From Aureibaculum luteum (GTDB lineage Bacteria; Bacteroidota; Bacteroidia; Flavobacteriales; Flavobacteriaceae): DNA of 64,000 bases. Positions within the stretch are counted from its first letter, which is position 1. Each line of letters begins with the position of its first letter. A program made the position numbers and the translations under genes. The notes under the pieces are model-generated. The model worked only from the letters and a program-made list of their open reading frames with translations, ran no database searches and had not been told where the DNA came from. The stretch spans positions 248,001 to 312,000 of the forward strand of contig NZ_QRGD01000007.1 in NCBI RefSeq assembly GCF_003449015.1. The letters are read 5' to 3'. Positions 1-64,000 of this stretch are shown piece after piece.

Positions 1-183
1 GGTGCTGGAAACGTTGATGGTCAGGTGCTTGTTACGCATGATATGCTTGGTATGACTCATGAATTTAGTCCGCGGTTTTTACGTAGATATTTAGATTTAT
101 ATAATGAAATGGATGGTGCTTTTAAAAAATATATAACCGATGTAAAAAGCGGTGATTTTCCAAATGATGATGAGCAGTATTAA
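1..183 (+). CDS. panB: 3-methyl-2-oxobutanoate hydroxymethyltransferase, C-terminal 60 residues (partial)
   Basis: The frame is open from the first base to TAA at 181-183. The peptide begins GAGNVDGQVLVTHDMLGM and continues FSPRFLRRY, which matches the C-terminal part of PanB (the DGQVLV-HDMLG and F-PRF-RRY blocks). PanB transfers a hydroxymethyl group from methylene-tetrahydrofolate to alpha-ketoisovalerate in pantothenate and CoA synthesis, in the cytoplasm. The start lies outside the window. A 204-bp gap separates it from the moxR cluster, so it is probably not in the same operon. Confidence 0.85.
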   Translation, partial: GAGNVDGQVLVTHDMLGMTHEFSPRFLRRYLDLYNEMDGAFKKYITDVKSGDFPNDDEQY

Positions 184-331
184 TGCTTTATTTTTTATAT
201 AGGGGTAATATTTACAATAGTTTTGAAGAAAATTTTAACATTTAAGGTAAAATCCCCTTAAAAAATTCCCAATTTCTTTTGAACCCCCTTATTTTAACCA
301 AATTTTAACAACATAACCTTCTCTTAAACGC

Positions 332-339
332 TAAGTTTG
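332..339 (+). promoter_or_regulatory. Putative -10 box (TAAGTTTG) for the moxR-bat cluster
   Basis: TAAGTTTG fits the Bacteroidota -7/-10 consensus TAnnTTTG and lies 48 bp before the moxR ATG. No TTG is seen at the usual upstream spacing; a TTTTAACA stretch lies at 303-310. It is the only good consensus match in the 184-387 gap, which is otherwise AT-rich with no gene. Confidence 0.45.
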
Positions 340-387
340 CTATCGGTAAAATTAGTGTAGAAAATAAGTATTAATTTTAATTAAAGT

Positions 388-1392
388 ATGGAAGAACAAT
401 ACCCAACAGTTGATATTAGAGCTATCAACGAAAAAATTGAAAAAGAAAGTGCTTTTGTTGATTTGCTAACGCTAGAAATGAAGAAAGTAATTGTTGGCCA
501 AAAGCATATGGTTGAAAGATTACTTATAGGTTTGTTAGGAAATGGACATATATTGTTAGAAGGTGTGCCGGGTTTGGCAAAAACATTAGCCATTAATACT
601 TTAGCGAAGGCCGTAAAAGGTTCTTTTAGTAGAGTTCAGTTTACACCCGATTTGTTACCTGCAGATGTTGTTGGTACAATGATTTATAACATGAAAGATA
701 ATGACTTCGCTATCAAGAAAGGTCCTATTTTCGCAAACTTTGTACTAGCAGATGAGATTAATAGAGCTCCCGCCAAAGTTCAGTCAGCTTTATTAGAAGC
801 GATGCAAGAGCATCAAGTTACCATTGGAGAAACTACGTTTAAGTTGCCAGAGCCATTTTTAGTAATGGCTACTCAAAACCCTATAGAACAAGAAGGAACC
901 TATCCGTTGCCAGAAGCTCAAGTTGACCGTTTTATGCTAAAAACGGTTATTGATTATCCTAAACTAGCCGAAGAACAATTGATTATGCGTAATAGTCTAA
1001 AAGGTAGTTATGAGAAAGTAAATGCTGTAGTAAGTCTTGAAGAAATTTTATCTGCTCGTGAAGCGGTTAAAGAGGTTTACATGGATGAGAAAATTGAAAA
1101 ATATATTTTAGATATTGTCTTTGCAACCCGTTCTCCTGAAGACTATAGATTACCAGATTTAAAGCAATTAATTAGTTTCGGAGCCTCTCCAAGGGGTAGT
1201 ATTAATTTGGCTATGGCATCAAAATGTTATGCGTTTATTAAACGAAGAGGTTATGTGATTCCTGAAGATGTAAGAGCTGTTGTACATGATGTATTACGCC
1301 ACAGAGTAGGGATTACCTATGAAGCAGAAGCCGAAAACATTACCTCTGTTGATATTATCAACAAAATTGTAAACGAAGTAGAAGTACCTTAA
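388..1392 (+). CDS. MoxR-family AAA+ ATPase
   Basis: A 334-residue AAA+ ATPase of the MoxR type. Walker A is GVPGLAKT (residues 59-66) and Walker B is the family-typical ADEIN (121-125) followed by RAPAKVQSALLEAMQE. An ATQNP sensor block follows, then the C-terminal lid domain with SPRGSINL. MoxR ATPases act as chaperone-like partners of von Willebrand A (VWA) domain proteins. Here the gene heads a run of DUF58 and BatA-E genes, so its partners are probably the VWA proteins encoded at 3939-6021. ATG start; the putative -10 box is 48 bp upstream. Confidence 0.93.
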   Translation: MEEQYPTVDIRAINEKIEKESAFVDLLTLEMKKVIVGQKHMVERLLIGLLGNGHILLEGVPGLAKTLAINTLAKAVKGSFSRVQFTPDLLPADVVGTMIYNMKDNDFAIKKGPIFANFVLADEINRAPAKVQSALLEAMQEHQVTIGETTFKLPEPFLVMATQNPIEQEGTYPLPEAQVDRFMLKTVIDYPKLAEEQLIMRNSLKGSYEKVNAVVSLEEILSAREAVKEVYMDEKIEKYILDIVFATRSPEDYRLPDLKQLISFGASPRGSINLAMASKCYAFIKRRGYVIPEDVRAVVHDVLRHRVGITYEAEAENITSVDIINKIVNEVEVP

Positions 1393-1397
1393 AAATT

Positions 1398-1491
1398 AGT
1401 TGGCATTATTCAGTGTTCAGTATTTAGTAACCTAAATTTTTTAATTTACGTTCTATATTAACTGCCAACTGTGACTGCCATCTGTTGACTG
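1398..1491 (+). repeat. Short intergenic inverted-repeat element in the moxR-DUF58 gap
   Basis: AGTTGGCA (1398-1405) is inverted as TGCCAACT (1463-1470), and the segment is rich in CAGT/GACTG words (CAGTGTTCAGT on the left, CTGTGACTGCCATCTGTTGACTG in pieces on the right). It fills nearly the whole gap between moxR and the DUF58 gene and runs into the TTG candidate start of that gene. A similar word cluster lies at about 30920-30945, between two genes of the efflux operon. It looks like a dispersed flavobacterial intergenic repeat (inference). Confidence 0.5.
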
Positions 1492-2366
1492 AAAAAGTGG
1501 ATACAAAAGAAATACTAAAAAAAGTTCGAAAAATTGAGATTAAGACAAAAAGGTTGTCTGATCATATATTTTCAGGAGAATACCATAGCTCCTTTAAAGG
1601 GAGAGGTATGACTTTTTCTGAGGTGCGTCAATATCAATTTGGAGACGATATTCGTTCCATAGATTGGAATGTAACAGCACGTTATCACGAACCTTTTATT
1701 AAAGTTTTTGAAGAAGAACGTGAGTTGACTATGGTATTAATGGTTGATGTAAGTGGATCTGAATATTTTGGAACAACAGAACAATTTAAGCGAGAAACCA
1801 TTACCGAAATTAGTGCAACATTAGCCTTCTCGGCAATTCAAAATAATGATAAAGTAGGGTTGTTATTGTTTTCTGATGATATAGAGTTGTTTATTCCACC
1901 CAAAAAGGGAAAAACACACGTTTTAAGAATTATTAGAGAACTGATAGAGTTTCAGCCAAAAAGTAAAAAAACAAACATCGCTCAGGCCTTACGGTATTTA
2001 TCGAATGTGATGAAGAAAAAAGCCATTGTTTTTATTTTATCTGATTTTATTGATGATGACTATGATAATGCTTTGAAAATCGTAGCAAGAAAACATGACG
2101 TAACAGGTATAAGACTTTACGATAGATATGAAAAAGAGTTACCATCGTTAGGTATGGTGCCAATGATTGATGCAGAAAGCGGTAAAACAGTCTTAGTAAA
2201 TACCTCTTCCAAGAAAGTAAGAAATAGTTATAAGGCAAATTACCTAAAAATGGTAGATCAGTTTGAAAACACTTTTAAAAGAAGTGGTGCTGGGGTTATT
2301 AATACACGTATTGATGAAAGTTATGTAAAAAAATTATTAGGATATTTTAAACGTAAAGGAGCTTAG
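1485..2366 (+). CDS. DUF58 domain protein (VWA-like), Bat/MoxR cluster
   Basis: 293 residues. The DUF58 signature is clear at about residues 38-80: FKGRGMTFSEVRQYQFGDD, then RSIDWN and ARYHEPFIKVFEEERE. A VWA-like segment follows with a VDVSGS metal-ion-site motif. It has no signal peptide or membrane segment. DUF58 proteins regularly accompany MoxR ATPases. The start is uncertain. TTG at 1485 lies inside the upstream repeat; GTG at 1497, in frame and four codons later, may be the real start. The stop codon overlaps the GTG at 2366 of the next frame by one base, consistent with one operon. Confidence 0.88.
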   Translation: MTEKVDTKEILKKVRKIEIKTKRLSDHIFSGEYHSSFKGRGMTFSEVRQYQFGDDIRSIDWNVTARYHEPFIKVFEEERELTMVLMVDVSGSEYFGTTEQFKRETITEISATLAFSAIQNNDKVGLLLFSDDIELFIPPKKGKTHVLRIIRELIEFQPKSKKTNIAQALRYLSNVMKKKAIVFILSDFIDDDYDNALKIVARKHDVTGIRLYDRYEKELPSLGMVPMIDAESGKTVLVNTSSKKVRNSYKANYLKMVDQFENTFKRSGAGVINTRIDESYVKKLLGYFKRKGA

Positions 2367-2452
2367 TGAAAAAGATTAATAAAATATTCAACACAAAATC
2401 CCCTCAATTGATAGGGACAAGTGGTGTGTTTTTGTCACAACAACAATTGTCT

Positions 2453-3955
2453 GTGAAAAAAACCATGTTGTTGCTTGTTGTATTGTTTAGCCTATCGTCA
2501 TATTCTCAATCAGAACCTGAGGTCTCTGTAAAAGTAGATACTACGATTATAAGAATTGGTGAGCAAATAAACTATCAAATTACGGTAGACAATATAGATA
2601 CTGGAGTAACTTTTCCTGAATTGAAATTAGATCCTGCTGGTAAAATTGAAATAGTAGAAGATTTAAATATCGATACTTTAAAAAACCGATTGGTAAGAAA
2701 ATATTTACTAACTAGTTTTGATAGTGGTAGCTATACGATTCCACAACAAAAAATTACGGTGTGGAGTCAAGAGTATTTAACGGACTCTGTTGTTGTAGAT
2801 GTATCAACGGTTGCTGTTGATACACTGAAACAAAGTATGTTTCCGATTAAATCGGTTCAAAATGAACCCTACACTTTTGACGATTTTAAAAGTTATTTAT
2901 GGTGGATTTTAGGAGGTTTAGCTCTACTAGCACTAATTCTATATTTTGTATTTAGAAAGAAACAAACGGAAGAAGAGCTTGAAGCTAAAATACCACCTTA
3001 TCAACTTGCTTTAAAGCGATTAAAAGAGTTAGATGATAAGCAATTGTGGCAGAAAAATAAAATAAAACAATATTACGTTGAGTTGACTGAAATTGTTAGG
3101 TTATATATAGAGCGTGAATTGAAAATACCAGCATTAGAATCAACAACTAATGAATTGATGGAAACCATTATGGATTTTAATAGTTCAAGCTCATTGAATA
3201 TTCCAGTAGATACCATCAATAAATTACAAAGCTTATTGAAAGATGCAGATTTAGTGAAGTTTGCCAAATATGTACCCTTGTCAAATGAGATTGAATTGCA
3301 TCGAAACTCAACAAGTAAAATAATTGATGACATAAAAACTACTAAACCTGAAATAGTTGTTAATAAACCAAAATGCTCAATTACGAACGAAGATGCAGCG
3401 GAAACAGTTACGTTATACAGATGGGTTTATCACATTTTTTATTATGGTTTACAGAGAGTTGATGTTAAATTATCTCCTGTTGGTAAAGAATTGCATTTAA
3501 GACGTCAGAGTTATTTTTGGAAAATAATAAATGAGTATGGTAGAATATTTAGTAAAATCCCTTTTCTAAATGGCTTATTAATTCTGGTTTGGATTATTTG
3601 GACATTGCCAATATTGTTATTGGTTGTTATCATTGAAACAATCTTCACAGGTAGATTTTTAGATCGTGGTATGGTTTTCTTAAAGAAGAAAGGTGTAGTT
3701 ACTAAATCAACAAATAGCCAAAAAATAAAAGATAAAATAGATTTTATTAAAAACGATGAGAATTTTAAGAAGGATAATAGACTAAGAAAAAGATTTACGA
3801 GGTTCTTAATTATTTTGTCATTTTTATTCCCATTTATATACTTTGGTAGTATCTATATTAAGAACACTTATTTTAGGAGTGAAAATGAAAAGCGTATAGA
3901 AAATATAATTGATAAAGTTAAAAAATCGATAGAAGAAGATGAAGCTGTGGAATAA
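2453..3955 (+). CDS. BatD-like/DUF4381-like membrane protein with extra C-terminal membrane region
   Basis: About 500 residues from GTG 2453, which gives a clean signal peptide (MKKTMLLLVVLFSLSSYSQ). The frame stays open back to a GTG at 2366 overlapping the upstream stop, but that would put 29 polar residues ahead of the signal sequence. Order: periplasmic beta-rich domain (VSVKVDTTIIRIGEQINYQ), a membrane segment at about 147-167 (WWILGGLALLALILYFVF), and a cytoplasmic helical domain (PPYQLALKRLKELDDKQLW) like that seen in DUF4381 proteins. A C-terminal part of about 170 residues has two or three further membrane helices and a Lys/Glu-rich tail. The position between the DUF58 gene and batA is the usual place for this family. 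The C-terminal part looks unusually long (inference). Confidence 0.7.
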   Translation: MKKTMLLLVVLFSLSSYSQSEPEVSVKVDTTIIRIGEQINYQITVDNIDTGVTFPELKLDPAGKIEIVEDLNIDTLKNRLVRKYLLTSFDSGSYTIPQQKITVWSQEYLTDSVVVDVSTVAVDTLKQSMFPIKSVQNEPYTFDDFKSYLWWILGGLALLALILYFVFRKKQTEEELEAKIPPYQLALKRLKELDDKQLWQKNKIKQYYVELTEIVRLYIERELKIPALESTTNELMETIMDFNSSSSLNIPVDTINKLQSLLKDADLVKFAKYVPLSNEIELHRNSTSKIIDDIKTTKPEIVVNKPKCSITNEDAAETVTLYRWVYHIFYYGLQRVDVKLSPVGKELHLRRQSYFWKIINEYGRIFSKIPFLNGLLILVWIIWTLPILLLVVIIETIFTGRFLDRGMVFLKKKGVVTKSTNSQKIKDKIDFIKNDENFKKDNRLRKRFTRFLIILSFLFPFIYFGSIYIKNTYFRSENEKRIENIIDKVKKSIEEDEAVE

Positions 3956-4943
3956 CTTAGAACTGACAAATCCAGAATTTCTGTGGCTATTTTTATTAAT
4001 ACCATTGATTGCCATTTGGTACTATGTTGTGCGTAAGAAAGACAAAGCAACATTAACCATTTCAAGTACAAAAGGATTTGAAGGGTCGTCAGTCTTGGCA
4101 AAATTAAAGCCGCTATTAAATGTGCTACGTTTGTTGGCATTATCGGCCTTAATATTAGCAATGACCAGACCTAGAAATGTTGAGGTGAGTAAAAAAACTA
4201 AAACAACTAGTGGTATTGACATTGTAATGGCTATAGATATTTCAGCAAGTATGTTGGCGAGAGATTTACGCCCAAATCGATTGGAAGCATTGAAAGTTGT
4301 AGCGAAAGATTTTGTTAGTCAACGTCCGAATGATCGTATTGGTATTGTGGTTTATGCAGGTGAAAGTTTTACACAAACGCCAATTACCAGTGACAAACGT
4401 ATTGTTATGAATACCATAAGTAGATTAAAATGGGGCGATTTAGATGGTGGTACTGCCATTGGTATGGGATTGGGCTCTGCTGTTAATCGATTAAAAGATA
4501 GTAAAGCGAAAAGCAAGGTGATAATTCTATTAACGGATGGTGTAAATAATTCAGGATTTATTGATCCTAAAACGGCAACAGAGTTGGCTAAAGAGTTAGA
4601 CATAAAAGTATATACTATTGGTATTGGAACTAACGGAAGAGCAGAATTTCCTGTAGCTAGAGATATTAATGGGCGTTTAATTTTTAAGATGCAACCCGTT
4701 GAGATTGATGAACCATTATTAAAGTTTATTGCCAATGAAACAGAGGGTAAATATTTTAGAGCCACTGATAATGAAAAATTGGCATCAATTTATGATGAAA
4801 TCAACAAATTAGAAAAAACAGAAATAGAAGAGTTCAAATATTATAATTATCAAGAAAGATATCGTCCACTAGTATTATTAGCTGGCTTTCTGATTTTATT
4901 TGAAATGTTATTAAGAAACACAGTATTTAAAAGTTTTATTTAA
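3939..4943 (+). CDS. batA: BatA, membrane-anchored VWA domain protein
   Basis: 334 residues. It has an N-terminal membrane segment (about 14-32), a second at about 58-75, a VWA domain with metal-ion site D100-x-S102-x-S104 (AIDISASM) and TDGVNNSG, and a C-terminal membrane helix near 307-325. Bat proteins form an inner-membrane complex linked to aerotolerance and stress in Bacteroides; the biochemical role is unknown. ATG 3939 overlaps the preceding gene by 17 bp, consistent with translational coupling. The next gene, batB, has the same architecture and follows after 37 bp. Confidence 0.9.
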   Translation: MKLWNNLELTNPEFLWLFLLIPLIAIWYYVVRKKDKATLTISSTKGFEGSSVLAKLKPLLNVLRLLALSALILAMTRPRNVEVSKKTKTTSGIDIVMAIDISASMLARDLRPNRLEALKVVAKDFVSQRPNDRIGIVVYAGESFTQTPITSDKRIVMNTISRLKWGDLDGGTAIGMGLGSAVNRLKDSKAKSKVIILLTDGVNNSGFIDPKTATELAKELDIKVYTIGIGTNGRAEFPVARDINGRLIFKMQPVEIDEPLLKFIANETEGKYFRATDNEKLASIYDEINKLEKTEIEEFKYYNYQERYRPLVLLAGFLILFEMLLRNTVFKSFI

Positions 4944-4980
4944 AAAATTTCTTCCCATTGGGAAGGTTAGGATAGCACAA

Positions 4981-6021
4981 ATGTATCAATTAGAAGAAAA
5001 GACATATTTTTATTATTTCGCTGCAGTAGCCGTGCTTTTCGTGCTGTATTTGTTAGTTTCTTTATGGAAAAAACAAAAACAGAAAGCGTTTGCTGATAGT
5101 GGCTTATTAGAAAAATTGAGTCCCGAAATATCTCCGTTTAAGTCTTTTTTTAAAATGTTAATGGTAGCATTGGCATTATCTTTTTTAATTATAGCATTGG
5201 TAAATCCTAAAATGGGAACAAAGCTTAAAACAATTAAGAGAGAAGGTGTTGATGTCGTTTTTGCTTTAGATGTTTCTAAAAGTATGTTGGCTGAAGATGT
5301 TGCACCGAATAGATTAGAAAAGGCCAAGCAAATCATTTCAAGAATTATTGACAAGTTAGGGAGTGATAGAGTAGGAATAATAATTTATGCTGGTAATGCG
5401 TATCCATTACTACCAATTACTACCGACCAAGCTGCGGCAAAAATGTTTTTGCAAAACGCAGATCCTGATATGGTATCATCACAAGGTACTGCAATTAACG
5501 AAGCCTTAAAATTAGGCAAAAGTTATTTTGATGACGATGAACAGACCAACAGGTATTTGTTTTTAATTTCTGATGGAGAAGACCATGATGAAAACGTTAG
5601 TTATATAGCCGATGAGGCAACCAAAGAAGGCATTAAAATTTTTACCATAGGTATTGGAAATGCTGATGGTGGACCTATACCTATAAAGAGAAATGGTACA
5701 TTGGTTGGGTATAAAAAAGATAGAGCAGGTGAAGTGGTTATAACACGAATGAACGACCAGACCTTGAAAAAAATTGCTACCGATGGTGACGGTGAATATT
5801 TGTACGGAGAGAACACTACTAAAACTGTAGATTATATTAATGATTTATTGTTAAAAGCAGATAAAAAAGAATTTGAAACAAAACAATTTTCTGATTTTAA
5901 AGATCAATTTCAATGGTTTATTGGATTGGGAATTTTATTCTTGATATTTGATGCTTTAATGTTCAATAAAAAAACGAAATGGATTCAGAAATTGAATTTA
6001 TTTAATGAAAAAAAAGAATAG
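4981..6021 (+). CDS. batB: BatB, membrane-anchored VWA domain protein
   Basis: 346 residues, paralogous to the preceding gene. Membrane segments lie at about 9-28 and 57-75. The VWA metal-ion site is D97-x-S99-x-S101 (ALDVSKSM), followed by GTAINEAL and LISDGEDHDENV, and a C-terminal hydrophobic helix (FQWFIGLGILFLIFDALMF) comes near the end. It probably works with BatA as a pair of periplasm-facing VWA sensors. The end overlaps the ATG at 6005 of the next frame by 17 bp. Confidence 0.9.
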   Translation: MYQLEEKTYFYYFAAVAVLFVLYLLVSLWKKQKQKAFADSGLLEKLSPEISPFKSFFKMLMVALALSFLIIALVNPKMGTKLKTIKREGVDVVFALDVSKSMLAEDVAPNRLEKAKQIISRIIDKLGSDRVGIIIYAGNAYPLLPITTDQAAAKMFLQNADPDMVSSQGTAINEALKLGKSYFDDDEQTNRYLFLISDGEDHDENVSYIADEATKEGIKIFTIGIGNADGGPIPIKRNGTLVGYKKDRAGEVVITRMNDQTLKKIATDGDGEYLYGENTTKTVDYINDLLLKADKKEFETKQFSDFKDQFQWFIGLGILFLIFDALMFNKKTKWIQKLNLFNEKKE

Positions 6022-6841
6022 TATGGAAAAGGTTTTAATCGTATTTCTACTTATCAATACTACTTTAATTTTTGCTCAAAAAAAAGATCAAAAACCGAAA
6101 GTTGAGATAGATGAAAAGGAAATTGTAAGAACAGGGAATGACTTTTATGACCAAGAGAACTATGTTGAAGCGGAAGCTAATTATAGAAAGGCGTTGAAGA
6201 AAAATCCTAATTATGAAAAGGCAAATTATAATTTAGGTAACGCTATCTATCAACAAAAAAAGTTCAAAGAAGCATTGCCAATGTACGAATTGGTTTCAAA
6301 AACATCTGAAGATAAATTATCAAAAGCAGAGGCATTCCACAATATGGGTAATGTTATGTTAAAAGAAAAAAAATATGCTCAAGCTATTGAAGCTTATAAA
6401 AATGCATTGAGAAATAGTTCTAAAGATGATGAAACACGTTACAATTTAGCGTTGGCACAAAAATTATTGAAAAAAGAGCAAAACCAAAAGGAAGATAATA
6501 AAGACAATAAGGATAAGGACAAAAAAGAGAACGACAAGAACGAAGATAAGGATAAAGAAAATAAGGATAATAAAGACAAGAACGATAAGGATAAAGATAA
6601 AGACAAGGATAAAAAGGGAGATAACAAGGACGAAAATAAAGACCAGAATAAAGATAAAAAAGATGATAAGGGCGACAAGGATAAGGATCAAAAACAACCG
6701 AAACCAAATCCTAGCCAATTATCTCCTCAGCAAGTAAAACAGTTGTTAGAAGCCATGAACAATGAAGAGAATAAAACCCAGAAAAAGGTAAATGCGAAAA
6801 AGGCTAAAGGGAAAAAAGTGAAACAAGAAAAAGATTGGTAG
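6005..6841 (+). CDS. batC: BatC-type TPR protein with a long charged Lys/Asp/Asn linker
   Basis: 278 residues. A signal sequence ends at about FAQ. TPR repeats follow (about 38-150: YDQENYVEAEANYRKALKKN, YEKANYNLGNAIYQQKKF, AFHNMGNVMLKEKKYAQAIE). From about 155 to 235 there is a run made almost only of K, D, N and E (DKDKDKDKDKKG). It ends in PNPSQLSPQQVKQLLEAMNNEE, a short conserved-looking helix, then a Lys-rich tail. An alternative start, ATG 6023, lies just after the batB stop. The reverse-strand open frames over the charged run come from its codon bias and are not genes. Confidence 0.85.
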   Translation: MKKKNSMEKVLIVFLLINTTLIFAQKKDQKPKVEIDEKEIVRTGNDFYDQENYVEAEANYRKALKKNPNYEKANYNLGNAIYQQKKFKEALPMYELVSKTSEDKLSKAEAFHNMGNVMLKEKKYAQAIEAYKNALRNSSKDDETRYNLALAQKLLKKEQNQKEDNKDNKDKDKKENDKNEDKDKENKDNKDKNDKDKDKDKDKKGDNKDENKDQNKDKKDDKGDKDKDQKQPKPNPSQLSPQQVKQLLEAMNNEENKTQKKVNAKKAKGKKVKQEKDW

Positions 6842-6908
6842 TAAGTGAGTCAAAATCACTGTTGCAATCCATGTTAGATATAATTAATACCATAATTGAA
6901 AAGAGTTA

Positions 6909-8675
6909 ATGTTTAAAAACATTCACATAATAGCCATACTACTTTTTTTGAGCCCATCTGTTTGGGCTCAAGAAACGTCATTTAAAGCCTCTGTCAGTAA
7001 GGACAGATTAGGTGTAAATGAACGTTTGCGTATTACGTTTACTTTCAATAAGCAAGGTGGAGATAATTTTACAGCACCTAATTTTAAAGATTTTACCGAG
7101 CTAGCTGGTCCAATGCAGGCCACAAATTTTTTTGAATTTAATGGGCAAAAAGCATTTGAAATGGCATATTCATATACGTTGCAGCCTAAAAGGAAAGGTG
7201 TTATTACTATTCCTTCTGCTAGCATTGAATTAAATGGAAAAACCATAAAAAGTAATACTGTAAAAATTACGGTTACTAATGCTGTTGAGATACCAAAAGA
7301 TCCTAATGATCCCAAATATATCGCCTCACAAAATATACATTTAATTGCCGAGGTTTCTAATTCAAACCCCTATGTTGGTGAGAGTATTTCAGTAGTTTAT
7401 AAAATCTATGTCGATGTAAGTAAAGTAAATGTTAGAAATTATAGAGAAACAGGTTCCCCGTCTTTTAATGGTTTTTGGAATCAGAGCATTGAAGTGAAAC
7501 AATCCAATGGACAGGAAGGAACATTTCAAGGAAAAACACATAGATATGCTGTTTTAAGAAAGGTTGTCTTGATACCTCAAAAATCGGGAAAATTAACGAT
7601 TAGCCCTTTAGAAATGGAAGTAGGAGCTGGCGTACCAATTGGGAGACGAAGTTTACTGGGAAATATGATTACCAGAAATGTTAATTTTACAGCCACTACA
7701 GGTGAGCGTACCATAGAGGTGAAACCATTACCATTGGCTAATAAGCCTATAGATTTTACAGGTGCCGTAGGTGATTATGACTTTACAGTAACGACTAATA
7801 AAAGTGAACTTAAAGCAAATGAAGCAGCACAAATAAAAGTTCAAGTCTCGGGTAAAGGGAATTTAAAAATGGTGGAATTGCCTAAAATTGAAACACCAAC
7901 TGGATTAGAGAAATACGAGCCAGAACATAAGGAAAATATAAGAACTGCCATAAGTGGATTTTCCGGAAGTGTTTATGATCAATATACAGTGGTACCACAG
8001 TTCAGAGGTAAATATAAAATACCTTCAACCACGTTTTCCTATTTTAGTTTAAAAGATAAAACGTATAAGACAATCACTTCTGATGCAATAATTATTAATG
8101 CACCCCAAGGAAAAACACGAGCAGATGAAAATGCTGTTTCAACTACAAAGAAAAACGTAATTTCTAATGCCAAGGATATCCGGTTTATTAGTACAAATGC
8201 AACCATGGTATCTCATGAAAATTCTGAAGACTTTTTTAAATCAGATCTGTTTTATTTATTATTGATTTTACCCTTATTATCAATTCCTTTTGGAATATTT
8301 ATTGGGATGAAAAAACAAAAAAGAGATAGTGATATTATAGGTAATAAACGACGTAAGGCAGATAAGTTGGCCAAAAAATTCTTATCTCAAGCCAAAAAAC
8401 AATTAGGTCATAAAGAACAGTTTTATGAGGCATTAGAAAAGGCCTTACATAATTATCTAAAAGCGAAGTTACAAGTAGAAACAGCTGATATTAGTAAAGA
8501 TAAAATTAAGGAAATACTAAGTGAACGTAAAGTTGATAATGACACTATAAGTGAGTTTATTAGCGTGTTTGATAGTTGTGATTATGCACGTTATACGCCA
8601 ACTACAAACGTAATGATGAAGCAAGAGTATGAAGCAGCAAGAAAAGTAATTGTAAAAATAGATAAGCAACTATAG
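6909..8675 (+). CDS. batD: BatD family protein
   Basis: 588 residues. A signal peptide ends at VWAQ. The long periplasmic part holds repeated beta-sandwich segments (FKASVSKDRLGVNERLRITF, VSNSNPYVGESISVVYKIYV, TTNKSELKANEAAQIKVQ) typical of BatD. A membrane segment follows near residues 440-460 (FYLLLILPLLSIPFGIFIG), then a cytoplasmic helical domain with KLAKKFLSQAKKQLGHKEQFY. It is probably the large periplasmic scaffold of the Bat complex. It follows batC after 67 bp and is directly abutted by batE, whose ATG comes right after the stop. Confidence 0.9.
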   Translation: MFKNIHIIAILLFLSPSVWAQETSFKASVSKDRLGVNERLRITFTFNKQGGDNFTAPNFKDFTELAGPMQATNFFEFNGQKAFEMAYSYTLQPKRKGVITIPSASIELNGKTIKSNTVKITVTNAVEIPKDPNDPKYIASQNIHLIAEVSNSNPYVGESISVVYKIYVDVSKVNVRNYRETGSPSFNGFWNQSIEVKQSNGQEGTFQGKTHRYAVLRKVVLIPQKSGKLTISPLEMEVGAGVPIGRRSLLGNMITRNVNFTATTGERTIEVKPLPLANKPIDFTGAVGDYDFTVTTNKSELKANEAAQIKVQVSGKGNLKMVELPKIETPTGLEKYEPEHKENIRTAISGFSGSVYDQYTVVPQFRGKYKIPSTTFSYFSLKDKTYKTITSDAIIINAPQGKTRADENAVSTTKKNVISNAKDIRFISTNATMVSHENSEDFFKSDLFYLLLILPLLSIPFGIFIGMKKQKRDSDIIGNKRRKADKLAKKFLSQAKKQLGHKEQFYEALEKALHNYLKAKLQVETADISKDKIKEILSERKVDNDTISEFISVFDSCDYARYTPTTNVMMKQEYEAARKVIVKIDKQL

Positions 8676-9428
8676 ATGAAGAAAATTATTTTATTCATAT
8701 TGTTATTATCATCAATTGGAGTCTTTGCGACCCAAGCAGATAGCCTTTTCGTAAAAGCAAATAAATTGTATCAAAGTGAAAAATACAATGAGGCTTTAGA
8801 GGTGTATAAGCAGATAGAAAAACATAATATAAATTCTGATGATTTATTTTATAATATGGCGAATACCTATTATAAAATGAATAAAATAGCTCCTGCTATT
8901 TATTATTATGAAAAAGTGTTGCAACAGAGTCCAAATTATACAGATGCTGCTTTTAATTTATCTTTTGCTAAACGCATGGCTATAGATAATATAGAGCCTT
9001 TACCAAAGACTTTATTGCAAAAGTTAAATCAATCGGTTGTTATGAGATTTACTTATAACACATGGGCTTGGTTAGCCATAGGCTTATCGTTTCTATTTGC
9101 CCTGTTATTTCTATTGTATCACTTTTCATATAGTACAGGTAGTAAACGATTGTACTTTATAACAAGCTTTGCAAGTGCATTTTTAGCCTTGTTAATGGTT
9201 GCCTTTGCTTTCCAAAATTACAAGCATGAAAAAGCCAACACGGAAGCTATAGTTTTTGCTCAACAAACAGAAGTCAAAACTGCACCCACAGCATCTAGTG
9301 AAGTTAGTTTTGAACTACACGAAGGTACTAAAGTAAAGGTGTTGGAAAGTTTAGATAACTGGAAAAAAATTAAAATTGCTGACGGTAAAATTGGTTGGAT
9401 CTTATCAGATGATATAAAGGAGTTGTAA
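8676..9428 (+). CDS. batE: BatE, TPR plus SH3-like protein
   Basis: 250 residues. A signal sequence (MKKIILFILLLSSIGVFA) is followed by two or three TPRs (LFVKANKLYQSEKYNEALEV, DLFYNMANTYYKMNKIAPAI). Two membrane helices lie at about 129-150 and 160-182. A C-terminal bacterial SH3 domain (about 195-250) carries TAPTASSEVSFELHEGTKVK and WKKIKIADGKIGWI. Its ATG follows the batD stop with no gap. It is the last gene of the cluster; the convergent neighbour ends 18 bp further on. Confidence 0.88.
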   Translation: MKKIILFILLLSSIGVFATQADSLFVKANKLYQSEKYNEALEVYKQIEKHNINSDDLFYNMANTYYKMNKIAPAIYYYEKVLQQSPNYTDAAFNLSFAKRMAIDNIEPLPKTLLQKLNQSVVMRFTYNTWAWLAIGLSFLFALLFLLYHFSYSTGSKRLYFITSFASAFLALLMVAFAFQNYKHEKANTEAIVFAQQTEVKTAPTASSEVSFELHEGTKVKVLESLDNWKKIKIADGKIGWILSDDIKEL

Positions 9429-9446
9429 AAGTCTAATATTTCATAT

Positions 9447-10223
9447 CTATTTAGTGCATACGGGTAAAATTTCACCTTTCATCAATCTGTATTTATCCAT
9501 TTCAGATTCAGATAATTTTTGCGAATAATTAACTTCGTTAACTTTAAAACCAACAGCTTTTAAACGATCAAAATAATCACTTCCATAAACACGCACATGG
9601 TCATATTGTCCAAAATGTTTGGCACGTTCTTCGGGTGAAGTTATGGTAAAATCTTCATAAGTTGTTGTTCTTGAATAATCTTGTGGAATTTGAAAGATTC
9701 CCGTGCCTCCTGGTTTTAAAACTCTGTAGAGTTCTTGCATCGCCTTTTTATCGTCTATAATATGTTCTAAGACATGGTTACAGAAAATCATGTCAAAACT
9801 ATCATCTTCAAAGGGAAGGTCGCAAATATCAGCTTTAACGTCTACTATTGGCGAATAGAGGTCAGCCGTAATGAGTTCAATATGTTTTAATTTTCTAAAT
9901 CTTTTTAAAAAGCACTGTTCTGGTGCCATATGTAAAACTTTCTTAGGTTTTGAATCCTCAAAAAAGTTCGTCTCATTTTGTAAGTATAACCAAAGTAATC
10001 TGTGACGCTCTAAAGACAATGTGCTTGGTGATAATACATTCGGACGTTGTGTACCATAACCATAAGGTAGAAATTTTCTAAAACGCTTACCGTCAATAGG
10101 GTCGGTGTATTTTGATCCTTTTAAGTATAGGGCAAAAACGGGACTAACCCAATAACTTGCTTTTATTAAAAAAGGACGAGGAATGGTATTTAATATGTAT
10201 TTAAAAAAAGACACGAATTTCAC
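9447..10223 (-). CDS. Class I SAM-dependent methyltransferase
   Basis: 258 residues, Methyltransf_11 type. Motif I is atypical (VLHMAPEQCFLKRF, lacking the G-x-G-x-G core). The later motifs are good: DICDLPFEDDSFDMIFCNHV, LEHIIDDKKAMQELYRVLKPGG. An N-terminal basic stretch with PRPFLIKA could touch membrane. The substrate is unknown. There is no ATG near the N terminus: GTG 10223 and GTG 10214 are the candidates, and both lie inside an inverted repeat of the adjacent GxxExxY unit, so insertion of that unit may have replaced the original start. Confidence 0.8.
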   Translation of the reverse strand: MKFVSFFKYILNTIPRPFLIKASYWVSPVFALYLKGSKYTDPIDGKRFRKFLPYGYGTQRPNVLSPSTLSLERHRLLWLYLQNETNFFEDSKPKKVLHMAPEQCFLKRFRKLKHIELITADLYSPIVDVKADICDLPFEDDSFDMIFCNHVLEHIIDDKKAMQELYRVLKPGGTGIFQIPQDYSRTTTYEDFTITSPEERAKHFGQYDHVRVYGSDYFDRLKAVGFKVNEVNYSQKLSESEMDKYRLMKGEILPVCTK

Positions 10224-10239
10224 TAATTTTCACTAATTA
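10210..10239 (+). repeat. Left terminal inverted repeat of the GxxExxY unit, with internal CACTAATT direct repeat
   Basis: GACACGAATTTCACTAATT at 10210-10228, followed by a second TTCACTAATT (to 10238). It contains the GTG start candidates of the minus-strand methyltransferase. Confidence 0.65.
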
Positions 10240-10243
10240 AATA

Positions 10244-10618
10244 TTAAAGTATAACTCTTTTATAGTTTAAACTATCTTCTCCAAAATTAACTAATAATCC
10301 AAGATTAATTTTTGTAGCTGCTAAATAGTTCAATGTTTGTTTTAGATGACTACCTGTTAAACTTTCAATTGCTTTTATTTCAACAATAATCTTATCATCA
10401 ATTATAAAATCAGCAATGTAGTAATGAGGCAATGTGACACCTTTATAAACAATTTTAAATCTTTTTTCTCTAGAATAGTTAATGTTATTTTTCTTGAATT
10501 CAATTTCCAACGAATCACCATAAATAATTTCACTAAACCCTTTACCTAACTCCTTATGAACTTCCATACATAGACCTATTATTTTATAAGATTCTTCTTT
10601 AAATAATAGTTTGGTCAT
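10244..10618 (-). CDS. GxxExxY family protein (PD-(D/E)XK nuclease-like)
   Basis: 124 residues, full length for this small family. The naming motif is GFSEIIY, preceded by CMEVHKELGKG. A restriction-endonuclease-like core is present: ADFIIDDKIIVEIKA gives the D...ExK pattern, then HLKQTLNYLAATKINLGLLVNFG. The family belongs to the PD-(D/E)XK fold, and its biological role is unsettled. The gene is enclosed by a pair of 19-bp inverted repeats and has no conserved operon partner here. ATG start. Confidence 0.85.
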   Translation of the reverse strand: MTKLLFKEESYKIIGLCMEVHKELGKGFSEIIYGDSLEIEFKKNNINYSREKRFKIVYKGVTLPHYYIADFIIDDKIIVEIKAIESLTGSHLKQTLNYLAATKINLGLLVNFGEDSLNYKRVIL

Positions 10619-10685
10619 AATTTTGTTTGGAAACTAGTTTACTAAATTTTGTGAAAATGATTTCAAATTTTTGTTTTTTCGAGAT

Positions 10686-10704
10686 AATTAGTGGAATTCG
10701 TGTC
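10686..10704 (-). repeat. Right terminal inverted repeat of the GxxExxY unit
   Basis: AATTAGTGGAATTCGTGTC on the plus strand; its reverse complement matches the left arm at 18 of 19 positions. It encodes the last residues and the TAA stop of map. Confidence 0.65.
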
Positions 10705-11500
10705 TAAATTCATCCTCTTCATTACTTTTGATTCCTAAAGCCTCGTAAACATATTTAAAAGTAGAAAGAAGCTCAGGTTTGCCATCAACGATAGCAACAT
10801 CATGTTCAAAATGTGCAGAAGGTTGACCATCTTGTGTTAGAATTGTCCAACCATCTTTTAGCTGTTTAATTTTATGTGTACCCATATTGACCATTGGTTC
10901 AATGGCAACGGTCATACCTTCTTTAAATTTCTTTCCTCTACCACGTTTGCCATAGTTTGGCATTTCAGGGCCTTCATGCATTTTTTTACCAAGTCCATGA
11001 CCAACAAGTTCACGTACGATACCGTAGCCATGGTTTTCACAATATTCTTGTATTGCAAAACCAACATCACCAACACGATTACCCGCTTTAAATTCACGAA
11101 TACCAATGTATAAACTTTCTTTTGTAACCTTTAAAAGTTTTTTGGTAGCCTCATCAACTTCACCAACTTCAAAAGTATAGGCATGGTCACCATAAAATTC
11201 ATTTTTTAGGGCACCGCAATCTATAGAGATAATATCACCTTCTTTCAAAGGTTCTTTTGTTGGAAATCCATGAACAACCTGTGCGTTAGGACTCATACAT
11301 AAGGTGTTTGGAAAATCATATAGGCCTAAAAACCCGGGTATAGCACCATGGTCTCTAATAAATTCTTCAGCTAGTTTATCTAATTGTAATGTTGAAACAC
11401 CTGGCTTAACTTCTTTGGCTAACATACCTAGTGTTTTAGAAACGATTAATGCACTTTCTCGCATCAATTCAATTTCTTCTCTAGTTTTTATTTTAATCAT
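10688..11500 (-). CDS. map: Methionine aminopeptidase, type I
   Basis: 270 residues. Pita-bread-fold metalloprotease that removes N-terminal Met from nascent proteins. Metal-ligand and catalytic blocks are visible: VVHGFPTKEPLKEGDIISID, FYGDHAYTFEVG, ELVGHGLGKKMHEGPEMPNYG, and the late EPMVNMG and FEHDVAIV motifs. The C terminus (EEDEFRHEFH) is encoded partly by the inverted repeat of the neighbouring GxxExxY unit, so the natural last residues may have been replaced. ATG start. A TAnnTTTG-type box is 18 bp upstream. Confidence 0.95.
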   Translation of the reverse strand: MIKIKTREEIELMRESALIVSKTLGMLAKEVKPGVSTLQLDKLAEEFIRDHGAIPGFLGLYDFPNTLCMSPNAQVVHGFPTKEPLKEGDIISIDCGALKNEFYGDHAYTFEVGEVDEATKKLLKVTKESLYIGIREFKAGNRVGDVGFAIQEYCENHGYGIVRELVGHGLGKKMHEGPEMPNYGKRGRGKKFKEGMTVAIEPMVNMGTHKIKQLKDGWTILTQDGQPSAHFEHDVAIVDGKPELLSTFKYVYEALGIKSNEEDEFRHEFH

Positions 11501-11517
11501 TATATACGTGTAAAGTG

Positions 11518-11525
11518 CAAAGGTA
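11518..11525 (-). promoter_or_regulatory. Putative -10 box of map
   Basis: CAAAGGTA on the plus strand reads TACCTTTG on the minus strand, a TAnnTTTG match 17-25 bp before the map ATG. No clear -33 TTG is seen. Confidence 0.4.
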
Positions 11526-11686
11526 AATTAAATATTAGAATGAAAAAAAATCGAACGTACTCGTTTTTTTTAAAAGCGTTAGTTGCGTTCAAAAACAAGG
11601 AGTATTCTAAGTTATATTTACGAAAAATTGCATTTTATGGTGTTTTAATGTGTAGACACCTAAACTTTAAAATCAAGAACGCGTAT

Positions 11687-12091
11687 TTAAAATTTCCAAA
11701 AACTCTTTTTCTTCTTTTTTGGTACTTCCGCGTTAGGATTGTTTTTTATGATCTTGTAGATTTCACCCCAGCCTAGCATACCACCAATATTTCTATCATC
11801 AATAAATAAGTCAGCATTGATTTTTCTACTTACTTTTCCTTGAAATTTTTCTTCGGGGTAGTTTTTATTTACAGAATAAAAATGGATACCATTTTCTTCA
11901 CAAAAATCAACGGCGTCTTGCAAACGTTCACCATGTCTGTAGGTCCATAGTATTAATCTATGTCCATCTTTTTGTAATTCTTTTAAAGTTTCAAAGGCAA
12001 ATATTTTAGGTGAGCCAACTTTAGGATACGCGTCTTCTACTATGGTACCATCAAAATCAATAGCAATTATTAAAGGGTCCTTTGGAATCAT
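11687..12091 (-). CDS. Small HAD-like phosphatase/hydrolase (BT0820 type)
   Basis: 134 residues. It carries the HAD motif I, IAIDFDGTIVED, with nucleophile D12 and D14. Next comes LILWTYRHGERLQDAVDFCE (motif II region), then LFIDDRNIGGMLGW (motif IV acids). It lacks a cap domain. The family is common in Bacteroidota and its substrate is not known. Plain ATG start, with a near-consensus promoter directly upstream. The 3' end is Lys-rich (KKKKKSFWKF). Confidence 0.8.
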   Translation of the reverse strand: MIPKDPLIIAIDFDGTIVEDAYPKVGSPKIFAFETLKELQKDGHRLILWTYRHGERLQDAVDFCEENGIHFYSVNKNYPEEKFQGKVSRKINADLFIDDRNIGGMLGWGEIYKIIKNNPNAEVPKKKKKSFWKF

Positions 12092-12112
12092 TTAGAGTTA
12101 TTAAAGTTTTTG

Positions 12113-12141
12113 CAAATTTAAGCCAATATTCTGTTTTACAA
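12113..12141 (-). promoter_or_regulatory. Near-consensus promoter of the HAD hydrolase gene
   Basis: On the minus strand, TTG (12139-12141), 18 bp, then TAAATTTG (12113-12120), matching the Bacteroidota TTG-N17-23-TAnnTTTG form. It ends 22 bp before the ATG at 12091. Confidence 0.6.
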
Positions 12142-12186
12142 AATACTAAACTGATAACAATTACTTTTAGTATCTAAAATTACAAA

Positions 12187-12714
12187 TTAACTTTTATCAT
12201 ATGAATGCTTATATGGCTCTTCTTTAAGGATTTTTAATATATCTTTTTCTAAAGATTCTTTAGGATATTCTACAAATCTGCCAATTTCTTTGCCCTTTTT
12301 ATAAAAAATAAAAGTTGGTACTCTGATTATATTTAAGCCTTCCTGTAAGTTATCAGCCGTTTTTTTTCCTCTGTTCACAGCAATCATTTCTAGATTGCTT
12401 TCATCGAAACCTACCTCTTCTAATAATTTATAAAAATGAGGAACTTCACGTCTACTATCACCACACCAAGTGCCCATAAAGGCTTTTATAGTAATACCTT
12501 TAATATGTTTTTTAACTTCTTTTACAGTGGCTTCATCAAGTTTGTAATTATCATAATTACGATTGAACCATGAGGCAAATGGAGCTTCTTTAAATGCATT
12601 TTGTGTGGTAATACCCTCTAAATAGGTTGGCTTATTAATGGTCGTTTTTTGTTGTGCAAAAGTGTATCCACTAAAAAAAAACAGACAGGTAATCACAAAA
12701 ATTATTTTCTTCAT
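12187..12714 (-). CDS. Thioredoxin-like protein with a single-cysteine CxxS site, exported
   Basis: 175 residues. A signal peptide ends at about FAQ (20-21). The thioredoxin-fold core holds FMGTWCGDSRREVPHFYKLL, so the active site is C84-G-D-S87, not CxxC. VPTFIFYKKGKEIGRFVEYP supplies the cis-Pro block. A CxxS site is not expected to do dithiol-disulfide cycling like ordinary thioredoxin; monothiol or isomerase-type chemistry is possible (inference). It lies 27 bp downstream of gpmI and is probably co-transcribed with it. Confidence 0.8.
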   Translation of the reverse strand: MKKIIFVITCLFFFSGYTFAQQKTTINKPTYLEGITTQNAFKEAPFASWFNRNYDNYKLDEATVKEVKKHIKGITIKAFMGTWCGDSRREVPHFYKLLEEVGFDESNLEMIAVNRGKKTADNLQEGLNIIRVPTFIFYKKGKEIGRFVEYPKESLEKDILKILKEEPYKHSYDKS

Positions 12715-12741
12715 ATTTTTATTTTGGGCTCTATTTTGTGT

Positions 12742-14256
12742 TTAAATTAATGATTCTCTATCCATTACCTCAGGTTTATCAACACCTATTAATTTTAAAA
12801 CAGTTGGGGCAATGTCTGCTAAAATACCACTCTTAACTGTTTTGATTTCCTTATCAACAATAATGATTGGAACTGGGTTGGTAGTGTGTGCCGTATTTGG
12901 AGAACCGTCTTCGTTAATCATGGTTTCACTATTACCATGATCTGCAATTATAATTGCAGTATAGTCGTTTTTTAATACACTTTCAATAATTTCTTCAGTG
13001 CATTTATCAACTGTTTCTGCAGCTTTTATAGCAGCAGATAAAACACCAGTATGACCAACCATATCTGTATTGGCAAAGTTTAAACAGATAAAATCTGCTT
13101 CTTTCTTATCTAATTCAGGAATAATAGCGGCAGTAATATCTTTTGCACTCATTTCTGGTTGTAAATCGTATGTAGCCACTTTTGGAGATGGACACATTAA
13201 CCTTGTTTCACCAACAAACTCATCTTCTCTACCACCAGAAAAGAAAAATGTTACGTGAGGATATTTTTCCGTCTCTGCTATTCTTATTTGTTTTTTGTTA
13301 TTTTTTTCTAAAACCTCTCCTAAGGTATTGACTAAGTTGTCTTTGTTATAAATTACATGAACATTTTTGAACTTATCATCATAATTAGTCATGGTAACAT
13401 AATACAGATTAAGTTTCTTCATGTCATATTCAGGAAAATCTTTTTGAGATAAAGCTTCCGTAATTTGTCTACCTCTGTCCGTTCTAAAATTAAAAAAGAT
13501 AACGACATCATCATCTTTAATAGTCGATATTGGCTGATCTTTATCATTAACCATAACAATTGGCTTGATAAATTCATCAGTAACACCGTTGTCATAGTTT
13601 TCTTGAATAGATTCAATAGCATTGTGTGATTTTGTACCAATGCCCTTAACCATGGCGTCATAAGTTAATTTAACACGCTCCCAACGTTTATCTCTATCCA
13701 TTGCATAATATCTACCAATAACTGAAGCCAGTTGACCATTGTTTTGTGCTAGATGATTGTTTAATTCGGCAATAAATTCTTTACCAGAATGCGGATCAAC
13801 ATCTCTACCATCTGTAAATGCATGAACATATGAGCGTAAACCGAAATTATGAGCCCCAGTTACTAACCCTTTAACATGATTGATATGTGAGTGTACTCCT
13901 CCATCAGAAACTAAGCCTACAAAATGGACATTTTTCTTTTTTTCTTTAGCATAAGAAAACGCTTTTTGAAGTTCTGCTTGTTGGGCAATACTTCCATCTT
14001 CTACCGCTTTGTTTATTTTCACTAAATCTTGATAAACAATTCGTCCGGCACCTAAATTCATATGACCGACTTCACTGTTTCCCATTTGACCTTCTGGCAA
14101 GCCAACATGTAGGCCGTCAGTTCTTAAACTGGCATTAGGATATTTCTTAAATAGAGAATCTATAAAAGGAGTTTTAGCTTGTGCAATTGCTGATACTTTT
14201 GGGTTTTGTGTAATACCCCATCCATCTAGGATTATTAAAATAACTTTCTTATTCAT
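12742..14256 (-). CDS. gpmI: 2,3-bisphosphoglycerate-independent phosphoglycerate mutase
   Basis: 504 residues, the normal family length. Glycolytic interconversion of 3- and 2-phosphoglycerate using two Mn ions. Seen: D11 in ILDGWG, the phospho-acceptor S61 in GQMGNSEVGHMNLGAGR, HAFTDGRDVDP, NFRTDRGRQ, NFANTDMVGHTG and IIADHGNSE. ATG start. CAAATTTA at 14275-14282 (TAAATTTG on the minus strand) is a candidate -10 box 19 bp upstream. Confidence 0.97.
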   Translation of the reverse strand: MNKKVILIILDGWGITQNPKVSAIAQAKTPFIDSLFKKYPNASLRTDGLHVGLPEGQMGNSEVGHMNLGAGRIVYQDLVKINKAVEDGSIAQQAELQKAFSYAKEKKKNVHFVGLVSDGGVHSHINHVKGLVTGAHNFGLRSYVHAFTDGRDVDPHSGKEFIAELNNHLAQNNGQLASVIGRYYAMDRDKRWERVKLTYDAMVKGIGTKSHNAIESIQENYDNGVTDEFIKPIVMVNDKDQPISTIKDDDVVIFFNFRTDRGRQITEALSQKDFPEYDMKKLNLYYVTMTNYDDKFKNVHVIYNKDNLVNTLGEVLEKNNKKQIRIAETEKYPHVTFFFSGGREDEFVGETRLMCPSPKVATYDLQPEMSAKDITAAIIPELDKKEADFICLNFANTDMVGHTGVLSAAIKAAETVDKCTEEIIESVLKNDYTAIIIADHGNSETMINEDGSPNTAHTTNPVPIIIVDKEIKTVKSGILADIAPTVLKLIGVDKPEVMDRESLI

Positions 14257-14340
14257 AATGATTAACTTGAATCACAAATTTAAGAAATTTAAAAGGGAAT
14301 TCAGTAATTGAAAACGATTAATAACAATAACGTTGTAGTT

Positions 14341-14406
14341 GGTTTTAACAATTGTTTTAATGCAATAACATTTTATTAAGATATGGTTAAACTTTGGTTA
14401 ATTGTG
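14341..14406 (+). promoter_or_regulatory. Weak match to the phased TTAACA promoter array of the giant genes
   Basis: GGTTTTAACA (14341), TGCAATAACA (14361, +20), TTTATTAAGA (14372, +11) and TAATTGTG (14399, +27). The spacings equal those found upstream of the giant genes at 40015-64000. The 10-mers match GTTATTAACA at 8, 6 and 8 of 10 positions, and the -10 box deviates from TAnnTTTG at one base. Confidence 0.4.
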
Positions 14407-14472
14407 AAGGGAGCGAGTAACGAAATACGCAATGCCCTCGTCTTTATACTGTAACTTAAATCTAAATATATT

Positions 14473-14547
14473 ATGAAACGAGCATTAAGAAATTTTAAAA
14501 ATAACTTCCCGAAAAGTGATGTTGAAATTTTTAATGTGAGAGCGTAA
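14473..14547 (+). CDS. Possible 24-residue small open frame in the ankyrin gene leader
   Basis: ATG at 14473 and TAA at 14545-14547, encoding MKRALRNFKNNFPKSDVEIF plus NVRA. It lies between the putative promoter (14399-14406) and the ankyrin start. It could be a leader peptide or chance. Nothing recognisable is in it. Confidence 0.2.
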   Translation: MKRALRNFKNNFPKSDVEIFNVRA

Positions 14548-14611
14548 CGGTTACATACGATCTTAATTTTATAATTATTTTATTATCTAACAATTACTAA
14601 AATTTAAACTT

Positions 14612-15064
14612 ATGAAAAATCTAATTTTATTATCAGCACTCGTTTTCGGATTAGCAGTTCATGCAAACCCAGTAAATGACACCATTAAAAATGTTAAAAT
14701 GGATAATAACATTTCTAATATGGAAAGAAGTAGTATGAATCTCAATATCGTGTATAGCACCAATGTCAATGCTTTTTGTAAATTAATAACTACAGGAAAC
14801 TATGATGCTGTTAAAAGTATGATTGCTGCAGGTGTAGATATTAATAAAAAATCAGTTGGAATGACACCCTTAATGTACGCGGCCAGATATAATAATGTGA
14901 ATATTGTGAAGCTGTTAATTGCTAATGGAGCTAATTTGAAAGTAAAATCAGACAAGGGGTATACAGCCTTAAAATATGCTAAAATATCAAAAGCACATGA
15001 TACTTATAAAATAATAGAGGGTGCTTTAAAAGCTAAGAAAAAAGAAAAAAGAAAAAGAAAGTAG
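14612..15064 (+). CDS. Exported ankyrin-repeat protein
   Basis: 150 residues. A signal peptide (MKNLILLSALVFGLAVHA) is followed by about 50 less conserved residues, then ankyrin repeats: YDAVKSMIAAGVDINKKS, VGMTPLMYAARYNNVNIVKL, LIANGANLKVKSDKGYTALK. It ends in a Lys/Arg-rich tail (KAKKKEKRKRK). It is probably a periplasmic protein-binding module of unknown role. The gene stands alone, with its own promoter region and a strong terminator. Confidence 0.8.
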   Translation: MKNLILLSALVFGLAVHANPVNDTIKNVKMDNNISNMERSSMNLNIVYSTNVNAFCKLITTGNYDAVKSMIAAGVDINKKSVGMTPLMYAARYNNVNIVKLLIANGANLKVKSDKGYTALKYAKISKAHDTYKIIEGALKAKKKEKRKRK

Positions 15065-15105
15065 TTTTTTATTTACTCCTACAGATTTACGGAGATTTCC
15101 TTTAG

Positions 15106-15134
15106 GCGAAATGGTAACATTTCGCTTTTTTTTT
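15106..15134 (+). terminator. Rho-independent terminator of the ankyrin gene
   Basis: Perfect 8-bp stem GCGAAATG (15106-15113) / CATTTCGC (15118-15125) with loop GTAA, directly followed by nine T residues (15126-15134). Confidence 0.85.
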
Positions 15135-15207
15135 GTTTTATGGAGTGGTTATTTTTTACGGCTTAAGGTTAATTCTAGTAAATGAATTTTAGTTTTTAGC
15201 ACTTTAG

Positions 15208-15229
15208 GTTCCCCTCTTGAGTGGGGAAC
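15208..15229. repeat. GTTCCCC...GGGGAAC hairpin in the ankyrin/small membrane protein gap
   Basis: A 7-bp stem, GTTCCCC (15208-15214) and GGGGAAC (15223-15229), with loop TCTTGAGT. It lies 31 bp from the stop of the convergent minus-strand gene, so it could act as its terminator. It also resembles the C- and G-run words at 2399-2417. The function is uncertain. Confidence 0.4.
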
Positions 15230-15259
15230 TTTAATTCTTTAGAATGTGTATCAAAAACA

Positions 15260-15505
15260 TTACTGTTTAAATTTAATTATATTTAAAAGAAGGATGATTA
15301 TAGTAAATGAAACAACAAAGTAAACTATTGTGATTATTCGTTTTTTTCTATTCTCTTTTTGAAGTTTTTCTCTAATAGCTCTGAGTTGTTCCGGAGTTGC
15401 TTTTTTGTCAATTTTACCTTCTCTGTAATCAATACTTTTATAATCTTTTAGTTTTTCAAACGTACTGACTCTACTTCGTTTGTTGTTTTTTAACGAAGTA
15501 ACCAT
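15260..15505 (-). CDS. Small single-span membrane protein, unknown
   Basis: 81 residues. The N-terminal half is charged and soluble (RVSTFEKLKDYKSIDYREGK), followed by a helix with KKATPEQLRAIREKLQKENRKKR, then one C-terminal membrane segment (IITIVYFVVSFTIIILLLNI). The Arg/Lys-rich border before the span suggests the N terminus is inside. I do not recognise the family. It is followed (on the minus strand) by the 15208-15229 hairpin. The M48 protease gene lies upstream on the same strand, about 83 bp away. Confidence 0.6.
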   Translation of the reverse strand: MVTSLKNNKRSRVSTFEKLKDYKSIDYREGKIDKKATPEQLRAIREKLQKENRKKRIITIVYFVVSFTIIILLLNIIKFKQ

Positions 15506-15588
15506 TGCCGATACAGCTCCACCGAAACTCCTTTAAATAATTATTAGTTTATACTTTTATCTCCCTGCTTTTGGAAGGATTCTAATTT

Positions 15589-16362
15589 CTATTTCCTATA
15601 TTTTTCTATCGCCTCTTTAATTTTCTCAATTCTATTTTCTGGATCTGGGTGGGTACTTTGCATTTCGGGAGTCCTATTTGGGCCTGCTGCCGCTTTTAAT
15701 ATTTCCATTACACCCATCATTTCTTCAGGTTGGTATCCGGCATCTAACATAAATTTGACGCCTAATTCATCACTTTCTAATTCATCACCACGTCCATATT
15801 TCATATTGATAACGTTTCCAATCATTGCTGCCATTTGGCCTGTACCATCACCACCACCAACTAAAACACCAGAAATAATTCCTTGTGTTAAGCCCTGTTT
15901 GGCAATTCGTTCCGCCGAATGCCTACCTACTACATGTCCTATTTCATGTCCTAAAACACCTGCCAATTGGTCTTCATTCTGCAGTTGTGAATACAAGGCA
16001 TAAGTGATAAATATTTGTCCGCCGGGCAAAGCAAAAGCATTGATAGTATTAGGATCTCTTAATAAATGAAAATCATATTGATATGGTGTTTCTTTTGCTA
16101 TACTATTGTTAACTAATGAATTCCCAACTCTATCAACAATGTCCTGATCTTTTTGACTTGGGTATAAGCCACCATGTTGTTGTGCCATTTGTGGAGCACT
16201 TTCTAATCCGAGAGCAATTTCTTGTTCAGTGGTTAGTGCAATACTTTGTTTTTTACCTGTATATGGATTAGTTTCTCTTTTTGAGTAATAATTAAATAAT
16301 GTAAATAGAATTATACCCGCACCAATAAGTAACCTGATTTTGAGTCCACCTCTTCCTCTCAT
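15589..16362 (-). CDS. M48 family zinc metallopeptidase (exported/membrane)
   Basis: 257 residues from ATG 16362. The frame is open 13 codons further upstream, but MRGRGGLKIRLLIGAGI is a natural start with a membrane anchor. The zinc site HEIGH lies in VLGHEIGHVVGRHSAERIAK, with the later ELESDELGVKFMLDAGY supplying the third ligand. INAFALPGGQIFITYAL and STHPDPENRIE are M48 (Loi22/BepA-like) blocks. It is likely a periplasmic quality-control protease. Confidence 0.9.
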   Translation of the reverse strand: MRGRGGLKIRLLIGAGIILFTLFNYYSKRETNPYTGKKQSIALTTEQEIALGLESAPQMAQQHGGLYPSQKDQDIVDRVGNSLVNNSIAKETPYQYDFHLLRDPNTINAFALPGGQIFITYALYSQLQNEDQLAGVLGHEIGHVVGRHSAERIAKQGLTQGIISGVLVGGGDGTGQMAAMIGNVINMKYGRGDELESDELGVKFMLDAGYQPEEMMGVMEILKAAAGPNRTPEMQSTHPDPENRIEKIKEAIEKYRK

Positions 16363-16449
16363 AATAATTTTAATTTCGTTTTGTTTGCAATAAAGATACA
16401 ATTTATTTAAAAGTGCAAGTTTAATTATTATTAACTTTACAAATCAAAC

Positions 16450-16467
16450 TCACTAATTACACTAATG
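16450..16467 (+). repeat. CACTAATT-CACTAAT fragment at the phenylalanine hydroxylase start
   Basis: TCACTAATTACACTAATG resembles the inner part of the GxxExxY unit's left end (TCACTAATTTTCACTAATT). The ATG of the hydroxylase lies inside it. It may be a remnant end of the same repeat family or a chance match. Confidence 0.3.
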
Positions 16468-18222
16468 AATTTTAAGTCAAACAAAATTATTGCTAGGTTA
16501 CCCAAGCACTTACAATCCTTTGTAATACGACAGCCATATAATGAATATACAAGTCAAAATCAGGCAGTTTGGCGGTATGTAATGCGAAAAAATGTTGATT
16601 ATTTGTCAAAAGTGGCACATAAATCTTATATCCCAGGTCTTAAAAAAGCGGGTATTTCTGTAGATACAATCCCAAGAATGCAAGGCATGAATCGGATTTT
16701 AAAAGACTTGGGTTGGGCAGCAGTATCGGTAGATGGGTTTATACCTCCAAATGCTTTTATGGAGTTCCAAGCTTACAATACGTTAGTTATTGCTGCCGAT
16801 ATCAGAACTGTTGATCACATAGAATATACACCAGCTCCAGATATTATTCATGAAGCGGCAGGTCACGCTCCTATCATTGCGAATCCAGAATATGCTGAAT
16901 ATTTAAGACGTTTTGGAGAAATTGGAAGTAAGGCTATTTCATCGGCTAAAGATTTTGAATTATATGAAGCCATCAGGCATTTATCAATCATAAAGGAAGA
17001 TCCGAATACTAGCGAAAAGGAGATTATTAAAGCGGATAAACAAGTTGCTGAAGTAGTTGAAAGCATGACAGAGTTGAGTGAAATGGCAAAAATCAGAAAC
17101 CTACATTGGTGGACTGTTGAATATGGATTGATAGGCTCATTAGAAAATTCTAAAATTTATGGTGCAGGGTTGTTGTCTTCCATAGGAGAAAGTCAATGGT
17201 GTATGAGTGAAAAAGTAAAAAAAGTACCGTATTCAATAGAAGCAGCGGATACTGATTTTGATATCACAAAACCACAGCCTCAGTTATTTGTAACTCCAGA
17301 TTTTGCTCATTTAAGTATGGTGTTAGAAGAGTATGCTAATAAAATGGCATTACGAAAAGGAGGGTTAAAAGGACTGAATAAGTTGATAGATTCTAAAATT
17401 TTAGGAACAATTGAATTAAGTACAGGGATACAAATTTCTGGGAATTTTGAGGATGTAATAAGTGATGAAAATAATAATCCTGTTTATTTTAAAACAAATG
17501 GAGGTACGGCTTTAGCCTATAAAAATAAAGAATTGATTGGGCACAGTAAGTCGTATCATGCCGATGGTTTTGGTTCTGCTATTGGTAAATTAAAAGGTAT
17601 AAATATAGCCATTGAAGATATGTCGCCTACAGATTTAGAGGCGTATGGTATTTACGAAGGTAAAATAGTGAATCTTAAGTTTGAAGGTAATATTAATGTA
17701 ACAGGTGAAATTATAACTGGTAAAAGAAACCTGAAAGGTAAAATAATTCTTATTTCATTCAAAAACTGTACTGTTAAACATAAAGAAAAAGTGTTATTTC
17801 ATCCTAACTGGGGTATTTTTGATATGGCCGTGGGTAAAGAAGTTGTTTCCGCTTATTCCGGTGTTGCAGATCCTGAAAATTTTGGTTTAATTTATGACGT
17901 TCCCAAAGAAAAGACACATAAAATTAAATATTCAAATAAAGATAAAAAGCTACATGGACTATATGACGAAGTGCGTAAAATTAGAGAGAAAGGAAGACTT
18001 AATTATATTCGGTTAGAAGAAATATTTATTTTGTTGAAGTTAGAATTTCCTAATGATTGGTTATTACCTTTAGAAATGGCAGAATTGGTTTATAATGAAA
18101 ATTCTCAATTTAAAAGAAACATGATTAATTATCTAGAATCCTTGGCGGAAAATACTGAGATAGCTCATTTAATTAATGGCGGAATCGAATTGTTGGAAAA
18201 GGAGTTGAAGAGGGTAATATGA
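16465..18222 (+). CDS. phhA: Phenylalanine 4-monooxygenase, long Bacteroidota form
   Basis: 585 residues. The catalytic domain lies at about 1-300: iron ligands H129 and H134 in DIIHEAAGHAPIIAN, and E219 in HWWTVEYGLIGS. Pterin-dependent hydroxylation of Phe to Tyr is the expected reaction. Ordinary bacterial enzymes are about 280-300 residues; here a further 280 residues follow (SKILGTIELSTGIQISGNFE, GTALAYKNKELIGHSKSYH), an extra domain known in Bacteroidota versions but of unknown role. Single gene, ATG start. Confidence 0.9.
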   Translation: MNFKSNKIIARLPKHLQSFVIRQPYNEYTSQNQAVWRYVMRKNVDYLSKVAHKSYIPGLKKAGISVDTIPRMQGMNRILKDLGWAAVSVDGFIPPNAFMEFQAYNTLVIAADIRTVDHIEYTPAPDIIHEAAGHAPIIANPEYAEYLRRFGEIGSKAISSAKDFELYEAIRHLSIIKEDPNTSEKEIIKADKQVAEVVESMTELSEMAKIRNLHWWTVEYGLIGSLENSKIYGAGLLSSIGESQWCMSEKVKKVPYSIEAADTDFDITKPQPQLFVTPDFAHLSMVLEEYANKMALRKGGLKGLNKLIDSKILGTIELSTGIQISGNFEDVISDENNNPVYFKTNGGTALAYKNKELIGHSKSYHADGFGSAIGKLKGINIAIEDMSPTDLEAYGIYEGKIVNLKFEGNINVTGEIITGKRNLKGKIILISFKNCTVKHKEKVLFHPNWGIFDMAVGKEVVSAYSGVADPENFGLIYDVPKEKTHKIKYSNKDKKLHGLYDEVRKIREKGRLNYIRLEEIFILLKLEFPNDWLLPLEMAELVYNENSQFKRNMINYLESLAENTEIAHLINGGIELLEKELKRVI

Positions 18223-18282
18223 TTAGTTAGCTAAACATATTTTTTTGTTTGAACTTCTCTTTTTCGGATTTCCTACTTATTT

Positions 18283-18897
18283 TCAAAGCTCTAACTCAAA
18301 GAGATTCTTTTCATCCGTAATTGGAGTTTCCTCATATTTCAAAGTCCATCCTAATTCTTTGGTCAATACATAAAAATTGGTAAGTTCTTCTAACAGTCTC
18401 GTTTTTGCATTTTTTTGCAAATCAGAGTTCTGTAACTTTTTAATTAGAGACGATTTAATCGTTTCTTTAATATCATTATAATCCTTGGCTTCAAAAGGAT
18501 TAAAATAGTCTGCTTGAATATCGTAATATTCTAAATCGGGACTAATAGAAATTTGTTCCTTAGGTATGCTAATTATTTGGAGTGTCTTGGTAGCTTCATC
18601 AATTTTATACTCAATCTTACTAAGGTCATAGGAAATTGTGACATCAGCGTTCACTACTACAATTGCCTTTTTATCTGATGTTATATAGTCGGTAAATAAA
18701 GCTTTTGAATTTTTGTAATTAAAAACCTCACTAAAATGTCCTTCCGTCACAATAAGTTTACCCACATTTTTAATCTGCTCTTGTATTAACATTGAGTTTT
18801 CGTACAAAATAGACTTGTCATCTTTTTTATTTTCGCAATATCGAAAAACGAAAACAAAAAGCAGGGTAATAATTATGCCTAATAGGACTTTCTTCAT
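18283..18897 (-). CDS. DUF4230 domain membrane-anchored protein
   Basis: 204 residues. One N-terminal membrane segment (VLLGIIITLLFVFVFRYCEN), then a conserved extracytoplasmic domain: LIVTEGHFSEVFNYKNSKAL, KAIVVVNADVTISYDLSKIE, ITISIPKEQ-like and EAKDYNDIKETIKSSLIKKL. These are DUF4230 features. The function is unknown. Single gene, convergent with the hydroxylase. Confidence 0.75.
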   Translation of the reverse strand: MKKVLLGIIITLLFVFVFRYCENKKDDKSILYENSMLIQEQIKNVGKLIVTEGHFSEVFNYKNSKALFTDYITSDKKAIVVVNADVTISYDLSKIEYKIDEATKTLQIISIPKEQISISPDLEYYDIQADYFNPFEAKDYNDIKETIKSSLIKKLQNSDLQKNAKTRLLEELTNFYVLTKELGWTLKYEETPITDEKNLFELEL

Positions 18898-18983
18898 TAA
18901 AATGATGTTTATTAAATAAGATGGAATTTTGACCTTAGGGTAATCTTGTAACGATTAATAAGATTCAAAATTTATGTGTAAAA

Positions 18984-19016
18984 AATAAATACCCTCCTGA
19001 TAGAAGGGTATTTATT
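18984..19016 (-). terminator. Terminator of the acpP-pyk run
   Basis: Perfect 12-bp stem AATAAATACCCT (18984-18995) / AGGGTATTTATT (19005-19016) with a 9-nt loop, 10 bp past the pyk stop. It is symmetrical and could also act for the other strand. Confidence 0.75.
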
Positions 19017-19025
19017 GTAGTATTT

Positions 19026-20453
19026 TTATTCTATTTGACTAACTCTCATAGTATTTGCCATACCGTGTGCTTTTACAGGCATAGAGGTAATGTTTATAAC
19101 ATAATCTCCTTTATTGGCATACCCTTTTGTTACTGCTATTTCGTTAATGTCATCTACGGTGTCATCGGTGCTTTTCATCTCGTCATAGAAGTGAGCTTTT
19201 ACGCCCCATAATAAATTAAGCATGGCTAATATTCTTCTGTTGTTAGAAAAAGCCATGATATGAGTTTTTGGTCTCCATGCAGAAATTTGAAACGCCGTAT
19301 AACCACTATTGGTTAAAGTTGTTATCACTGTAGCTCCTATATCATCAGCCATTTTAGCTGCTTGGTAACATATTGTTTTAGAAATAAAACGGTCATTTAC
19401 ACTTCTAATAAAAGAGTCAGACCGTGTAATTAATGGAGAGTCTTCTACATTTTCTATAATAGATCTTATTTTTTGAATTACTTCTATAGGAAATTCTCCT
19501 ACAGATGTTTCGCCAGAAAGCATAACAGCATCTGCACCATCCATAATTGAATTGGCAACGTCATTTACCTCAGCTCTTGTAGGAACTTGACTTGTAATCA
19601 TGCTTTCCATCATTTGAGTTGCAATAATTACAGGAATTCTAGCTTTTTTAGCTTGAAGAACTAATTTTTTCTGAATTAATGGAACTTTTTCCATTTCAAC
19701 TTCAACACCTAAATCACCTCTGGCAACCATTAAACCATCACAATGAGGTGTAATGCTTCCAATTCTGGCAACGGCTTCTGGCTTTTCTATTTTTGCCATT
19801 ATAGGAATTCTAAAATCAGAATGTTCAGTTATTAATGCTCTTAACTCTATTAAATCTTCTGCATGTCTTACAAAAGAAAGTGCAATCCAATCCACTTCCA
19901 TTTCTATAGCAAAAAGAGCATCTTTTTTATCTTTATCTGTAAGTGCAGGTTGAGAAATAGCAGTATTAGGTAAGTTAACACCCTTTTTAGATTTTAATTT
20001 ACCACCACGTAAAACTTCAGTAAGTACTTCATTTTTACCATTAGTGCTAATAACTTTAAATAAAAGTTTACCATCATCAACCAAAATGTTTTCCCCAGGT
20101 TTTACATCTTGAGGAAATTTTTGATAAGTCATGTAGGCTCTTTCTTTAGTTCCTTCACACTTGTCAGTAGTAAATATAAATTGGTCTCCTTTATTTAATT
20201 TGACTTTTTCCTCCATTACACCTACGCGTAATTTAGGGCCTTGTAAATCAGCTAAAACGGCTACATTATAACCTAATTTCTGATTTATCTCTCTTATCAT
20301 TTTTATTTTCTCAGCTACATTTTCATAATCTGCATGAGAAAAATTCACTCTAAAAACATTAACCCCTACAGTCATCATTTCTTCTATGATCTCATATGTA
20401 TCACAAGCTGGTCCTAAGGTGGCTACTATTTTTGTTTTTTTTCTATTTCGCAT
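19026..20453 (-). CDS. pyk: Pyruvate kinase
   Basis: 475 residues. Converts phosphoenolpyruvate and ADP to pyruvate and ATP. Signature blocks: KIVATLGPACDTYE, VFRVNFSHADY, ILVDDGKLLFKV, and the active-site region IMAKIEKPEAVARIGSI with GLMVARGDLGVE and IIATQMMESMI followed by PTRAEVNDVANSIMDGADAV. C-terminal alpha/beta domain complete. ATG start 3 bp after the stop of the IPExxxVDY gene, so co-transcribed with it. Confidence 0.97.
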   Translation of the reverse strand: MRNRKKTKIVATLGPACDTYEIIEEMMTVGVNVFRVNFSHADYENVAEKIKMIREINQKLGYNVAVLADLQGPKLRVGVMEEKVKLNKGDQFIFTTDKCEGTKERAYMTYQKFPQDVKPGENILVDDGKLLFKVISTNGKNEVLTEVLRGGKLKSKKGVNLPNTAISQPALTDKDKKDALFAIEMEVDWIALSFVRHAEDLIELRALITEHSDFRIPIMAKIEKPEAVARIGSITPHCDGLMVARGDLGVEVEMEKVPLIQKKLVLQAKKARIPVIIATQMMESMITSQVPTRAEVNDVANSIMDGADAVMLSGETSVGEFPIEVIQKIRSIIENVEDSPLITRSDSFIRSVNDRFISKTICYQAAKMADDIGATVITTLTNSGYTAFQISAWRPKTHIMAFSNNRRILAMLNLLWGVKAHFYDEMKSTDDTVDDINEIAVTKGYANKGDYVINITSMPVKAHGMANTMRVSQIE

Positions 20454-20456
20454 ATA

Positions 20457-20924
20457 TTAAAATATTAAATAATCTTTAGATTTTAAGGTTTGTGGAATAA
20501 CATTAAATGAAGTTATTACTCCTTTTATACTTTTTATTTTTTTGATCAATTGAAATTCATCGAATTCAGTTTCTCCATTAATTTTTAGAAAATAATCAAT
20601 TTCTTTTTTTTCATTAATTAAATAATTTATTTTAGATTCTTCTTTAAACAAATCATTTGCATTAATACTCACCGATGTATAAATGAGTTTATTGGCTAAT
20701 AATGACCATGAACTGAAACTAGAACTACATTCATAATCGAAAAAAGTAAATGTACAGTTTTTGTCTTTAAATGAAAGTCCCTCTGGTTGACATTTCAATC
20801 TGATATTAAATTCTCTATTCAGTAAATAGGCAAGTCTGTAATCTTCTAAAGTACTATTAATTGCTATTAAGGTGTAATCATGTTCAAATTCAAATCCTAA
20901 TGATAGTACTTTAGTCATAATCAA
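20457..20924 (-). CDS. IPExxxVDY family protein
   Basis: 155 residues. A small Bacteroidota protein found next to pyk and rnc. The C-terminal motif here is NVIPQTLKSKDYLIF, where Q, S and K occupy positions usually E, V and so on, so the naming motif is relaxed. The N terminus could be Met1 or Met3 (MIMTKV). No catalytic residues or membrane segments are seen. The role is unknown; the fixed gene order with rnc and pyk is the best clue. Confidence 0.7.
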   Translation of the reverse strand: MIMTKVLSLGFEFEHDYTLIAINSTLEDYRLAYLLNREFNIRLKCQPEGLSFKDKNCTFTFFDYECSSSFSSWSLLANKLIYTSVSINANDLFKEESKINYLINEKKEIDYFLKINGETEFDEFQLIKKIKSIKGVITSFNVIPQTLKSKDYLIF

Positions 20925-21009
20925 AACAATTTATGCGAAAATAATGATTGTTTTATAGAAAAGAGAAAATATTTACGAAATCCTTGTAGTAAATTGCACG
21001 AATTGTAAA

Positions 21010-21744
21010 TTATAATGAAATTACGTCTTGTAATCTAAAATATGCACGTTTTGATGCTATTTCTTCCGCTTTTTTCTTAGATGTTGCTCTTCCTTTCGCT
21101 AAAATCTTATTATCTACAAATAACTTTACACTAAAGTGTTTAATAGTATCATTTCCGGTGTCTTCATAAACTTCATAATTAATATGTTTTTTAACTTTCT
21201 GACACCATTCTATAAGTACACTTTTGTAACTGGTAATTTTGCCTTCTAAACGTTCAATATCAACATATGGTTCAATTACTGTTCTATTAATAAATTTTTG
21301 ACAAGCTTCATGTCCTTTATCAATATAAACAGCACCTACTAATGACTCAAACATGTTACCATGTACATTGTCACCAAAATTCTTCTTTGGTACATTACTG
21401 TCTATTAAATTAATTAAGGCCAAATCTCTGCCAATTTCATTTAAGTGTTCACGGCTTACAATTTTAGAACGTAATTGAGTAAGGTCTCCTTCAGAACCTG
21501 CAGGAATTTCTTTAAATAAGTATAATGCTATTGTTGAGCTTAAAATGGCATCTCCTAAAAATTCTAATCTTTCGTAATTTAAAGGGATTCCTTTTTCCGT
21601 CTTTTTTTTTACAGAACTGTGTGTGAATGCTTTTCTATAGTATTTCAGATCATTCGGTCTAAAACCTAGAATTTTTCTTATTGTAGCCAAAAATTTCTCG
21701 TCCTGTTCAGAGCGAGATTTTAAGATGTTGCTAATAAAACTCAT
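21010..21744 (-). CDS. rnc: Ribonuclease III
   Basis: 244 residues. Double-stranded RNA endonuclease. The nuclease signature is NYERLEFLGDAILSSTIALY; a second acidic block is GNMFESLVGAVYIDKGHE. The C-terminal dsRNA-binding domain runs SYKSVLIEWCQKVKKHINYE to ATSKKKAEEIASKRAYFRL. It starts 7 bp after the fabF stop, in the usual Bacteroidota acpP-fabF-rnc order. Confidence 0.95.
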   Translation of the reverse strand: MSFISNILKSRSEQDEKFLATIRKILGFRPNDLKYYRKAFTHSSVKKKTEKGIPLNYERLEFLGDAILSSTIALYLFKEIPAGSEGDLTQLRSKIVSREHLNEIGRDLALINLIDSNVPKKNFGDNVHGNMFESLVGAVYIDKGHEACQKFINRTVIEPYVDIERLEGKITSYKSVLIEWCQKVKKHINYEVYEDTGNDTIKHFSVKLFVDNKILAKGRATSKKKAEEIASKRAYFRLQDVISL

Positions 21745-21751
21745 TTTCTAT

Positions 21752-23005
21752 TTAAGCGTCTAGCTTCTTGAAAACTACACATGCATTATGTCCTCCAAAT
21801 CCAAAGGTATTACTCATAACCACTTTAACATCTCTTTTTTGAGCTTTGTTAAGTGTTAAGTTAAGGCTTGGGTCAATATTTTCATCTACAGTAGTATGAT
21901 TGATTGTTGGAGGAACAATACCATGCTTTATAGATAATATTGAGGAAATAGCTTCAATAGCACCAGCAGCACCCAATAAATGCCCAGTCATGGATTTGGT
22001 TGAGTTGATGTTAATGGTTTTAGCATGTTCTCCAAAAACTTCTTTTATAGCCTTAAGTTCTGCTACATCGCCCAATGGAGTAGAAGTACCATGTGTGTTA
22101 ATAGCGTCAACGTCTTCAGGTTTTAAACCTGAGTTTTCCAAGCAATTTTTCATCACAACAATTACGCCTCTTCCTTCCGGATGAGGTGCCGTCATATGAT
22201 AAGCATCAGAAGATAAACCACCACCAATAAGTTCAGCGTAAATTTTTGCTCCTCTTGCTTTTGCATATTCATATTCTTCCAAAACAATTGCCCCAGCACC
22301 TTCTCCTAATACAAAGCCATCTCTAGTGGCGTCAAAAGGTCTTGAAGCTGTTTCTGGACTATCATTTCTAGTTGATAATGCATGCATGGCGTTAAAACCA
22401 CCCATACCTGCCATAGTTACGGCAGCTTCACTACCACCAGTAACAATAACATCACAATGTCCTAAACGGATGTAATTCAAAGCATCGAACATCGCATTTG
22501 CGGAAGATGCACATGCTGAAACTGTAGTATAATTGGGTCCCATAAAGCCATATTTGATTGAGATATTACCTGGGGCAATATCGGCAATCATTTTAGGGAT
22601 AAAGAAAGGGTTGAATCTTGGTGTACCATCTCCACTTCCAAAATTTAAAACTTCATTTTGAAAAGTTTCGAGACCTCCAATACCTGCTCCCCAAATTACG
22701 CCTACGCGTTCTTTGTTTAAGGTTTCTAAGTCCAATCCTGAATCTAAAATAGCTTCGTCAGAGGCTACCATAGCATACTGGGTAAACTTATCCATTTTAC
22801 GTGCCTCCTTTCTGTCAAAAAAGTCAGTAGGATTAAAATTTTTGATTTCACATGCAAACTGAGTTTTAAACTTGGTTGCGTCAAAATGGGTAATAGGTGC
22901 AGCACCACTAACGCCGTTTACTAAACTATTCCAGTAAGCGTCAACGGTATTACCAATTGGTGTTAAAGCCCCTAGTCCGGTTACAACTACTCGTTTTAAT
23001 TCCAT
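21752..23005 (-). CDS. fabF: 3-oxoacyl-[acyl-carrier-protein] synthase II
   Basis: 417 residues. Elongating condensing enzyme of fatty acid synthesis. Active-site Cys165 lies in TVSACASSANAMFDAL; the two catalytic histidines are in NTHGTSTPLGD and MTGHLLGAAGA. The N terminus is VVVTGLGALTPIGNTVDAYW. It is the second gene after acpP (90-bp gap) and shares the unit with rnc. Confidence 0.97.
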   Translation of the reverse strand: MELKRVVVTGLGALTPIGNTVDAYWNSLVNGVSGAAPITHFDATKFKTQFACEIKNFNPTDFFDRKEARKMDKFTQYAMVASDEAILDSGLDLETLNKERVGVIWGAGIGGLETFQNEVLNFGSGDGTPRFNPFFIPKMIADIAPGNISIKYGFMGPNYTTVSACASSANAMFDALNYIRLGHCDVIVTGGSEAAVTMAGMGGFNAMHALSTRNDSPETASRPFDATRDGFVLGEGAGAIVLEEYEYAKARGAKIYAELIGGGLSSDAYHMTAPHPEGRGVIVVMKNCLENSGLKPEDVDAINTHGTSTPLGDVAELKAIKEVFGEHAKTININSTKSMTGHLLGAAGAIEAISSILSIKHGIVPPTINHTTVDENIDPSLNLTLNKAQKRDVKVVMSNTFGFGGHNACVVFKKLDA

Positions 23006-23095
23006 ATGAATAAGAAAGGTTCTTTGATTGATGATAAAGATACAAGCAAACCACGATAATGATTTGCTTGTAACTCCTGTTTAAGTATCTTTAGA

Positions 23096-23332
23096 TTACT
23101 TTTTAGCTTCTTCTATATAGCTGATTGCTTGACCTACAGTTCCGATGTTTTCTGCTTGATCGTCTGGGATTTGAATATCAAATTCTTTTTCAAATTCCAT
23201 AATTAACTCTACAGTATCTAAAGAATCTGCTCCTAAATCGTTAGTAAAGTTAGCTTCATTAGTTACTTCATTTTCGTCAACGCCTAGTTTGTCAACGATA
23301 ATAGCCTTTACTCTTGATGCAATGTCTGACAT
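23096..23332 (-). CDS. acpP: Acyl carrier protein
   Basis: 78 residues, acidic. The phosphopantetheine attachment site is S37 in [17 protein letters not shown]. Carries growing acyl chains for FabF and the other FAS II enzymes. First gene of the acpP-fabF-rnc run. Confidence 0.97.
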
Positions 23333-23363
23333 AATTTTTATAATTTTTTAATTTAATTATTGG

Positions 23364-23371
23364 CAAAAATA
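23364..23371 (-). promoter_or_regulatory. Putative -10 box of acpP
   Basis: CAAAAATA on the plus strand reads TATTTTTG on the minus strand, a TAnnTTTG match 31 bp before the acpP ATG. No -33 TTG at normal spacing. Confidence 0.4.
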
Positions 23372-23509
23372 TAAAACTTTAAGTTAAATAACTCATTTGC
23401 CAATAAAATATGAGGACTAATTTAAAAAAAATAGTTTAACTTTTAGATTATTCCTCGGTATTTGTTAATAATAATTCTTTTTTTTGTGATACAAATTTAC
23501 ACATTAATA

Positions 23510-24100
23510 ATGAAAAGAATTGTTATTTTGGCCTCAGGCTCCGGAACCAATGCCGAGAATATTATCAAGTATTTTCAAAAAAGTAATGTTATTGCTATAA
23601 CACAAGTGCTGTCAAACAAGAAGGATGCCAAAGTTTTAGAAAGAGCTAAAAGACTGAATGTCAGTAGTTATAGTTTTGATAGAGATACGTTTTATAAATC
23701 GGATAAGGTTTTAAATATTTTAAAAACGGAAGCAGACTATATTGTTTTGGCAGGTTTTTTATGGAAGATTCCTGAAAATATTATTGAAGCTTTCGGTAAT
23801 AAAATCATAAATATTCATCCCGCATTATTACCAAAATATGGAGGGAAAGGAATGTACGGAGATAATGTGCATAAATCAGTTGTTGTTAACAAAGAAGATG
23901 AAACTGGAATAACAATTCATTTTGTAAATGAAAATTATGATGAAGGTGCAATTATTTTTCAAGCGAAAGTAGCGGTTACTTCAAATGATAACTTTACTGA
24001 TGTTGCTAAAAAGGTACATCAATTAGAATATGAACATTTTCCTAGGGTAATTGAAGAAACAATTCTTAAACATAAAAGCAATCAGGACAATGTCACCTAG
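23510..24100 (+). CDS. purN: Phosphoribosylglycinamide formyltransferase
   Basis: 196 residues from ATG 23510. The frame is open 16 codons upstream from a TTG, but MKRIVILASGSGTNAENII is the standard N terminus. Third step of purine synthesis using 10-formyl-THF. Catalytic blocks: IINIHPALLPKYGGKGMYG and the Asp in DETGITIHFVNENYDEGAII. The last residues (N-V-T-stop) are encoded by the beginning of a dispersed repeat, so the natural end may have been altered. Confidence 0.93.
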   Translation: MKRIVILASGSGTNAENIIKYFQKSNVIAITQVLSNKKDAKVLERAKRLNVSSYSFDRDTFYKSDKVLNILKTEADYIVLAGFLWKIPENIIEAFGNKIINIHPALLPKYGGKGMYGDNVHKSVVVNKEDETGITIHFVNENYDEGAIIFQAKVAVTSNDNFTDVAKKVHQLEYEHFPRVIEETILKHKSNQDNVT

Positions 24101-24186
24101 TGTCACCTCGATCGGAGTCGAGAGGTTATCAATACACTGTTTATAACTAGGTCTCTCCTGAATTAATCGGGACGCTCGACCTGACA
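24091..24186. repeat. REP-like palindromic intergenic element between purN and the RNase H gene
   Basis: It begins with tandem TGTCACCTAG / TGTCACCTCG (24091, 24101), includes a small hairpin (CTCGA-TCGGAG-TCGAG, about 24107-24122), then AGGTCTCTCC, and ends GCTCGACCTGACA (24174-24186), an imperfect inverted copy of the left end. GC content is clearly higher than in the surroundings. The left TGTCACCTAG supplies the purN stop codon. It looks like the GTCGAG-rich palindromic repeats scattered in flavobacterial genomes (recollection, not searched). Confidence 0.65.
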
Positions 24187-24228
24187 ATTGATTAAGCAAA
24201 AAAATAAGAAATAGAATTCTAATTAAAA

Positions 24229-24861
24229 ATGGCTAAAAAGAAGTTTTACGTAGTGTGGAGAGGAAAAAAAACAGGCGTTTTTACCTCATGGAATACGTGT
24301 AAAAAACAAATTGATGGTTTTGCAGGAGCTCAATATAAATCTTTTGCTTCTAAAGAGGCAGCAGAAAAAGCCATTAAAGGAAATTATGATGACTACAAAG
24401 GGAAGGATACAAAAAAAATAATACTCTCAGCAGCGGAATTAAAACAAATAGGGAAGCCAATTGTGCCCTCTATATCGGTTGATGCAGCTTGTAGTGGAAA
24501 TCCTGGAAAAATGGAGTACAGAGGTGTAGAAACACATTCAAAGTCTCAATTATTTATTCAAGGCCCGTTTGAAAAAGGCACTAACAATATTGGTGAGTTT
24601 TTAGCTTTGGTTCATGGATTGGGGTATTTAAAACAAAAGAAGATTGATTTACCTATTTACTCTGACTCCAGAATTGCTATGAGTTGGGCTAAAAAAGGAC
24701 AATGCCGCACCAATTTGCAAATTACCGACGAAAACAAACCTTTATTCGACATGATTAAACGTGCCGAAAAGTGGTTAAAAGAAAATACCTATACCACACC
24801 TGTTTTAAAATGGGAAACCAAAGCGTGGGGCGAAATTCCTGCCGATTTTGGGAGAAAATAG
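24229..24861 (+). CDS. RNase H1 with N-terminal viroplasmin domain
   Basis: 210 residues. The N-terminal caulimovirus-viroplasmin/HBD fold is FYVVWRGKKTGVFTSWNTCK through FASKEAAEKAIKGNY (about 5-50), which binds RNA-DNA hybrid. The RNase H domain follows with acids D in SVDAACSGNPG, E in NNIGEFLALVHGL, D in IYSDSRIAMSW and a late D in IPADFGRK. Degrades RNA in hybrids. Its stop abuts the stop of the convergent sufS. Confidence 0.9.
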   Translation: MAKKKFYVVWRGKKTGVFTSWNTCKKQIDGFAGAQYKSFASKEAAEKAIKGNYDDYKGKDTKKIILSAAELKQIGKPIVPSISVDAACSGNPGKMEYRGVETHSKSQLFIQGPFEKGTNNIGEFLALVHGLGYLKQKKIDLPIYSDSRIAMSWAKKGQCRTNLQITDENKPLFDMIKRAEKWLKENTYTTPVLKWETKAWGEIPADFGRK

Positions 24862-26082
24862 TTAACTCAACATGCCTTTAGCTCGTTTCACAGCGGCTAC
24901 CAATGTATCAACTTCTTCTTTGGTATTGTAAAAAGCAAAAGAAGCACGTACAGTTCCGGGAATCTTGAAAAAATCCATTATAGGTTGAGCACAATGGTGA
25001 CCCGTACGCACAGCAACACCTAGTTTATCGACTATTGAGCCAATATCATAAGGATGAATTCCTTCAATATTAAAGGAAATAACTGAAGTTTTGGCTCCCG
25101 CAACGTCGGGGCCGTAAATTTTTAGTCCATCGATCTCTAAAAGTTTATCGGTGGCGTATTTTAATAATTCATTTTCATAATTGGCAATATTATCGAAACC
25201 AATACTGTTCATATAATCAATCGCAACACCAAAAGCAATACCACCACAAATGTTAGGTGTGCCTGCTTCAAATTTATGAGGTAAGCCCGCATAGGTAGTT
25301 TTTTCAAAAGAAACTTCGGCAATCATTTCACCACCACCTTGGTAAGGAGGTAATTTATTCAGCCATTCTTCTTTTCCGTATAAAAAGCCAGCACCCGTTG
25401 GTCCACACATTTTATGAGCAGAGGCTACATAAAAATCGGCATCTAAATCTTGTAAATCAGCTTTAATATGCGGGGTTGCTTGTGCTCCATCAATAAGAAC
25501 TGCAGCACCAACGTTGTGGGCTTTTTGTATGATTTCTTTTATCGGGTTTATGGTACCCAATGCATTAGAAATATGATTTACAAAGACTAATTTGGTGTTG
25601 TCAGAAAGTAAATTGTCGTAGGCATCCATTATTAATTCCCCTTCCATATTCATCGGAATTACCTTTAAAATAGCTCCGGTGCGTTCGCAAAGCATTTGCC
25701 AAGGCACAATATTGGAATGATGTTCCAGAGCGGATACAATAATTTCATCTCCTTTTTTTAAAACTGAAGAAAATCCATTTGCTACTAAATTAATGCCATG
25801 TGTTGTACCTGAAGTGAAAATAATTTCATGGGCATGTTCGGCATTAAAATGATGCTGTATTTTCTGACGAGCCTGTTCGTAAGCATCAGTTGCTTCTTGG
25901 CTCAATGTATGCACCCCTCGGTGAATATTAGCATTGTAATTACTGTAATAATCTACAATAGAATCAATTACAAGCTGAGGTGTTTGAGACGTAGCTGCAT
26001 TGTCTAAATATACTAACGGGTAACCGTTCACTTTTCGTTTTAGAATAGGAAAATCGGCTCTTATTTTTTCAATATCAAACAT
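24862..26082 (-). CDS. sufS: Cysteine desulfurase SufS
   Basis: 406 residues, group II desulfurase. PLP lysine in VASAHKMCGPTGAGFLYG, catalytic cysteine in VRTGHHCAQPIMDFF, and HRGVHTLSQEATDAYEQARQ near the N terminus. Supplies persulfide sulfur to SufBCD. It is separated from sufABCD by about 9 kb of efflux and hydrolase genes. No sufE/sufU follows here, since the convergent RNase H gene abuts it. It has its own promoter box and palindrome. Confidence 0.95.
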   Translation of the reverse strand: MFDIEKIRADFPILKRKVNGYPLVYLDNAATSQTPQLVIDSIVDYYSNYNANIHRGVHTLSQEATDAYEQARQKIQHHFNAEHAHEIIFTSGTTHGINLVANGFSSVLKKGDEIIVSALEHHSNIVPWQMLCERTGAILKVIPMNMEGELIMDAYDNLLSDNTKLVFVNHISNALGTINPIKEIIQKAHNVGAAVLIDGAQATPHIKADLQDLDADFYVASAHKMCGPTGAGFLYGKEEWLNKLPPYQGGGEMIAEVSFEKTTYAGLPHKFEAGTPNICGGIAFGVAIDYMNSIGFDNIANYENELLKYATDKLLEIDGLKIYGPDVAGAKTSVISFNIEGIHPYDIGSIVDKLGVAVRTGHHCAQPIMDFFKIPGTVRASFAFYNTKEEVDTLVAAVKRAKGMLS

Positions 26083-26090
26083 ATGTCTTT

Positions 26091-26117
26091 TTTAGAATGA
26101 TTCTAAATACAAAACTA
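26091..26117 (-). promoter_or_regulatory. Fur/PerR-like 7-1-7 palindrome and -10 box upstream of sufS
   Basis: TTTAGAAT-G-ATTCTAAA (26091-26107) is a perfect 8-1-8 inverted repeat that contains the TTAGAAT-N-ATTCTAA layout used by Fur-family regulators. It lies 8 bp before the sufS ATG. A TAGTTTTG -10 box (minus strand, 26110-26117) abuts it, so bound protein would cover the transcription start. A related imperfect copy lies before sufA. Confidence 0.6.
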
Positions 26118-26169
26118 CAAAATAGAAAATGCTTTTATTTGCTTTGGTCTGTTAATTTTCAAGAAAAAA

Positions 26170-27294
26170 TTAGTTGGTTTTTTTATAACTCCAAACCGCC
26201 AATCCATTCATAACAATGGCATATAGAAGTGTTTTGGAGAGTTGTGGAATAATATCTACAAACCCAGAACCTTTTAACATTACCATTCGCATTACTTCTA
26301 CAAAGTATTTTATAGGGTTAAATTCCGTAAGGTATTGTGCCCATTTTGGCATACTTTCAATAGGCGTAAACAAGCCACTCATTAAAATAAAAATGACCAT
26401 AAAAAACCATGCAATAAACATGGCCTGTTGTTGTGTATCTGTAAAGTTTGAAATGAATAAACCGATCCCTAAAACGACTAAAATATAAATGGAAGTATAA
26501 AAATACATTAATACCAAACTACCAACCATAGGAACATTAAACACAAGTTTTGAAATAATTAGTCCAACCGTTAACAAAGCCAAACCGATAATCCAAAAAG
26601 GGAAAAGTTTACCAATAATAAACTGGCTTTTTTTTATGGGTGTAACATTAATTTGCTCTAATGTGCCAATTTCTTTTTCTCGAACAATATTCATACCCGA
26701 AAGAAAAAGTGTGATCATAGTAACCAACAACACTAAAATACCGGGAACCATAAAGGTTTTGTAATTCAAGGTTTTGTTATACCAAAAGGAGGGTATGGTC
26801 GTAATATTAATGGGTTGTACTTGAGACTGATCAGATACTTGCAATAAATCGATCATAAGCTTCTTATTGAAACTTTGAATGATCTGAGTTACATATACAT
26901 TTTCTACACCAGCGGCCGCTCCATCAATGGCATTTATAGTGACACCTAAATTATTGAATTTTTCGTTTTGCAAATTACGTTCAAAATAAGATGGAATTTC
27001 TAATAGTACATCAACACTGCCTTTTTGCATGGACTCATTTGCTAATTTTTGCGATGGATAATTTGCAACCACATTAAAATAGGTGGAAGCATGAAATTTT
27101 TCAATTAGGGCTCGTGATGTTGAGCTGTGATCGTAATCAATATATCCAAATTTGATGTTTTTTACATCAAAGGTAGCTGCGTTTGCTAATATTAGCAGTT
27201 GAATTAATGGCATAACAAAAATAATAGGCAACATAGACTTGTTTCTAAAAATCTGTTTGAATTCTTTTTGTATGATATATCCTAATCGCTTCAT
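26170..27294 (-). CDS. ABC-2 type permease (second of pair)
   Basis: 374 residues, YhhJ/YbhR-like. An N-terminal membrane helix (MLPIIFVMPLIQLLILANAA), a large extracytoplasmic loop (about 45-170), then five helices from about 180, including the family block IVREKEIGTLEQINVTPIKK before GKLFPFWIIGLALLTVGLII. It pairs with the next permease upstream, whose stop overlaps this start. Last gene of the efflux operon. Confidence 0.9.
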   Translation of the reverse strand: MKRLGYIIQKEFKQIFRNKSMLPIIFVMPLIQLLILANAATFDVKNIKFGYIDYDHSSTSRALIEKFHASTYFNVVANYPSQKLANESMQKGSVDVLLEIPSYFERNLQNEKFNNLGVTINAIDGAAAGVENVYVTQIIQSFNKKLMIDLLQVSDQSQVQPINITTIPSFWYNKTLNYKTFMVPGILVLLVTMITLFLSGMNIVREKEIGTLEQINVTPIKKSQFIIGKLFPFWIIGLALLTVGLIISKLVFNVPMVGSLVLMYFYTSIYILVVLGIGLFISNFTDTQQQAMFIAWFFMVIFILMSGLFTPIESMPKWAQYLTEFNPIKYFVEVMRMVMLKGSGFVDIIPQLSKTLLYAIVMNGLAVWSYKKTN

Positions 27295-28400
27295 TATTCC
27301 AGTCTAATTTTATATTTTTTGATACTCAAGCCAATAAAAAACACTGTCATTCCTAATAAAATCAACGTTTCCTTCCAAATAAATTGCAATCCTACGCCTT
27401 TTAGCATAATTCCTTTAACAATAATAATAAACCATTTTGCGGGAATAATATTACTGATAACCTGTAACGGTACCGGCATACTTGATACCGGAAAAATAAA
27501 ACCAGATAATAAAATAACGGGTAGCATCAATCCCATTAAAGAAATCATCATTGCGGTTTGTTGTGTTGCAGAAATGGTTGAAATTAAAATACCTAAAGCC
27601 AGTGATGTTATAATAAAGATGACACTTTCTACTCCTAATAAAAACAAACTACCTTGAACTGGCATTTTAAAAATGAAAATGCTTAATACGATAATGATGA
27701 CAGCATTTATAATGGAGAGAAAAATATAAGGGAACACTTTGCCAATAATTACTTGAAATGGTTTTAATGGAGAAACTAATAGAATTTCCATAGTTCCTAA
27801 TTCTTTTTCGCGTGTAATCGAAATGGAAGTCATCATGGCCGAAACTAACATCAAAATAATAGTCATTACACCAGGTACAAACATGTACACACTTTTTAAT
27901 TCTGGATTATAGACCATGTGTGTCTGAGGTATAATTTGATAGGGTGTTTTACTATTTTTGTTCTGTTCTTTTAGATAACTTTGAAGAATGGCATTTACAT
28001 AATTACTAATTGTATTGGCGGTGTTGGGGTCTGTAGCATCAGTAATTACTTGTATGGTTGAATGGTTTTCTTTGATTAAATTCTTACTGAAATCTTTTTC
28101 AAAATTTAATACTGCTTTAACCTTGCCCTTTTTAAAAACTGATTCAATGTCTGATTCTTTTTCGAGAAATTGATGGATACTAAAATAATTTGATGCAGAA
28201 ATTTTATGGATTATTTCCTGTGTTGTTACATCTTTTGAGTGGTCTAAAATAGCGATATCAACATTGTTAATTTCGTTTGTAATAGCAAACCCAAATAGTA
28301 ATATTTGAGCAATAGGCATTCCGAAAAGGATAAATAACGAACGCTTATCTCTAAAGATATGGTAGAATTCTTTTTTTACAAAGCCTATAAATCTTTTCAT
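27294..28400 (-). CDS. ABC-2 type permease (first of pair)
   Basis: 368 residues, same architecture as the downstream permease: an N-terminal helix (LFILFGMPIAQILLFGFAIT), a large outer loop, then ITREKELGTMEILLVSPLKP and a set of C-terminal helices (SLMGLMLPVILLSGFIFPVS). It overlaps the upstream ATPase gene by 4 bp and touches the downstream permease by 1 bp. Confidence 0.9.
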   Translation of the reverse strand: MKRFIGFVKKEFYHIFRDKRSLFILFGMPIAQILLFGFAITNEINNVDIAILDHSKDVTTQEIIHKISASNYFSIHQFLEKESDIESVFKKGKVKAVLNFEKDFSKNLIKENHSTIQVITDATDPNTANTISNYVNAILQSYLKEQNKNSKTPYQIIPQTHMVYNPELKSVYMFVPGVMTIILMLVSAMMTSISITREKELGTMEILLVSPLKPFQVIIGKVFPYIFLSIINAVIIIVLSIFIFKMPVQGSLFLLGVESVIFIITSLALGILISTISATQQTAMMISLMGLMLPVILLSGFIFPVSSMPVPLQVISNIIPAKWFIIIVKGIMLKGVGLQFIWKETLILLGMTVFFIGLSIKKYKIRLE

Positions 28401-29128
28401 CCTCTGGCTAATTTTAAAAACACATCATTCATGCTTTTTGCATTAAATTGTTCTTTTAGTTTTTTCGGAGTGTCTAAAGCTTCTATTTTACCATTAACCA
28501 TAATAGATACTCTATCGCAATATTCAGCCTCATCCATATAATGTGTAGTCACAAAAATGGTGGTGCCTTCATGGGATGCTTTATAAATCATTTCCCAAAA
28601 TTGCCTTCTGGTAATAGGATCTACACCTCCTGTTGGTTCGTCTAAAAACACAATTTTTGGTTCGTGTAATAAGGCAACTGAAAAAGCTATTTTTTGTTTC
28701 CAACCTAAGGGTAAGGAACCTACTAAGTGATTTGCAATTTTTTCTAAACCTAATTCTTTAATTAAGGCATTTGATTTTTCTTTAATTTTTTTTCTAGATA
28801 AACCATAAATACCACCAAAAAAAGTGATGTTTTCTTTAACTGATAAATCGTCGTATAAGGCAAATTTTTGACTCATATAGCCAATGTTTTTTTTAACATC
28901 TTCGGCATTGGTAAAAACGTTGAAACCGGCTACGTTTGCCTCTCCAGAAGTTGGGTTTGAAATGCCAATTAACATTTTCATGGCGGTGGTTTTACCAGCA
29001 CCATTTGCTCCTAGAAACCCAAATATTTCACCTTTTTTTACGTCAAATGTGATGGCATCAACGGCGGTGAAATCTCCAAATTTTTTTGTCAATTCTTTTA
29101 CTTGTATGACGTTGTTTTCTTGCATCAT
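28397..29128 (-). CDS. ABC transporter ATP-binding protein
   Basis: 243 residues. Walker A GANGAGKTT, signature SLPLGWKQKIAFSVALLHEP (degenerate: LPLGW in place of LSGGQ), Walker B IVFLDEPTGGVDP, H-loop FVTTHYMD. CcmA/YbhF-type drug exporter ATPase. It overlaps the neighbouring ATPase gene by 4 bp. Confidence 0.92.
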   Translation of the reverse strand: MMQENNVIQVKELTKKFGDFTAVDAITFDVKKGEIFGFLGANGAGKTTAMKMLIGISNPTSGEANVAGFNVFTNAEDVKKNIGYMSQKFALYDDLSVKENITFFGGIYGLSRKKIKEKSNALIKELGLEKIANHLVGSLPLGWKQKIAFSVALLHEPKIVFLDEPTGGVDPITRRQFWEMIYKASHEGTTIFVTTHYMDEAEYCDRVSIMVNGKIEALDTPKKLKEQFNAKSMNDVFLKLARG

Positions 29129-30027
29129 TTTGCTAGTTCCATAAAAGTATCTTCTATGGTGGCTTTCGTTTTTTCTATAGTTATCTCTTTTAATCCGTTT
29201 TCTTCAAGGTATTGTTGTAATTCATTTGGGTTAAAATCATCTCTTTTATCTGTATAATGAACAAATTCTCCAAACGGATACATGGTATAGGTGTTTTCAA
29301 ATCCTTTTAGTTTTTGAAGCAGTTCATACATGTCTTTTGATCCTATGTTATAGATTGCTTTAGGATAATGTTTAACGATATTAATGGGTGTGTCAATTTC
29401 TAAAATTTCACCACCTTGAATCAATGCAATTCTATCGCACAGAGCTGCTTCATCCATATAAGGTGTAGAAACCAGAATGGTGATTCCCTTTTGTTGTAAT
29501 CGTTTGAGCATTTCCCAGAATTCTTTTCGAGAAACGGGGTCAACACCAGTGGTAGGCTCATCTAAAAACAATACTTTCGGTTTGTGAATTAGAGCACAGC
29601 ATAACGCCAGTTTTTGCTTCATACCCCCAGAAAGTTTGCCAGCCCTTCGTTTTTTAAAGGGTTCAATTTGAACGTAAATTTCTTTGATTAATTCGTAGTT
29701 CTCTTCAATGGTTGTTCCAAAAATAGTTGCAAAAAACGTAAGGTTTTCTTCCACAGTTAAATCTTGGTATAAAGAAAATTTTCCAGGCATGTAACCCACG
29801 CTTTTTCTAATATTTTTATAATCTTTTACAACATCGAAACCTGTGACGTTCGCCTTGCCTTCATCAGCAATTAAAAGTGTTGTCAAAATTCTAAATAAGG
29901 TTGTTTTACCAGCACCATCGGGTCCAATTAACCCAAATAATTCGCCTGGATGCACTTTAAAAGAGATGTCTTTTAGGGCTTCAATTTTTCCATAACTTTT
30001 ACTGATATGTTCGAGGTTAATGCTCAT
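29125..30027 (-). CDS. ABC transporter ATP-binding protein
   Basis: 300 residues. Walker A GPDGAGKTTLF, canonical signature KLSGGMKQKLALCCALIHKP, Walker B VLFLDEPTTGVDP. The C-terminal extension of about 80 residues has an ACT-like look. Together with the next ATPase, which has a degenerate signature, it could form a two-ATPase, two-permease exporter like YbhFSR split in separate genes. The start overlaps the end of the upstream small membrane protein gene by 11 bp. Confidence 0.92.
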   Translation of the reverse strand: MSINLEHISKSYGKIEALKDISFKVHPGELFGLIGPDGAGKTTLFRILTTLLIADEGKANVTGFDVVKDYKNIRKSVGYMPGKFSLYQDLTVEENLTFFATIFGTTIEENYELIKEIYVQIEPFKKRRAGKLSGGMKQKLALCCALIHKPKVLFLDEPTTGVDPVSRKEFWEMLKRLQQKGITILVSTPYMDEAALCDRIALIQGGEILEIDTPINIVKHYPKAIYNIGSKDMYELLQKLKGFENTYTMYPFGEFVHYTDKRDDFNPNELQQYLEENGLKEITIEKTKATIEDTFMELAK

Positions 30028-30406
30028 GAGCGGCAGGTTTATTGGCGTTCAACTTTTTACGCTTACTAGGGTAAGTGGTGAGTACAAAAATTAAAGTCCA
30101 AACACTTACTCTAAAAAGCATTGCTTTAATACTTTCTGAAGATACAGTATCAATAATAAAGTAGAGAAATAGTAGCATAAGCGTATGTATTAATAAGATA
30201 TAGAGGATCATCGTTTTAGCGGATGGCTTTTGTCGCCAAATCAATAAGGAAGTTAAAACTGAGATCACGCCTAATAGTATATTGTAAATCACCAACCAGT
30301 TGAGAATAGTATAGGGTTTGGTGTCAATACCTAATAGAACTTTAGATCCTGCGAAAATGGACATTAAGCCAATAAATAGAGCGAGTATTGCGGCAACTTT
30401 TTTCAT
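30017..30406 (-). CDS. Small four-helix membrane protein of the efflux operon
   Basis: 129 residues with four predicted spans (AAILALFIGLMSIFAGSKVL, WLVIYNILLGVISVLTSLLI, MILYILLIHTLMLLFLYFII, AMLFRVSVWTLIFVLTTYPS) and a basic, His-ended tail (NKPAAHEH). I do not recognise the family. It is embedded between the lipoprotein and ATPase genes with a 9-bp gap and an 11-bp overlap, so it is probably part of, or dependent on, the exporter. Confidence 0.65.
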   Translation of the reverse strand: MKKVAAILALFIGLMSIFAGSKVLLGIDTKPYTILNWLVIYNILLGVISVLTSLLIWRQKPSAKTMILYILLIHTLMLLFLYFIIDTVSSESIKAMLFRVSVWTLIFVLTTYPSKRKKLNANKPAAHEH

Positions 30407-30415
30407 TATTATTTC

Positions 30416-30892
30416 TTATTCAAAATAGGTGTGATATAATTCTAAATGCTTTTTTAAACTTACTTTAAGTGTATTGTCAATTTCTAAATCTTCCGTGCTT
30501 TGAAGTAATTCAATTTTATCAATCAATGGCATTAAAAACACATGTAAATTATCATGAGAAAGACCTTTCATAGTACATTCTTTAATGATTGTATTTTTTT
30601 CTTTATTTAGAGCAGCACCCAGTTTTTTGTATTCATTAATAGTATTGCTTTTGTCAGATTTAATAAGCGATAACATGGCGATTACACCCCTATTTGTTTC
30701 TTTGTTAGCTATCCATTTTTTATCTCCATCCAATGCTATTTTTTCTGTCCAACTATTGGTTAAATCACTACTTTTTTGGGAATCTTCATGTTGTTCATGT
30801 TGTTCGGGTAATGGTGTTTCTGTTTTTTTGGTTTCTTTGCATCCGGCAATAACAAGTGCAAATGCAATCATTAAAAATGTTATTTTTTTCAT
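30416..30892 (-). CDS. Putative lipoprotein of the efflux operon
   Basis: 158 residues from ATG 30892; the frame is open 14 codons upstream, but MKKITFLMIAFALVIAGC is a typical lipobox N terminus. The mature part is helical and charged, with a His/Glu stretch (PEQHEQHEDSQKS) and WTEKIALDGDKKWIANKETN. It resembles small Bacteroidota lipoproteins seen near metal or drug efflux genes; the function is unknown. Placed between the HlyD-type gene and the small membrane protein gene. Confidence 0.65.
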   Translation of the reverse strand: MKKITFLMIAFALVIAGCKETKKTETPLPEQHEQHEDSQKSSDLTNSWTEKIALDGDKKWIANKETNRGVIAMLSLIKSDKSNTINEYKKLGAALNKEKNTIIKECTMKGLSHDNLHVFLMPLIDKIELLQSTEDLEIDNTLKVSLKKHLELYHTYFE

Positions 30893-30945
30893 GTTATTTT
30901 GATTATTTAAATCTTTTTTACTGCTTAGTGTCAACTGAAGACTGT

Positions 30946-31836
30946 TTACTTTTTTTCAATCCACATTTCTGCTGGCATACCAATTTTTAAACTACCATCA
31001 TTTGTTACATCAACTTTTACCGCATACACTAGTGCCACGCGTTCTTCTTTAGTTTGGATAATTTTTGGTGTAAATTCGGCTTCAGAGGCAATCCAGCTAA
31101 TTACGCCATCATAAGATTTCATAGTGTCTTCGTCGTCAATTTTTACAGTTACTTTTTGACCTATTTTTATTTTTGGCAATTGGGTTTCACTTACATAAAC
31201 ACGTAATTGCATGGTTTGTAAATTTGCTATTTTGTAAAGTGGTTTTCCAAAAGTTGTAATTTCATTTGGTTCTGCGTATTTCGTTAAAACCGTTCCATTT
31301 ATGGGATTGAAAATTTTGCTTTTGGCAATTTGATCCTGAATTTGTTGTATTTGAATATCAGTGCTTTTTAACTCGTTTACCACAGGAGCATTTTGGATTT
31401 CTACACTCCTAATTCTATTTTTAATAACATCAATTTCACCAAGTACATCGTCCAATTGTTTTTGTGTTCCGGCATTCTCGTTGATTAAATTCTCTACACG
31501 ATTCTTATTAGTAGTTGCCGTTTTCAGTTGTGCGTTTAATACATTTATTTGTGATAATACGCCTTTAGATTTTGAACCAATTACCATTTTAGAAACGCGA
31601 AGTTGTTCTTTTTTTAAATACAAAGCTAACGTGTCAACATAACCTATAAATTGATCTATTTCTAGTATAGCTCCTTCTTCAATGTCAAATTGCATTAATT
31701 TCCCGTTATTTTCGGCTGATATGGTTATTTCAGTTGCCTCAAAATTTCCGTAGCCATCTGCTTTATCACTTTTATTACAGGAAATTAAAAAACCTATAAT
31801 GACACTTAAGGCTGTTATTTTCTTTATGATTTTCAT
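30946..31836 (-). CDS. HlyD/RND-type periplasmic adaptor lipoprotein
   Basis: 296 residues. Lipobox (SVIIGFLISCNK), lipoyl-like half motif (ISAENNGKLMQFDIEEGAIL), a coiled-coil hairpin (about 90-165: INVLNAQLKTATTNKNRVEN), then a beta-barrel (VYVSETQLPKIKIGQKVTVK) and VGMPAEMWIE-like end. Membrane-fusion protein linking the inner-membrane ABC exporter to the TolC partner encoded just upstream. Confidence 0.9.
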   Translation of the reverse strand: MKIIKKITALSVIIGFLISCNKSDKADGYGNFEATEITISAENNGKLMQFDIEEGAILEIDQFIGYVDTLALYLKKEQLRVSKMVIGSKSKGVLSQINVLNAQLKTATTNKNRVENLINENAGTQKQLDDVLGEIDVIKNRIRSVEIQNAPVVNELKSTDIQIQQIQDQIAKSKIFNPINGTVLTKYAEPNEITTFGKPLYKIANLQTMQLRVYVSETQLPKIKIGQKVTVKIDDEDTMKSYDGVISWIASEAEFTPKIIQTKEERVALVYAVKVDVTNDGSLKIGMPAEMWIEKK

Positions 31837-31866
31837 TTTATAGTTGTTTATGTTTATTTGTTATGT

Positions 31867-33123
31867 CTATAAACCTTTTGTAACCTGATAATTCGCTTTT
31901 GACATTAACAGTAATGTTTGATGTGTACTTAAGTTATTTTCTGCCTCGTATAAATTGGTCAGTTCAGTTATATAGGCAGACGATGTTATTACTCCATGTT
32001 TTAATTGAGATGCTGCTGTTGCTAAAACCTTTTTTCGTAATTCAATAATAGTTTTATCAGTAGCAATAAAAGATGTTATTTTTTCAATTTCTGATTTTTG
32101 TTGTTCCAATTCAATATTTGTGTTTAGTTGAAAAACTTCAGAAGTATTGTCAATTATGTCTTTATTGATTTTTAAGGATTGTCTTTGTTTTTTATTGGCA
32201 TTCCAATCAAATACATTCCAGTTCAGTTTTAGTCCAACGATATAATAAGTTTGAAAAGAATTGTCAAGCATGTTTAATCCCGGGTTTCCATATCCACCTT
32301 GGGCAAAACCTACCAGTTTTGGAGCTTTTGACTTCTTGGTAAGTACTTCTGTTTTATTGATTTGTTCTTTTCTAAGTTCAAAAAGATTTAACTCTGGTCT
32401 TTGAATAGTTGAAGCAAAGTTCAAGTTATACGAAGGTTTTTCTAATTTGATTGCGTTATCTAATTTCTTGCCAATTAATGACGATAGGGTAGAAATTAGC
32501 GAGGTTCGGTTGAGGTTCGTTTCTAGCATTTGTTGTTCAATTATTAAAATTTCAGCTTCTAGAACTTGATCAGAGGCAGGCAATATAATGCCGTATTGAA
32601 TTCCTGCTTTTATTTCGCTTAATTTGGCTTCTAATTGTTTTATTTTGGAGGTGAGTAATGCTGTTTTTTCCTGTAAGAGGATTATGGAAAAGTAGACTTG
32701 GTTTATTTTATTTTTTAAAGAATATAAACTAACATCAACTTCTTTTTGCTGGGTTTTAAGATTTGCTTTTTTTAATTCGATAGTCGCATTTACAACCCCA
32801 CCTGCATAAATTAATTGATTTACGTTTAACGTGGCCTTATATTGATCTTTGTTTAAGGGTTCAACGGTGATGTTTGGAATTGAAAATGGGAATTCAATGA
32901 CGTCAGATTGGTAGGTAGCTTGTCCGGCTAAATCAATTGAAGGAAGTTTTTCTGTTTTAATGGTTTCAATGTCTAATGAGTTTTGTTTGGCCAATAACTC
33001 ATGTTGTTTTGCTAATGGATAATTCGTAGTCACCAAATTATAACACTTTTCAAGAGAAATTTCTTCCTGTGCTAACATTGGAATAGTGAATAGTATAAGT
33101 AAAATGAGTGCTATGTTTTTCAT
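31867..33123 (-). CDS. TolC family outer-membrane efflux protein
   Basis: 418 residues. A signal peptide (MKNIALILLILFTIPMLAQ) and a duplicated long-helix/beta architecture: PSIDLAGQATYQSDVIEFP, LKKANLKTQQKEVDVSLYSL and, in the second half, IVGLKLNWNVFDWNANKKQR. Outer-membrane channel of the efflux system. Its start overlaps the tetR-type gene stop by 1 bp. Confidence 0.9.
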   Translation of the reverse strand: MKNIALILLILFTIPMLAQEEISLEKCYNLVTTNYPLAKQHELLAKQNSLDIETIKTEKLPSIDLAGQATYQSDVIEFPFSIPNITVEPLNKDQYKATLNVNQLIYAGGVVNATIELKKANLKTQQKEVDVSLYSLKNKINQVYFSIILLQEKTALLTSKIKQLEAKLSEIKAGIQYGIILPASDQVLEAEILIIEQQMLETNLNRTSLISTLSSLIGKKLDNAIKLEKPSYNLNFASTIQRPELNLFELRKEQINKTEVLTKKSKAPKLVGFAQGGYGNPGLNMLDNSFQTYYIVGLKLNWNVFDWNANKKQRQSLKINKDIIDNTSEVFQLNTNIELEQQKSEIEKITSFIATDKTIIELRKKVLATAASQLKHGVITSSAYITELTNLYEAENNLSTHQTLLLMSKANYQVTKGL

Positions 33124-33740
33124 TACTTCCGTTTTATTGCATTGATAATAAAATTTGAGACTTCCGTTTTACGTTCTTCCATTAAGTGATTAAAAGTGTT
33201 TTCGTCGGTATTTGTAATACTTTTGATTAATGGTTTGGCTAAAAAGGGAAAGATGTTCAAGGCTAAAATATTGATGAATAACTGCTCTGCTTTTATGGGT
33301 ATAACAGTTCCTTTTTTCACCTCTCTTTCAAGTTGTTTTTTAAACTTATCGATAGTTGGAAATCCAATCGTTTTCTGGACCTTTGAAATGAAGTCTGTAT
33401 TTCTGTTGAGTTCTTGAAAAATAAAATTGGGTAAATATGGATGCTCAGAAATAAAAGTGATGTAGTTGTGTGTAAAATTTTTAATCTTGTCTTCAATGGA
33501 AGAATTGTCGTCTAAAATAGATTTAATTTGAGGGGCAATTAATGAAAATGCCTTATGAAAAACAGTTTCAAAAAGTAGTTGTTTACTTCTAAAATAATAA
33601 TGTAATAAGGCTTTGTTAATGCCAGCCTCATCGGCAATTTCTTGCATTCGTGCTCCATCCAAACCTTTGCGTTGAAAAATAACTTCTGCGGCATTTAAAA
33701 TGTCTGTTTCCGTGTTACTATCTTTTGTTTTTAATTTCAT
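33123..33740 (-). CDS. TetR/AcrR family repressor of the efflux operon
   Basis: 205 residues. The N-terminal helix-turn-helix is DILNAAEVIFQRKGLDGARM, then QEIADEAGINKALLHYYFRS. The C-terminal helical domain fits ligand-binding TetR regulators. It heads the operon with the TolC, adaptor and ABC genes. A perfect palindrome sits right at its own transcription start, so autorepression is likely. Confidence 0.92.
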   Translation of the reverse strand: MKLKTKDSNTETDILNAAEVIFQRKGLDGARMQEIADEAGINKALLHYYFRSKQLLFETVFHKAFSLIAPQIKSILDDNSSIEDKIKNFTHNYITFISEHPYLPNFIFQELNRNTDFISKVQKTIGFPTIDKFKKQLEREVKKGTVIPIKAEQLFINILALNIFPFLAKPLIKSITNTDENTFNHLMEERKTEVSNFIINAIKRK

Positions 33741-33755
33741 ATTTAACTATAAGGT

Positions 33756-33801
33756 TTAACCAAATGGTTAACAAAGATAAATGATTTTTTTTACCTAACA
33801 A
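33756..33801 (-). promoter_or_regulatory. Promoter and TetR-type operator of the efflux operon
   Basis: On the minus strand: TTG (33799-33801), 19 bp, TATCTTTG (33772-33779), a textbook Bacteroidota promoter. Directly downstream is the palindrome TTAACCA-AA-TGGTTAA (33756-33771), 15 bp before the start codon. A repressor there would block the start site. It is also close to the opposing hydrolase promoter. Confidence 0.75.
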
Positions 33802-33810
33802 ATTAAATTC

Positions 33811-33818
33811 TATTTTTG
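33811..33818 (+). promoter_or_regulatory. Putative -10 box of the serine hydrolase gene
   Basis: TATTTTTG matches TAnnTTTG, 23 bp before the ATG at 33842. It is 9 bp from the -33 element of the divergent tetR promoter, so the two promoters may affect each other. Confidence 0.5.
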
Positions 33819-33841
33819 TAGAGAATTGAAAAAACCACTTA

Positions 33842-35182
33842 ATGAAGAAATTAATAAAGTACATCCTATTATTAGCTGTTTTAGCCCTTGTTTACGTTGT
33901 GTATACAAATTATCCAAGATTAAATATGATTGCTGGATATTCTGCAAAAAACATGGCGTCATCCGTGTTTTTGGCTGATAGAAGTTTTGAATTTACAGAT
34001 AGTATTGATAATAGTTTTACACCAATAAATGGTGCCGCTGATGAGATTAATGAAAAAGAGAAATCAGCTACGGCTTCCGTTTACGGATTACTAACCCGAA
34101 AAGCAATTTATAGAGATGGGTTAGGAGCTGTGTTGGTTCCAAAAGGAGCAGATGAAAATGAAGCCTACTTAAAACCAAGGAGAAATAGATTAGATTCAGG
34201 ATTAGCTTTTCCTTATGGAGATCAAGAGCAGAAAGATTCAATAATGGAGAATGTTGATTATAATATGCTACAAACGGCTGTTGATAGTATGTTCAGCAAT
34301 AATGATTTAAAACAAACGAGGAGTGTTTTAGTAGTGTACAAAGATCAGATAATTGCAGAAAAATATGCAAATGGGTTTGATAAAAATTCTAAGTTGTCGG
34401 GCTGGTCTATGACCAAAAGTATAACGGCTACCTTATTTGGCATTTTACAAAAACAAGGAAAGCTAAACGTTGAAGATAAAGCACCTGTAGAAAGTTGGAA
34501 AGATGACGAAAGAGCGGAAATAACAATCAATGATCTATTACACATGAATAGTGGATTGGAATGGGAAGAAAATTATAAAGAAATCTCTGACGTTACAAAA
34601 ATGCTATTTTTAACTGACAATATGCCTAAAATTCAAGAGGATAAACAGTTAATTGGAAAGCCTAATGAAACTTGGAATTATTCTTCTGGAACTACCAATC
34701 TACTTTCTGGAATTTTAAGAAAACAATTTAATTCACATCAAGAGTATTTAGATTTTTGGTATGCTGCCCTAATTGATAAAATAGGTATGCACTCCATGCT
34801 TGTAGAGGCTGATATGGACGGAAATTACGTTGGTTCTTCTTACGGATGGGCAAATACACGCGATTGGGCTAAATTCGGACTGCTTTACTTGCATAAAGGC
34901 AATTGGAATGGTGAACAAGTATTTGATCTTTCATGGGTAGATTACGTAAAAACACCTACCAATGGATCAGATGGTGAATATGGTGGTCATTTTTGGTTAA
35001 ATGCTGGAGGTAAATATCCTGATGTTTCAAAAGAGGTGTATTCTGCTAATGGTTTTCAAAAACAACGTGTTTTTATAATTCCTTCTAAGGACTTAGTAAT
35101 TGTTCGAATGGGATTGACAAATGGAGAAGATATTGTTGATTTTAATGCTTTTTTAAGAGATATCATTAAAAGTATTCAGTAG
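33842..35182 (+). CDS. Serine hydrolase, beta-lactamase (class C)/PBP fold, membrane-anchored
   Basis: 446 residues. An N-terminal membrane anchor (IKYILLLAVLALVYVVYTNY), then a beta-lactamase-family domain from about 140. The catalytic SxxK is in LSGWSMTKSITATLFGILQ, the Tyr motif in NETWNYSSGTTNLLSGILR, and the late block is GEYGGHFWLNAG. It resembles 6-aminohexanoate-dimer hydrolase/EstB-type enzymes; the substrate is unknown. It is divergent from the TetR efflux operon. Confidence 0.85.
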   Translation: MKKLIKYILLLAVLALVYVVYTNYPRLNMIAGYSAKNMASSVFLADRSFEFTDSIDNSFTPINGAADEINEKEKSATASVYGLLTRKAIYRDGLGAVLVPKGADENEAYLKPRRNRLDSGLAFPYGDQEQKDSIMENVDYNMLQTAVDSMFSNNDLKQTRSVLVVYKDQIIAEKYANGFDKNSKLSGWSMTKSITATLFGILQKQGKLNVEDKAPVESWKDDERAEITINDLLHMNSGLEWEENYKEISDVTKMLFLTDNMPKIQEDKQLIGKPNETWNYSSGTTNLLSGILRKQFNSHQEYLDFWYAALIDKIGMHSMLVEADMDGNYVGSSYGWANTRDWAKFGLLYLHKGNWNGEQVFDLSWVDYVKTPTNGSDGEYGGHFWLNAGGKYPDVSKEVYSANGFQKQRVFIIPSKDLVIVRMGLTNGEDIVDFNAFLRDIIKSIQ

Positions 35183-35200
35183 AAAAAAAGTAGGCTAAAT

Positions 35201-35237
35201 AAAAAAAACAGTCAACAAGTAATGTTGACTGTTTTTT
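35201..35237. terminator. Bidirectional terminator between the serine hydrolase gene and sufD
   Basis: ACAGTCAACA (35208-35217) / TGTTGACTGT (35223-35232), a perfect 10-bp stem with loop AGTAA, an A tract before it and a T tract after it. It can end transcripts from both convergent genes. Confidence 0.85.
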
Positions 35238-35257
35238 AGTTTTTTTATTCCGATTTT

Positions 35258-36580
35258 TTAAACATCAAAACCTAAACTAACGTCAAGTTTTTGAGCTATA
35301 ATCTTGGTAATTCTAGTTTTTAATTCGGGTATTTTAATTTTTTGTAAGGCATCATTCGCGAAAGCGTATAGTAATAAAGCATTCGCTTCTTTTTTAGGAA
35401 TACCACGAGAACGCAAGTAAAATAAAGAATCTTCATCCAATTGTCCGATGGTACATCCGTGTGAACATTTTACATCATCAGCAAAAATTTCTAACTGCGG
35501 TTTAGCATTTATTGATGCTTTGTCGTCAATAAGAATATTATCATTTTGCTGAAATGCATTGGTTTTTTGTGCTTCTTTATCAACGATAACTTTACCATTA
35601 AAAACGCCAGTAGAGCTATCAAAGTAAATACCTTTATACAATTCGTGACTTTCGCAATTTGGAAATTTGTGATTTACAAGTGTATGATTGTCCACTAATT
35701 GTTTGTCTTCAATAATGGTAATTCCGTTGAGGTTAGAAGTGATATGTTCTCCTTCTTGATAGAACTCTAGATTATTACGAGTGAGGCTACCGCCAAAAGA
35801 AAATGTATTCACAGAAGCAACACTTTGTTGCAATTGCTTTACATAAGTACTGTCAATTAAAGAGGCTGTTTTTCTATCATTTTGTATTTTATAATAATCA
35901 ACGATAGCTCTTTTTCCTGCAAATATTTCGGTAACAGAGTTAGTCAATACAACGTTCTCATTCAAACTTTGATGACGCTCTACAATTTGTACATGCGAAT
36001 TTTCACCAACAACTATTAAATTACGGGGTTGTAGTAAAACATCAGTTTCAATTCCTGTAGAAAAATGAATAATTTGAACCGGTTTTGGTACAACAGTGTT
36101 CTTCGGTACATTGATATAAGCTCCTTCTTTAGAAAAGGCTGTGTTTAAAGAGGTAATGCTGTCTTCTTTTCTTGCAATAGTATTAAAATAATGGTCAATA
36201 ACCATTTTATATTTTGGTTTTGAAAGAGCAGCAGAAAGCAAACAAATATCAAATCCATCATGAGTAGTCTCTGATAAAAATGAGCTATAAACACCGTCTA
36301 CAAAAACAATTTTATAAGAATCAATTTCATGTAAAAAGTAATTCTTTACATTCTTAAATTCTATTGCAGATTCTATTTTTGGAAAAATCTTATAATCGTG
36401 TTTTAAAACTGACTTTAAAGAGGTATATTTCCATTCCTCGTCTTTTTTTGTAGGAAATCCTTGCTTTTCAAAACGGCTAAATGCCTCTGCACGGATATCT
36501 TGTAATTTTCCATCTGCATCAGCACTTATTTTATCTTCATAAACTAAGAATGAAGTAATTAATTTTTCTTTTAAATCCAT
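35258..36580 (-). CDS. sufD: Fe-S cluster assembly protein SufD
   Basis: 440 residues. Beta-helix scaffold partner of SufB and SufC. Conserved blocks: FPTKKDEEWKYTSLKSVLKH at the N terminus, ADDVKCSHGCTIGQLDEDSL and FYLRSRGIPKKEANALLLYA near the C terminus. It lies 9 bp after sufC. It is the last gene of the sufA-B-x-C-D unit here, because sufS is located elsewhere. Confidence 0.95.
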   Translation of the reverse strand: MDLKEKLITSFLVYEDKISADADGKLQDIRAEAFSRFEKQGFPTKKDEEWKYTSLKSVLKHDYKIFPKIESAIEFKNVKNYFLHEIDSYKIVFVDGVYSSFLSETTHDGFDICLLSAALSKPKYKMVIDHYFNTIARKEDSITSLNTAFSKEGAYINVPKNTVVPKPVQIIHFSTGIETDVLLQPRNLIVVGENSHVQIVERHQSLNENVVLTNSVTEIFAGKRAIVDYYKIQNDRKTASLIDSTYVKQLQQSVASVNTFSFGGSLTRNNLEFYQEGEHITSNLNGITIIEDKQLVDNHTLVNHKFPNCESHELYKGIYFDSSTGVFNGKVIVDKEAQKTNAFQQNDNILIDDKASINAKPQLEIFADDVKCSHGCTIGQLDEDSLFYLRSRGIPKKEANALLLYAFANDALQKIKIPELKTRITKIIAQKLDVSLGFDV

Positions 36581-36589
36581 AAGATCATT

Positions 36590-37327
36590 TTATTTCAACC
36601 AGTCGTATCCTTTTTCTTCTAACTCAAGAGCTAATTCTTTTCCTCCAGATTTTACTATTTTACCATCGTGTAAAACATGTACAAAATCAGGAACAATATA
36701 TTCTAATAAACGTTGGTAATGCGTAATTAAAATAACGGCGTTGTCTTTACTTTTTAATTTATTAACACCATTGGCAACAACCTTAAGGGCGTCAATATCT
36801 AAACCAGAATCAGTTTCATCTAAAATGGCTAATTTTGGTTCTAACATGGCCATTTGAAAGATTTCATTTCTCTTTTTTTCTCCACCAGAAAACCCTTCAT
36901 TTAAGGAGCGAGATAAAAACTTTCTATCAATTTCCAATAATTCGGCGGTTTTTCTAATTTTTTGAAGCATATCCTTTGCAGGAAGTTCATTAAGACCATT
37001 AGCCTTACGGGTTTCATTAATGGCTGTTTTAATAAAGTTGGTAACCGATACTCCTGGAATTTCAATAGGGTATTGAAAAGATAAAAAGATACCTCTATGT
37101 GCTCTATCTTCTGGTGCCATATCGTCTAAATCTTCACCGTTTAGAAAGATACTTCCTTCCGTTACTTCGTAATCTTCTTTACCAGCAATTACAGTTGATA
37201 ATGTACTTTTACCTGAACCATTTGGGCCCATAATGGCATGAACTTCACCAGCCTTAACGCTTAAGTTAATTCCTTTAAGTATTTCTTTATCGTTTATGTT
37301 GGCGTGTAAATTTTTAATTTCTAACAT
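36590..37327 (-). CDS. sufC: Fe-S cluster assembly ATPase SufC
   Basis: 245 residues. Walker A GPNGSGKSTLS, signature EGFSGGEKKRNEIFQMAMLE, Walker B LAILDETDSGLDIDALK, H-loop ILITHYQRLLEYI. Cytoplasmic ABC-type ATPase that drives SufBD. Follows the unknown gene after 19 bp. Confidence 0.96.
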   Translation of the reverse strand: MLEIKNLHANINDKEILKGINLSVKAGEVHAIMGPNGSGKSTLSTVIAGKEDYEVTEGSIFLNGEDLDDMAPEDRAHRGIFLSFQYPIEIPGVSVTNFIKTAINETRKANGLNELPAKDMLQKIRKTAELLEIDRKFLSRSLNEGFSGGEKKRNEIFQMAMLEPKLAILDETDSGLDIDALKVVANGVNKLKSKDNAVILITHYQRLLEYIVPDFVHVLHDGKIVKSGGKELALELEEKGYDWLK

Positions 37328-37346
37328 GTAGCTATTCTTTATTGTC

Positions 37347-37778
37347 TTATTCTATAATGGTTATCGTAATTTGCTCATAGAAACTATTGTCTAAGATTTT
37401 AAATTCGATGCTTTTATTATTTTTTATTATTGTGGCAACTGCCACGTTTTGCTTATTAAATATAGTGTCTTTCTGTTTATCTAATTTGTTAAAATTAATC
37501 TCAGAAAAGTTGGCCGTTTTCGCTTTTCCACCTTCAAAATCAGTCACACTATCTTTAATAATTGTTAGTGGGATTTTATGTTTTTGATCTGGTGAAATTA
37601 CCATCCACTGATTTGTTTTGTCTTCAATCTTTTTAAAGCCAAATGCAGCTGGTGCTCTTTGCTCAAGGCCTTCCTCTTTCGTAAAATCAATAGAAACTTG
37701 ATAAGACTCATACTGAAGGCCAAGGTATTGAAGGCATATTAATAGTGCCAGATAGATGTAATTGGTTGCTTCTACCAT
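37347..37778 (-). CDS. Unknown protein inserted between sufB and sufC
   Basis: 143 residues. A possible N-terminal hydrophobic segment (YIYLALLICLQYLGLQY), then a beta-rich region (SYQVSIDFTKEEGLEQRAPA, QWMVISPDQKHKIPLTIIKD) and a C terminus EFKILDNSFYEQITITIIE. It has no cysteines apart from one in the hydrophobic part, so it is unlikely to be a cluster scaffold. I do not recognise the family. Gaps of 6 bp to sufB and 19 bp to sufC mean it must be transcribed with them. Confidence 0.65.
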   Translation of the reverse strand: MVEATNYIYLALLICLQYLGLQYESYQVSIDFTKEEGLEQRAPAAFGFKKIEDKTNQWMVISPDQKHKIPLTIIKDSVTDFEGGKAKTANFSEINFNKLDKQKDTIFNKQNVAVATIIKNNKSIEFKILDNSFYEQITITIIE

Positions 37779-37784
37779 AACTTG

Positions 37785-39233
37785 TTAACCTACGCTTCCT
37801 TCTAAGCTTATTTCTAATAATTTTTGAGCCTCAACAGCAAATTCCATTGGTAATTTATTCAAAACTTCCTTGCTAAAACCATTTACAATCAACGCAATGG
37901 CTTTATCTGTGCCAATACCTCTTTGATTACAATAAAACAATTGATCTTCACCAATTTTAGAGGTGGTTGCCTCATGTTCTATTTTAGCCGTTTTATTTTT
38001 CACTTCTATATATGGAAAAGTATGAGCTCCACAGTCATTTCCCATTAATAAGGAATCGCATTGCGAGAAATTACGAGCATTATCTGCTCTAGAATTTACT
38101 TGAACTAATCCTCGATAAGAATTTTGAGATTTACCTGCAGAAATACCTTTAGAGATAATCGTACTTTTGGTGTTTTTACCTAAATGAATCATTTTTGTGC
38201 CCGTATCTGCTTGCTGATAATTATTAGTAACAGCAATAGAGTAAAACTCACCAACAGAATTATCCCCTTTTAAAATACAACTCGGATATTTCCAAGTAAT
38301 TGCAGAACCCGTTTCTACCTGTGTCCATGATATTTTCGCATTTTTTTCGCACAATCCACGTTTCGTCACAAAGTTGTAAACCCCACCTTTACCATCTTTA
38401 CCACCAGGAAACCAGTTTTGAACTGTTGAGTATTTTATTTCAGCATCATCAAGTGCTATGAGTTCTACTACAGCAGCATGCAATTGATTTTCATCTCTTG
38501 CTGGGGCAGTACAGCCTTCTAGGTAACTTACATAACTACCTTTGTCTGCAACTACTAATGTACGTTCAAATTGACCTGTTCCTCCTTCGTTAATTCTGAA
38601 GTAAGTTGATAATTCCATAGGGCATTTTACGCCTTTTGGAATGTAACAAAAAGAACCATCACTAAATACAGCACTATTTAATGCGGCATAAAAATTATCA
38701 GTTTGTGGCACAACAGAGCCTAAATATTTTTTAACCAATTCAGGATGTTCTTGAATGGCCTCAGATATTGGCATAAAAATAATGCCTTTCTCTGACAATG
38801 TCTTTTTAAAAGTAGTGGCAACAGAAACAGAATCTACAACAATATCAACTGCAACATTTTGTAGTTTCTTTTGCTCATCAACAGAAATACCAAGTTTTCG
38901 ATACATTTCTAACAAATCAGGATCTACATCATCTAATGATTTATTAGGGTCTGCGGCTTTTGGAGCCGAATAATAACTGATTGCTTGAAAATCTGGTTTT
39001 TTATAGTTGACGTTAGCCCAATCGGGTTCTGTCATAGCTTCCCAAATTCTAAAAGCTTCAATACGCCAATCCGTCATCCAGGTAGGCTCATTTTTCTTTT
39101 TAGAAATAGCTCTAACAACATCTTCACTTAATCCTACAGGAAATTTATCAGATTGAATATCTGTATAAAAACCGTATTCATACTCTTTTGTCTCTAGCTC
39201 TTTTTTTAAATCGTCTTCTGTATATTTACTCAT
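37785..39233 (-). CDS. sufB: Fe-S cluster assembly protein SufB
   Basis: 482 residues. Main scaffold subunit of SufBCD. Recognised by [79 protein letters not shown] and the late [20 protein letters not shown]. Full length. Ten bp after sufA. Confidence 0.97.
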
Positions 39234-39242
39234 TCTAGTTTT

Positions 39243-39572
39243 TTAAAGTGAAAAGCTCTCCCCGCAACCGCATGTTCTGTTCGCATTGGGGTTTTTAAAT
39301 ACAAATCCAGTACCGTTTAGTCCTCCGGAATAATCTAATGTTGTACCCACAAGGTACAAAAAGCTCTTTTTGTCTACAATTATTTTTACCGAATTTACTT
39401 CGAAAATCTTATCGTTTTCAAATTGTTCCTTATCAAATTTTAATTCATAAGACAAGCCAGAGCAACCACCACTTTTAACGCCAACACGCACAAAGTCAGT
39501 AGCGGCATCAAAACCGTCATCTTTCATCATTTCAATAACTTTCTTTTTTGCTATTTCAGATACCTGTATCAT
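39243..39572 (-). CDS. sufA: HesB/IscA-type A-type carrier (SufA)
   Basis: 109 residues. The three cluster-ligand cysteines are in GVKSGGCSGLSYELKFD and the C-terminal TCGCGESFSL. Carries Fe-S clusters from SufBCD to targets. First gene of the SUF unit; its promoter has a degenerate Fur-like palindrome. Confidence 0.93.
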   Translation of the reverse strand: MIQVSEIAKKKVIEMMKDDGFDAATDFVRVGVKSGGCSGLSYELKFDKEQFENDKIFEVNSVKIIVDKKSFLYLVGTTLDYSGGLNGTGFVFKNPNANRTCGCGESFSL

Positions 39573-39578
39573 AGTTAA

Positions 39579-39609
39579 TATAGATTCGTTCTAAATAAGT
39601 GCAAATATA
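39579..39609 (-). promoter_or_regulatory. Promoter box and imperfect 7-1-7 palindrome upstream of sufA
   Basis: TATAGATT-C-GTTCTAAA (39579-39595) matches the sufS palindrome at 13 of 16 arm positions. TATATTTG on the minus strand (39602-39609) is a perfect TAnnTTTG -10 box 6 bp further from the gene. The layout is the same as at sufS. Confidence 0.5.
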
Positions 39610-39694
39610 GGCTAAAATGGAAGAAGTAGAAAATTAAAAAGTTAAAAGATTATTGCTGTAATTTTAATAGTTAGTAGGTTTTTAGGAAACTTAA

Positions 39695-39761
39695 ATTATT
39701 AACAATCATTTGTAGTTGTTAACATAAAGCTATAAATGAGATATGAAATTACATATCTTTG
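39695..39761 (+). promoter_or_regulatory. Phased TTAACA promoter array of giant gene 1
   Basis: ATTATTAACA (39695), GTTGTTAACA (39715, +20) and TATCTTTG -10 box (39754). The slot where the third 10-mer would sit (39726) is not conserved, and the -10 box is 1 bp further away than in the other three genes. Confidence 0.6.
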
Positions 39762-40014
39762 CTAAGAAGCTGAAATTCAATTGATTTCTTAAATTAAGAA
39801 TCAAAAGTTAAAAGAATAGAGAAAGTAGTATATTTTTTTATATTTCAGAAATATAGTATACATTTTACCTACACGGTAATAAGGGAGTTCTATGCGGTTA
39901 GGAGCGTTATAGAACATTTAAATATTTTAAGTATGTCTTATTGTTAAAACTACGTCTTAACATCTAAGTATGTCTGTACGAATATTGTGTACGTAATTTT
40001 TAAATAATATAAAT

Positions 40015-43000
40015 TTGATTAATAGGGTAAGTCTGTCGCTAATTACTTTTTTTGTAAAATGTTCTAAAGGTATTGTTTCTGCTCAAGAAAACTATTTGAA
40101 TACTTTTAAACATTGCTTAAATTTACTTCTGGTAATTATATTGTTATTTGCCACCAATAGTTATGCACAATGTGGATTTGGAGGAACGAATTCAGGCATT
40201 ACCGTAACGCCATCTGCAGCAACACAAACTACTGCTAATCTAGGAGCTAATGATTATTTTTTAATGAATGTTGTCAATGGAGGTAATTATAGGGTAAGTA
40301 CTGCTCCAAATGGAACTTTTGACACTCAGTTATCACTATACAATGAATCTGGGGGAGCATTTGTAGGATATAATGATGATATTGGAGGTGGTAATCTTCT
40401 TTCAACAGTTACATTTACGTCAACTTTTACTGGTCAGGTTAGAATAGTTTTAAACAGATGGGATTGTAGAACTAATAACGGTGGTAACGCAGATTTTGGA
40501 GTAGAATATTCTGGTTCAGCCCCAATAACTTCGATAGATTTAGCGGTAATTAAAACCGTAAGTGATACAACACCAAATGAGGGAGATAATGTTACTTATA
40601 TATTAGAGATTACGAATAATGGTCCTGTACAAGCAACCAACTTAACGCTAACAGATCTATTGCCTGGTGGGGTCACTTATGTGAGTGATGATGGTGCATA
40701 TGTTTCTGGCACAGGTGTTTGGACCATTGGTACTTTAAATACTGGTGCTACATCTACGTTGAATATTGTAGCTGGAGTAAATTTTGGTACTGCTGGATCG
40801 ACAATAACAAATACAATAACGGCCGTTAATGCCGATCAAACGGATAGCAATGTTACAACAGATAATTTAACGGAATCAATTGTACCATCTGTAGATGCTC
40901 CTCCCGTAATAACTGCAGTCGGAAATGAATTTTTATGTCCGGGTCCTGGTAATTCACAAAATATTGCTACAAGTATTTCTCTTACAGATCCTGATGATAC
41001 TACAACAGATGCTGTTTATATTCAAATTTCCTCGGGTTATGTAACTGGAGAAGATTTATTAACGCTTACAGGAACCCATCCTAATATTACCGCGAGTTTT
41101 GACGTCACAGAAGGAGAACTTACCCTACAAGGGCCTACAACATTTGCCGAGTTTGAAGTGGCAATTTTAGCGGTAGAATATTCTAGTAATAATGCTAGTG
41201 CTACAGGAACTCGACAATTTTCAATTACTTCTGGTACCGCGAATTATTTACCTCCAACGGATCACTATTATGAATTTGTAACCCAACCGAATATATCTTG
41301 GACTGCTGCGAATGCAGCCGCAAATGCTCGGACGTATTTTGGATTACAAGGTTATCTAGCTACATTAACATCACAAGTTGAGGCCGATTTTTCTGGGTCT
41401 CAAGCAACTGGTGTAGGATGGATAGGAGCAACTGATGCCGCCACTGAAGGAGATTGGAGATGGGTCACGGGTCCAGAAGGTCTAGCCAATGGAGGAACGG
41501 GAACGCCTTTTTGGAGTGGAAATATTGGTGGAATAACAGTACCGCCGACTAATTTTGCATTTTGGAATGCAAATGAACCGAATGATTATCCGGGTGGTGC
41601 AGCGGTTCCTGGTCAAGAAAATTATGCACATATAACGGATGTTTCAGTAACATCTTCACCAGGTTCTTGGAATGATTTGCCGAATACAACATCTACTTCT
41701 GGTGCATATCAAGCACAAGGGTATGTCGTAGAGTATGGGGGCACTGTAGGTGACCCTGTTTTAAATATTTCTGCAACAACAATGATTACTTTAACAAGTA
41801 TTTCAATTGATACACAACCTTCAAATCAAACAATTTGTGAAACCGAAAATGGTAACTTTAGTGTCATAGCATCCGGATTGAATTTGACCTATCAATGGCA
41901 AATTAGTACCAATGGAGGCTCAACATTTACGGACTTAAGTGATGGAGTGGTTTATTCAGATACTGATGCAGCAATTTTAAATATTACTGGTGCTTCATCT
42001 GTGTTAAATAACAATCAGTATCGTGTAATTGTTGCTAATGGGGTTAATGGGTGTTCACCAGAAACTTCAGACGCTGCCACACTTACATTAAGTAACCCAG
42101 CGGTAACAGACCCGGGTGATTTTAATAGCTGTCTAACAGGAGAAACGTTGGTATTGCAGGCCGAGTTTGTTTCAGCCACCGCAGAATACACTTGGTATGA
42201 AGATGCCGATACCACTCCCGTTATGATTGCAAGTGGTGTAGGGTTGGATAATATAATAATTACTACACCTGGTGCTTATCAGCTTGTGATAGATCCTATA
42301 CTGGCTTGTACGTCAGATATTATTTTTATTAACGCCATACCTTGTGCGGTAGATGACTCATCATTAGTTGTAAAGGATAATGTTGCAGGTGTTGTAATAG
42401 ATGTCTTGGTAAATGATTCGGATCTTGAAAACGATATTGATATTTCTTCAATTAATAACACAAGTTTGTTGGCTCCATCTAACGGTACAGTTTCTATTAA
42501 TACATCAACGGGTGAAATAACGTATATACCAAATGCAGGGTTTTTCGGCACGGATACCTTCGAATACCAAATATGCGATACCAACACACCTGCACTTTGT
42601 GATGTGGGCTTAGTAGTGGTGGCAGTAGAAGTTGATACAGATAATGATGGTGTGGCAGACATTATTGATTTAGATGATGATAATGATGGAATTCCTGATG
42701 CCATTGAAGCAGGAGGAAACGATCCTTCAGCCGATATTGACGGTGACGGTATTTTGGCTTATTTAGATGAAGACGATACTAATGCGTCTATTGGAGATGA
42801 TACTCCCGGTATTGAACAAATCTATGATTTTGATGGAGATGGTATTCCAAATCATTTTGACTTAGATGCCGATAATGATGCAATACCAGATGTAGTTGAA
42901 GCAGGATTTACAGATGCAAATAATGATGGTTTGGTTGATACAGTATCATATGGTACAAATGGTTTAGCGGATGAAGTTGAAACATCTCCAGATAGCGGTA

Positions 43001-46000
43001 TTTTAGCAGTTATGCCCATCAACACTGATGCAGCCTATGATAATAACTCGAGTTTCACCTTGTATAATTTCTTAGATGTAGATTCCGATAATGATGGTAT
43101 TACAGATACTACCGAAGCATTTTCAAATAATGCTACTTATAACGATGTAGATAATGATGGTCAAATAGATGGATTTGTAGATGTTGATAGTAATGGTTGG
43201 CATGATACAATAGATGTTCAAACAGCTTTACCGACGTTTTTAAATTCAGATTCAGATTCAATTCCAAATTACCTCGATTTAGATTCAGATGGTGATGGAT
43301 TACCTGATACTTTTGAGGGTAATTTTCAGGTAACTGATGGGGATAACAATGGTGTTGTAGGAACAGGAATTCCTGTAGATACTGATGGTGATGGACTTGC
43401 TGATACCAACGATCCAGATGAAGCAGGAAATGTAATTGGCGGGTTTGGTTTTTACCAAGATAGAGATGGTGATGGTGTAAACAATACCCTGGATATCGAT
43501 ATTGATAATGATGGTATTATTGATAATACAGAAGGGCAACCTACCATTGGTTATCAAGCTCCACTTGGAACTGATACCGATGGCGATGGTATAGATGACG
43601 CATATGATGTGGACAATGGTGGTGTTGGGATCGGCTATACCAATACCGATGGTGGTAGTGCTCCTGATTATGCAGATACCGATGCTGATGACCCTAACGG
43701 TTTAGGAGCTGATCCTTATGATATTCTGGAAAATTTTTATACAGGGCCCGGTGAAGATGATTTTGATAATGATGGTATATTAGATTTAGCTGCTTTTAAT
43801 GATGCAGATAATGATGGTCTTGCTGATATTTTTGATTTACAACCTACACGTACCGCGGCCAATAATGCTACAAATGGAGGTCAAACACCTTTTAGTCAGC
43901 CAGATACGAATGGTACGGGAGATCGTGACTGGAGAGATTTAGATAATTCAGATAATGATGGTGACGGTTTAGCCGATACTACAGATATTGATGATGATAA
44001 CGACGGAATTCTTGATACTGTTGAAGGAACGGGTGATTTTGATGGAGATGGAGTGTCAAATAAAGATGATTTAGATAGTGATAATGATGGAATTTCAGAT
44101 TATACGGAGGCTGGTGGTACAGCCGATACAGACAGTAGTGGTATGCCGGGTACTGGTGTATTAGATGTTACTGAAGTAGATCTGAATGGACTTCCTTTGG
44201 TGTTATTAGGTGTTGGTTTAACGCCTGTAGATACAGATGGTGACGGAATTCAAGACTATCATGATATAGACTCAGATAACGATGGTATTACCGATGTTTT
44301 AGAAGCCGCAGGAGTAGATGATAATGGAGATGGAAGATATGGTACAGGTACTGGTAATGACAGTGATGCAGATGGAATAATTGATGCAATTGATCTTTAT
44401 GATAATAGAGATGGTAACCTTGATACCCTACTTGGAGGTACCCCACTTGCTATTCCTGATACAGATAGTGACGGACTGAATAACTATATTGATTTAGACT
44501 CAGATAATGATACGGTTCCTGACAATGTTGAGGGACAATCAACTGTTGGTTATATAGCTTTAGCTGGAATAGATACTGATGGCGATGGGCTAGATAATAA
44601 TTATGATACAAACAACGGTGGTACTACAATAGTTCCTGTAAATACTGATGGAACAGGCAATCCTGATTATTTAGATTTAGATGCCGATGGAGATACACTT
44701 TTTGATATTGTTGAAGCTGGAAATGGCACTGCAGATACTGATACTGATGGTAAAACTAATGGAACTTTAGGAGCCAATGGACTTGATGATACCTACGATG
44801 ATGGTATAGCAGGAGATACATTTATTGACCCTAATGGAACATTGGATGATACCCAAAGCGATAACTTTCCTGATGCAGATTTAGATGTTTTAATAGGAGG
44901 GGATGTTGATTATCGAGATATTACATTCAATGATAACGATAGTGATGGCGTTTCTGATGTTGCAGATTTAGATGATGATAATGATGGTATTTTGGATACT
45001 GTCGAATCAAATGGATTGGACCCTCTTGCGGATGCAGATAGTGATGGTGTCTCAAATTATCTTGATGCTGATTTTTGCACTTTAAATGCATTTTTGATTT
45101 GTGAGAATCTTGATTCCGACAGCGATGGTCTTCCAAACCATTTGGATTTGGATTCAGATGGTGACGGTATTCCTGATAATGTAGAAGCACAAACAACACT
45201 TGGTTATGCACCACCTGATGCGTTAGATAGTGATGGAAATGGACTGGACGACAGGTATGAAAATACTCCAGGTTCAGGTGAAGGATTGATTCCCGTTAAC
45301 ACAGATAGTACTGATAATCCTGATTATTTAGATACCGATAGTGATAATGATTTACTTGATGATAGTTTGGAATCTGGCATAATCTTGACAGGAACAGATG
45401 CGGATGGTGATGGGCTTGATGATGCAACTGACGCTATCTCAGGTTATACTGACCCAGGTGGTACAATTGATAATCCATTAACAGGTGGGGTTACACTACC
45501 AGATGCAGATGCAGATGCGAATACAGGGGGTGATGTTGATTTTAGAGATGATACGGATGACACAGCAGACTTAAGTTTGTTAAAGTCAATAGACAATACT
45601 ACGCCAGTAGTTGGCAATACTGTTATTTTTTCAATTACAGTAGCCAATAATGGGCCTGGCAATGCGACTGGGGTTGAAGTAATAGACCAATTACCATCGG
45701 GTTACACTTATGTTAGCGATAATGGTGCAGGATCATATAATTCTAGTACCGGAGTTTGGGCAATTGCAAATCTAAATACTGCTACTTCTGCCACATTGCA
45801 AATTACGGCGACCGTCAATGGAACTGGTTTGTATGAAAATACGGCTGAAATTACCGCTAGTAATAATTTTGATCCTGATTCTTTTCCAAATAATAATACT
45901 ATTGGTGAAGACGATCAGTCTTCTACAACTTCAGTTCCATTTACAGATGTTGATCATGATGCTGATGGTATTTTAGATTTAGAAGATCTTGATGATGATA

Positions 46001-48180
46001 ATGATGGTATTACTGATACTCAGGAATTATGTAGTGCTGATCCCATTACAGGTCCACCACCGTCGTCCACTATTAAAGTTACTATTGATTTAGATAATGA
46101 GGAAAATGAAACCACCTGGGTTCTAACTGATGCATCGGCCAATATTATTGCAAGTGGAGGATCTTACGTTGATTCGGATGAAACTATCGTTTCAAACAGC
46201 AGTGTTTTAACTTCAGGTAATTATACCTTTACTATTTTTGATTCAGGAACGGGAAATGGTCTTAATAATCCAGGAAGTTCAGATTCTAATGGCACTTCAG
46301 GCTATAGTATAGATGTTAATGGTACTACTATATTTACATCTGCTAATAGGCCTAATTTTGGGGCGTCAAGTACACATGTTTTTGCAGAAACTATTCCAAC
46401 TTTAAACATTTTCTCTTGTTTAACCTCTGATCCTAATAAGGATGATGATGGTGATGGTATTTTAAATTATCTGGATGCAGATTATGCTTTAGCCAATGGG
46501 TCTGCCTTAAATGCCAATGGGGTAGTAGCTATTTTAGATACGGATGGTGATGGTGTAATTAACAGTTTAGATTTAGATTCAGATAATGATGGTGTTTTTG
46601 ATATTATAGAAGCTGGGGGTATCGATGTTGTTGGTGTTGAAGATACGGATAATAATGGTAGAATTGATGGAGCTGACGCAACGAATGTTGGTGTAAACGG
46701 TGTTTTTGATACTATTGAAATCACTATTGATAGTGGTTTATTAACATATACAATTAGTGATTCCGATGGAGACGGTATCTATGATTTCAAAGAGATAGAT
46801 TCTGATGATGACGGTTGTAATGATGTAATTGAAGCAGGCTTTACTGATGATAGCGGAGATGGGATTTTAGCAGATTTAGCAACTATAGTTGATGTTAATG
46901 GATTAGTTTCAGGAACAAATGTAGTGGATGGATATACCATTCCCGCCGACGGTAATTCTAATAGTGTTTTTGATTTTCAAGAAGCAGGTACCTTGCCATC
47001 TATTTCGGCCCAAACAACAAGCCAACCCATCTGTGAAGGTACTAACGGTGCTTTTAGTGTTGTGGCCTCAGGTACAAATTTAACATATCAATGGCAGATA
47101 AGCACAAATGGAGGTTCAATATTTACTGATTTAAGTGATGTTGGGGTATATACAGGTACTAATAATGCTACATTGAATATTACTGGTGCTTTAGAGAGTA
47201 TGAATGGATATCAATATCAAGTTGTAGTTGGTAGTAGTGCTTTTATTTGTAGTCTTACAACTTCTACACCCGTTACCTTAACCGTTCCAGATGTTTCATA
47301 TACAGCCTCAGGGACTGGTCCAACTACATGTGGTGGTACTGATGGATCCATCACCTTAACCGGCTTAGTAGCTGGAACCAATTATAGAGTAAGCTATTCA
47401 GATGGTGGAGGGCCACAAACACCAGCTGTTTTAACTGCTGATGCTAGCGGAGAAATTCTAATTACAGGTCTAAGTGCCGACACTTACACAAATATAGTTG
47501 CAACATTATTTGGATGCTCAGGAACTCCGTTAAGTGTAACACTCTCAGATCCAATTAATCCTGATGCACCAGCAACTGGAGGCGATCAGTTAGAGTGTGC
47601 AACTATCCCAACACAAACACTTACGGCAACAGCAACAGCTCCTGGTGGGTCGAGTTTAGTGTGGTATGATGAAGCAACCGGTGGTAAGGTTGTAGCAAGT
47701 CCAACATTAAATACTGTTGGAACTATAACTTATTATGCAGGAAGTACGGACAATACAACAACCTGTGAGAGTACGGTAAGAACAGCGGTTTCTTTAACGC
47801 TACAAGATTGTGAAGCGGACTTAAGTTTAAAAAAGGGCGTTAATAATTCAACTCCTGATGTAGGTGATGCTATTAACTTTAGAATTACATTAGAAAACGA
47901 TGGTCCATCTGACGCCAATTCTATCATTATAAGAGACATAATTCCAAGTGATTTTACGTATACACATCCTAATTTTGTAACGAGCCAAGGTACGGTAGCT
48001 TTTGATTCAGGAACCGGTGCGTTGACATGGGATTTAGGAGCTTATGTTTTGACTAGCGGAAGTAGTTTAACATTAACCTATACCGTTACTGTTGATGTCT
48101 GTGGAGAGTTTGTTAATAAGGTGGAAATTATCCAGAGTTCGCAAGTTGACCCTGATTCCACACCCAATAATGGTAATTAA
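40015..48180 (+). CDS. Giant secreted protein 1: PPC-like, DUF11, C-type lectin, Ig-like and calcium-repeat adhesin
   Basis: 2721 residues. No ATG lies between the in-frame stop at 39994 and the signal peptide. TTG 40015 or TTG 40096 must be used; the latter gives a better signal (ends NSYAQ). Order: PPC-like beta domain; DUF11 (about 180-290); C-type-lectin-like domain (about 410-580) with E521-P-N and W552-N-D; Ig-like (about 600-700); cadherin-like (about 780-870); a rail of DxDxDG calcium repeats (about 873-1848); a middle DUF11 (about 1850-1960); a Cys2006-Cys2135 module; more repeats; Ig-like domains; a terminal DUF11 (about 2600-2721) ending STPNNGN. Probably a cell-surface adhesin or matrix protein; no type IX sorting domain is recognisable. 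Confidence 0.85.
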   Translation: MINRVSLSLITFFVKCSKGIVSAQENYLNTFKHCLNLLLVIILLFATNSYAQCGFGGTNSGITVTPSAATQTTANLGANDYFLMNVVNGGNYRVSTAPNGTFDTQLSLYNESGGAFVGYNDDIGGGNLLSTVTFTSTFTGQVRIVLNRWDCRTNNGGNADFGVEYSGSAPITSIDLAVIKTVSDTTPNEGDNVTYILEITNNGPVQATNLTLTDLLPGGVTYVSDDGAYVSGTGVWTIGTLNTGATSTLNIVAGVNFGTAGSTITNTITAVNADQTDSNVTTDNLTESIVPSVDAPPVITAVGNEFLCPGPGNSQNIATSISLTDPDDTTTDAVYIQISSGYVTGEDLLTLTGTHPNITASFDVTEGELTLQGPTTFAEFEVAILAVEYSSNNASATGTRQFSITSGTANYLPPTDHYYEFVTQPNISWTAANAAANARTYFGLQGYLATLTSQVEADFSGSQATGVGWIGATDAATEGDWRWVTGPEGLANGGTGTPFWSGNIGGITVPPTNFAFWNANEPNDYPGGAAVPGQENYAHITDVSVTSSPGSWNDLPNTTSTSGAYQAQGYVVEYGGTVGDPVLNISATTMITLTSISIDTQPSNQTICETENGNFSVIASGLNLTYQWQISTNGGSTFTDLSDGVVYSDTDAAILNITGASSVLNNNQYRVIVANGVNGCSPETSDAATLTLSNPAVTDPGDFNSCLTGETLVLQAEFVSATAEYTWYEDADTTPVMIASGVGLDNIIITTPGAYQLVIDPILACTSDIIFINAIPCAVDDSSLVVKDNVAGVVIDVLVNDSDLENDIDISSINNTSLLAPSNGTVSINTSTGEITYIPNAGFFGTDTFEYQICDTNTPALCDVGLVVVAVEVDTDNDGVADIIDLDDDNDGIPDAIEAGGNDPSADIDGDGILAYLDEDDTNASIGDDTPGIEQIYDFDGDGIPNHFDLDADNDAIPDVVEAGFTDANNDGLVDTVSYGTNGLADEVETSPDSGILAVMPINTDAAYDNNSSFTLYNFLDVDSDNDGITDTTEAFSNNATYNDVDNDGQIDGFVDVDSNGWHDTIDVQTALPTFLNSDSDSIPNYLDLDSDGDGLPDTFEGNFQVTDGDNNGVVGTGIPVDTDGDGLADTNDPDEAGNVIGGFGFYQDRDGDGVNNTLDIDIDNDGIIDNTEGQPTIGYQAPLGTDTDGDGIDDAYDVDNGGVGIGYTNTDGGSAPDYADTDADDPNGLGADPYDILENFYTGPGEDDFDNDGILDLAAFNDADNDGLADIFDLQPTRTAANNATNGGQTPFSQPDTNGTGDRDWRDLDNSDNDGDGLADTTDIDDDNDGILDTVEGTGDFDGDGVSNKDDLDSDNDGISDYTEAGGTADTDSSGMPGTGVLDVTEVDLNGLPLVLLGVGLTPVDTDGDGIQDYHDIDSDNDGITDVLEAAGVDDNGDGRYGTGTGNDSDADGIIDAIDLYDNRDGNLDTLLGGTPLAIPDTDSDGLNNYIDLDSDNDTVPDNVEGQSTVGYIALAGIDTDGDGLDNNYDTNNGGTTIVPVNTDGTGNPDYLDLDADGDTLFDIVEAGNGTADTDTDGKTNGTLGANGLDDTYDDGIAGDTFIDPNGTLDDTQSDNFPDADLDVLIGGDVDYRDITFNDNDSDGVSDVADLDDDNDGILDTVESNGLDPLADADSDGVSNYLDADFCTLNAFLICENLDSDSDGLPNHLDLDSDGDGIPDNVEAQTTLGYAPPDALDSDGNGLDDRYENTPGSGEGLIPVNTDSTDNPDYLDTDSDNDLLDDSLESGIILTGTDADGDGLDDATDAISGYTDPGGTIDNPLTGGVTLPDADADANTGGDVDFRDDTDDTADLSLLKSIDNTTPVVGNTVIFSITVANNGPGNATGVEVIDQLPSGYTYVSDNGAGSYNSSTGVWAIANLNTATSATLQITATVNGTGLYENTAEITASNNFDPDSFPNNNTIGEDDQSSTTSVPFTDVDHDADGILDLEDLDDDNDGITDTQELCSADPITGPPPSSTIKVTIDLDNEENETTWVLTDASANIIASGGSYVDSDETIVSNSSVLTSGNYTFTIFDSGTGNGLNNPGSSDSNGTSGYSIDVNGTTIFTSANRPNFGASSTHVFAETIPTLNIFSCLTSDPNKDDDGDGILNYLDADYALANGSALNANGVVAILDTDGDGVINSLDLDSDNDGVFDIIEAGGIDVVGVEDTDNNGRIDGADATNVGVNGVFDTIEITIDSGLLTYTISDSDGDGIYDFKEIDSDDDGCNDVIEAGFTDDSGDGILADLATIVDVNGLVSGTNVVDGYTIPADGNSNSVFDFQEAGTLPSISAQTTSQPICEGTNGAFSVVASGTNLTYQWQISTNGGSIFTDLSDVGVYTGTNNATLNITGALESMNGYQYQVVVGSSAFICSLTTSTPVTLTVPDVSYTASGTGPTTCGGTDGSITLTGLVAGTNYRVSYSDGGGPQTPAVLTADASGEILITGLSADTYTNIVATLFGCSGTPLSVTLSDPINPDAPATGGDQLECATIPTQTLTATATAPGGSSLVWYDEATGGKVVASPTLNTVGTITYYAGSTDNTTTCESTVRTAVSLTLQDCEADLSLKKGVNNSTPDVGDAINFRITLENDGPSDANSIIIRDIIPSDFTYTHPNFVTSQGTVAFDSGTGALTWDLGAYVLTSGSSLTLTYTVTVDVCGEFVNKVEIIQSSQVDPDSTPNNGN

Positions 48181-48280
48181 GAATCACTCTTAGTAATTAA
48201 TTATTTTTTGAAGTGTTTTTGGGTTAAAATTTTAACTATTAAAAATGACTTGAATCACTTTCTTACCTAAAATCTATAGA

Positions 48281-48298
48281 GATGACTAATTAGTCATC
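48281..48298. repeat. Perfect 18-bp palindrome GATGACTAATTAGTCATC
   Basis: Fully self-complementary, 100 bp after the stop of giant gene 1. It could be a dyad protein site or part of a terminator (followed by ATTATTTATG rather than a T run). Confidence 0.6.
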
Positions 48299-48543
48299 AT
48301 TATTTATGTAATTCTTTCCAATATTAAATCCATTACATTAATTTTTTTAGTAATCTTATTTTTTAACGTATCTAATGCTTTTGAAATACTCGTTACGTTT
48401 GTGAAAAATTTCTGGATAGAATTAGCTATTCAAAAGAGTATACTTTCTTAAAATAAAAGAGGTTCTAGAAATCAAAATTTCATTGTTAAAACACAATAAC
48501 ATATTGGTGATGGCGTTAAAACCCTTGTAATAAAGTGGAAAAC

Positions 48544-48609
48544 GTTATTAACAGCCAACAGTTGTTACTGACAAAATTTTAACAAACTGATAATCAGTAA
48601 GTGTATTTG
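48544..48609 (+). promoter_or_regulatory. Phased TTAACA promoter array of giant gene 2
   Basis: GTTATTAACA (48544), GTTACTGACA (48564, +20), AATTTTAACA (48575, +11), TGTATTTG (48602, +27). The 10-mers match GTTATTAACA at 10, 8 and 7 of 10 positions. The spacings are identical to those of genes 3 and 4. Confidence 0.6.
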
Positions 48610-48703
48610 TAAATTTCTAAAATTTGCAAGTGCTGTTTTGATGTTGTTTTAAAATCAATGCAATTTGGAATTTAAAAATGCAACACAGAACGGAAACGCT
48701 CGT

Positions 48704-51700
48704 ATGTATAACCTTTTAATGGAAAGTGAAGTAGCTATAAAAAATGTAATTTTAACTAGTCTGTTTTTTTTGCTGACAATTATGGCTAATGCTCAACCAG
48801 CAAATGATGACTATGCCAATGCTATTGATGTTTCTTCAATAATAAATAGTTGTTCTGCAGATGCAACATATACAACAATAAATGCAACTGCTGATGGGAA
48901 TGCTGGTTCAAATTGGAACAATGGTGGTCCATTATTTAATGTTTGGTTTAGCTTTGTAGCCACTACAGATCAGATAAATATTACTGTTGATATTGGTGGA
49001 GTTAAAGGTAGTCAGCGTTATTCACAATTAGCACTTTGGGAAGATGATGGTATAACTGAGCTCAATAGTGAACGTTATTTCTCTACGGCCTCAGATAATG
49101 ATATTGATGTGGGCTACGTCGGATTAACCATAGGTGAGACCTACTATATTTCGGTAGATAGTTATAATACAAATACTGATGGAACTTTTACACTATGTTT
49201 ACAAGATGCTGTTGACTATGATTTTTACGAAGGTGCAATAGATGTAACAACCCTTATAAACACTTGTTCAACAGATGCTATTTATGATACTCGCGGTGCT
49301 ACACCAGATAAAAATGCTGGAAGTAATTGGAATAATAGTGGCCCAAATTTTAATCGTTGGTTTAGCTTTGTAGCCACTACAGATCAGATAAATATTACTG
49401 TTGATATTGGTGGAGTTAAAGGTAGTCAGCGTTATTCACAATTAGCACTTTGGGAAGATGATGGTATAACTGAGCTCAATAGTGAGCGATATTTTTCTAC
49501 AGCGTCAGATAGTGATATTGATGTGGGCTATGTCGGTCTAACGGTAGGCGAAACATACTATATTTCGGTAGATAGTTATAATACAAATACTGATGGAACT
49601 TTTACATTGTGTATACAAGATGCTGTTGATTATGATTTTTACGAAGGTGCAATAGATGTAACAACCCTTATAAACAGTTGTTCGGCAGATGCTATTTATG
49701 ATACTCGTGGTGCTACACCAGATAAAAATGCAGGAACTCATTGGAATAATAGTGGGCCAAGACAAAACCGATGGTTTAAACTTATAGCTCCTTCAAATGA
49801 TCAATTGAATATAACGGTAGATATAGGAGGGGTCAAAGGCAATCAACGCAATACACAACTTGCTATCTGGGAGTCTGATGGCACTACGGAAGTCAGTAGT
49901 ACAAGATATTCAAGTGGAACAGCTGATGTAACTTTGAGAGTGCCTGGCTTAATCGCTGGCAGTACCTATTATATTTCGGTTGATGTTACAAATTCCGGTT
50001 CGGCAGGTACATTTACTTTGTGTTTAGATGCTGCAAATAAACAAGGCAATATTGTAATAAATGAGGTATTGTTTGATGAAACTGCAGGGGGTGCTACCGA
50101 TAATGATGAATTTATAGAGCTCTATAATGCGGGGTCTACAGCTGTAGATTTAGCGGGGTGGCAATTGATTGATGGTAATTTATTAATCTATAATGAAACT
50201 GATTTTAGTGGAAGTATTACCAATAGTGCCAATCCATTTACTTTTAGTTGTTCAGGTTCGCAAGTGTGCTTAGGTTCTACTATTTTGCAGCCAGGCGACT
50301 ATGCCGTAGTTTGGATAGGTCAACAGAATGCGTCCAAAAACGCACCTAATGCTTCCTTTCAGGCTTGGTTGGGAAATAGTACAAAACTTAATAATAATGG
50401 TGACGATATTTGGCTTTATGATACCAATACTACTTTGGTTGATTATGTAGCTTATGGAGTAAATAATGGAATAAACCAACCACCATTAGCTGTTTTTTGG
50501 GATGATAGTGTTCAAAACACATTGGATAATGCCGGTAACGGACAGTCAATTAGTTTAAGTTCAAATGGTATAGATGGTAATGTGTCTGGTTGTTGGGAGC
50601 CTACAACAAGTGCCCAAGCTTCAGGTAGATGTACGGGTTATTTACCAACATTTGATAGCGATGCTTCAGCTAGAATAGCTAGTCCTGGAAATAACAATAA
50701 TGATCCAGATAGTGATGTAGATGGCGTTGTTGATTCTGTAGATTTAGATGATGATAATGATGGAATTCTAGATACAATTGAAGGTGATACAGATCCAGAT
50801 GGAGATTTAATCCCAAACCGATTAGATTTAGATAGTGATGGTGATGGTATCCCAGATAATGTAGAGGCACAGTTAACAGCTAACTATAATTCTCCAAATA
50901 CAGATACAGCATCAGATTATATCACGAATAATGGAGTTAACTCTGCTTATTTAGGTGGTTTAACACCAGAAAATACGGATGGCACTGACAATCCTGATTA
51001 TATAGATACAGATTCAGATAATGAAGGGGCGGATGATACTGTTGAAGCAGGAATAACTCTTGTAAATAGCGATTCAGATAGTGATGGGTTAGATGATGCC
51101 ACTGATGCTTCAACGGGTTATTCAGATCCTGGAGGGGTTATTGACAATCCTTTAAGTGGCGTCCAAGTATTGCCTGATGTTGATTCAGATGCTTTAACAG
51201 GTGGTGACGTAAATTATCGTGATGCTGTAGATGATAGACCGGATACAGATAATGATGGAATAGTTGATGAAGTAGACTTAGATGATGATAATGATGGGAT
51301 TTTGGATATTGTAGAAGGTTGTGGTGGGTTAAATGGAGAATTTTATGGAACAAATGGAACAGTAAACAATGTGGCGTCTGCATTAGCAGCTACTTCTGGA
51401 ACGCCAGATGCTACTTTTATAGCAACGAATATAGATTATCCTCAATTTAGTGGAGGAATAGGTAATGGTACTAACTTGCAAAATTTCTTGGCAGGTGATG
51501 CTGCTTCATTAAGTAATGATCCAGGTAATACCAGTCGAGGTGTCATATTGATGAATGGTTCTATTTATTTAGCGGCGGGCACTTATAATATGCGAGTTCG
51601 TTCAGATGACGGGTATCGAGTAATAATTGATGGAAATATTGTTGCTATTTATGACGCAAATCAAGGTCCAACTACAAGAACTCATAGTAATTTCACTATT

Positions 51701-52651
51701 GCTGCAAGCGGATTTTATCCTATTGATTTTGTGTATTGGGATCAGGGAGGTGCTTATACTTTTACGGCAGAAATTAGACAAGGTTCTCAACCTTATGAGG
51801 TTGTGAATTCTGATTTTATTGCAGGTACTTGTATAGATTCCGATGGAGACGGTGTTGTTGATGCGTTAGATTTAGATAGTGACAATGATGGTATTCCAGA
51901 TAATGTAGAAGCACAAACCACTATTGGATATATTGCTCCGAATGCTGATAGTCCTGCTACTTACATTGCAAATAATGGTTTGAATTCCGCCTACTTAGGT
52001 GGTTTAACACCTACCAATACGGACGGTACTGATAATCCTGATTTTCTAGATTTAGATTCTGATAATGAAGGTGCAAATGACACTTCTGAAGCGGGTATTA
52101 CATTAGCAAATAGTGATTCAGATGGTGATGGTTTAGATGATGCTACAGATGCAACCAACGGATATGCAGACCCAGGCGGAACAATTGACAATCCATTAAC
52201 AAACCCCGTAATTTTACCTGATACTAATGGTGATGCAACCACAGGGGGAGATGTTGATTTTAGAGATGTAATTGGCGAAGCAGATTTAAGTTTAAGAAAA
52301 ACGGTTGATGCTAGCAACCCAGATGTAGGAGATAGTATTACATTTACAATTGTAATTGCAAATGATGGCCCTTCATCAGCAACAGCTATAGAAGTACAAG
52401 ATATTATTCCAGCAGATTTTACATACACTCATATTCCTGCCAATTATACAGTAACTCAAGGGACAGTTGCTTATAACACAAGTACTAGAACTATGAATTG
52501 GAATGTTGGAGCTTACGTTTTAGCTTCAGGCAGTTCAATTTCTTTAACCTATACTATTACGGTTAATGTATGTGGTGAATTTAAGAATCAAGCTGAAATT
52601 ATAAATAATGCAGCTACGGATCCTGATTCTACACCAAATAACGGACGATAA
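48704..52651 (+). CDS. Giant secreted protein 2: triple PPC-like repeats, lamin-tail, calcium repeats, PA14-like, DUF11
   Basis: 1315 residues from ATG 48704; the frame is also open from TTG 48665, and ATG 48719 is possible. The signal peptide ends at MANAQ. Three tandem PPC-like beta domains of 138 residues (about 33-441). A lamin-tail-like domain (about 448-642; [35 protein letters not shown]). Calcium repeats. A PA14-like module (Cys873 to Cys1043; [41 protein letters not shown]). More repeats, then a terminal DUF11 (about 1191-1315) ending [10 protein letters not shown]. Likely surface exposed. No sorting domain is recognised after DUF11. Confidence 0.85.
48802..50027 (+). repeat. Three tandem 414-bp repeats inside giant gene 2
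   Basis: Units begin about 48802, 49210 and 49624 and encode 138-residue PPC-like domains. Units 1 and 2 are identical over about 129 bp (48943-49071 versus 49357-49485), pointing to recent duplication or gene conversion. Unit 3 is more diverged. Confidence 0.85.
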
Positions 52652-53355
52652 TACCGTTTTTTATAAGTAGTATTAATCTAAAAGTGTCTCATTTCATTCC
52701 TGTAGATTTAGGTTCAGTCTGTTTATTTTTTAAATGCTATAAAACAGGTGTTTATCTTTATCTGTTGCATGGGTTTTTTAGAGTTATTAACAATTATTTA
52801 GGGTTATCAACATATTGTTAACAATTTAAAATAAGGTGTATATATTCGTTCTAGTAATAAGTGGAAAAATAAAAAGGAGTTACTGATGTTAATCAATTTT
52901 GTAATATAAATCAATAATTATTTTTTGATTTGAATTGTGAAATAACCTGTAACCGTACTGTGGCTTATTTTATATAATTATGTCTGTTTTAACCAATCTA
53001 AAATAGAATTAAAGCACTGGCTATACATATAGGTGTTATTCATATTCTAGTTCCAATCGGCTGAAACTGTATACTTTCTAAAGAGGCCGTTCCTTTAAAG
53101 TAAATTTTACTGATTGTAAAGATGTATCTCACGTTTGGTTTGATTATACCAATGGTGGTTGTCTGTATGCGTTAATTTTGATGTTGAGTTGGTAGCTTTA
53201 CCATTTTTCAGTGTGCCCTATTTATTTGGGTATTTAAAGGTTGTGTTCTATAACCTTGAACTTATGAAGTTTTATAAAAAAAATAACAAATCATGCTGGG
53301 AATTTTCAGAATGAGGTGGTTATAATTGAATATTACTGTTTAAAAATAAGAATTC
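52652..53355 (+). other. 704-bp intergenic region and long leader of giant gene 3
   Basis: It holds the promoter array (52783-52848) and a transcript leader of about 490 nt. Inside the leader, 53082-53195 reads as a 37-residue open stretch of protein-like composition (KVNFTDCKDVSHVWFDYTNG) without a start codon, possibly a decayed gene fragment. No other gene was found. Confidence 0.5.
52783..52865 (+). promoter_or_regulatory. Phased TTAACA promoter array and conserved start region of giant gene 3
   Basis: GTTATTAACA (52783), GTTATCAACA (52803, +20), ATTGTTAACA (52814, +11), TATATTCG (52841, +27), then TAGTAATAAGTGGA (52852-52865, +11 from the -10 box). The same order, spacing and last 14-mer occur before giant gene 4. 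Confidence 0.7.
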
Positions 53356-56300
53356 TTGAAAAAAGTGGACCCAAAATTTCAGAAGCTATTTGTTTTAGTA
53401 ATCGCATTCGTTTTTACCCAAATTGGGTATACTCAATTAAGTGATTTACATTATTTACCTCCTTTAAAACAGGATAGCAATAACGTAGCCATACAGCAAC
53501 AAACCATTTATTTGTCAACTCCCGAAGTTACAACCTTTACAGTAAATGTATTCCAAGGAACCAATCCTACAGCAATAGCTTCTTTATCACTGTCCAAATC
53601 TTCTCCAATTGCTTATGGTCTGGGCAATGGAGATAACAACATAACTTTGGTGAATAATGGTAATACAGGGTCTGTATTAACCTCTAGTGGTTTAAAGTTT
53701 GAGGCTCCTGGCGGGCAAAAATTTTATGTTAATTATAGAGGGAGATCAGGTTCGCAAGCCGCCTCAATTACTTCTAAAGGAAGGGCTGCGTTGGGGCAGA
53801 TTTTTAAATGGGGAGGTGCACCCATAGAGGCGAATCATCCTTCAATGAGTGCCACTTTGGGTATTATGGCTACTGAAGATAATACGGAAGTAACTATAAG
53901 TGGATATAATCCAAATTGTGAATTTCGATTGGGAGGCACAATTGATGGCATAACAGCAAATTCGTTAACTTTTATTTTAGAAGCAGGGGAGTCGTATGTA
54001 TTAGAAGCTTCAAAAGATGCAACTACAGCCAATATTGATGGCTGGATTGGTGCTTCAATAGTTTCAGATAAAGATATTGCTATAAGTAATGGAATGCTGA
54101 ATTTTGGTGTAAATCCTAGTAGTGGAAGTAGAGATGCTGGTGCAGATCAACCCGTACCAGAAGATAAGTTGGGAAAGGAATATGTTTTTGTTCGTGGTAA
54201 TGGAGGTGTAACAAATGAGTTTGTTGTTATTATAGGAACGCAAGCAAATACTAACATTTATGTTAATGGCAGTGCTACGGCGTATGCTAACATTGGGGTC
54301 GGAGATTATGTAGAAATACCTTCTAGCTTTTATTCAGGCACTACTGTAGGACATAATATGTTTGTGTCTTCTACTAAAGATGTATATGCATATCAAGTAA
54401 TTTCTGGTGACACCGGAATTCATACGGTAAGTTTGAATTTTGTAGCTCCTGTAAATTGTTTAATGCCTGATACCATGGATTTCATTCATGATATTGAAGA
54501 TATTTCAGGTATTACAGCTGCAGGAGGTTTATTCATTATAGCATCAACCACTACAGCTAACGCCGATATTACTGTTACGGATGGGACAGGTGTGGTTACA
54601 TTACCTGCAGAACAAACTGTGGCTGGCTCACCAGATTGGAAAACGTTTTATCTATCAGGCCTCACGGGCAATGTTTCTGTAGTTTCTACAGGTCCAGTCG
54701 CGGTTGGGTTTTTAGGCTTTAATGGTGCACGTGGAATTGCGGGTTATTTTTCAGGATTTGATACCGTTCCTGTTATTGATTTGGAAGTTGTAGGAGGAGG
54801 GTGTCTTCCTGGAGCAACGGTAGAAGTTGTAGATAAAGATTTCGAAACTTACCAGTGGTTTGATGATGGAGTATTGGTGCCTGGTGCAACAAACCCAACC
54901 TATGATCCAACAGATTCTGGAGATTATTTTGTACGTGTAACCAAAGGAGGGTGTACCTATGATTCGCAACCAATTTCAGCATATTACTGTACTCCTGATA
55001 TCGTTCTAAATAAAACCGCTGATAAAACGGAGGTACTTGTGGGAGATATGATCACATTTGTAATCACGGTTGAAAGTAGAGGGCTTTATGACGTTACAAA
55101 TGTAAATGTGAATGATGTATTACCTGCTGGATTGAGTATCTCTACTATTAATGTAAGTACTGGCTCTTGGTCAGCACCGAACTGGACTGTTGGAACGCTA
55201 ACTAGTGGTCAAATAGAAACGATAACCATAGAGGCAGTGGCTAATGAAATATTGGGTCTCGAACAGCGTTTGGATCGCACGAATACTGCATCAAATAGTC
55301 AAGATCAGACAGATAGTAATAACACTACCGAGGTTCCATCAGTTGACTTTTCAATTTTACGTGATATAGACGATGATGGGGTAGCAGATCAATATGATTT
55401 GGATGATGACAATGACGGAATTTTAGATACTACCGAGTCTAATGGTAGTGACCCAAATGCAGATTCAGATTCAGATGGTGTTCCTAATTATTTAGACGCC
55501 AATTTCTGCACGCTTAATGCGGATTCTATCTGTGCCAACTTGGATATTGATAACGACGGTATTCCAAATCACATGGACCTTGATAGTGATGGTGATGGAA
55601 TTCCAGACAATATCGAGGCACAATTAACAACCAATTACACTGCCCCAAATACAGATACAGCATCAGATTATATTACAAATAATGGTCTAAATTCTGCCTA
55701 TATAGGTGGTTTATCACCAGAAAATACGGACGGAGCAGATACTCCTGATTATTTAGATACAAATGCAGATAATGACAGTTTAAACGATACGGCCGAGGCT
55801 GGAATTGCCCTTAGTGGTGTTGATACAGATAATGATGGATTAGATGATGGCACTGATGCAAATACAAGTGGTTATACAGATCCAGGTGGAACCATTGATG
55901 ATCCAATAACAGGTCCATTAGCATTGCTTGATTCAGATAATGACGCCAATTCTGGTGGAGATGTAGATTTTAGAGATACACTAGATAATAGGCCCGATAA
56001 TGACAATGATGGAATTGTAGATGCTGAAGATTTTGATGATGATAACGATGGTATTTTAGATACTGATGAAGGCTGCGGAAACTTGGTGATTAACGGTAGT
56101 TTTGAAGCTCAAGATTTTTCAGATCCTATTGTATTTCCAGACGGATTTACCGATACTTCAGGCACATTTATAGGTGCAACATATAATTCGAATACTTTAT
56201 ATGGATGGAACTATACTCAGAATATAGATGGTTGGATTGGTGGTCAAAGTCCATCATGGTCATCAAGTAGTTTTGCAACTGCATATAGTGGAAATCAATA

Positions 56301-59300
56301 CATAGACGTTGTAGGTAGTAACAACGTAACAGGTGGTGTTAACGGTATCTTATCACAAGTTATTAATACAATACCCGGTAATTCATATACATTTTCATTT
56401 CATTGGGGAGAAGATGTAGGTCATGGCAATGGTGCCATTATAACTTTAGATGTAGATGTGTTAGACGCAGCTAATAATCCATTAATTAATGAGACCATTA
56501 CAGCCACAGCTCAAGGTCCAATAGCTGGAGTAATTGGACCAAGAATTTGGTATTATTATAGTCAAACATTCACGGCAACTACTACAGAAACAAGGATACA
56601 ATTTAGAGCGACACCACCGGCAGGTTCTTCATCAGCAGGAGCAGATATCGATTATGTGAGTGTTGTAAATACAGGAGGTTGTCAAGATTCTGATAATGAT
56701 GGAGTCATCGATGCTTTTGATTTAGATAGTGATAATGATGGTATTTATGATGCTGTTGAGGCGGGTCACAATCAACCACATACAAATGGGGAGGTAAATG
56801 GTGCTGTTGGAGTAGATGGTGTTCCAAATGCTGTACAAGATGATCCAGATAGAGAAACTATAAATTATACAGTGGCTGATTCTGACGGTGATATTACCAT
56901 TGACGCCCAAGAATTAGACGCAGATGATGATGGTTGTAATGATGTAAATGAAGCAGGTTTTACAGATGGAGATGCTAATGGACTTTTAGGTTCAGGGACT
57001 TTTGGTTCAGGGTTAGCGGTGAATTCAAATGGGGTAGTAACTAGTGGTTCAGACGGGTATACAACACCTGCAGATGCAAATAGTAATACCATTTATGATT
57101 ATACTGAAGCAGGTTCTTTACCAACCATAACTAGTCAACCGTTAGATATAAGTGTTTATGAAACTGAATCTGCTAGTTTTAGTGTTGTCACTTCTGGTTC
57201 TAATCTAACGTATCAATGGCAAGAGAGTACAGACGATGGGGTTACTTTTAATAACTTAAGTGATACGGGTATTTATTCTGGTGCCCATACAGCAAATCTT
57301 GTAATTACAGGAGTTACCACTTCTATTGATAATAATAAATACCGAGTTATAATTAATAATGTAACCTATGCTTGTGGTTCTATTACCTCAACAGTAGCTA
57401 CAATAACTGTTTTAGTAGATATAGATACTGACGGCGATGGTATTTTTAATAGAATTGATTTAGATGATGACAATGATGGTATACCTGATTTAGAAGAGAG
57501 TCAATGTGAAGTTAGTATATCTCCTGGAGTTCCTCCTAGTTCAAATGCTGCTCTTAGTTTAGGTTCAAGATTGTACACAGATTTTAATAGTTATTGGACT
57601 TCAGCAGTTGGTGCTATTAATCCATTGAAACCTGATAATACTTCAAATTTATTAGCTTTTGAAATAGGGAGTCAAACATACGCTACTGGGGTAGTAAATA
57701 GTAGGTTAATTGATAGTGACAATGACGGATTGTTCGATGCCTTAGATACTGATGGTAATGGAATAGGAGATGTAACTCTAGTAGAAACATCGTGGACGGC
57801 ACTTACACCAGTTAGAGATATTAATACGGGTATTCGCTTAGAAGGATCTGCCTTAGATGGAAATACCGCGGCTGCTGTTGGCCCACTTTTAACATCTGGA
57901 GGTGCACCTTTTAACCCCTATTTAAATCAAGGAGTTAGAGGTTTAAATTTGGCATATTCAATTGCCAATATTGGAGATGTTTGGTATTTTAATATCCAAG
58001 GGATATTGTCGAGTGCTTATGGTGATGGAATTCAAGATATTCTTGTAACCCAAGTAGCTCAGCCGGGAGGATCGACCTTCAATACATTGCATCTTATTGA
58101 TAATTCAGGTAATTTTATTGGTAATGGAGTTACTGTAAATTGGAATACGGTGAGTTCAATGGGTAATCATTTGGTAGATCAATACAATACGAATGATTCA
58201 GTAAGTGGTAGCAATCAATCTAAAGGCATACGTTTTGCAGCAATTGAGCTTTCTGAGTTTAATTTAACACCTGCAGAAATAGCAAATGCAGTCGCTTTGC
58301 GATTGGAGATATCTTCTGATGCTGACCCAGCATTTTTTGTGGTAAATGATGCAAGTTTTTTATCTAACTGTGTTGATGTCGATTCTGATTTTGATGGTAT
58401 ACCTGATTCCTTAGATTTAGATTCGGACAATGATGGTATATATGACTTGGAAGAAAGTGGTGCTTTAAACGTCTCAGGAGTAAATGATAGTAATAACGAT
58501 GGTGTAATTGATGGACCAGCATCTTCTTTTGGAGACAACGGATTATTTACGTTAATTGAAAATAATGATACTTCAGGAGCTTCAATAACCTATTCAATTA
58601 GCGATTCAGATAGTGACTCAGTATATGATGCTTATGAATTAGATGCTGACAACGATAGCTGTAATGATGTTGATGAAGCTGGATTTACGGATGGTGATTC
58701 TAATGGTCTTTTAGGTTCTGGAACTTTTGGTTCTGGACTGACAGTGAATTTGAATGGGGTTGTAACTAGTGGATCAGATGGTTATACTACTCCAGATGAC
58801 TTGAATACAAACAACACTTATGATTTTCAAGAAGCAGGAGCAATTCCAGTAATTACTGATCAACCTACGGATGATTCTATTTGTTATGGTGACAATGCTA
58901 GATTTGAAGTTGTGGTTACAGGCTCAAATTTAATATATCAGTGGCAAGTGAGCACTGACGGAGGTTTTACTTTTGCCGATATTAGTAATAGTTCAGTGTA
59001 TAATGGAGCAACGGCGGCGGTTTTAAATGTTATTACTCCAGTACAATCTTTTCACAATTATCAATACCGTGTAACTATTTCAGATAGTGCTTTTAGTTGT
59101 GGTTCTGTAATATCAGAAACTGCAGTTTTAACAGTACAAGTACAGCCGAATGCGGGGAATAATGGTGCTTTACATTTGTGTGAGGATGATATTGCTACTT
59201 TAGCACAATTACAAGCAGCGATTACAAGCGAAGACGCAGGCGGAATATGGAGTCCAGCGTTGGCACCAAACGTAACAACATATACGTATACGGTTGCGGC

Positions 59301-60675
59301 AACATCACCATGTACAACAGATGATGCATCAATAGTATTGGTAACATATCAAGCACAACCGAATGCAGGAAACCATGGTACTCTAGATCTATGTGTAGAT
59401 GGTACTGCAACTATAGCACAATTACAAGCAGCTATTACTGGCGAAGATGCAGGTGGAACATGGAGTCCAGCGTTGTCACCAAACGTAACAACATATGCGT
59501 ATACGGTAGCAGCAACGTCACCATGTTCAACAGAGGATACATCAACTGTAACGGTTAATTATGTTGCACCAACAATAGCAATATCAAATGGGCCTATTTG
59601 TTCCTTAGATTTATTAACATATAGTGTTGAGGTTACTGTGAGTGGTGGATTAGTTACAAGTACGGAAGGTACGGTCACAAGCACCTCAGGAAATAATTGG
59701 ACTATTTCTGGTATAAATACTGGTACAAATGTAACGCTAACAGTTACAGATACGTGCACAAATTCTTTGGTTGTTACTGCACCAAATTGTAGTTGTCCAG
59801 TGGTTGCAGCTCCATCAAGTGGAGGAGATGACAATTATTGTGCTGGAGAATCTATTCCGACTTTAACAGCAAATGTTGGTCTTGGAGAAACTGTAGATTG
59901 GTATGCTGGATCTACTGTTGGAATACCATTGTTATCTGGTAATACATCCTATATTCCTTCTGGGTCAGGGACATTTTATGCAGAAGCTAGATTAATTGTT
60001 AATGGATGTACAAGTACTTCAAGGACACTAATAACACTTACTGAAAACCCACTCCCTGCTGCTCCTGTAAGTGGAGGAAATCAAACTGAATGTGCTACTT
60101 TTCCAATACAAACACTTACGGCAACAGCAACCACTCCAACGGGATCAAATCTTGTTTGGTATGACGCAGCAAATGGTGGTAATGTTGTAGCTAGTCCGAC
60201 ATTAAATACAGTTGGAACAATAATATATTACGCAGGTAGTACGGACAGTACTACCAATTGTGAAAGTGCTTCAAGAACGGTAGTTGCTTTAACTATTGAA
60301 GATTGTGATGCTGACTTAAGTTTAAAAAAGACAGTTGACAATTCAATTCCCGCAGTTGGTGATGATATTTCCTTCAGCATAACGTTAAGAAACGACGGGC
60401 CGTCTGCTGCAAATGCTATTATTATTAGAGATATAATACCAAGTGATTTTAATTATACACATCCTAATTTTTCAACTAGTCAAGGTACGGTAACTTTCAA
60501 TTCAGGTACTGGTGCTTTAACTTGGGATTTAGGATCTTATGTTTTGTCAAGTGGTGGTAGTTTAACATTAGTTTACACAGTTACAGTTAATGTGTGTGGC
60601 GAGTTTGTAAATAAAGTGGAAGTGGTTAGTAGTTCGCAATCAGATACAGATTCTACGCCAAGCAATGGAGGTTAA
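53356..60675 (+). CDS. Giant secreted protein 3: IgGFc-binding-like N domain, DUF11, calcium repeats, Ig-like
   Basis: 2439 residues from TTG 53356; an in-frame stop at 53347 leaves only TTG, or GTG 53365. The signal peptide ends IGYTQ. The N domain (about 30-480) resembles IgGFc-binding N-terminal domains (SNGMLNFGVNPSSGSRDAGA, EDKLGKEYVFVRGNGGVTNE). A DUF11 (about 550-660). Calcium repeats. A jelly-roll-like module opening NLVINGSFE (Cys907-Cys1109). Ig-like. An unnamed ~290-residue module (Cys1384-Cys1672). Ig-like. Two 71-residue repeats. Further Ig-like domains, then a terminal DUF11 ending DTDSTPSNGG. A surface or extracellular adhesin is likely; no type IX sorting domain is seen. Confidence 0.85.
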   Translation: MKKVDPKFQKLFVLVIAFVFTQIGYTQLSDLHYLPPLKQDSNNVAIQQQTIYLSTPEVTTFTVNVFQGTNPTAIASLSLSKSSPIAYGLGNGDNNITLVNNGNTGSVLTSSGLKFEAPGGQKFYVNYRGRSGSQAASITSKGRAALGQIFKWGGAPIEANHPSMSATLGIMATEDNTEVTISGYNPNCEFRLGGTIDGITANSLTFILEAGESYVLEASKDATTANIDGWIGASIVSDKDIAISNGMLNFGVNPSSGSRDAGADQPVPEDKLGKEYVFVRGNGGVTNEFVVIIGTQANTNIYVNGSATAYANIGVGDYVEIPSSFYSGTTVGHNMFVSSTKDVYAYQVISGDTGIHTVSLNFVAPVNCLMPDTMDFIHDIEDISGITAAGGLFIIASTTTANADITVTDGTGVVTLPAEQTVAGSPDWKTFYLSGLTGNVSVVSTGPVAVGFLGFNGARGIAGYFSGFDTVPVIDLEVVGGGCLPGATVEVVDKDFETYQWFDDGVLVPGATNPTYDPTDSGDYFVRVTKGGCTYDSQPISAYYCTPDIVLNKTADKTEVLVGDMITFVITVESRGLYDVTNVNVNDVLPAGLSISTINVSTGSWSAPNWTVGTLTSGQIETITIEAVANEILGLEQRLDRTNTASNSQDQTDSNNTTEVPSVDFSILRDIDDDGVADQYDLDDDNDGILDTTESNGSDPNADSDSDGVPNYLDANFCTLNADSICANLDIDNDGIPNHMDLDSDGDGIPDNIEAQLTTNYTAPNTDTASDYITNNGLNSAYIGGLSPENTDGADTPDYLDTNADNDSLNDTAEAGIALSGVDTDNDGLDDGTDANTSGYTDPGGTIDDPITGPLALLDSDNDANSGGDVDFRDTLDNRPDNDNDGIVDAEDFDDDNDGILDTDEGCGNLVINGSFEAQDFSDPIVFPDGFTDTSGTFIGATYNSNTLYGWNYTQNIDGWIGGQSPSWSSSSFATAYSGNQYIDVVGSNNVTGGVNGILSQVINTIPGNSYTFSFHWGEDVGHGNGAIITLDVDVLDAANNPLINETITATAQGPIAGVIGPRIWYYYSQTFTATTTETRIQFRATPPAGSSSAGADIDYVSVVNTGGCQDSDNDGVIDAFDLDSDNDGIYDAVEAGHNQPHTNGEVNGAVGVDGVPNAVQDDPDRETINYTVADSDGDITIDAQELDADDDGCNDVNEAGFTDGDANGLLGSGTFGSGLAVNSNGVVTSGSDGYTTPADANSNTIYDYTEAGSLPTITSQPLDISVYETESASFSVVTSGSNLTYQWQESTDDGVTFNNLSDTGIYSGAHTANLVITGVTTSIDNNKYRVIINNVTYACGSITSTVATITVLVDIDTDGDGIFNRIDLDDDNDGIPDLEESQCEVSISPGVPPSSNAALSLGSRLYTDFNSYWTSAVGAINPLKPDNTSNLLAFEIGSQTYATGVVNSRLIDSDNDGLFDALDTDGNGIGDVTLVETSWTALTPVRDINTGIRLEGSALDGNTAAAVGPLLTSGGAPFNPYLNQGVRGLNLAYSIANIGDVWYFNIQGILSSAYGDGIQDILVTQVAQPGGSTFNTLHLIDNSGNFIGNGVTVNWNTVSSMGNHLVDQYNTNDSVSGSNQSKGIRFAAIELSEFNLTPAEIANAVALRLEISSDADPAFFVVNDASFLSNCVDVDSDFDGIPDSLDLDSDNDGIYDLEESGALNVSGVNDSNNDGVIDGPASSFGDNGLFTLIENNDTSGASITYSISDSDSDSVYDAYELDADNDSCNDVDEAGFTDGDSNGLLGSGTFGSGLTVNLNGVVTSGSDGYTTPDDLNTNNTYDFQEAGAIPVITDQPTDDSICYGDNARFEVVVTGSNLIYQWQVSTDGGFTFADISNSSVYNGATAAVLNVITPVQSFHNYQYRVTISDSAFSCGSVISETAVLTVQVQPNAGNNGALHLCEDDIATLAQLQAAITSEDAGGIWSPALAPNVTTYTYTVAATSPCTTDDASIVLVTYQAQPNAGNHGTLDLCVDGTATIAQLQAAITGEDAGGTWSPALSPNVTTYAYTVAATSPCSTEDTSTVTVNYVAPTIAISNGPICSLDLLTYSVEVTVSGGLVTSTEGTVTSTSGNNWTISGINTGTNVTLTVTDTCTNSLVVTAPNCSCPVVAAPSSGGDDNYCAGESIPTLTANVGLGETVDWYAGSTVGIPLLSGNTSYIPSGSGTFYAEARLIVNGCTSTSRTLITLTENPLPAAPVSGGNQTECATFPIQTLTATATTPTGSNLVWYDAANGGNVVASPTLNTVGTIIYYAGSTDSTTNCESASRTVVALTIEDCDADLSLKKTVDNSIPAVGDDISFSITLRNDGPSAANAIIIRDIIPSDFNYTHPNFSTSQGTVTFNSGTGALTWDLGSYVLSSGGSLTLVYTVTVNVCGEFVNKVEVVSSSQSDTDSTPSNGG
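59143..59568 (+). repeat. Two tandem 213-bp repeats in giant gene 3
   Basis: Units start at 59143 and 59356 and encode 71 residues each (QPNAGNNGALHLCEDDIATL / QPNAGNHGTLDLCVDGTATI, both followed by GGxWSPALxPNVTTYxYTVA). Similar repeats are common in large gliding and adhesion proteins of flavobacteria. Confidence 0.75.
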
Positions 60676-61130
60676 TTGATTCTTTTATGATAAAATGGTT
60701 TCGTTTAATTCGATAGTTTTCAATTCAATAGTTAAAGAAGTTAATAATGTATTCATATCAACTGTTTTGTTGATAAAAAGTAATTTTCAATAATGGCGTT
60801 AACGCAATAATAATCAGTTAGGTACGTTTATGTTGTTAACAATCACAAGTGAAGTTATTAACAATTAATTAAGGTTATTAACATTTTATTAACATTACGA
60901 AACTAGCTATCTATATTTGCTTTAGTAATAAGTGGAGAATTGAAAGGGTTTATTGGAGTAATCTTTTTTTTAGCAAATTTATTTAAGTAGCACGCTTTAA
61001 ATGTTAAAATTACTTGTGAACTTACCGGAACTAATAAGTGGAGTAAGGTTTTTCTATGAGTATGGTTTTAATCATTTAAAGTTCGTTGTTTATGTAAATA
61101 AAAATTACGTTAATAATAAATAAATCAATT
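60676..61130 (+). other. 455-bp intergenic region and leader of giant gene 4
   Basis: It contains the promoter array (60832-60936) and a leader of about 190 nt in which the word TAATAAGTGGAG recurs (60926 and 61032). No gene was seen; the reverse-strand open frame at 61076-61261 is treated as chance. Confidence 0.5.
60832..60936 (+). promoter_or_regulatory. Phased TTAACA promoter array and conserved start region of giant gene 4
   Basis: GTTGTTAACA (60832), GTTATTAACA (60854, +22), GTTATTAACA (60874, +20), TTTATTAACA (60885, +11), TATATTTG (60912, +27) and TAGTAATAAGTGGA (60923-60936). The last TTAACA is 17 bp before the -10 box and so sits where a -35/-33 element would. Confidence 0.7.
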
Positions 61131-64000
61131 TTGACCAAGCTAAAAAAAGAATTGAATGCACTTTTAATAGCCTTTGTGTTATTAGTGTCATATCCGTTAG
61201 TAGCACAAACTACTTTTAGTGAGAGTGCTAACTCGTACAATTTAAATATTAATGGAGCCAAGGATGGAGGTCATGCCTGGGCCGATTATGATGGTGACGG
61301 CGATTTAGATGTTCTTGTTTTAATAAATAGCACCTCACAGCGTAATTATTTAATGCGTAACAATCGTATTGGTACAGGCACGCCCGATTTTACAAATGTT
61401 CAAAACACACTTGCTCCTGGAATGTTAAGTCAAAAAGCAGAAAGACAGGCTGTATGGGGCGACTTAAATAATGATGGACGGCCAGATTTTATAATGAATA
61501 CAGATGCTAGTACAGGAACTTTAAAAGCGTTACAGATATTTATTCAAAACCCATCCGGAACCTTTGGAGATGGTATTGGAGGAACAGCCCCTATTACTGT
61601 AGGCAGAACTACAGACGCTACAATACAAATTGATCCTATAAATTCAGAAGGTGTTGGTGTTTTTGATTTTGAAGGCGATGGTGACTTAGATATCTTTTTT
61701 GATAATCATAGTTTTGGAATTGAATTGCTTAGAAATAATTATATCAATCATACTACGCATACTACAGTAAATCCTGCTCCGGCATCCTTGTTCACTCATA
61801 TTACAACAGGTAATGGAGCTGGTGTAACTGAATTCGGACTTAATCAATTTGCAACAGACGGTGATTATGGAACGGCTGCGGATGTGAATGATGACGGTTG
61901 GGTAGATATTTTTATGCGTAAGCGGGGTGAAAATGACTTCTTTTTAAATCAAGGTGGAACTTTTAATAATGGTGCTGATTTAGCTCAAGCTGAAAATGCA
62001 AATAAAGGAGGAAATGGCTTATGGGATTTAGATAACGATGGTGATTTAGATGCGGTTTGGACAGAAAACGGTACAACTCAAATTTTTAGAAATGATGGTG
62101 GTGTCTTTATACCTTTAGGTGCAGCAGTTTTTCCAGGATTACCACAACCTGCTAATACCAATGCATCATCTTCATCTGCTCGTATAGATGCCTTAGCAGG
62201 TGGAGATATTGACAATGATGGAGATATTGATATCATATTGGTTGGTAATTCTAGAAGTTATTTATATATCAATCAATTAAATAGTCCTACCCCTGTACCC
62301 GGAACAATTGGTAGTGGTAGTGCCATGAACTTTAATCTCGATGCTGCAACTTTTAATTCCAGTGCCGATGGTGAGGGCACTACAATGGTTGATGTTGATG
62401 ATGATGGAGATTTAGATATTTATATAAATATCAATGGAGGTGCCAATCAATTATACATAAATAACCTTGCTGCAACAAATAGAAATAATCATCTTATTGT
62501 TGATGTCACTGAAGATAGAAATCCTGATGGTACAACGGGTGGGTTTTCTGGAAGAACAGCTATCGGTACAAATGTTTTAATTAAGGATTGTGATGGAAAT
62601 ATTATTAGTGGATTACGCCAAGTTAATGGTGTTTTTGGACATGGAACCCAACAATCTCCATTAGTTCATTTTGGGTTACCACTTGGAGAGGGTCAACCCT
62701 ATTTAATTGAAGTACATTATCCAAACCTTTATAATAATGCAGCTGGTGCAATTACAAGATTAATAGCCACGGCAGTAGCACAACCGAGTACAATTGTAGG
62801 TACAAATCATTACTCAATAACCACCACTGATGCAGAAACTTTACAAAATCCAAATGCTCCAATAGCAAACGATGATGTTGAAGCTGTAGCGTATGGAAAC
62901 ACCGTTTCTGTTCAAATCAGTTTGTTTGATAATGATTCTGAACCGGATGGGGATAGTTTTGCAATTGAAAGTATAACCCAGCCTACGATAGGATCTGTTG
63001 TAATAGATAACGCTGCCACTGGATTAGTTACCTATACTTATAGTGCTGCAACAGCGTTTCCGGGTACAACGTTTACATATACCATTTCAGATGCAACAGT
63101 AACAGTTTGTCCAGGTTCTGGTAAAAGTGATACTGCTACCGTTACGGTTTATGAGCCATGTGCAGATCCGTCTGGTTTAGATACTGATGGGGATGGTATC
63201 AATGATGTCTGTGATATAGACGATGATAACGATGGGATTTTGGATGTTATTGAAGATCAATGTGAAATTTCTTTAAGCCCCGGAACTCTTCCGTCAACGA
63301 CTGATGTTACGGCCCATGGAACTTCCTTATATACGGACTATGGTTCGTATTGGACTTCTGCAGTTGGATCAATTAACCCAATAGAACCTGATAATGATTT
63401 TCATTTATTAGCATTTGAAATAGGAGGTAAGATTTATCCAACAGGCGTTCCTAATGCTAGATTACTCGATACAAATTCAAATGGATTCTATGATCAACTT
63501 GATACTGATGGAAATGGGTCTGGAGACGTTGCAATTGAAGAAACTACATTTACTGCGATATCACCTTTTACATCTATAGATAATGGGGTTCGATTGGAAG
63601 CAGCATTGGTTGACGGAAATGCAAGTTCCGCGGCTGGTCCATTATTGACAAGTGGAGGAGCACCTTTTAACCCTTACTTATCGGCAGGAACTAGAGGTTT
63701 AAATATGGCTTATGCCCTGGCGAATATTGGAAACACTTGGTTTTTTAATTTACAAGGAGTAGAACCTACAGCGTATAATGATGGTGAAATTGATATTCTA
63801 GTAACTCAAGTAGCTCAACCCGGTGGTTCAACTTATAATCGACTTTATGTATTAGATGTTAATGGAAACTATTTAGGAAATGGGGTAAATGTTAATTGGA
63901 ACACCGTTTCTTCAATGGGTAATTATGTTGTTGACCAATATAGTGTTGGGGACAATCAAAACGGGACAAACGAGAAGAAGGGTATTCGATTTTCAGGAGT
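61131..64000 (+). CDS. Giant secreted protein 4 (partial): FG-GAP/VCBS repeats, ASPIC/UnbV-like, calcium repeats
   Basis: 956 residues visible, open to the window edge. TTG 61131 is the likely start: an in-frame stop at 61095 with no ATG between. The signal peptide ends PLVAQ. FG-GAP/VCBS-type repeats (about 40-440; WADYDGDGDLDVLV, WGDLNNDGRPDFIM, DVNDDGWVDIF), then an ASPIC/UnbV-like domain (about 470-530; SGRTAIGTNVLIKDCDGNII, GLRQVNGVFGHGTQQSPLVH), a cadherin-like domain, a calcium repeat, then from Cys711 the unnamed module also present in protein 3. Probably a surface or extracellular beta-propeller-bearing protein. The C terminus is unknown. Confidence 0.8.
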   Translation, partial: MTKLKKELNALLIAFVLLVSYPLVAQTTFSESANSYNLNINGAKDGGHAWADYDGDGDLDVLVLINSTSQRNYLMRNNRIGTGTPDFTNVQNTLAPGMLSQKAERQAVWGDLNNDGRPDFIMNTDASTGTLKALQIFIQNPSGTFGDGIGGTAPITVGRTTDATIQIDPINSEGVGVFDFEGDGDLDIFFDNHSFGIELLRNNYINHTTHTTVNPAPASLFTHITTGNGAGVTEFGLNQFATDGDYGTAADVNDDGWVDIFMRKRGENDFFLNQGGTFNNGADLAQAENANKGGNGLWDLDNDGDLDAVWTENGTTQIFRNDGGVFIPLGAAVFPGLPQPANTNASSSSARIDALAGGDIDNDGDIDIILVGNSRSYLYINQLNSPTPVPGTIGSGSAMNFNLDAATFNSSADGEGTTMVDVDDDGDLDIYININGGANQLYINNLAATNRNNHLIVDVTEDRNPDGTTGGFSGRTAIGTNVLIKDCDGNIISGLRQVNGVFGHGTQQSPLVHFGLPLGEGQPYLIEVHYPNLYNNAAGAITRLIATAVAQPSTIVGTNHYSITTTDAETLQNPNAPIANDDVEAVAYGNTVSVQISLFDNDSEPDGDSFAIESITQPTIGSVVIDNAATGLVTYTYSAATAFPGTTFTYTISDATVTVCPGSGKSDTATVTVYEPCADPSGLDTDGDGINDVCDIDDDNDGILDVIEDQCEISLSPGTLPSTTDVTAHGTSLYTDYGSYWTSAVGSINPIEPDNDFHLLAFEIGGKIYPTGVPNARLLDTNSNGFYDQLDTDGNGSGDVAIEETTFTAISPFTSIDNGVRLEAALVDGNASSAAGPLLTSGGAPFNPYLSAGTRGLNMAYALANIGNTWFFNLQGVEPTAYNDGEIDILVTQVAQPGGSTYNRLYVLDVNGNYLGNGVNVNWNTVSSMGNYVVDQYSVGDNQNGTNEKKGIRFSG

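Follow-up and report, generated by a model that had tools for sequence, protein, structure and literature searches.

The window, the whole 64,000-nucleotide stretch of DNA that we analysed, carries four giant genes, and all of its features described here lie on the forward (+) strand. Gene 1 (40015–48180, its TTG start being a mechanical call) encodes a DUF11-containing protein of 2721 residues, gene 2 (48665–52651) a protein of 1328 residues with LTD and DUF11 domains, and gene 3 (53356–60675) a protein of 2439 residues with IgGFc_binding, Ig_7, and DUF11 domains. Gene 4 (61131–63998), which encodes a giant FG-GAP repeat protein, extends beyond the window end and is 2481 residues long in L045. 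The gene products are giant DUF11-containing proteins with a putative role as adhesins; searches for a T9SS C-terminal sorting domain in genes 1–3 and the window part of gene 4 gave no match.

Repeat arrays and promoter elements of the four genes

A short TTAACA-containing motif recurs upstream of each gene. Three copies precede gene 2 (48544–48584; GTTATTAACA at 48544 and two degenerate copies, GTTACTGACA at 48564 and AATTTTAACA at 48575) and gene 3 (52783–52823; GTTATTAACA at 52783, GTTATCAACA at 52803, and ATTGTTAACA at 52814), and four precede gene 4 (60832–60894; GTTGTTAACA at 60832, GTTATTAACA at 60854 and 60874, and TTTATTAACA at 60885). The spacings of 20, 11, and 27 bp that a preliminary description had reported for genes 2–4 proved exact, positions included, when the letters were read directly, as did its additional gene 4 copy 22 bp upstream (60832 versus 60854). 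For gene 1, which has two copies and no third (39695–39724; ATTATTAACA at 39695–39704 and GTTGTTAACA at 39715–39724), that description had placed the copies and the −7 box correctly; the distance from the second copy to the box is 39 bp rather than 38 bp. Read as 9-mers, the copies in the arrays start at about −91, −69, −49, and −38 relative to the predicted transcription start, and the gap between boxes 2 and 3 measures 2 bp, or 3 bp in G008. The third box in its usual form (ATGTTAACA) is a poor match to the 9-mer, and so are two of the three gene 2 boxes.

A typical flavobacterial sigma-A box reads TAnnTTTG at −12 to −5 (PMC9723704). It is matched by the −7 boxes of gene 1 (TATCTTTG, 39754–39761, predicted start 39766) and gene 4 (TATATTTG, 60912–60919, predicted start 60924), and with one mismatch by those of gene 2 (TGTATTTG, 48602–48609) and gene 3 (TATATTCG, 52841–52848, predicted start 52853). 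Compared with the flavobacterial sigma-A pattern TTTG / TAnnTTTG as given in PMC6847099 and PMC9723704, the −7 box is TATATTTG or a close variant, whereas the TTTG of the Bacteroidota −33 element is missing and genes 2–4 have TTAACA at −35 to −30 in its place, where the last copy had been said to sit. The earlier suggestion of a variant promoter class holds for the replaced −33 element and fails for the −7 box, which is an ordinary flavobacterial sigma-A box. The 14 bases said to be common to genes 3 and 4 were recovered as the leader TAGTAATAAGTGGA (52852–52865 in gene 3, identical at 60923–60936 in gene 4), which begins 3 bases past the −7 box. No common RNA structure was apparent in the leaders, whose single-sequence folds differ, and Rfam gave no matches at gathering thresholds across 39500–64000.

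The array in the genome and across Aureibaculum

In this 5.1-Mb genome of a marine bacterium (genus Aureibaculum, Flavobacteriaceae) the array is far above chance. A whole-genome search for three copies followed by TANNTTTG, with up to 3 mismatches, returned four matches on the forward strand, three of which were genes 4, 3, and 2 (0, 2, and 3 mismatches), and none on the reverse strand or in the control. Random DNA, proposed earlier as the check on the spaced motif, did not reproduce it: in 3000 simulations of a 520-bp region, scanned on the forward strand, none came within 3 mismatches. Of 10 whole-genome matches to the two-copy 10-mer with up to 3 mismatches, the genome's four best, comprising every match with 2 or fewer, were the four promoters, and the remaining six, with 3 mismatches each, were near the control level of 7. 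Taken alone, gene 1 is not significant for three copies, since 159 of the 3000 simulated regions did as well as its 7 mismatches; we accept its array because of its two-copy match (2 mismatches) and because orthologous promoters were found in G009, G007, and G011. A profile search of the same genome down to E 0.05 added no boxes to the one array before each of genes 1–4.

Wherever sufA was found in the genus, the array was present at the sufA locus (14/14 genomes). The motif columns are conserved and the spacers diverge, and each promoter appears by eye closer to its orthologue in another species than to its neighbours. This pattern largely contradicts the barely conceivable alternative that the promoters resemble one another only through recent duplication or homogenisation of a gene unit, an idea to which the leader and some spacer letters common to genes 3 and 4 would lend themselves. 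These observations support a phased, conserved regulatory array common to the surface-protein promoters.

The same element at HU, dnaB, and predicted origins

The exact two-copy core TTATNAACA-N11-TTATNAACA is present in 254 of 299 Flavobacteriaceae genomes, while its reversed control gave 8 matches in 7 of the same 299. Among 40 profile matches examined outside the genus, 23 lie upstream of HU and 8 upstream of dnaB. The family has a pair of boxes 20–21 bp apart upstream of HU and, in some genomes, upstream of dnaB. In Aureibaculum the two copies before HU are spaced by 21 bp in all 16 genomes with an identified HU gene, and the second of them lies 54 bp (53 bp in one genome) before TATATTTG, in the register of array box 1; the HU promoters retain TTG at −34 (16/16).

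Single copies also cluster at the predicted replication origin, which we placed in four relatives (G009, G016, G002, and G004) at the GC-skew switch and AT-rich region beside rpiB, a prediction based on sparse windows and in part on judgement by eye. The 2828 bp of these predicted origins hold 14 copies of TTATNAACA, where 0.34 would be expected from the remaining fetched sequence or 0.98 from local composition. The predicted oriC is the densest window in the 120 and 140 kb searched in G002 and G004, and in G009 and G016 together only 3 of 2264 700-bp windows hold at least 8 near-matches. Several boxes at the predicted oriC occupy conserved places across species and vary at position 5, a position at which the DnaA box is described as variable (PMC5043019). 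The canonical DnaA box TTATNCACA was sought over the same 2828 bp as a candidate for the origin boxes, together with TTATNGACA and TTATNTACA, and each had 0 copies.

The activator "dedicated" to the surface proteins that had been proposed does not fit an element that is family-wide, stands mostly before HU and dnaB among the sites examined, and recurs as single copies at the four predicted origins. A genus-specific version of that idea, with a regulator such as the NarL/LuxR-type response regulator encoded beside a motif-bearing gene for a small secreted protein, is highly improbable. At E 1e-60 or better, 16 of 17 genus genomes encode this regulator, compared with only 1 of 14 genomes searched outside the genus, and a pair with up to 3 mismatches lies upstream of the small gene in 7 of the 17. 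The element, however, is family-wide; G003, G010, and G014 have neither the small gene nor the pair and yet keep their arrays intact, and in G000 a terminator-like hairpin (seen by eye) separates the regulator from the small gene. Nor do the sites accompany the gene of the regulator itself: the pair lies before the small gene next to it, and is absent from the three array-intact genomes.

DnaA as the probable binding protein

Since the word that stands before HU and dnaB is concentrated at the predicted oriC of close relatives as well, the surface-protein genes may be under DnaA. We propose, with a probability of about 0.6, that the copies are the DnaA boxes of this lineage and that DnaA controls the four surface-protein genes. 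The DnaA box consensus here would then most likely be TTATNAACA (carried by the TTATTAACA copies), with A replacing the C of TTATNCACA at position 6. As expected of DnaA boxes, the same 9-mer is clustered at the four predicted origins. E. coli DnaA prefers pairs of boxes 2 or 3 bp apart (PMC11317965), a spacing that array boxes 2 and 3 have and the HU pair, at 20–21 bp, does not. All 20 DnaA loci encode DHATV in the recognition helix, compared with DHTTV in 8btg; the residue that differs, alanine versus threonine, corresponds to one of DnaA's base contacts (PMC5043019).

The main counter-evidence comes from the dnaA promoter, where a canonical-looking TATTCACA, and not the array box, adjoins the start in all 15 genus loci and an exact TTATNCACA occurs in 8 of 20 dnaA loci: DnaA may continue to recognise the canonical box, or else these words are a promoter feature. 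Neither box formed a visible cluster in the dnaA flanks of G000 or at the other dnaA loci. As a separate observation, the dnaA promoter of G043, from another family, carries TTATTAACA. The presence of DHATV in the five loci from other families of the order also tells against the proposal, as do the poor 9-mer match of the third box and of two gene 2 boxes and the predicted status of the origins.

The use of TATTCACA at dnaA would also suit a different replication-linked regulator that binds TTATTAACA at oriC, HU, dnaB, and the surface-protein promoters, as would direct repeats with periods of 11 and 20–22 bp. CtrA and MtrA are regulators of this kind elsewhere, and the 11-bp direct repeat TTAACA-N5-TTAACA resembles OmpR/PhoB-family sites; the LytTR, AraC, and OmpR families were among the candidate types of binder considered. 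We regard this explanation as rather unlikely: no such regulator was found, and with the canonical box absent from the four predicted origins, DnaA would otherwise be left without recognisable boxes there. If DnaA is the binder, the arrays could instead be titration sites close to the origin that play no part in transcription, comparable to the DnaA-binding titration site datA, and in G009, G016, G002, and G004 about 295–365 kb do separate the suf locus from the predicted oriC. Titration is nevertheless very unlikely given the fixed distance to the −7 box and the presence of one array before each of genes 1–4, with no further boxes in the own-genome profile search down to E 0.05.

Under control by DnaA, Aureibaculum would have recruited the family element to the promoters of giant surface proteins and extended it to three or four boxes, the last two 2 bp apart and the final one taking the place of the −33 element. 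DnaA may bind cooperatively along this side of the promoter and, given that the promoter lacks a −33 element, would most likely assist sigma-A RNA polymerase in starting at the TATATTTG box, which would be activation rather than repression. Synthesis of the surface proteins would thereby be tied to replication or growth state, possibly through the cell cycle. The chances are about even for the fuller proposition that DnaA reads TTATNAACA throughout the Flavobacteriaceae and that the three- and four-box, −33-replacing arrays wire the giant surface proteins of Aureibaculum into its regulon, coupling them to replication initiation.

If this is correct, the DnaA box of a bacterial family escapes searches for the canonical box, the family's DnaA regulon (HU, dnaB) can be read from sequence, and giant surface proteins are linked to the replication cycle. 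Even with a binder other than DnaA, a family-wide operator of HU and dnaB that is clustered at the predicted origin constitutes a concrete, testable regulatory system. An array of comparable design is known from Bordetella, where the BvgA-activated fha promoter of a giant surface protein has phased sites reaching the −35 region; the site sequence differs here and so, as we read it, does the class of regulator.

The E. coli DnaA regulon (PMC11317965) is alike in its tandem 9-mers 2 or 3 bp apart, its replication-gene targets, and its small number of targets. The proposed system described here differs in using TTATNAACA rather than TTATNCACA, in its 20–22 bp core pair, and in its putative surface-protein targets; for a 20–22 bp period the E. 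coli study offers no parallel, a further point against DnaA. The oriC of Elizabethkingia was predicted using TTATCCACA with up to one mismatch (PMC8994065), which counts neither for nor against TTATCAACA. Among the matches listed for open-licence PMC titles and abstract openings, there was no report of the array, of TTATNAACA as a DnaA box, or of DnaA-controlled flavobacterial surface proteins. The remFG-sprCDBF (SprB) region of Flavobacterium psychrophilum is also a flavobacterial surface-adhesin locus with a PorP/SprF partner, and is described as having sigma-54 and SM5-type alternative promoters (PMC9723704), whereas the Aureibaculum genes have a sigma-A −7 box and an upstream array. In the G009 cluster one PorP/SprF protein was confirmed, and two proteins at its far end carry a type B sorting domain.

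Arrays upstream of the giant surface-protein genes

We read the sequence directly and found four TTAACA-type arrays where the preliminary description had placed them, including its restriction of gene 1 to two copies, which lacks a third; the second copy of gene 1 lies 39 bp from the -7 box, versus 38 in the regular register, and the three-copy pattern for this gene taken alone was without significance. In the 5.1-Mb genome of A. luteum, the three-copy pattern followed by a -7 box matched four times at up to three mismatches (reverse 0, control 0), and three of these matches are genes 4, 3 and 2. The fourth, with three mismatches, is an array-like stretch at 14345-14406, which sits between two genes upstream of a + strand frame (14612-15064) and is also present in genomes G007 and G009. 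The two-copy 10-mer pattern gave ten matches, of which those with at most two mismatches were exactly the four promoters and the remaining six were comparable to the control level (seven). Chance, the alternative raised in the preliminary description, did not reproduce the spaced motif: none of 3000 simulated regions reached three mismatches.

Across Aureibaculum the copies are spaced by 20 and 11 bp; G008 (20/12) and G015, whose array is one base closer to the -7 box, each deviate by one base. Among seven arrays adjoining sufA, mean pairwise identity was 0.97 in motif columns, 0.51 in spacers and 0.39 in the 60 bases upstream; these loci were found by a pattern search, which biases them towards the pattern's own columns, and the 13 motif columns outside the search pattern still scored 0.96. 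A scan of 84,980 species genomes, from which that of A. luteum and those closest to it may be missing, returned the exact three-copy form in nine stretches from eight records: Aureibaculum flavum (twice) and Flavobacteriaceae/Bacteroidetes assemblies that probably correspond to G002, G003, G004, G005, G010, G013 and G014. When 60 genomes were searched at up to three mismatches, arrays with 0-1 mismatch occurred in 11 genus genomes, A. luteum included, and the single match outside the genus had three mismatches (G039). A sequence profile trained on 21 arrays (R1) matched the locus at E < 1e-6 in all 14 genus genomes with sufA found, E-values that are not independent because most matched sequences were training sequences; G015 was outside the training set. 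Neither sufA nor an R1 match was found at the locus in G001, G006 and G012, and the next-best R1 match in the A. luteum genome after the four arrays had an E-value of 0.057.

With the -7 box of sigma-A promoters spanning -12 to -5 (PMC9723704), the predicted transcription start of genes 3 and 4 is the conserved A of AGTAATAAGTGGA; relative to it, the 9-mers start at -91, -69, -49 and -38. The 14 bases described as common to genes 3 and 4 were confirmed; they form a leader, TAGTAATAAGTGGA (52852-52865 and 60923-60936), that lies at the predicted start and that most gene-4-type promoters of the genus retain in modified form. The gene 4 leader contains a second copy farther downstream (about 61030, one mismatch), and a TAATAAAGTGGAAAA form occurs ahead of the gene 2 array. 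Gene-4-type promoters also carry a second conserved element, roughly AATCAG-N(4-6)-TACGTT, upstream of box 1 (about 60780-60830; orthologues in G007, G009, G016, G003, G010 and G014).

A two-copy element shared across the family

The array is real, conserved and regulatory, and it is built from a family-wide element. The proposal of a dedicated activator was not supported, as the two-copy element is found family-wide and, among the sites read, mostly before HU and dnaB. At E ≤ 0.001 (rough E-values over the 199 Flavobacteriaceae searched), R1 matched 40 of the 197 genomes besides G000 and G011, mostly through its two-copy part. We read 40 of the 43 listed sites and assigned downstream genes by protein words, obtaining 23 HU, 8 dnaB and 9 others. 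Among these nine, L202 (adjoining a sufB-like gene) and L222 both precede a protein that runs past the stretch end and has at least 652 residues; L203 is at a contig end, L236 has no called gene, and two lie within genes.

The exact pair, TTATNAACA-N11-TTATNAACA, was found in 254 of the 299 genomes searched, including two from the genus, and its reversed control matched eight times in seven genomes (counted from the table). Among the matches listed (30, non-random), 24 loci were HU, three dnaB and three other, two of the last being surface-protein arrays. Examples of HU, DnaB, RpiB, RecA and DnaA were confirmed with Pfam. Within the genus, HU was found in 16 genomes (none in G012), and in all 16 its promoter carries the two copies at a distance of 21 bp; the second copy lies 54 bp upstream of TATATTTG (53 bp for G013), which is the register of array box 1. 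Unlike the arrays, all 16 HU promoters retain TTG at -34.

Putative DnaA boxes and the predicted origin

The pair copy resembles a DnaA box with A instead of C at position 6, and judging from sequence we consider the array copies most likely, at a probability of roughly 60%, to be DnaA boxes with an altered sequence. In G009, the GC-skew switch was placed close to the ends of the contig from twenty sparse windows, judged by eye considering gene direction, and finer windows narrowed it to about 5,118,000-5,119,000, adjoining rpiB. At the predicted oriC there (L335, about 17915-18604, beside rpiB; matching region in G016, G002 and G004), TTATNCACA is absent and eight 9-mers differ from TTATTAACA by at most one base; in G016 the orthologous region likewise lies at a skew switch and has eleven such 9-mers. 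Only three of 2264 700-bp windows in these two genomes hold at least eight such 9-mers, all low-GC, and these are presumably the origin windows. Skew was examined in G009 and G016; in G002 (120 kb searched) and G004 (140 kb searched), the rpiB-side region was the densest window, and the G008 stretch stopped short of rpiB. TTATNAACA occurs 14 times over the predicted oriC regions of these four relatives (G009, G016, G002 and G004), where 0.34 would be expected from the remaining fetched DNA and 0.98 from the local base composition, and the forms TTATN[C/G/T]ACA occur zero times each. In the four-way alignment, identity was 0.82 in box columns and 0.59 in other columns. The predicted oriC adjoins rpiB, not dnaA, which in G009 is at 1.76 Mb.

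Array boxes 2 and 3 are separated by 2 bp (3 bp in G008), matching the 2 or 3 bp that E. coli DnaA prefers between boxes (PMC11317965). DnaA has DHATV in 20 of 20 loci where the DnaA structure 8btg has DHTTV, and the differing residue is named among base contacts (PMC5043019). Against an altered box, the dnaA promoter carries TATTCACA in 15 of 15 genus loci, with exact TTATNCACA within 150 bp in 8 of 20 loci, suggesting that DnaA retains canonical recognition or that these are a promoter feature. The third array box, usually ATGTTAACA and poor as a 9-mer, the degenerate boxes 2 and 3 of gene 2, and the arrays' 20-22 bp period, for which the E. coli work offers no parallel, also argue against DnaA boxes. 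If the copies are DnaA boxes, the arrays would be DnaA-controlled promoters in which altered boxes replace the -33 element; we infer activation solely because that element is missing. DnaA-controlled promoters are already known as a kind; new, if true, would be the box variant, the replacement of -33 by multi-box arrays, and the control of giant surface proteins by DnaA, none of which was found reported in the literature searched.

Giant proteins and other motif-bearing genes

At their C-termini the giant proteins stop inside a DUF11 repeat (DPDSTPNNG-like) or shortly beyond it (gene ends 48180, 52651 and 60675), and no T9SS sorting domain was found in them. In L045 about 10 bases separate gene 4 from the gene that follows, and type B sorting domains and PorP/SprF occur only farther down the G009 cluster. 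Another large surface-protein gene, with an 'MTNFF' start, is preceded by array-like pairs at L121, L122, L127 and L137 (G012, G003, G014 and G015); in the stretches read it does not adjoin sufA. A conserved secreted protein of the 'IFNFRIES' type likewise has the pair, at up to three mismatches, upstream of its gene in five genus genomes (L130, L131, L135, L136, where the coding frame is cut by the contig end, and L139); the one such protein tested had no Pfam match. A small secreted-protein gene adjoining a NarL/LuxR-type response regulator (L133, L132, L134, L140, L109, L123 and L129; G000 copy L154) is preceded by a TTAACA pair, and its leader contains a repeated ACTAGTGGTTT element.
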